Shown piece by piece: positions 1 to 25,805 of a DNA stretch of 25,805 nt. The stretch comes from Terramyces sp. JEL0728 (lineage: Eukaryota > Chytridiomycota > Chytridiomycetes > Rhizophydiales > Terramycetaceae), in assembly GCA_027603945.1 (NCBI GenBank), contig JADIIU010000164.1, positions 1-25,805 on the forward strand, given 5' to 3'. The translations under genes were made by a program, and so were the position numbers. Each line of letters opens with the position of its first letter. Positions within the stretch are counted from its first letter, which is position 1. The notes under the pieces were generated by a model, which saw only the letters and a list, made by a program, of their open reading frames with translations, was not told the origin of the DNA and did not search any database.

Positions 1-1025
1 AACATAGAAATCGAACCAGTATTGAAAGAATTGGTCAGTGTATTAGGTTTAGAAGAAATAATAGATATACCGAACCGTCATCATTGACAAACACCATATT
101 CAACTGTTCCAGAAAATCTACTATTAGTTGAATTATACCGTCTACCATATCTGAATAGTTGATCTTGATTGTCTCTTGTGTGTCCAAATTTTAGTAAGCG
201 GTGGTCATCAAGAACATTATTCTGCAAATCAACTATAATTAATTCATATTAATACCAATTTGCAGAGTTGGAGGTTCATAGGATTCTGGTATGCCAAGGA
301 GTCTCCTATAAGAGTCAGTTGAGCAAACTCCAGCCAAACCTCCACATTTCTGGTTTGACCGATATTATAATGATATTAACTAGAACTATATTTGCCACTC
401 CCAGACTCGTTGAACAGCCAAGACCTATGGATGAAACTACGTGTCAATCCCTATTCGTGATTGGATATTGGTACACAAAGAGCTAATAGATCATAAACCT
501 GCCTCTCTTTTCATGCACTGGATAAGAATATTCCTAGTGCTAAACATAAGCTGTTTACCTTGGAGTAAATCAAATTCTCAACGGCTAATGAATTGAGAAC
601 CCTATCAGTGTTTTTCAGAGGTGTTGATTATAATAGCAATTGCCAATGTACTGAAATGAAGGGATCGTGCTGTCGATAGTGATATAATCAGGAATGCAAT
701 GGTTTCCGTATCTCTGAAAATACATTACTAGTACGGACTGTTTTTTGGGGAAGGAGCCTCGGATGGAACATGTCTACCCGCTCCGAAGAAATAGCAAACC
801 GTGGTAGGGCTTTTTGATGAATTAAACAAGTTGGTAAACTCAGCCAATATATTTGATATCTGCTAAACCATTGACTTGTGCAGATCTCGTCAAACTACTG
901 CCTCAAAAAAGTTTTCTGTCAAAAATGTCCAGTTCAAATCATCGGAACTCGCGGAATATACGGGAGATGAAAAAAGACTTACGATAGGAGTATAAATACA
1001 AGGAATATCAACTGCTGGTCCAATA
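1..1025. other. No supported gene; promoter of the ferric reductase at its right end
   Basis: I see no convincing coding gene. A 28-codon open stretch runs in from the left edge (1-87) and then stops. A 72-codon open frame at 268-486 has no recognisable domain, no downstream continuation through a mini-intron, and an AT-rich, stop-dense context. It could be decayed coding sequence, for example a mobile-element relic, but nothing identifies it. The last ~50 bases are the promoter of the next gene. Confidence 0.5.
991..998 (+). promoter_or_regulatory. TATA box of the ferric reductase gene
   Basis: The string TATAAATA lies 28 nt upstream of the ATG at 1026, so the 5' UTR must be very short. Seen directly; its function is inferred from position. 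Confidence 0.55.
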
Positions 1026-2680
1026 ATGAAGTTACCATCCCTGGCTCTCTCGCTGACACTTTTTATCGCATCCTACTTTGTTGTCTTTGGCTTCTTTCAA
1101 TGGAAATGCTATGCTACGCTATGTTCCCAAAACAAAATTGCTCAGCTTCAAATTACTTGGATCGGCATGGGTATTTACTTTGTCGTATGTGGATTGTTTA
1201 TCTTGTCGTCCAAACTTTTTCCACAATCAACAAAAAATCTTTTGGACAAGGAAGTGTTTGTGTTTGCATATTTCAGATCAAAGTTTCAACTATCAACTGA
1301 TTATTTATTCCGCCTCTCTTGGCTAGATTTCATTCACACAGCAATACTGTTTGTCTTGCTTGGTTTGAATTTCAAGTTGTACTTTGATCAATCGTATGGA
1401 AGTTTTCTTCAAAGGGTTTCAAAAAACCCCAATGCATTTTCAGCGTTGCAATTGGATACTGCTTGGTGGAGTAGCAATTATAAGAGCGCTGGGCATTGGT
1501 GTGATGTATTGATTGGCTTAAACTTGCTTCCAATTTCCCGTCATTCATTCATTGCCACTACGCTTGGTTTATCTACAGGCGCATCAATACGCTATCATCA
1601 ATTTACCGGTAATTTGCTAGTTCTTGCTACTGTTTGGCATGGTATTGTAGCGTACGGAATTACCTTGGCAAAATCTTCTTCAAATCCCTGGAGGCAGCTC
1701 TTTTTGTTTGGAACTAGTGGAAACTCTTACGGAAGATACTGTGTACCAATAGGTGTTGGGGCTGCATTAGCTCTGTTCTTGCTTCGTCTAACATCTCTTC
1801 CAATATTGCGCAGAAAAGCATACAGCTGGTTCCTTACTTTGCATTACGCCTTTCTCATTCCATTCCTAACCCTCGCTTCTTTGCACGCTGTTTCCAATTT
1901 TTATTGGGCTTTCCCAGGCATCACACTCTTTGCAGTTGATTTAATCTACCGTTTGTGGAACTATTGGAACACACTCCCAGCAACCGTGACTTTGGAAAAC
2001 GAAGCGGTAGTTCGGCTTGATGTACAATGCAAGAAAGATATCGAACCTGGACAGTTTTTTGCGGTATATGCTCCAAGAATTTCTCGATTCTATAGCCATC
2101 CGTTTAGCGTAGCTGTGATTAATGGTGAAACTGTGTCATTTTTGATCAAAAGACAAGAAACAAACACTTGGACCGACGGATTATGCAAAAGTGCCAGCGA
2201 TATTACTCGAGTTGCCTTGGACGGACCATTCTGCCATTCACCTTTTAATTATCAAAAGCTGACTAGTTTAACTTGCGCTGTGGCAGGATCTGGAATTGCC
2301 GGCGCGTTTGCAATGATCCAAAAGGTATAGATGGGCTAATGTAGATGTGTTCCTTGGGAAAACCTTGTACATTGATTTGGTCAATTAGATATATTTATTG
2401 GTTGGAGCTGTCATTTTTCCAAGAACTTGCTTCTTTAAAGGGAGTGTCCATCAGAGTCCACTATACTGGAGATGAAGAGGAAGCATGGGGAGGTAAATTT
2501 AATTACAAGGATTTCTTTAACCTCGTCATCGGAAGAATAACTGCCAAAGCGTTTGAATTTGACAGGCAAGATAATTCTGGTTTATACATTTGCGGCCCAA
2601 ACAATTTCATGGATCATATCCAAGACATTACCTCTACCATCCCAAGCTATGTTACTCATAGAGAATCATTTGAATTTTGA
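1026..2680 (+). CDS. FRE/NOX-family ferric reductase-like transmembrane protein
   Basis: Two exons, 1026-2324 and 2345-2680, separated by a 20-nt intron (gtatagatgggctaatgtag), give 544 aa. Several hydrophobic segments fill residues 1-310. Two His pairs with 14-residue spacing (H191/H205 and H273/H287) are the expected bis-haem ligands of the ferric reductase domain. HPFS at 358-361 is the FAD-binding motif, GSGIAG at 421-426 the NAD(P)H loop, and CGPNNF at 516-521 the C-terminal nucleotide motif. Splicing joins the glycine loop to the rest of the NAD-binding domain in frame, which confirms the intron. The family transfers electrons from cytosolic NADPH across a membrane to Fe3+/Cu2+ or O2; the substrate is not decidable here. 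A TATA box lies 28 nt upstream and an AATAAA signal overlaps the stop codon. Confidence 0.9.
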
Positions 2681-2685
2681 ATAAA
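2680..2685 (+). terminator. Poly(A) signal overlapping the ferric reductase stop codon
   Basis: The TGA stop (2678-2680) supplies the first A of AATAAA, so the signal starts inside the stop codon. This is one of five such overlaps in the window. Confidence 0.5.
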
Positions 2686-2759
2686 CTACACTGCTACAAG
2701 ATCGATTGATATATATGTGAATCTTTAATTTCTGGTATTAAATAGACTATTAGCCGATC

Positions 2760-3711
2760 TTACTCCCTATATGACATTTTAATCGTGCTAAAATAGCGTT
2801 TTGTAGCCCTTTCTTCAGCCATAGAGGGTTTTTGCTGTTGCGCTTTATCAGTCTGGTTCGCAAACAGACTGCGGTCCAAGATAAAGAAAATTATAGGATT
2901 GAATGACAATGCGCATATTGAAGTGGTTGTTGCTGTGACGTCTATCCAATAAGGCGCTTGAGTGCCAGTGCTATATTGATAGACAAAGACTGCGATACTA
3001 AAAGACCAAGCAATGATGTGTGATATAGTCATCAGAAGACCTGAATTAGCCCTAAAAACCTTTTTTAATCAATAAAAGTTGGAGATGCGCTGCTGTCTCT
3101 GAATCTCCACTGTCCGACTGGCTCAAGGTTTTCATTTTGGTAAAGGAAAGGTAAAATACACTCAGCAAAATCGTGGGTGTTGACACCAATCCAGCAATGT
3201 CCATTGCGCCTATCATTGTGCTCGCAAAACTGCGAGTGTCAAAACTGATCAAACAGTATATCTTTGCACTGTGCAGCACATACCCTTGGCCAGTCCAGAA
3301 CGGTCCCGTACATAGCACGATACAAGCCATCCAAATATTGCAGAGAAACATCAGTTTGGTCTTGTCAGTTAATGCTGGTTTTCGAAATAGCACAATCATC
3401 GTCGGATCCAAAGCTAAACACACAAAACATATTACCGAGATACCCGACAGCGCGTTATCGGCATATCCTTGTATATCACACCCTATATACTCTGTAGAAT
3501 ATCGCCTGTTAATGAAATGAATGGTATTTAATATGAAATTGGTAGTTGCGCGCAAGGTGTCTGCCACTGATATTGATATCATGAACAAGTCAATTTTTTT
3601 CTTTATGAGGATATGGACCCAGATTGTATTCAAAATCATAGCGAGAAGAGATAGTAACGAAATGAAGCCAACTGCGTAATATTGCGAATCATCAAAAGTA
3701 TCGAATTCCAT
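2760..3711 (-). CDS. Rhodopsin-like 7-TM receptor, tandem paralogue 1
   Basis: Exons 3711-3060 and 3040-2760 with a 19-nt intron (gtttttagggctaattcag) give 310 aa. There are seven hydrophobic segments (about 12-35, 42-64, 84-109, 119-140, 163-188, 219-240, 249-272). Class A-like landmarks are visible: an acidic residue in TM2 (D51, in SVAD), C78 before TM3 paired with C153 in the second outer loop, D102 at the end of TM3 in the DRY position, a Trp in TM6, and an NPxxF motif (N265-P266) in TM7. The C-tail is short, basic and polar. It is about half identical to the neighbouring gene on the same strand, so the two arose by tandem duplication. Ligand and G-protein partner are unknown. The intron lies between TM5 and TM6 at a site uninterrupted in the paralogue. 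Confidence 0.8.
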
Positions 3712-3888
3712 CAGATATGACGTTTTACAAGAAAAACGTTTACTATTTACGGTATATTATTTATTAAAAGTACCAAGCATTCTCCTTTGTACAGCAGCTG
3801 TCAAAGATGCACGAGAAAGCATTGGCGCATGTGTATATCGCTGGTGCGTCTCATCCAATTGGGTATAAAACTAGCTCATATAATGTGG

Positions 3889-4869
3889 CTAGAAAAAAGT
3901 CCTTGTTTTAACTGCGTTCGTCATGGGTTTAGTCATAATCAAAGTGTCTTTGGGTTTTAGTATGGATTCCTTGTCGCTTGAGGAATTGGAGGTAATGAAA
4001 AACTTTTTGTCCAATATAAAGAATATCAGTGGGTTAAATGATAAGGCAGACACTGAAGTTATGATTGCGGTGGCATCCATCCAATATGGTGCTTCTTTCC
4101 TCGTTGTGTATTGATAAATAAACAAAACCACAGTGAACGACCAAGCAAATAGATGAGAAAAAGACATTAGAATCCCCTTTTTAACAAGCAAGAGCTGCAA
4201 TGCCTGTGCTGTTTCTGAACAGACTGCATCCGACTCCACGCTGACCTTTAGCTTGTTATAAGCAACCAAAAATATAATGAGAATTAGTGACGGGGAAACA
4301 ATCAATCCAACGATATCCAACGTCCCTATTAGCAGATTGCTACAACTGGTAGACTGTAAATCAATCATACAATAAATCCCAGAGGAATGAGGCACATATC
4401 CCTCAGCAGACAAGAGTGGTGCTGTGGATATGCCCAAACTTCCAATCCAAATCATTGATAATATGATAATTTTGGCTCTATTAGTAATTGCGGCTTTCCT
4501 GAATATCACAATCATCATTGGATCAAAAGTCGTACACAAAAAAGACAAAACTGATATTGCCGATATACCGTTATCTATATATCCTTGTATGTTACACCCT
4601 ATTACTTCGGTAGAATACCTCCTGTTGATAAAGTGAATGGAATTGAGAACAAACTCAACTACTGATCTGGTAGTGTCCGTGACAGATAGCGATAAAATGA
4701 ACAAATCCAGTTTCTTTTTCTTCAAGTTGTGCATCCATACTGCATTGAGGACCATGGAAATGAATGCCAACAAAGCTGTAAACCCAACAGCAATCTGTTG
4801 CCATTTTTCAAATGCTGCAAATGTGGGCATTAGTTGGATGACGTTTGAGAAACAATTCCGACTCTCCAT
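3889..4869 (-). CDS. Rhodopsin-like 7-TM receptor, tandem paralogue 2
   Basis: A single exon gives 326 aa and seven hydrophobic segments. It shares with its downstream paralogue C92 and C167 (the conserved outer disulphide pair), D116 at the end of TM3, AWSF in TM6 and N279-P280 in TM7. The KKG-I-L-M stretch (about 231-236) is where the paralogue carries a 19-nt intron; here the coding sequence is continuous. The start is the ATG at 4869. A second ATG at 4892-4894 is separated from it by a perfect GT...AG block of 22 nt (4870-4891), so the true start could lie one codon further up, beyond a mini-intron. A TATA-like stretch (about 4935-4945) sits upstream. Family assignment comes from topology and motifs; ligand unknown. 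Confidence 0.8.
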   Translation of the reverse strand: MESRNCFSNVIQLMPTFAAFEKWQQIAVGFTALLAFISMVLNAVWMHNLKKKKLDLFILSLSVTDTTRSVVEFVLNSIHFINRRYSTEVIGCNIQGYIDNGISAISVLSFLCTTFDPMMIVIFRKAAITNRAKIIILSMIWIGSLGISTAPLLSAEGYVPHSSGIYCMIDLQSTSCSNLLIGTLDIVGLIVSPSLILIIFLVAYNKLKVSVESDAVCSETAQALQLLLVKKGILMSFSHLFAWSFTVVLFIYQYTTRKEAPYWMDATAIITSVSALSFNPLIFFILDKKFFITSNSSSDKESILKPKDTLIMTKPMTNAVKTRTFF

Positions 4870-4960
4870 CTGTGATGATTACATTGCCTACCATTGAACA
4901 CAAGATTCCAGTTGCAAAAATAGTAATAACTAGTCTATAAATATATTTACAATTACAGAA

Positions 4961-5155
4961 TCAAGGGGTCGGTGTTGGAGTGGGTTGAAGGTTAACACAG
5001 TTGGGCGAACCTGGACCAAACTTTCTTTCGCAGCATTCCTTGTATATCAGAGGACAGTTATCAAGTGCGACCGGTGTTACTGCAGCGGACTTTGTTGGTG
5101 TGACAGCAAGCGATAATGCACGAGTATACAATAGAAATGGGATCAAGGCGATCAT
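4961..5155 (-). CDS. Small secreted cysteine-containing protein
   Basis: 64 aa. The N-terminus is a hydrophobic signal-peptide-like stretch (residues 2-18). The mature part contains four Cys (one, an adjacent pair, one) and ends in a TP repeat (PTPTPTP). The stop is a plain TGA with no usable GT...AG block that would extend it. It is divergent to the receptor gene at 5262, sharing about 106 bp of AT-rich promoter. The TP-rich end resembles the start of the stalk in the apple-like proteins of this window, so this may be a truncated relative, but the cysteine spacing differs. No family recognised. Confidence 0.5.
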   Translation of the reverse strand: MIALIPFLLYTRALSLAVTPTKSAAVTPVALDNCPLIYKECCERKFGPGSPNCVNLQPTPTPTP

Positions 5156-5261
5156 CGTGCTTTATTTTCATCCTTCTTGAATTTAAATAATAGGTCCCAG
5201 GTTGGAATTCTGGGCACTGTGGGTCCTATCTAATTGAATTGCATTTGCAATAGCTGCGGTA

Positions 5262-6513
5262 ATGCGTCTTGCAGTGGTTCTCGCCGCAGCCATTACCAAT
5301 GCGAATGGTTGCAAAGAAACAAGACTTTAAAATTTTAAGAATCTGCAATTCTCTTTTCAATGGAGCACATGAAATTCGTGCACGCGGATTTTACGGAACA
5401 AGAAATAGTCCGTGCCTTTCAAATCGGCCAAAGTATCGTATTACTGTACAGCAAGGTATGCCGAGAACTATTGTACTGCCAGTTGGTATATGCATATCGT
5501 AACTTGGCAAATCGTGCTTTCCACGTCTTACGTAATTCCAATGCCAGAGACTATACCAACATCAGCCATAGCAGCAGTATACACGCCAGGAACAATCTTG
5601 ATGCACATTGGGTTTATATGCAACATTTGTGTGATGTACAAAACACTATCAAAATGGAAGAAACGCGGAACCTGGCCAATGTCACTAAAGTTCCCTTTTT
5701 ACCTGTCAATAACTGATATAATTATGTACACTTCTTCTCTGGTCAATCAGCTGCATGTATTGATTTACCAAAGAATTTGGGAGGGCAGTATGTGCAAATT
5801 TGCTGGTGCGTTCTACGGATTTGCAGCCTTGTTAAACATCCTGACTTTTGCAGCTGGTATTTCATTACTAAAAAGTTACTATGCATACTTATTTCCAAAT
5901 TGTATGGGGATGGAATGTGGATCTTGGGCGATGCGACTGGAAACTGATTTCACTGGTAGTTACTATTACAGGGATAACAACCATAGTGGAATATCCACAC
6001 GCTGGACCCAGCAAATACTGGTGCTATGAAGAGTACCATTGTTTAATACTAGTATGTACAGCACCGACAAGTCAATCGGACTCGCTTCCATAATTAGCGA
6101 AAGTTTGATATTCACATGTATATTATATTTTGCAGGTGCATCAATCTTTCGCATCAGATCGATAGAGCGGGAGAGAGTTGTAATGAATCGAAAACAAGCA
6201 AAGATATCAGTAGTAGCATGCAAAAAAATCCTGACTTTTGTCGTTATTTATTTTATCCAATGGTAAATTGAATTTATTCCAGGACACCCGTTTTGCCTTA
6301 CAATTTATATGCACTGCTAGATCTCTTTCCTGAATGGGCAGCAGCGCTCTGTATTTTGGGTATAAATAGCGGTGGTACAACTTACTGATGATAGGGTTAC
6401 TGAATCTTTTGGGCCTGAGTTACAACGAAAGAAACCGCAAAGAATTAACCCCCGAAGTGGTACTCGAAGCCAAGAATCCAGACGACACTCTTAAAGTTTC
6501 AACAAAATTATAA
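5262..6513 (+). CDS. 7-TM receptor with mini-introns; 5' part and one frame break unresolved
   Basis: An ATG at 5262 opens a signal-peptide-like stretch (MRLAVVLAAAI). The receptor core is clear from about 5590, with TM1-TM3 read in the frame of position 5412. TM4 and the outer loop (SKYWCYED) lie in another frame. Three 20-nt introns then join TM4 to the stop: 6033-6052 (gtaccattgtttaatactag), 6263-6282 (gtaaattgaatttattccag) and 6375-6394 (gtacaacttactgatgatag). After splicing, TM5-TM7 and a polar tail ending at TAA 6511-6513 are continuous. Between TM3 and TM4 (about 5876-5910) the frame changes by one base, and no AG exists there to serve as an acceptor for a mini-intron. The Cys-containing N-terminal region (5310-5590) also needs at least one frame change. 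Either the gene is starting to decay or the assembly has indels. Confidence 0.55.
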
Positions 6514-6578
6514 TTGCAATTAGAAAAGTACTCTTCGTAATTGGATGATTTCACCTCCTATCCCAGTTTACTATGTAT

Positions 6579-7619
6579 TTATTTAATCCATAAATTAGCA
6601 GCCTCGGCAAAAGTATGGATGGTTTTCTTGTCTCCATTCTGATGTACAATCGGAATCATCTTTCCATCAAATTCCAACCCTGACTTACCGAGTACAATCA
6701 AATCTTGCAATCCGTATGAAGCAATAAACAAATCATTCTCATAGTCCAAGCCTATTAATCGTGTTTTTTCTCCTTTCGCTTGGCTTGCTGTGCCCACATT
6801 GAATTTGTCAGTTGTCCAGTAATACAACGGTTCGAGAAAAGCGTGTGTTGCCAGGTACTGGTCATCAAAACAGTCGCCGCCGTAAATGTACTTTAGATAT
6901 TCAATCAGCACACCTGCAGTGGAAATCATTGTCCCAGCATTCAAGTACCTAATCTTTTTGTTGTATGGCGATTCTGGGTACTGGCTCCATAAATGGCCTT
7001 CAGGGTAGCATGCGGTTTCCGCCGAATAAAAAATCTTTGGTCCATTGTATTTCTTTACAAGTTTGTCGTATCGTGATACTATTTCATTTTCATCAAACCC
7101 AGGAGCCAATAGAACATCGTCAGCATCGGACCATATGATGACCCTATCTGTATCGACATTTAATAAATAGTTGTGCAGTATTCTTAACCTGCTTCCCCAG
7201 TGTTGCCTCCACAATGTTCCCAAGCCAAGAACTGTAAATTCAATTCCATTTTGCTCCAGGGACTTTCCAAATGTATTCGTATTATCAACGCAGCTAGTAA
7301 TAAAGGATATCCACTCCAGTTTTCCCTTCTTTAGAGACTTGTTTATTTCACTTTGCGGTAAATTGTCTTGAATAGCTATTGAGTTATTTGAAATAAAGTT
7401 GCTGCACTTTTTGAGAAAAAAGTCTCTCCAAGGTTCAAAAAATGCTTTCCTGCAGCTTGCCAGCTTCTTTTCAATGTATCCGTTCGAGTGGTATTGAGTG
7501 CCTTCCGAGAGTAATTCCATTGACATAATCTGCGGTCGCTTGAAATCAACTACTGCAAGGTAATATACAGTAAATATTCCAATGAGGAGTAGCAGAACAA
7601 TTTGCCTCGTTTTTCTCAT
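6579..7619 (-). CDS. PLOD-like glycosyltransferase, type II membrane protein
   Basis: 346 aa, single exon. A short basic N-terminus and one membrane anchor (about 7-24) predict a Golgi/ER type II enzyme with a lumenal catalytic domain. Motifs match the glycosyltransferase domain of procollagen lysyl hydroxylase/galactosyltransferase (PLOD-like) proteins: a DxD metal/nucleotide-sugar site, DADD at 165-168; ETACYP at 201-206; LNAG at 226-229; DDQ at 252-254; and HQNGD at 326-330 near the C-terminus. No hydroxylase domain is attached. The probable role is transferring a hexose to a secreted or surface glycoprotein; donor and acceptor cannot be read from the sequence. The gene is convergent with the receptor gene to its left and divergent from the 7-TM gene at 7790. 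The poly(A) signal AATAAA (6578-6583) overlaps the stop codon. Confidence 0.8.
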   Translation of the reverse strand: MRKTRQIVLLLLIGIFTVYYLAVVDFKRPQIMSMELLSEGTQYHSNGYIEKKLASCRKAFFEPWRDFFLKKCSNFISNNSIAIQDNLPQSEINKSLKKGKLEWISFITSCVDNTNTFGKSLEQNGIEFTVLGLGTLWRQHWGSRLRILHNYLLNVDTDRVIIWSDADDVLLAPGFDENEIVSRYDKLVKKYNGPKIFYSAETACYPEGHLWSQYPESPYNKKIRYLNAGTMISTAGVLIEYLKYIYGGDCFDDQYLATHAFLEPLYYWTTDKFNVGTASQAKGEKTRLIGLDYENDLFIASYGLQDLIVLGKSGLEFDGKMIPIVHQNGDKKTIHTFAEAANLWIK

Positions 7620-7789
7620 TAAAATAAAGAAACCCGAGGTCCGTTCAGCTATTGGGAAAATATTTAGAAATTACAAACTCGGTAAATGAGCTGCTGATAT
7701 CCGCCATTACCTAACCATGAATACCCGATGGGTTGTATTTACCACAGTCATTTCCTCTGATATCCACGATATTCTTTCCACAAAACAAA

Positions 7790-8725
7790 ATGCAATACAT
7801 GATAGCCCCAATACTATGCAGCATCCTGAATCTACTAGTAATAATAACACTGTTTCAATCTAAAACTGTTTTCGCAACTGAAAACTTGCTGTTGATTCAG
7901 TACTTTGGTGCAAATTTAATCACATCGACCATAATTTCATTACAGGATTACGACTGCTTACACTCTAGCGCAATTAATCTTGTCTCCAGCTTTGTAGCAC
8001 AATTGGTGTTGTTCTGTATTGTCTGCAGGTACATGGCAAGCAGGAAAATTCCAATCATAGTGTGGTCAGTGATATCGTGGTCACCTACGCTTTTCCTATA
8101 CTCTGCATTTCATGCACCAGCAATCTATCAATCATTAGACTCTAGAGAATGCGCAATTACTAATTTGAAGCAAGGTGATTTCTGGTTTATTTTCGAAACT
8201 GTCAGGATCGTGTTTCTCGGAATCACAACGATGATGGCATTCAAAGTTTTGATTTCATTGATATTTTTTAATAGAGAAGTAACAGGACGGCAGAGAATAG
8301 GGATGCTGAAACTATTATCAATTATTCTGTTTGACTATGTGATCTCAATCAACAATTCAGCTTTACATATCTTCCAGGCATTTAATTTCACGAATATTCC
8401 AATGATACACTACCTGCTGGGTATAATAAGATGCCTTCTCGTACCTGTACTGTTTTTGCTGCTACATGAAGGTATCCGGCGCGCATTTGTCCGGGTGCTG
8501 TTCTTCAAGCCAGTGGATAACAGTAAAATCAAACAAAAAGACACTACTCAATATGATATGAAAAAGTCTTCATCCATTGATCAGTTGAATGAAGTCCGGT
8601 CAAGAATTCGACAAGAAATGGATGGATTCAGCCCAATTGGAAAAACTAGCTCTGGTTCTTCGACTCCTAGGAGAGAATATTCGAGTTATGAAACCAAGTC
8701 ATCGCCAAAGAGATTTGAAGTTTAA
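7790..8725 (+). CDS. 7-TM receptor-like membrane protein
   Basis: 311 aa from the ATG at 7790. The frame is open further upstream but only offers a TTG, and TM1 begins right after this ATG. Seven hydrophobic segments are visible, followed by a ~75-residue Ser/Thr/Lys-rich tail, as expected for a receptor with a phosphorylatable cytosolic end. C56 (before TM3) and C121 (second outer loop) could form the usual GPCR disulphide. No DRY or NPxxY motif is clear, so the family is not settled. No intron is needed inside the frame. An ATG at 7717 could be joined to the frame by removing 16 nt, but that is shorter than any supported intron here. An AATAAA lies about 15 nt after the stop. Confidence 0.7.
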   Translation: MQYMIAPILCSILNLLVIITLFQSKTVFATENLLLIQYFGANLITSTIISLQDYDCLHSSAINLVSSFVAQLVLFCIVCRYMASRKIPIIVWSVISWSPTLFLYSAFHAPAIYQSLDSRECAITNLKQGDFWFIFETVRIVFLGITTMMAFKVLISLIFFNREVTGRQRIGMLKLLSIILFDYVISINNSALHIFQAFNFTNIPMIHYLLGIIRCLLVPVLFLLLHEGIRRAFVRVLFFKPVDNSKIKQKDTTQYDMKKSSSIDQLNEVRSRIRQEMDGFSPIGKTSSGSSTPRREYSSYETKSSPKRFEV

Positions 8726-8855
8726 ATTCATGTTTGTTAAATAAAAATAGCCACCCATACTAAAGTTCAAGAATTAGATCCTACTTTGTATATAACAAAT
8801 TGATGATGCACCTGTCGAAATGGAACGCGCATAGCAAGTGACGTTTACATTAAAA

Positions 8856-9685
8856 ATGAAGAACGATACCAATCTGCTAAGCTATCTAAACAAGCCAGCA
8901 GGTCTAGAATCACACCAATTCTCGAGAGACGAACACCGATTCAATACAGTTTTCCAACCACCACAAACTGCAAAATTGCCCAGAGTGCCAAGAGTAGGCC
9001 AAAACACGAGAAACCACTCTGACCTTGTATTCAAATTCGGGAATAGCCAAGGGTTCAATAGCGAAAAAGATCGGTTTGGAGCAGTGCCGGTTTGTGAGAT
9101 TGAAAAGCATCGCCAGGATTTGAAAAAAGCAAAGATTCAGAACCGGATGGCTTTGAAGCGGTACTCATTCTTAATCCAGTGAATGGCTTAGCCAGATAGA
9201 GCATGAGCGGTGGAACCAAATGGCAATCGGGGTTGAAAAGGAACAGCATTTACTCGAAACCAGACAAAAGAATTCTAAAAGAGGCTCGAGTAGTGTTTCC
9301 TATAACCCAATCACACTAGAGTACTTGTCGAATGACGCCGGTAAAAAGCTACTTCAGGAAGACGCGAAAGCAAAAGTAAAGAAAACTAATATAGCATCGA
9401 TTGGCAATTCGAGCAGCGAGGCTATATGAAAAGAACAATACATTCGATCCAACTCTGTGTGTAGATATTCCTCACATTACTGCTATTACAGTGGATGAAA
9501 AGTGTGCCGGTTTGAAATCGAAAATAATTGCAAAGCACGGGAGGAGAAAGAACGACGATCCATGCACTACAGCAAAGCTGTTGTCAAACATGATTACCAC
9601 TAATCAGGAAGCAGTTATGGGACTAACTGGTGAAGATCCAAGCAAAATCTTTAATGGAAACGTAAGATGGGTGCGAAACCATTAA
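8856..9685 (+). CDS. Conserved-looking soluble protein of unknown function
   Basis: Three exons (8856-9160, 9180-9375, 9395-9685) separated by two 19-nt introns (gtactcattcttaatccag and gtaaagaaaactaatatag) give 263 aa. The protein is hydrophilic and basic, with no signal peptide or membrane segment. The middle is helical and charged (about 85-130), with RREW at the first splice junction. Then comes a block with YNPITLEYL, KxLLQEDAKAKHRLAIRAARLYEKN and TFDPT as its recognisable pieces. That combination reminds me of small flagellar or axonemal proteins with a 'YNPITG'-type motif, but I cannot name a family. Splicing is supported because both frames on either side are long, open and compositionally alike. 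It is convergent with UTP6, with only about 26 bp between the stops. Confidence 0.75.
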
Positions 9686-9711
9686 ATCATTTGAATATAT
9701 TTGATTTTAAA

Positions 9712-11617
9712 TTATTGCTGCTCTTTAAGCTGTTGATATCTCTGCTCAAATTCTTCAACGTCTCGCACCGATCGTGTGCCTTTCCAATAAACTTGGGCAG
9801 CTCTGGTAGAATCACCGCGATCGAATTCAAATTTAATATGCTGTAACCATACATCTACAGTTAAATAGAATATACCTATATCATTTGACCCACGATGTGC
9901 CAGGTCCCATAATTTGTCTATTTGGGCCAAATCCTTCTTGTTTTGGGTAAAGTTGTCTTGTTCAACAGCTAGAATAGCGAGTAGTACGGAAACAGATCTT
10001 TGTTTAAGGGAAATTAGCTTTTCAGATAATTTTCTAAATTCAGCAATTCCAAATTCTTTTTTCCATTCCAAATATTGCAGTACTACAAGCTCTTCCTCTG
10101 GCGTATTTAAAAAGTGTTTGATTGAAAGTGCCCTTTCGAATAATTCTTCAACATTCATTTCATTTTCAAGCGCAAATCCAATATACGCCTTCCAGATTGG
10201 CAACTTTTCCTCTGTTTTTACAACCTTGATTGCTTGCTCAAACAATTCCACAGAAGGATCAACAGACAACTTTTCATTCCACAGCAATCCCGACCAATGG
10301 TACTTTGATAATGCCAATTCCAAAATCTCTGGATTCTTTTCAGATAGATACCAGCTATGATATAATTCCAGCGGCGCGTTTCCAGATTCATGAGCATCAG
10401 TGTAACATTTCTTTAGCAAAATAGTTAAATATTGCATCTACGATCAGGAAATACCTACCAAATTTTCTTCGTTTACTTTTCTCAATTGATTCGTCAGGAA
10501 TTGTTCGTAGAAACCCCATAGTTTCGGCATAGTCTTTGCCAAGTCATTGTAGGCAGCAACTGTCTTTGATACAGCAACAGGGTACTCTGGATCTTCTATA
10601 TCCAACCCATCCAGGCTTTTCTTGCACCATACATCAGCAGCTTGGACATTCTTTGGGAAATCAGTCATAACCCCTTCATAAATCTCCTTTCGTGCTTCGT
10701 TTGAATCAACATCAAATAACAGATAGACTTTAATGAATTTCAATCGGAATTCTAAATCAGGAATAGCTCTGATGGCGTTTTTGTAGATTGATTTTGGGAT
10801 CAATAAATTTACCAGTGCTTGCTGCATCGGGGTTAATTCTTTTTGCATCATTTCATTGGTGCCATCTTGCTTGGAATGCAGCAATACTTGGTCAATAATT
10901 TCAGCCTTGTCTTGTTCTCCTTCAATAGTGCCAACTTCAACAGAGTCGGTTTGCTTGGTTTGTTCGCCAATGTCGCCGCCCTCCTTGAATAGGATTCTTC
11001 TTCTATCTAATAATTTTTGAATCCAAAGCAATTCCAGCTTGAAATATTCCAACCAGATTTTTTGTTCGTGGGGATTAATACGCAGCGCTCTCTGCAGCAA
11101 CACTCTGGCACTAGTCATATTTGAATTCTCTTCATATTCATATTTAGCGGCCATAATCCAGAATATGCTTTTTGCAGGGTGTAGAGCAATGGCAGTTGCA
11201 AACTGCTTGCCCAAAGTCTTGAAACTTTTTTGCAGTAAACTCCATTCAAAATATTGAGTCCATAGGTGCACATCGCCTTTGAATCTCTTTAAAGCCTGTT
11301 GGTAGAGTGAGTGGATCCTCTTGACGATAGAGTAATCAGAAAGTGTAATACCAGTTTCTTCATTGTCCAAATTATACTTGAGTTTGCGCTTCTTTCTCAG
11401 TTTTTCTAAATTCATTTCAAATTCAATATATCGAAGGTAATCCTGTTTCTTTACGATTTTACGATGAATTTGGTATTCAAAGTCGGTTCTTTTTTTAACG
11501 ATTTGTTTGAGCTCCACCTGGGTTAAGTATTATTACCGGTGTGAACACTTGTCTTTCTTGTAAATCCTGAATCTCTGGGAGCATCTTTTCCAAATGGTAT
11601 TGAACATCGTCAGCCAT
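9712..11617 (-). CDS. UTP6: U3 snoRNP-associated protein 6 (small-subunit processome)
   Basis: Three exons (11617-11537, 11517-10459, 10437-9712) give 621 aa, the usual UTP6 length. Introns are 19 nt (gtaataatacttaacccag) and 21 nt (10458-10438, with a CTGAT branch-like element). The N-terminus, MADDVQYHLEKMLPEI followed after the first intron by ELKQIVKKRTDFEY, is the family signature; the first 27 residues are recovered only by splicing. The body is a series of HAT (half-a-TPR) repeats with spaced aromatic and acidic positions such as LWTQYFEW, FWIMAAKYEYEE and IWLEYFKLE. UTP6 acts in the nucleolus in the UTP-B module of the 90S pre-ribosome, needed for 18S rRNA maturation. Residues about 185-230 form an acidic, low-complexity insert between HAT blocks. 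Confidence 0.92.
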
Positions 11618-12283
11618 ATTTTTTTTTGAAAAAAAAATAATTCGAATTCAGAATTAATGCCCATATGGTAAAATAACTCTAAATTTGTCTCTCTCAGACT
11701 TGATGCAATTGCTATTTCACTTTATTTAATCAGTTTTGCTCTAGAAACCACTTTTGTCTGCGTTTGTATTGGATCCGCCTTTCTCGCTTCATACTAATCT
11801 CTCTTTAGCCAGCTATATACTGATCAGTTGTAAAGTATTCAAAGGATAAATTTGGTGATGACATTATTAATTTGGTGATGGCATTTCTGCAAATTTACAA
11901 ATGACAATTGGATCACAAATAATGGCATAAGCATTGTTGATTTTTGAGGTTGGTAATTAGATTGTATGATTAAAGATACCTTGGCATTATTAATCTTTAT
12001 TCTGCAAATCAAAATTAGGCAGATTCAACACCAGTGAAATCTCACCATAAACCTGGAGCGATACAAGCTATTTCTTGATTGAATTAAAGCCCGCTGCTTT
12101 GATTGACTTTGCCACCTCATTTCAAAACACCAAATCTGACAATAAAAAATAGATTTAACACAATAAACCGTCAAGATGACGCGAATAACAAAAACAACAG
12201 ACCATACTCAGATATATTAATCTCGCGACAGGTCAGTTGCAAAAATCTAAAAGTGGCTTGTTTCTTATTTTTTCTTTTTTTCA
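11618..12283. other. Divergent intergenic region between UTP6 and the C2H2 gene
   Basis: About 665 bp with no supported gene. It contains A- and T-tracts next to the UTP6 start, a 17-bp imperfect direct repeat (11849-11885) and a pyrimidine-rich tract (about 12258-12282) immediately upstream of the zinc-finger ATG. The longest open frame reading into the next gene (12103 on) is not in frame with the fingers. Confidence 0.5.
11849..11885. repeat. 17-bp direct repeat pair in a promoter region
   Basis: Two near-identical copies of AATTTGGTGATGRCATT lie at 11849-11865 and 11869-11885, differing at position 13 (A versus G) and the first bases, with start-to-start spacing of 20 bp. They lie between two divergent genes. 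They could be a paired protein-binding site or a recent micro-duplication. Confidence 0.55.
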
Positions 12284-12862
<579 letters not shown>

Positions 12863-12994
12863 ATAAATAGTTAATTTTTGTATTCTTGGATTTTAATATG
12901 TGCTGCTGGTTTATTACCATCTTGCAGAGAGAATGATTTGTAATTGTGCATCAGGTTCAACACCGGTGATCAGATATAGTGATGATCGATACTG

Positions 12995-13738
12995 TTAGAT
13001 TGTCAACCAGCGAGTATCGCAGGAAATCCGCCATCTATCAGTAGTATTATTAAGTGTCATATGCATAGTAAACAGATCTAAAACAACAAGATCACCTTCC
13101 CTATAGTCTTCGCCAACCCATCCCTCAATCTGTTCAACAGGCAACCACCCACTACTAGTACCGTCTGTCAACTCTATTTTCTCAATCTTTTCCTTCCACT
13201 CACTGTTCAGATGCGATCTTGGCAGTATTACCATCCCGCCCTGTTCAAGAGTGATAGAATGCAATGGAATCCACAGTGTTTTGATTGCGGGATGAATGTT
13301 ACCGACATAAGTGTGATCGCAGTGTAATCCAGTGAATAAATCTGTTCCTACTGCCCGGAGCCATTTGAATGGGAGTGTGAATGGTGAATCGAATAGCGTC
13401 CCTGCAATTTTATACAGATTCTCATGCTCTAATACACCCATTAAATCTGCATTTTCTTTTATCCAGTCTTGGTTATCCATTAATCGTGGACTGCTGGTTT
13501 TGCCCTTGTTGCATTGCAGTATATCCAATTGGCGATTGCTGAATCCAAGCGTTTCTAGTCGATGTATTATCTGCAATTTCGCTTTTGATATATCAAATAC
13601 GTTCCTGATCAGACAATATCCTTCTGATTTGAATATTTCTGGTAGTCGGTCAAGGTCGCTGAAATCAATTTGCTTCATCCTCTGCACCGCAATTGTTGTT
13701 GATCCTGCCTTGTGAGACTGGGGAAACTCTTTTGTCAT
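12995..13738 (-). CDS. Phytanoyl-CoA dioxygenase (PhyH) family Fe(II)/2-oxoglutarate oxygenase
   Basis: 247 aa, single exon, no signal peptide. The metal triad is readable: H139-x-D141 in LHCDH and H226 in TMHMTLNN, followed by R237 in DRWRISC, which should bind the 2-oxoglutarate carboxylate. [11 protein letters not shown] (about 167-177) is the usual strand before the second half of the double-stranded beta helix. The family hydroxylates small molecules or lipids using O2 and 2-oxoglutarate; this member resembles the many uncharacterised PhyH-like proteins rather than phytanoyl-CoA hydroxylase itself. No biosynthetic cluster surrounds it. Upstream (13739-13786) it abuts the 3' end of the apple-like gene transcribed on the same strand, so its promoter must lie within about 50 bp. 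Confidence 0.85.
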
Positions 13739-13786
13739 TGGTTTTTGAAAAAATAAAGTTGAAAATATTTATTCTATACTGCAAGT

Positions 13787-15016
13787 TTATTTCGTTATCA
13801 AGAATCGAGGCTGGCTTTCTGATTCATCAATGATTTGACTTGAATTGTGAATCGGTGTCATTGGGAAATCAGGATCATCTGCCATTGGATAGCTTTCTTG
13901 AGGAGCTGGGCTAAATACTTCTGCAGCACCTGAATAGGTATTTGTAGGTTGCGGTCGATGCAACCTATCTCTAACATTTGGTCTATCTGTATGTTCTTTA
14001 GCTTGGCTAGCAAGCCATTCTTCAGTGTGCAAATTAGCTACTTCAATATCTTTTCGCGGTTTAATATTTCTAAAGTACATTGCTGCCCCAACAGATACTA
14101 CTGCTACGAATGCTGCAGCTCCTAGGATTAAAGGTACGGTTGGGAATGAAGATTGTGAGGATGGTGTGATTGGAATTTCGTTTGAGCCATTAGAGTTACT
14201 GTTTGTTGAACCTGAATCTCCGTTTATCGTTACGCCGTTTACAGATTGTCCATTAGATGAAGATGATTGAGGTGTTTGTGTTGGTCGTCCAGTTTGCCCA
14301 TTGTTTGAATTCTGATTCTGAGGTACTCCTCCATTGGATCCAGAATTATTGTTTGTGCTAGTATTGGTGTTTCCTGATGTGTTGCCAGAATTGTTTCCTG
14401 ATGTATTGCCAGAATTGCCAGATGTATTGCCAGATGTGTTGCCAGAATTGCCAGATGTGTTGCCAGAATTGCCAGATGTGTTGCCAGAATTGCCAGAACC
14501 ATTTCCAGAACCATTTCCATTTCCTATAGTTGTTCCACCAGCGTTTCCTCCATTATTAGAACCATTTCCGCTTCCGTTATTGCTTGAACCGCCATTACCA
14601 TTACCATTACCTTGACTTCCGCCATCTCCTCCAGACGATATTGGTGGTCCAGTAGCAGTTGGTGGTGGAGATTGAGGTGTAGATGGCGGAGTTGGTTGAT
14701 TAGGAGGAGGCACATTCTTTCTATAATTAGCTTGAATGTACCTAGAACAAGTAACTGCATTTCCATTCTGCTGACAAAACTGCTCATTGTACCCGCAATC
14801 ATAACCAAAACTAGCAGAGTGAGTAATAAAACCCCCAATTTCATTACTAAACAATGTACAAGATCCTGAGCCATAGTTGAACAACTGGCAGTTAGCACCG
14901 CACATTTGATAGCACTCGTCAGCACTCGAAGCAGGAGAGGATGACCCTGCACCAAGCAGGAATTGACGGTTTGCTATTACCGTTGCATGTACTGCTAGTG
15001 GTAGTAGAATAAACAT
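13787..15016 (-). CDS. Stalked surface protein with apple-like Cys domain and one TM (paralogue A)
   Basis: The frame is open for 409 codons from the ATG at 15016, but 14721-14741 looks like a 21-nt intron, leaving exons 15016-14742 and 14720-13787 and a 402-aa protein. Order: signal peptide (1-15); Cys-rich domain (C35, C39, C43, C53, C74, C81, C90) with the apple/PAN-like C-x3-C...C-x-L pattern; Pro-rich neck; about 150 residues of Gly/Asn/Ser/Thr stalk with 21-bp repeats; a single TM (about 290-312, LILGAAAFVAVVSVGAAMYF); a basic stop-transfer RNIKPRK; and a ~90-residue cytosolic tail. It is one of three same-strand paralogues. It is likely an adhesin or contact sensor; the stalk should be O-glycosylated. 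AATAAA lies 6 nt after the stop. Confidence 0.82.
   Translation of the reverse strand: MFILLPLAVHATVIANRQFLLGAGSSSPASSADECYQMCGANCQLFNYGSGSCTLFSNEIGGFITHSASFGYDCGYNEQFCQQNGNAVTCSRYIQANYRKNVPPPNQPTPPSTPQSPPPTATGPPISSGGDGGSQGNGNGNGGSSNNGSGNGSNNGGNAGGTTIGNGNGSGNGSGNSGNTSGNSGNTSGNSGNTSGNTSGNSGNTSGNNSGNTSGNTNTSTNNNSGSNGGVPQNQNSNNGQTGRPTQTPQSSSSNGQSVNGVTINGDSGSTNSNSNGSNEIPITPSSQSSFPTVPLILGAAAFVAVVSVGAAMYFRNIKPRKDIEVANLHTEEWLASQAKEHTDRPNVRDRLHRPQPTNTYSGAAEVFSPAPQESYPMADDPDFPMTPIHNSSQIIDESESQPRFLITK
14433..14495. repeat. 21-bp tandem repeat in stalk of paralogue A
   Basis: Three perfect consecutive copies of a 21-bp unit beginning gatgtgttgccag on the + strand encode, on the minus strand, a seven-residue Gly-Asn-Ser-Gly-Asn-Thr-Ser unit. 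Degenerate copies flank them. The unit is a multiple of 3, so copy-number change keeps the frame and would alter stalk length. Confidence 0.8.
14721..14741 (-). other. Cryptic in-frame 21-nt intron in paralogue A
   Basis: On the minus strand the block begins GTACATTCAAG, then has GCTAAT and ends TATAG. It lies after the last Cys of the ectodomain (TGT TCT AG|A), the same place and phase 2 as the obligatory 21-nt intron of paralogue B (TGT TCA GC|T, 16366-16386). It contains no stop, so it reads as seven extra residues (YIQANYR) if unspliced. That the boundaries and branch-like element match is seen; that it is spliced is inferred. Confidence 0.7.
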
Positions 15017-15263
15017 GAAGGAAAACTATTCTCTTTGGCTTTTACTCGCTCGGCGAAAATAAAACCGAATGGAAACTGACGAATGTGAAAGGTGCAGATT
15101 TTGGACAGAGATATCAAAGGAAATCTGGTCGGAATTCATCGTTTATGCACGTATTTAACGCTGCAACACTCGAATCTCCATTGCATAGTTTTCAGTGCAA
15201 ACCACATAGAGAAACTAGTAATGATATAAATTTCAAAACACATGCTTAAAACAATTTATTCAA

Positions 15264-16694
15264 CTATTGAGGAGTGTCGGCACGAACAATTGGGGTAGCT
15301 ACCATTTTACCATCATCATCACGCACCATTCTATAAGAAACAGCTGGGGATTTTGCAAGAGGAGATGTTCTAGCTTTCTTTGGCGCTTCAATTGAATTTG
15401 GCCTATCGGTTACAAATGAAGTTCCGCTGTTGGAGCTGAATCTACCGTCTGGGTTTCCACGAGCTTGATCTGCCTTTGGATTTCTTGGACGCTGCATTGA
15501 AGTTTCACTTGGAGGTGATCTTGGCTCTGAATCAGATACAATGGGGGAATTTGGTGCAGCAATTGGTACGTTTGCCAATTCTAAATCATCCTTGGAATTT
15601 CTTCTTTTTACGATTGCAAATGCAGCACCAACAAGTAAGACTACTGCTCCACACGATACACCAATAATTAGTGGCAAGTTGAGAGTAGTACCAGCGGAAG
15701 ATGAAGTATCGGCTGAGCCTGGATTTGAGCTATTAAAGTTTGGATTTACATTGCTGTTGCCTCCCCAATTGAAAGAAGTGCCACTATTACTATTACTGTT
15801 GTCTGAATCAACGTGCGATGGTCCGAATCCGAAAGGAGAATCGGTAGAAGATGAAGAATCGGCTGAAGCTGTTCCAGTAGATGCACTATTTCCATTTCCA
15901 GAATTGGAGGTTGTTGATCCACCAGAGGTGCTTCCGTTTGATCCACCATTTCCAGTAGATCCATTTGAGGTTGTAGAACCATTTGAGCCATTTGAATTTG
16001 AAGATCCATTTGAGCCATTTGAATTTGAAGATCCATTTGAGCCATTGGTACCAGAGCTTCCACTTGAAGATCCACTTCCACTAGTGCTTCCAGACCCAGT
16101 ATTTCCATTTGAAGTTCCTCCATTATTTCCAGTTGATGGTGTTCCTGAACCCCCATTTGATGTTGGTGGATTTGAACCGGTATTTCCAGCTGTTGGAGGA
16201 GTCTTTGGGACTACTGGTCCAGGAGCAGTATTTGGGCTAGACGGTGGTGGATTTGGCTGTGTTTTTGGCGGTGACGGTCTAAGGTTAATTGAATAGTACG
16301 GTGTAGGGGGAGGGTTTTGCTTAGGTGGTGATGGAGGAGGTGGTGGTGGAGGAGGTGGAGGAGGACTACCATTAGTAAATCATTACGCTGAACAAGTTAA
16401 ACTCAGCCATGCAAACCCAGTCTGACTGCAGTATTGCGTTCTGTACCCACAATCCTCATTAGCCCATAAAATCAAAGAATAAGAGATTGAACTAGTCAGT
16501 TGGTGATATAAAGTGCATGTGCCGTAGTAGAAAGAGTAATAAACACATTGAGAGTCTTTACCACAAGCGGCTTGACAATCGCCTCCACTGCCGGTGCTGA
16601 GTTGAGAATTCGCATTCCCTGATAGTGTACATTTTCCAAGGTCTTTGAACTGCGCTGTTACAAGTGCAAGCAGGAAGGCTAAACCCAACTGCAT
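15264..16694 (-). CDS. Stalked surface protein with apple-like Cys domain and one TM (paralogue B)
   Basis: Exons 16694-16387, 16365-16300 and 16278-15264 give 462 aa. The ATG at 16694 is preferred; the frame extends only to a TTG further up. Intron 1 (16366-16386, 21 nt, ACTAAT branch-like) is obligatory because the first exon stops within it. Intron 2 (16279-16299, 21 nt) has no stop and is inferred from paralogue C. Order: signal peptide (1-14); Cys domain with C40, C44, C50, C60 in the apple-like pattern; a run of about 12 prolines; Asn/Gly/Ser/Thr stalk with 27-bp repeats; one TM (about 325-347, LIIGVSCGAVVLLVGAAFAIV); KRR stop-transfer; ~110-residue tail. AATAAA lies a few bases after the stop. 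Confidence 0.82.
15979..16046. repeat. 27-bp tandem repeat in stalk of paralogue B
   Basis: Two full copies (15979-16005 and 16006-16032) and a 14-nt partial copy of a unit beginning ccatttgagccatttg encode a nine-residue Ser/Asn/Gly stalk unit on the minus strand. The sequence is unlike the 21-bp unit of paralogue A, so the stalk repeats expanded independently. Confidence 0.8.
16279..16299 (-). other. Cryptic in-frame 21-nt intron in paralogue B
   Basis: On the minus strand the block begins GTACTATTCAA, contains ATTAAC and ends CTTAG. It splits ACA CC|A CCG, exactly as the obligatory 21-nt intron of paralogue C (19029-19049) splits ACA CC|A CCG. With no stop it would add seven residues (YYSINLR) to a pure Pro-rich neck, where they look foreign. 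Confidence 0.72.
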
Positions 16695-16965
16695 TCTATT
16701 CAAAGATTTTTCGCAGTCGTTTCCTCTTTTGAACTGGTTCGGGACCAGTGGCTGGAGATGTTGAAATCAACAGTAACAATGGATCTACCAAGTATTTGGA
16801 GGGCATACAGAGTAAAAGTTTCGTTACGAATTAGCTATCCATTGTATTTGGAGCGATAGCTGCTGTTCAAGAATCAAAAGTCTGTTTCAAAGCACGAGCC
16901 AAGTTCCCTTTTTGGTTTCCCGCTTGTGACCATCTTGGTTTTGCAGTGCACAATAAGATTAGGCA

Positions 16966-17271
16966 GTGATATCCACAATTTTATTAAATCGACAGTTTAC
17001 TAGTTTTACAGTCAAACACAACAGTGGCAAATACAACGTTGATTTAAACGGAATTGCGCTATTCGTTAATGTCCTGGTTGGACTAGTGTATCCTTATATT
17101 ACCAGGTTGAGCATCGGCTATGACAGATATTGTGTTAACATAGGTCAGGTATATCAATGCGGGAAAATGTCCTACTTTTTAACCCTTGCTCAATGTTTCT
17201 CAAAGTGCACAGCATGTCACCTGCACGTGACCACTTGGTGGAAAAAGGATTTTCCAGTTTCGATTCAGTAA
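16966..17271 (+). pseudogene. Possible remnant of a 7-TM receptor (TM3-like fragment)
   Basis: A 101-codon frame without a good ATG (it starts at GTG). It contains a hydrophobic helix followed by LSIGYDRYCVN, which looks like the TM3/DRY end of a rhodopsin-like receptor, and then a Cys-rich part that stops. The upstream frame at 16860-16998 also encodes a hydrophobic helix. No complete receptor can be assembled. It may be a decayed gene or chance. Confidence 0.25.
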
Positions 17272-17422
17272 CAAATAAATTCTATTGTACCTATGCGGAG
17301 AAAAACCGTTGATCTTCCAGCCCCCCGACAGCGTTTACCTCTTGGGTTTGCCCCTATTGTACCAAGAGAAATCAAGGGAAACGTGGAAAAAATAGCAAAA
17401 GAGGGAAAATGGCGGAAAAACA

Positions 17423-17430
17423 TATAAAAA
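17423..17430 (+). promoter_or_regulatory. TATA-like box of the HMG-box gene
   Basis: TATAAAAA lies 38 nt upstream of the ATG at 17468. Seen directly; its role is inferred from position. Confidence 0.45.
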
Positions 17431-17467
17431 AGAACCCAAATTACCCTTCATTATCGCCAGATTCTAA

Positions 17468-18121
17468 ATGAAAACCACAAACGAGCTCTCCAGAAAACTC
17501 TTAAACACTGCACAATCCCTCAACGCAAAGAAACCCTTGAATGCCTTTTTTCTGTACCGATCAGAAATGAAAGACTCGATAATGCAGGAGCACCATACGC
17601 ATAAAGCAAACGAAATCATTAGTATAGCTGCACAGCAGTGGAGAGCGGAAACTAAAGAAACCAAGGATTATTATAAACAAAAATCCAAGCAGCTCTATGC
17701 CGAACACGCAAAAAAGTACCCAGATTTCGTGTGGCCATCAAAAACTAGCAAACAGCAGAAACTGGCGCTAAGAACTACTTTGTTGAAGGTAGTCAACCAA
17801 CTTGGTCCTACTGTTGAATCTCCCACAAGCCTATCTCCTGTCAACCAGATCGGCTCTCCCACACTATCTGATTCGTCACACACCACCCTATCAATGATGT
17901 CCCCACTGCAGCCTAGTGAAGCTGCTAAAGAGTCGCCAAAAGCTTCCCCGTGCCCATCAAACACCACCATTGATGGTTTGGACCAGATTGTGCAGCCATT
18001 GGATTTCAGCTCGTTCTTTCCTCTAGAATACCAGTATACCATTCCAGATCCGTTCCCATTGTACTATAATCCAACCCAGCAGCATATCCAACCGAACCCA
18101 TTTGACTTTTTATTCGATTAA
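17468..18121 (+). CDS. HMG-box transcription factor (MATA_HMG/SOX type)
   Basis: 217 aa, single exon. The HMG box spans about residues 20-92: KKPLNAFFLYR opens helix 1, NEIISIAAQQWRAET forms helix 2, and YYKQKSKQLYAEHAKKYPDF helix 3 and its extension. The RPLNAFxLYR / NxExS.xxxxxWR pattern is that of sequence-specific MATA_HMG and SOX boxes rather than abundant chromatin HMGB proteins. After the box come a basic linker, a Ser/Pro/Thr-rich stretch (about 117-175) and a Pro/aromatic C-terminus, a plausible activation region. In fungi such proteins include mating-type and sexual-development regulators. No mating-locus landmark (for example a second HMG gene or sla2/apn2) is visible, so a MAT role is not claimed. 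A TATA-like box lies 38 nt upstream and an AATAAA (18120-18125) overlaps the stop. Confidence 0.88.
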   Translation: MKTTNELSRKLLNTAQSLNAKKPLNAFFLYRSEMKDSIMQEHHTHKANEIISIAAQQWRAETKETKDYYKQKSKQLYAEHAKKYPDFVWPSKTSKQQKLALRTTLLKVVNQLGPTVESPTSLSPVNQIGSPTLSDSSHTTLSMMSPLQPSEAAKESPKASPCPSNTTIDGLDQIVQPLDFSSFFPLEYQYTIPDPFPLYYNPTQQHIQPNPFDFLFD

Positions 18122-18125
18122 TAAA
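18120..18125 (+). terminator. Poly(A) signal overlapping the HMG gene stop codon
   Basis: The TAA stop (18119-18121) gives the first two bases of AATAAA. The convergent apple-like paralogue C ends at 18153, so the two transcripts' 3' ends must lie within about 30 bp or overlap. Confidence 0.5.
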
Positions 18126-18152
18126 ATATTTAATAATATCTGGTTTATTGAA

Positions 18153-19423
18153 TCAAAAACTGTTTGAAGGATTCATTTCAGCAGGCGATTGGATTGGGGT
18201 AGAAGATTCAGACGCAGATTCAGCAAACGAGGCTTTCTTTGCTGGATTCATATTCAACGTAGAAGTAGCTGTAAATTTGCCGCTATTGAACACATTAGCA
18301 CTTGGTTCTCTAGGACGTTCCAATTGTTCAATAGATGGCTGTTTGCCGGTTTCTTTAGCAACTGGATTGATCACTTCGTTTGAAACTGGCCGTTCTAGTG
18401 ATTTTTGGCTTTGAGTGTCTGAAAGTGATCGCACAGGTGAAACTGGACGAACTGGCTCGTCACGAAGTCTGACTGGTACTTGTCCAACAGATGAGATTTC
18501 TTTTAATGTTCTAGGCTGAACAGATTGCGGTGGATGTGCAAAATCAAGTGTTGGAATGGTTTTTGTTGGTGGTGCTTCCAAATCGCTCTTTTTGGTATGT
18601 TTCTTGAACAAGAATCCAGCACCGACTAGTACCACTACAGCAAATGCCGAGATTCCGATTATCATTGGGAGGCTTGATGTGCTGGATGTTGAGCTGCTCG
18701 AAGTGGATGTGGTTGCATCAGTGTTTGTATTACTGTTGGTATTGTCAGAGTTTATTGAAATGCCTCCAGTTGGGACAGCTTGACCTTGTGTTTGGGATAC
18801 AGTTGCAGACAGTGCAGGTTTGTTGGCTTGCACAGCAATGACTTGTGCATTCGCTGGTGATTGCGGTTTAACAGATGCTAGTGGTGCAGGTGCATCTACA
18901 CTTTGATTAAAATTGGCACTTACATTGTAGTTGGCTGTGACGCAGGTGGATTTCGAGTTTCTGGTGCGGGGTTGTTTGGAATTTGAGGAATAACTGGTCC
19001 TGGTCCTTGAACAGGCTTTGGTGACGGTCTACTGTTAATCCACTATTACGGTGTCGGTTGTGGTTTTGGCTGTTGATTATTTGGGCACGAAATATATCCA
19101 TCAGTGGGGTCGCTGAACCAACCTCTGTCTGTAGTATGAAGAGAACAGCTTGCTCTATACCCGATATCCATATTATTCGAATCCGAAGAAGAAAAGGTAA
19201 TATAGTGGACATTGTACAGGTAACAAGAATTGCTTCGGCGTCCTCCCTTAAAACTGTAGAAATTGCAATCCCATTTCGAAGCACATAATGACTGACATTG
19301 ATATCCTTGGTTTGAGGTCGTGTCGGTAACGTACGGGTCGAATCCATCATCGAATTGCGACGACCCTCCCAAATCGTTCATTTGCGCCTGCACAATTGCA
19401 ATAATTGCTACAAACAACTTCAT
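18153..19423 (-). CDS. Stalked surface protein with apple-like Cys domain and one TM (paralogue C)
   Basis: Exons 19423-19050, 19028-18924 and 18900-18153 give 408 aa. Intron 1 (19029-19049, 21 nt, ATTAAC branch-like) and intron 2 (18901-18923, 23 nt, GTAAGT donor, TTTTAAT branch-like) are both obligatory, since the reading frames stop inside them. Order: signal peptide (1-13); Cys-rich domain with CQSLCASKWDC and CYLY, the same apple-like spacing as paralogues A and B; Pro-rich neck (PKPQPTP|PSPKP); a shorter Ser/Thr/Asn stalk than its paralogues; one TM (about 238-260, MIIGISAFAVVVLVGAGFLF); KKHTKK stop-transfer; and a ~150-residue cytosolic tail rich in Ser, Pro and basic residues. AATAAA lies 3 nt after the stop. 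Confidence 0.82.
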
Positions 19424-19847
19424 TTTTTCTAGTTTCTATTTTCAAAAGCCTTAGGTCCTGCGCTTTTTAAATGGGGATTGGACACAAGACCCTGCCACCG
19501 AAATCAAACTTTTCATTGAAATGAAGAGATTGATAGTGGTGGGAAATGTACAAATGCCATCTGTTGAATACTCTAGAATAATTATTCTTTATTATTCCGA
19601 CCTTATCTTGATTTCTTTGACATAATAAGAATACGGCCAGTTCCCGGGTTTCCCAAATTGACCACTGAAAACACACGGTGTCCGAGCTCGACCGCAATGA
19701 TCATTCTTTAGGAATCACGCTCGCATTTAAGAGTTTGGTGGATAACTTGAAGGTTGAACGCGACTCTTAGCTCATCAAAGCGCAAGGCAACGAACAAGAT
19801 ACAGACATAAAAATGGTTTATTCAACTCCTGACACAATCCCAGACTC
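19424..19847. other. Intergenic, no gene seen
   Basis: 424 bp between paralogue C and the SH3-like membrane protein gene, both on the minus strand. A TTTAAAAAG stretch about 50 nt upstream of the paralogue C start may serve as its TATA element. No RNA gene or repeat recognised. Confidence 0.5.
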
Positions 19848-20714
19848 CTATCGCTGATTCAAGTCCTTCAACAAGATAATTTGCAACCGGCTCTGGTACT
19901 TTCTGTACATCCTAGAACTGTAATCAACTAAAGCTTGGTCGCCGCAAATAATAAATAAATCCCCATCTTCAAACTTTCCGTTCTGCATCACAGTCTCCAA
20001 CTCTGCAATTGGATACAAATACACGTTATGCGGATACCATCTCCTGCAGTACTTGATTCGTTCAAAATAGCAAGTTTCCTTCAATGGCACATCCGGATCA
20101 TAAAACAAGACAAATATCATTTCAATCGGTGGTAATTGAATATTTACCAACGGAACCATCCCCATCACATCGTCATTAATCATACAGTAGCAATATCCGT
20201 TGTAAAAATGTCGGAGAATCAATATCTCGTCTTGGTAGTCTTGTAAAATTTCAAAGTCTTTTAAATCTGTGGTTACGGTTTTGATATTGGTTTGCATCAA
20301 ATACCTATCCAGTAAATCAAAAAAAGCTTCTGTTCCTTGCGATGAAGACGAAAACAGTACATGTTTTTGGTTGCTAATGTTGAATAGCGGTGGTGCAGGA
20401 GGAATGGAAATCGGTATTACTGGTCCGAGATCAACAATATTATCTGAGCTTACAGTCTCCACTGCAACTGTATTTTGATCTAGGGGCGGATCCGGCTTCT
20501 TAGCTTCAACTGCTACTATCGAAGGAACAGCTGTTTTCGTTTTCATTCTTTTCATAATAATATACCTCGCAATCAAAAAGTGAATAATCAGCAGCAGTAG
20601 GAAAATCACAATACTGTAATAGATCGGATTTGATATTGGACTAGTGACGGCTGCTGTTGGTGTGATTTGTATTGATCCAGTTGGTTGTGCATATGACATT
20701 AGATTGAAATTCAA
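19848..20714 (-). CDS. Single-pass membrane protein with an SH3-like cytosolic segment
   Basis: 288 aa. A short extracellular N-terminus of about 30 Thr/Pro/Ser-rich residues without a cleavable signal is followed by one TM (33-52, IVIFLLLLIIHFLIARYIIM), a basic KRMKTK flank and a Pro-rich linker (65-110). Residues about 145-195 resemble an SH3 fold: DEILILRHFYNGYCYCM, then GMVPLVNI, paralleling the 'DEI...F.DGW...G.VP.NY' core, although the usual ALYDY and second Trp are poorly kept. The last 90 residues (GDLFIICGDQALVDYSS) are globular and unrecognised. An earlier stretch, VLFSSSSQGTEAFFDLL, superficially resembles a flavodoxin phosphate loop. It may be a membrane-anchored scaffold. Divergent from the REV1-like gene, sharing 153 bp. 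Confidence 0.6.
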   Translation of the reverse strand: MNFNLMSYAQPTGSIQITPTAAVTSPISNPIYYSIVIFLLLLIIHFLIARYIIMKRMKTKTAVPSIVAVEAKKPDPPLDQNTVAVETVSSDNIVDLGPVIPISIPPAPPLFNISNQKHVLFSSSSQGTEAFFDLLDRYLMQTNIKTVTTDLKDFEILQDYQDEILILRHFYNGYCYCMINDDVMGMVPLVNIQLPPIEMIFVLFYDPDVPLKETCYFERIKYCRRWYPHNVYLYPIAELETVMQNGKFEDGDLFIICGDQALVDYSSRMYRKYQSRLQIILLKDLNQR

Positions 20715-20867
20715 ACTTTTAATTTACACACAGACATTCTTGATGGTATAATATTATTTGAAATGAAGGAGATTTAAATCCAACCACCTCACTTTTTCCA
20801 AACGACTTGGGATCCAGCGAACGAGATATCAAGTAATCCAATTTGGACTGTCCGAACTCAATCTAAA

Positions 20868-21397
20868 ATGGCATTCAATGGCTACAACCACTACTTTCAA
20901 GTAAAAAGGAGAAAGCTACTGGATCAACGAAACCAAAAGAACAGTGACTTGTTTGCAGGGCTGCACTTGTTCCTCGACGGCTACATCCCCAATATATCAC
21001 CAGAAACAATTACAGAAAATGGCGGCAGAATACGAGGCTCATTCTCAAAATGCACTCACATAATAGCCAATCAAGTACTTTTAGTTAATGCAAGATGACA
21101 TTACAAAAACTAAATGCTGTGAAAAAACCAATGGTGAATTCAGATTGGCTGGTTGATAGTTTAGAGTGGTGCGAATCTAGGGATTTTCCTACCGATGATG
21201 ATTTACAATTGGTGTGTGATTTCCTCAAAGAACTAGTTGATTCTTTTGAAATGGACTGCTGCGCGAGAATACTATTGCTCATGCGTAATCGACTGATTAC
21301 AAGGAATGGAAAGAGTGCTGAAAGGAAGCAGGTGTTGTTTAATCAAATCTATCATAATGTAAATGAGGCTATATATCAAAGTAAATTGTATTTTTAA
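20868..21397 (+). CDS. REV1-like mini-protein: BRCT plus CTD-like tail, no polymerase core
   Basis: Exons 20868-21074 and 21095-21397, with a 20-nt intron (gtacttttagttaatgcaag), give 169 aa. Residues 1-25 (FNGYNHYFQVKRRKLLDQ) match the segment that precedes the BRCT in REV1 proteins. The BRCT follows (about 27-97): LFAGLHLFLDGY, GGRI at 52-55, CTHIIA at 62-67, and the hallmark W87 in SDWLVDSLEW. It passes directly into a ~65-residue helical tail (DLQLVCDFLKELVDS...QVLFNQIYHNVNEAIYQ), which I judge similar to the REV1 C-terminal domain that binds REV7 and Y-family polymerases. The whole ~700-residue catalytic and ubiquitin-binding middle is absent. The frame is intact, so this is not simple debris. 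The BRCT assignment is firm; the CTD similarity is from memory of the family. Confidence 0.7.
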
Positions 21398-21410
21398 CCC
21401 TTTGATACAA

Positions 21411-22850
21411 TCATTTATTTAAAATTCGCCTGATAAAATTTGGCTTTGAATGGTCGTTCTTTGTAGTAACAGAGGCTGGATGAACTTCCTTTTTACCCGT
21501 TATGCTGGTTAGCATTTTCATCATCATGCTATATATTACCATCACGAATAGCGAATTGAGCGCCTGCAGACAAAAAAAGATTCCAAACGTCGCCATGTAT
21601 GCTCGATCTCCCCCAAGCAAAATAGTGTAATTCACGACAATATTAAGCACTTCATACGCAACAACCGTCAATATCTGAATAACCAGCAGGAATCCCATAA
21701 TGTAAACGCTCTTTTTTTTCTTCTGGACCTTTTTTTGGTTAAAGTTTGAGAATATTTTGAATAGTATCACTACTGATGGACACATTTCGATTACAATGTA
21801 CGCGGTTCTCCAAATCATGTAGGTTTTCGTTTGCATATCGTTAAGCCAGAAATAATTGCTATCTATTCCCACAATTAGTCCGTACATGTCTCCAATAGCA
21901 TACCAGTACATTGTAGCAAAGTGTAATAGCGTAATCAGAACATAAACAGTTTTTTGCAGAATGGAGCCTTGGAACTGGGAATAAATTGTAAATAGAATGT
22001 ACAAGCTGATATAAACCGTCAGCAACGAGCATATATAGGTTAGTTCGTTGAAAACGTCGTACAAAAAGAATACTTGATTCGATGGAAATACTGTAATTTC
22101 AAATATAAATTCCATTATAGTATTCATAAGCAGCAAGAACTGTGCGATCGAGAAAAACAAGTCTTTTGGTTTTCTGTAGCTGGTATATCTGTAACAGTAG
22201 AACCCAGATGTAACTGTCGGTACTATAAATGCAACCAAATAACAGCAGGCTCCAAATATCTCTATTGGTAGCTTGTATAAAGGCACTTCTTCCGTGTATG
22301 GCTGAATGCTCTCCCAGATAAATTCGACTTTGCCTTGCACAGTTTCGACACTAGTAGATATGTTTCCGATGAATATTGAATACTGGCTGGAATTGGATGC
22401 GCTAAATGTCTCACTGTACCCAGCGCAGCCTGTGCTGTTGAAAATCGAGATGGTGTTGGAATCAAGATTGCATTTTACGTTATCTATACACTGGTTGTTT
22501 CCAAGATAAAATGTCTTGTTATATCCGTATAGAGAATTGTAATCGTTGGCGGTAATGGTGCAGTACATTGTATTACTCGCAGACTTTGGTGGAGTGTAAT
22601 CAGTGATACTGCTTATATAATTCCGAGTCAGTGACTGATAATCATAGCTGAAATCTAGATCCACAAAAGATGTACAGCATCCCGTTGGTATAAAAATAAC
22701 AGCTGTCCCGCAATATGGCAAGGGGGAATAGTCAATCAAAGTCGTATAAACTGGCGTGGGATTATTTTCATTGAATATATACATGGAAGACGGTGGCCCA
22801 AGGCAATCATAAGATTCCAGCCATCCTGACTGAAAGACATAGTTTGACAT
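21411..22850 (-). CDS. 7-TM protein with Cys-rich ectodomain, tandem paralogue 1
   Basis: 479 aa, single exon. The ~198-residue N-terminal region carries eight cysteines (C16, 47, 58, 59, 97, 121, 127, 142) and N-glycosylation sites such as NKT, NST and NIS, so it should lie outside the cell. Seven hydrophobic segments follow (about 199-221, 230-255, 268-294, 305-323, 344-368, 385-412, 420-445) and then a basic C-tail. No cleavable signal peptide precedes FQSGW. The TM core is receptor-like, but I cannot assign a GPCR class; TM6 carries VAYEVLNIVVNY and TM7 LQALNSLFV, both shared with the paralogue. AATAAA is formed by the last two sense codons. Only about 14 bp separates it from the convergent REV1-like gene. 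Confidence 0.75.
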   Translation of the reverse strand: MSNYVFQSGWLESYDCLGPPSSMYIFNENNPTPVYTTLIDYSPLPYCGTAVIFIPTGCCTSFVDLDFSYDYQSLTRNYISSITDYTPPKSASNTMYCTITANDYNSLYGYNKTFYLGNNQCIDNVKCNLDSNTISIFNSTGCAGYSETFSASNSSQYSIFIGNISTSVETVQGKVEFIWESIQPYTEEVPLYKLPIEIFGACCYLVAFIVPTVTSGFYCYRYTSYRKPKDLFFSIAQFLLLMNTIMEFIFEITVFPSNQVFFLYDVFNELTYICSLLTVYISLYILFTIYSQFQGSILQKTVYVLITLLHFATMYWYAIGDMYGLIVGIDSNYFWLNDMQTKTYMIWRTAYIVIEMCPSVVILFKIFSNFNQKKVQKKKKSVYIMGFLLVIQILTVVAYEVLNIVVNYTILLGGDRAYMATFGIFFCLQALNSLFVMVIYSMMMKMLTSITGKKEVHPASVTTKNDHSKPNFIRRILNK

Positions 22851-22991
22851 GAAAAGAATGACGTGTTTCGTTAATTATTCCAATTTACCAACTGGCATTC
22901 AGCTAATTAGTTGATTTGGAACAGAATTAATCATTGCTGAGCTTAACCTCTGAAAACCAACTTTGCAATCGCAATAGTAGTGTAGTATTTA

Positions 22992-24437
22992 TTAGGAACG
23001 ATTAAACATCCGAATGAGGTTGAATTTGGAATAAATTTTTACTGTATCCGAGGTATTTGCAATCAGTTTTTTACCAGTAATGGTAGCTGTCATTTTCACA
23101 AGCAAGCTGTATATAACCAGCACAAATAATGAATTTAGCGCTTGCAAAGCATAAAAAATTGCATACATTGCAGAGTAAGCTCGGTCACTTCCAATCAATA
23201 GCGTGTAATTCACAACGACATTGAGTATCTCGTACACTACAACTGTACATATTTGAAATATTAATAGGACACCCATAAAATAAATATTTGCTTTTTGTGT
23301 ATTTACTTTCTTTTGATGGATACTGGAAAACACTTTTCGTAGTATTATTATGGAAGGTAGCATTTCAACCAAAATGTAGATTGTCCTCCAAATAAAGTAT
23401 GCCCGTGGTTGCAGGTTACAAAAGTAGTAATACCAGTCGTCTGCTCCTTTGACCAAGCCGTACACATCACTAACAGCATACCAGTACATTGTCAGGAAAT
23501 GCAATACAGTCAGAACAGCATAAGTAAGTTTTTCCAAAATCGATTGTTGATACTGGCTGTATATAGTGAATAAACTGTACAAACTAATATATACTGTGAA
23601 TAGGGAACTGATATTTGTGAGTTGCGAAAAGAAATCATAAGTCATGGTGCTGTTGGCATCGGGAAATACCGTCATCGTATATACAAACTGCGAAATGATA
23701 TTAACTAGAAGCATAAATTGAGCAACTGAAAAGAACAAGTCTTTTTTCTTGTTTGTGTTTCGGTAGCGATAATAATAAAACCCACTAGTGACTGTGGGTA
23801 TTAGAAAGGAAAGCCCGTAGCAGAAAACAGAAAACTTTTCCAAAGGCATTTTGAATAGCGGGACAGTTTCAGAAAATGGTGAAGCAGCTTCCCAAATGAA
23901 TTTCACTTTGCCGGCCATTGTAATAGCCCCAGTCGATATATTGCCCAATATTAACGAATTGTAACCGTTGTTGTCGCCTAATGAGTATGATTCGCTATAT
24001 CCCGTACAATCTGTATCGTTGAACAAAGTTATTTCGTTCGTCAGTAAATCGCACTTTGCAATTCCATCTACACACATGCCGCCTCCAATGAAAAATGTTT
24101 GGTTGTATCCCAGTAAAGATTGCTCATCATTGCCTGTTATCCTGCAATATTGGACATTTTGCGCAGAGAGCGGCGGAGTGTAATCATTGATATCATCAAT
24201 GTAGTTTCTGGTCATTGATGGATAGTTCATTGTAAATTGTAAATTCACAGATGATACACAACACCCTATTGGAACCGGCAGATTTGCGGTTCCACATAAT
24301 GGCAATGGTGTATCTGATTCTACATACACAAATACTGGAGTAGGATTGTCTTCATTGAAAATATACATGGAAGATGGAGGACCATCGCAATTGTACGAAT
24401 TCAGCCATCCTGATTGAAATATTAATGGCACTGTCAT
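22992..24437 (-). CDS. 7-TM protein with Cys-rich ectodomain, tandem paralogue 2
   Basis: 481 aa from the ATG at 24437. The frame extends to a GTG at 24500, but this ATG gives a length and N-terminus matching the paralogue (FQSGWL(N/E)SY). The eight ectodomain cysteines are conserved (C17, 48, 59, 60, 98, 122, 129, 144), as are PPSSMYIFNE, TRNYI and the DYTPP motif. Seven TM segments and a basic tail follow. Again no signal peptide is visible, so a short upstream signal-encoding exon may have been missed in both genes. The stop codon overlaps AATAAA (22988-22993). Divergent from the coiled-coil gene. Probably a surface receptor; ligand unknown. Confidence 0.75.
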   Translation of the reverse strand: MTVPLIFQSGWLNSYNCDGPPSSMYIFNEDNPTPVFVYVESDTPLPLCGTANLPVPIGCCVSSVNLQFTMNYPSMTRNYIDDINDYTPPLSAQNVQYCRITGNDEQSLLGYNQTFFIGGGMCVDGIAKCDLLTNEITLFNDTDCTGYSESYSLGDNNGYNSLILGNISTGAITMAGKVKFIWEAASPFSETVPLFKMPLEKFSVFCYGLSFLIPTVTSGFYYYRYRNTNKKKDLFFSVAQFMLLVNIISQFVYTMTVFPDANSTMTYDFFSQLTNISSLFTVYISLYSLFTIYSQYQQSILEKLTYAVLTVLHFLTMYWYAVSDVYGLVKGADDWYYYFCNLQPRAYFIWRTIYILVEMLPSIIILRKVFSSIHQKKVNTQKANIYFMGVLLIFQICTVVVYEILNVVVNYTLLIGSDRAYSAMYAIFYALQALNSLFVLVIYSLLVKMTATITGKKLIANTSDTVKIYSKFNLIRMFNRS

Positions 24438-24722
24438 TTGCTGAGAAAATAATGACGTATCCAAAACTGCTGTCAAATATTCCAAACTTGGAGATTTCAC
24501 ATCCCAGTTGAATTCTGCTCATATTGTCGAGTATCAAATCTCCCAATAGATCAACCAAATGAGGTGTTTTTCTACCCAGAAATTAAACCAAATTATGCTT
24601 CCCTAAGAATCTTTAATTGTCGTACCTAGAATGAAGTGCCAGATTAATTGTTTGCATTTACCATTTACAAGGGTTTCAGCAGATCTTCAAAATACGCGGT
24701 ATCATTTGCCAAAACTTACCAA

Positions 24723-25784
24723 ATGAAAAAAAAGTCAAAACTGGAACACCTGGAAATCGAGTATGAAGACCTGATCTGCAAGTTGAAAACCAAAGAATGG
24801 GAAATGCGGAAACTGCAGGAACTTGTCGAGCAAACAAGAGCTCAATTCGAATCAAAGATCTGCAAGCAAGAGGAACACATAGCTTATTTGGAGAACCATC
24901 TTGCTCTTGGCGAGAATCAGCGGCTAGCAAAGAAACAGAAAGACAAAGATCTGGAATTTGTTGGAGACAAGGAGGAAATTAAACACAAGAGCAAGCAGCT
25001 CGAATGGAAGCACAAGGACAGGGATACAGACACTGTGCCACCGTTTATTGATCCAAAAGGGAGACTGCCAGAGCATTGCTGTCAGCGTAAAGAGTCCAGC
25101 GCTAATACCAACAATCCAAAGATATCCATTACCCAACCCACGCCAGAAGCAGCTGTGTCCGATCCAACAAACACAAACAGGAAACGACTCGAGTCTATGC
25201 ACGATGCTGCAACAGTATTTGCTCTGACACCTGAATCAAATGGCAATCAAAATCACGTTCAAAGCACTGCAAAAGAAAAGGTTGCTCCTCCAAAAGAAAG
25301 ATCGAAAGCCAGTGCATTCCAGATTGATCCTAATACAGATGCAAGGCTGTTAAGCGACCATATAAACCAATTTCTAAAAGACTACGCTGCTAATAACACC
25401 AAAGCTGCCAAAGATACCGCCAAAGATACCGCCAAAGATACAGAACCGATTACACCAATTTATACCACGCCAAATACCCCTTTGCTAAAGAATATCCCTG
25501 TTGATAACCTAGATTACCAGCTCATTCCTAAAGCCAAACCACAAGACTTGCACGACCAAACCGAATGGGATCGAATGACAATTATGGAAGATAATTTCAA
25601 AAATGAAAACAATCTTGGATTGAATCTAACAGACCAAATTTATTTTGATGCAACACCCGGGCATTTAGAATATCAAATCTCTATTTTCAAAAGCCAAGAT
25701 GTAGTTGTTCCATCCTTAGTTGCTCTCTTCAAGTGTATCGTGAAACTTCAAATTTCAAAGTTGCGAAAGCTGTTGAATTGTTAA
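24723..25784 (+). CDS. Coiled-coil protein, probably continuing past the right edge
   Basis: 353 aa from the ATG at 24723 to the first stop. The frame is open upstream to 24648 but begins with TTG. Residues about 5-80 form a strong coiled coil (LEHLEIEYEDLICKLK, LQELVEQTRAQF) rich in Glu/Lys/Gln. The rest is largely disordered, with Thr/Pro/Lys-rich text and an AKDT repeat (three 12-bp copies at 25407-25442). The stop at 25782 lies inside a possible 18-nt intron (25780-25797, gttaatatatcctttcag); splicing would read on as Leu-Val at the window edge, so the true C-terminus may lie outside. No catalytic motif. A cytoskeletal or scaffold role is possible, not shown. Confidence 0.65.
   Translation: MKKKSKLEHLEIEYEDLICKLKTKEWEMRKLQELVEQTRAQFESKICKQEEHIAYLENHLALGENQRLAKKQKDKDLEFVGDKEEIKHKSKQLEWKHKDRDTDTVPPFIDPKGRLPEHCCQRKESSANTNNPKISITQPTPEAAVSDPTNTNRKRLESMHDAATVFALTPESNGNQNHVQSTAKEKVAPPKERSKASAFQIDPNTDARLLSDHINQFLKDYAANNTKAAKDTAKDTAKDTEPITPIYTTPNTPLLKNIPVDNLDYQLIPKAKPQDLHDQTEWDRMTIMEDNFKNENNLGLNLTDQIYFDATPGHLEYQISIFKSQDVVVPSLVALFKCIVKLQISKLRKLLNC
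25407..25442 (+). repeat. 12-bp tandem repeat encoding AKDT
   Basis: Three consecutive copies of gccaaagatacc (the last ending in a) encode Ala-Lys-Asp-Thr three times inside the coiled-coil protein. The unit is a multiple of three, so length changes keep the frame. Confidence 0.85.
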
Positions 25785-25805
25785 TATATCCTTTCAGTAT
25801 TGGTA

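What the first reader, a model, noticed from the sequence alone, without database searches (positions are those of the whole stretch)
2325..21094. Genome-wide miniature spliceosomal introns of 19-23 nt with a compressed branch site
Seventeen introns in nine genes can be reconstructed: five of 19 nt, six of 20, five of 21 and one of 23. All are GT...AG; about fifteen carry CTAAT, TTAAT, TTAAC or CTGAT with the presumed branch A only 4-7 nt from the intron end. Each removal restores a family-consistent protein (C2H2 linkers in the zinc-finger gene, the UTP6 N-terminus, the ferric reductase NAD domain, a REV1 BRCT). Introns this short are known from chlorarachniophyte nucleomorphs and some ciliates; fungal introns are normally several-fold longer. 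With so little room, branch site and acceptor recognition must be nearly fused, implying unusual spliceosome geometry or altered U2AF/SF1-type factors.
Basis: partly seen in the sequence, partly recalled or inferred. Interest (0 to 1): 0.93.

Follow-up and report, generated by a model that had tools for sequence, protein, structure and literature searches.

The report
Fungus with twenty-base introns, sometimes chained
Conserved genes of this fungus, very likely a chytrid, are interrupted by GT...AG stretches of about 20 bases, in places two to five of them end to end with no exon between, and these are predicted to be spliced out as some of the shortest introns known, likely by an ordinary spliceosome.

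Summary
The window is a whole contig of a 15.0-Mb genome, very probably Terramyces sp. JEL0728, a Rhizophydiales chytrid. In 225.8 kb sampled from 21 contigs, 278 of 322 called introns are 18-25 nt (mode 20); decoy dinucleotide pairs give no such peak. The public UTP6 protein is 100% identical to my model with three mini-introns removed; RPN6, TOP1 and U2AF35 show no gap at the junctions that align. Geometry is tight: 14-15 nt from 5' G to branch A inclusive, then 5-6 nt. The proposed cause (altered U2AF/SF1) is not supported: SF1, both U2AF subunits and U2 snRNA look ordinary, PRP8 is present; U1 and U6 were not found (inconclusive). Such lengths are known in nucleomorphs, heterotrichs and mikrocytids; I saw no report from a fungus, or of such arrays, in the listings searched. 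No RNA data were available.

The parts
2325..2344 (+). mini-intron, 20 nt, ferric reductase-like gene (1026-2680)
   Evidence: retained copy runs into stops; removal gives a 544-aa ORF with Ferric_reduct and FAD_binding_8 matches; CTAAT, 5 nt after the A
3041..3059 (-). mini-intron, 19 nt, receptor-like membrane protein by eye (2760-3711)
   Evidence: removal joins two ORFs into 310 aa, stop at 219 if retained; CTAAT, 5 nt after the A
6033..6052 (+). mini-intron, 20 nt, gene around 5.4-6.5 kb
   Evidence: gene-finder call; TTAAT; no full hand model
6263..6282 (+). mini-intron, 20 nt, same gene
   Evidence: gene-finder call; no YTRAY
6375..6394 (+). mini-intron, 20 nt, same gene
   Evidence: gene-finder call; CTGAT
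9161..9179 (+). mini-intron, 19 nt, gene 8856-9685
   Evidence: frame restored; stop at aa 108 if retained
9376..9394 (+). mini-intron, 19 nt, gene 8856-9685
   Evidence: frame restored to 263 aa
9855..9875 (-). mini-intron, 21 nt, UTP6 (9712-11617)
   Evidence: public protein 100% identical to the model without it
10438..10458 (-). mini-intron, 21 nt, UTP6
   Evidence: as above
11518..11536 (-). mini-intron, 19 nt, UTP6 N-terminus
   Evidence: as above; Boothiomyces model has a gap over this site
12431..12449 (+). mini-intron, 19 nt, C2H2 zinc-finger gene (12284-12862)
   Evidence: restores a finger and linker; stop at aa 53 if retained
12553..12572 (+). mini-intron, 20 nt, in the HTGERPF linker
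   Evidence: restores the linker, 179-aa ORF; no YTRAY
14721..14741 (-). mini-intron, 21 nt, cysteine-rich surface protein by eye (13787-15016)
   Evidence: motif only; multiple of three and stop-free
16279..16299 (-). probable 18th mini-intron, 21 nt (gene 15264-16694)
   Evidence: same adjacent bases as the intron at 19029 in a paralogue; stop-free
16366..16386 (-). mini-intron, 21 nt (gene 15264-16694)
   Evidence: stop at aa 103 if retained; CTAAT
18901..18923 (-). mini-intron, 23 nt (gene 18153-19423)
   Evidence: 408-aa ORF once both introns are removed; stop at 125 if retained
19029..19049 (-). mini-intron, 21 nt, same gene
   Evidence: as above; TTAAC
21075..21094 (+). mini-intron, 20 nt, REV1-like gene (20868-21397)
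   Evidence: BRCT over and REV1_C just under Pfam cut-off in the spliced protein; stop at aa 76 if retained

Best explanation
Conserved genes of this genome, very probably that of the chytrid Terramyces sp. JEL0728, carry GT...AG blocks of 18-23 nt that are most likely U2-type introns removed by an essentially ordinary major spliceosome. Shown from sequence: the length peak, the GTA start, a YTRAY motif with 5-6 nt after its A and 14-15 nt from the 5' G to it, restored conserved proteins, and genes for SF1, both U2AF subunits, PRP8 and U2 snRNA. Inferred: that A is the branch point; the T-rich stretch between donor and branch serves as the pyrimidine tract, since the tail has no room for one; recognition is by intron definition. 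Some longer interruptions are built of two to five complete units with AG|GT junctions and no exon between. These would be removed unit by unit, in sequence (zero-exon recursive splicing) or independently, and one array probably grew by tandem duplication of a 20-nt unit.
For: Length peak without splice model: GT-AG 19/20/21 nt = 21/28/14, five decoys 0-5 per length. Converged: 278 of 322 introns are 18-25 nt (6, 71, 110, 65, 19, 5, 1, 1). 206 of 278 are not multiples of three; 53 of the other 72 hold an in-frame stop. Branch: 48 of 70 introns called without splice model have YTRAY with 5-6 nt after the A; shuffled mean 2.8, highest 7 in 200. Proteins: UTP6 identical to the public protein; RPN6 five of five junctions at no gap; TOP1 six of ten blocks lie in the aligned part, none at a gap; U2AF35 has three GT-AG introns of 19 nt and a probable GC-AG one of 22 nt. 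Haplotype pair C111/C199: of five internal indels, two of 1 nt fall inside predicted introns, three between genes, none in predicted exons. Arrays: 12 matches versus 0 for the reversed pattern and 15 versus 1, 25 distinct places; a chain of two or more units in 20 of 24 fetched and in the 25th. PSMB5, PSMA6 and TBCE-like align without gap across the junction, HDAC6-like in one of its two matches.
Against: No RNA evidence. U1 and U6 were not found; the two sub-threshold U6 hits lie inside a predicted membrane-protein gene. 69 of 278 introns have no YTRAY with 12 nt or fewer after its A; some may be false calls. 44 of 322 calls are 42-383 nt; I checked few of them, and one, 45 nt in RPS3, looks real, so there is no absolute ceiling. 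Four of 24 array loci gave no chain (L050, L053, L056, L063); L049, L051, L052 and L057 are weak; two pairs are haplotype copies; the first unit printed for L060 is coding sequence. The second HDAC6 match has 1- and 2-residue gaps near the junction; the SPX match is weak, E 0.004. Two of the 27 pattern matches repeat an array already counted. The converged splice matrix favours its own motif; only the 70 flat-prior calls are free of that. My first U2AF35 join was wrong at its first intron.
Confidence: 0.88

Rival explanations
1. The mini-introns are real, but each abutting array is one ordinary 39-99 nt intron excised in a single step from first donor to last acceptor; inner GT/AG sites are unused.
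For: First donor and last acceptor of each array are themselves valid; a 45-nt single intron exists in RPS3; the public TOP1 protein is consistent with removal of the whole 64-nt block.
Against: Each unit has its own donor and acceptor at 16-24 nt spacing (16 only in the weak L049) and most have their own YTRAY; spacers of 3, 6, 9 or 12 nt gave 0 composites against 2 for zero spacing in 225.8 kb.
Confidence: 0.25
2. The blocks are assembly or sequencing indel errors that break reading frames.
For: Draft assembly in 231 contigs; no reads were available.
Against: Errors would not give a 20-nt length peak, GT...AG ends, a spaced YTRAY and gap-free junctions; reversed and decoy controls are low.
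Confidence: 0.01
3. The blocks are removed by another process: translational bypassing, DNA elimination or non-spliceosomal RNA processing.
For: Short in-gene insertions removed by such routes exist elsewhere (recalled, no call).
Against: GT...AG with YTRAY, the kind of motif that pairs with the U2 GUAGUA box, plus genes for branch and acceptor recognition proteins.
Confidence: 0.02
4. The introns need altered branch or acceptor recognition factors.
For: U1 and U6 were not found; only 63 of 278 introns have G at +5. Stentor, with 15-16 nt introns, has non-conserved branching-factor regions (PMC9505925 abstract). Branching factors and SF3B1 were not examined here.
Against: SF1, U2AF65, U2AF35 and U2 snRNA look ordinary.
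Confidence: 0.1

Closest known systems
Chlorarachniophyte nucleomorph introns (18-21 bp; PMC10245619, passages read)
   Same: Same length class and narrow range.
   Different: There in a relic endosymbiont nucleus with a tiny genome; here the 15-Mb genome of a probable chytrid.
Stentor coeruleus introns (15-16 nt; PMC9505925, abstract and section 4 parts 1-2)
   Same: GU...AG, commonest intron starts GUAAUUUUU, near-fixed branch position, 5-nt tail, all five snRNAs and a conserved PRP8.
   Different: Here introns are about 5 nt longer with a clear YTRAY; Stentor's branch region has no strong consensus.
Mikrocytid introns (16-17 nt; PMC10245619, passages read)
   Same: Very short, uniform, conserved sequence.
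   Different: Parasites with much reduced spliceosomes and 224 introns in 179 genes of M. mackini; here 278 short introns in 225.8 kb and SF1/U2AF kept.
Zero-length-exon recursive splicing in flies and mammals (PMC5126111, passages read)
   Same: Juxtaposed acceptor and donor sites within an interruption.
   Different: Described for long introns; here each segment is about 20 nt and is a full intron.
Stwintrons of other fungi (PMC9024468, PMC12403724; listing and abstract starts only)
   Same: Complex fungal introns needing consecutive splicing.
   Different: Those are nested, one intron splitting another's donor; here units abut and none is interrupted.

Membership tests
U2-type spliceosomal introns | GT...AG ends with branch motif | tested here: met
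   48 of 70 flat-prior calls with YTRAY and 5-6 nt after its A, shuffled mean 2.8
U2-type spliceosomal introns | removal restores conserved proteins | tested here: met
   UTP6, RPN6, TOP1, U2AF35, PSMB5, PSMA6
U2-type spliceosomal introns | major-spliceosome components encoded | tested here: inconclusive
   PRP8, SF1, U2AF65, U2AF35, U2 snRNA found; U1 and U6 not found; others not sought
U2-type spliceosomal introns | lariat excision in RNA | not testable with these tools
   no RNA data
Ultrashort-intron genomes | narrow length range at or below about 25 nt as the main class | tested here: met
   278 of 322-25 nt in 225.8 kb; the sample is 1.5% of the genome
Zero-length-exon recursive splicing | AG|GT junctions with plausible sites on both sides | tested here: met
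   27 pattern matches versus 1 in reversed controls; chains in 20 of 24 fetched loci
Zero-length-exon recursive splicing | stepwise removal seen in RNA | not testable with these tools
   no RNA data
Stwintrons | an internal intron interrupts a splice element of an outer one | tested here: not met
   in the eight arrays laid out by hand the units are complete and abut

The most novel reading that the evidence does not exclude
Introns in this fungus are quantised: the spliceosome accepts almost only about 20-nt units, so longer interruptions grow by adding whole units head to tail, by tandem duplication or by evolving internal AG|GT sites, and are removed one unit at a time through zero-length exons, up to five in a row.
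Probability: 0.5. Interest if true: 0.92.

Novelty: new variant of a known kind. Interest (0 to 1): 0.82.

Why it matters
A probably culturable fungus (JEL numbers are culture-collection numbers; PMC7537106, abstract start) with apparently ordinary branch and acceptor recognition proteins and introns near the lower size limit would let one ask what sets that limit in a lineage with better-studied relatives. The abutting arrays offer natural tests of intron definition, of recursive splicing at 20-nt scale and of how introns multiply. Gene models are also affected: of three public Terramyces proteins compared here, UTP6 agrees with my model, while RPN6 and TOP1 skip an exon and read into introns, TOP1 ending before its conserved C-terminal part.

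Tried and rejected
ARAGORN and Rfam on the window: nothing. U1 by Rfam, U6 by Rfam, by a recalled sequence and by pattern: no credible hit; the two U6 hits score below the gathering cut-off inside a protein gene, and the pattern gives 1 match against 1 in its reversed control. A second copy of window 5900-25805: only the last 1.2 kb matches at 98-100%, besides a 67% stretch and a 55-base piece. First UTP6 and zinc-finger models were out of frame and replaced. A 57-nt intron called in L015 I read as a false fusion of two genes. A 15-nt intron called in SF1 I do not trust. The first unit printed for L060 is coding (the piece with it kept matches PSMA6). U2AF35: an 18-nt GT-AG first intron does not keep the frame; a 22-nt GC-AG one does; the query had three wrong or extra residues at its N-terminus, outside or at the edge of the match. 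My scans looked for GT-AG only, so other GC-AG introns are missed. One search has a useless first row through my error; I read only its other rows. Unit similarity: of eight arrays only L060 shows duplication (1.0 among three units); the others lie within random pairs (mean 0.44, 99th percentile 0.74).
Full report
WHAT AND WHERE. The window is G000:C164, 25,805 bases, in an assembly of 15,016,339 bases and 231 contigs. The best public match to its UTP6 gene is 'U3 snoRNP protein [Terramyces sp. JEL0728]', 614 aa, on a contig of 25,805 bases, 100% identical. RPN6 and TOP1 models from L016 and L018 likewise lead to Terramyces proteins on contigs of 176,437 and 165,781 bases, the lengths of C15 and C17. 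The RPN6 record differs from my model at three residues besides the mis-modelled parts, perhaps another haplotype. That the genome is Terramyces sp. JEL0728, a Rhizophydiales chytrid, is an inference, but a strong one. A CFAP91 gene fits a flagellated fungus.

CHECK OF THE WINDOW. The best case is UTP6: three introns, one 614-aa frame, identical to the deposited protein. So the deposited annotation already holds some of these introns; I found no text that describes them.

IS IT CHANCE? I wrote a simple gene finder (coding score per frame, explicit intron transitions) and ran it on the window plus 20 stretches of 10 kb, one from each of contigs C1-C20 (225,805 bases, 1.5% of the genome). With flat length prior and only the end dinucleotides required, lengths 18-23 hold 70 GT-AG introns, against 5, 7, 10, 20 and 16 for five decoy pairs; at a stricter penalty 32 against 4-9 for 12 decoys. 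Lengths of 28-80 show no GT-AG excess: 70 against 82-110. Trained to convergence, 278 of 322 introns are 18-25 nt, mode 20, and all 21 stretches hold some. The other 44 are 42-383 nt; among the few that I examined, one is a false fusion, one is the TOP1 array and one, 45 nt in RPS3, looks real. Of the 70 flat-prior introns, 64 start GTA and 48 have YTRAY with 5-6 nt after its A; shuffling the interior gives a mean of 2.8 and a maximum of 7 in 200. In the converged set, whose splice matrix favours the motif, 202 introns have YTRAY with 3-9 nt after the A: 181 have 5 or 6, and 175 have 14 or 15 nt from the 5' G to the A inclusive. T is 42% between donor and branch against 28% in coding sequence.

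INDEPENDENT TESTS. RPN6: five introns, none at a gap in alignments to fly and human subunits. TOP1: ten blocks, six in the aligned part, none at a gap. U2AF35 itself has three GT-AG introns of 19 nt and a probable GC-AG intron of 22 nt; its protein matches S. pombe U2AF23 over 188 residues with two 1-residue gaps, neither at a junction. Contigs C111 and C199 carry two versions of one locus: of five internal indels three lie between genes and two, of 1 nt each, lie inside predicted introns; none is in a predicted exon. Those two would shift the frame if the blocks were translated.

MACHINERY. SF1, U2AF65, U2AF35 and U2 snRNA are present and look ordinary; PRP8 is present by its PROCN domain, not compared further. 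U1 and U6 were not found by several searches; the tool warns that such an empty answer shows nothing, and I leave this open. On this evidence an ordinary major spliceosome is the simplest reading, with the pyrimidine tract upstream of the branch (inferred).

ABUTTING ARRAYS. The 64-nt interruption in TOP1 splits exactly into GT...AG blocks of 22, 21 and 21 nt. Two whole-genome patterns for a mini-intron end followed at once by a complete mini-intron gave 12 matches (reversed control 0) and 15 (control 1), at 25 distinct places. Of 24 fetched loci, 20 form chains of two or more units; the 25th lies in L020, in a gene whose start resembles YOP1/REEP (name recalled). Four gave none, four more are weak and two pairs are haplotype copies, so the safe number is smaller. 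Clear cases: PSMB5, 20+21+21 (no gap over 71 residues); PSMA6, 21 plus three identical copies of one 20-nt unit (no gap over 92 residues); HDAC6-like, 20+20 (no gap in one match, small gaps near the junction in the other); TBCE-like, 20+21 (no gap at the junction); GID4-like, 19+20 (Vac_ImportDeg; gene name recalled). Longest: an SPX-like gene, 19+20+20+20+20 (weak match, E 0.004). Leaving any unit in breaks the frame or adds a stop in 31 of 31 combinations (SPX-like), 15 of 15 (L042), 7 of 7 (PSMB5), 15 of 15 (PSMA6), 3 of 3 (HDAC6-like), 3 of 3 (GID4-like), 6 of 7 (TOP1) and 2 of 3 (TBCE-like). As a control, units separated by 3, 6, 9 or 12 nt occur 0 times in 225.8 kb, against 2 with no spacer. 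Two arrays in 225.8 kb would scale to roughly 130 in the genome, with wide error.

RELATIVES. Public Boothiomyces macroporosus models have gaps over two of three Terramyces intron sites in UTP6, and in TOP1 a 4-residue insertion at the array site and missing segments next to two other intron sites. Of two Globomyces UTP6 models, one is complete at the first intron site and one has a gap there.

COMPARISON AND NOVELTY. Introns of 15-21 nt are known from heterotrich ciliates, mikrocytids and chlorarachniophyte nucleomorphs (PMC10245619, passages; PMC9505925, abstract and section 4 parts 1-2). A survey of 644 fungal genomes calls Cryptococcus introns, mean 63 bp, relatively short (PMC8476143, passages). 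Searches of the open PMC library listed nothing that reports this by title or abstract start. For some searches every match was listed (3, 6, 4); the others showed only the top 5-20 of 29 to 126,693, and subscription papers are not held. The one genome paper I tried (DOI recalled) was not available. The class is known; the host lineage and the arrays are the new part.

Noticed in passing
G000:C30:14620-14980 (L060): A PSMA6 gene holds three identical head-to-tail copies of a 20-nt mini-intron, which points to tandem duplication of an intron.
   Followed up: yes
L006, 45-nt block in an RPS3-like gene: A single 45-nt intron with donor GTAAGT and TTCTAAT near the acceptor; a minor class of longer introns may exist.
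   Followed up: partly
L033 (G000:C4), first intron of U2AF35: A probable 22-nt GC-AG mini-intron; my scans looked for GT-AG only.
   Followed up: partly
P0001, P0199 (public Terramyces RPN6 and TOP1): Deposited models skip an exon and read into mini-introns; TOP1 stops before its conserved C-terminal part.
   Followed up: yes
L036 and L037 (G000:C199 and C111): Near-identical pair with introns of 21 versus 20 nt; the assembly seems to hold both haplotypes in places.
   Followed up: partly
window 24624-25805: Contig tail is 100% identical to C51 and 98% to C223, so it is repeated or an unresolved overlap.
   Followed up: no
G000, whole genome: U1 and U6 snRNA genes were not detected although U2 is clear: missing from the assembly, divergent, or interrupted.
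   Followed up: partly
window 13787-19423, minus strand: Three cysteine-rich, low-complexity, single-TM proteins by eye, two sharing an intron position.
   Followed up: partly
window 17468-18121, plus strand: Open frame that looks like an HMG-box protein (by eye; no family search).
   Followed up: no
window 21411-24518, minus strand: Two long open frames in tandem (487 and 508 aa), similar and membrane-receptor-like by eye.
   Followed up: no
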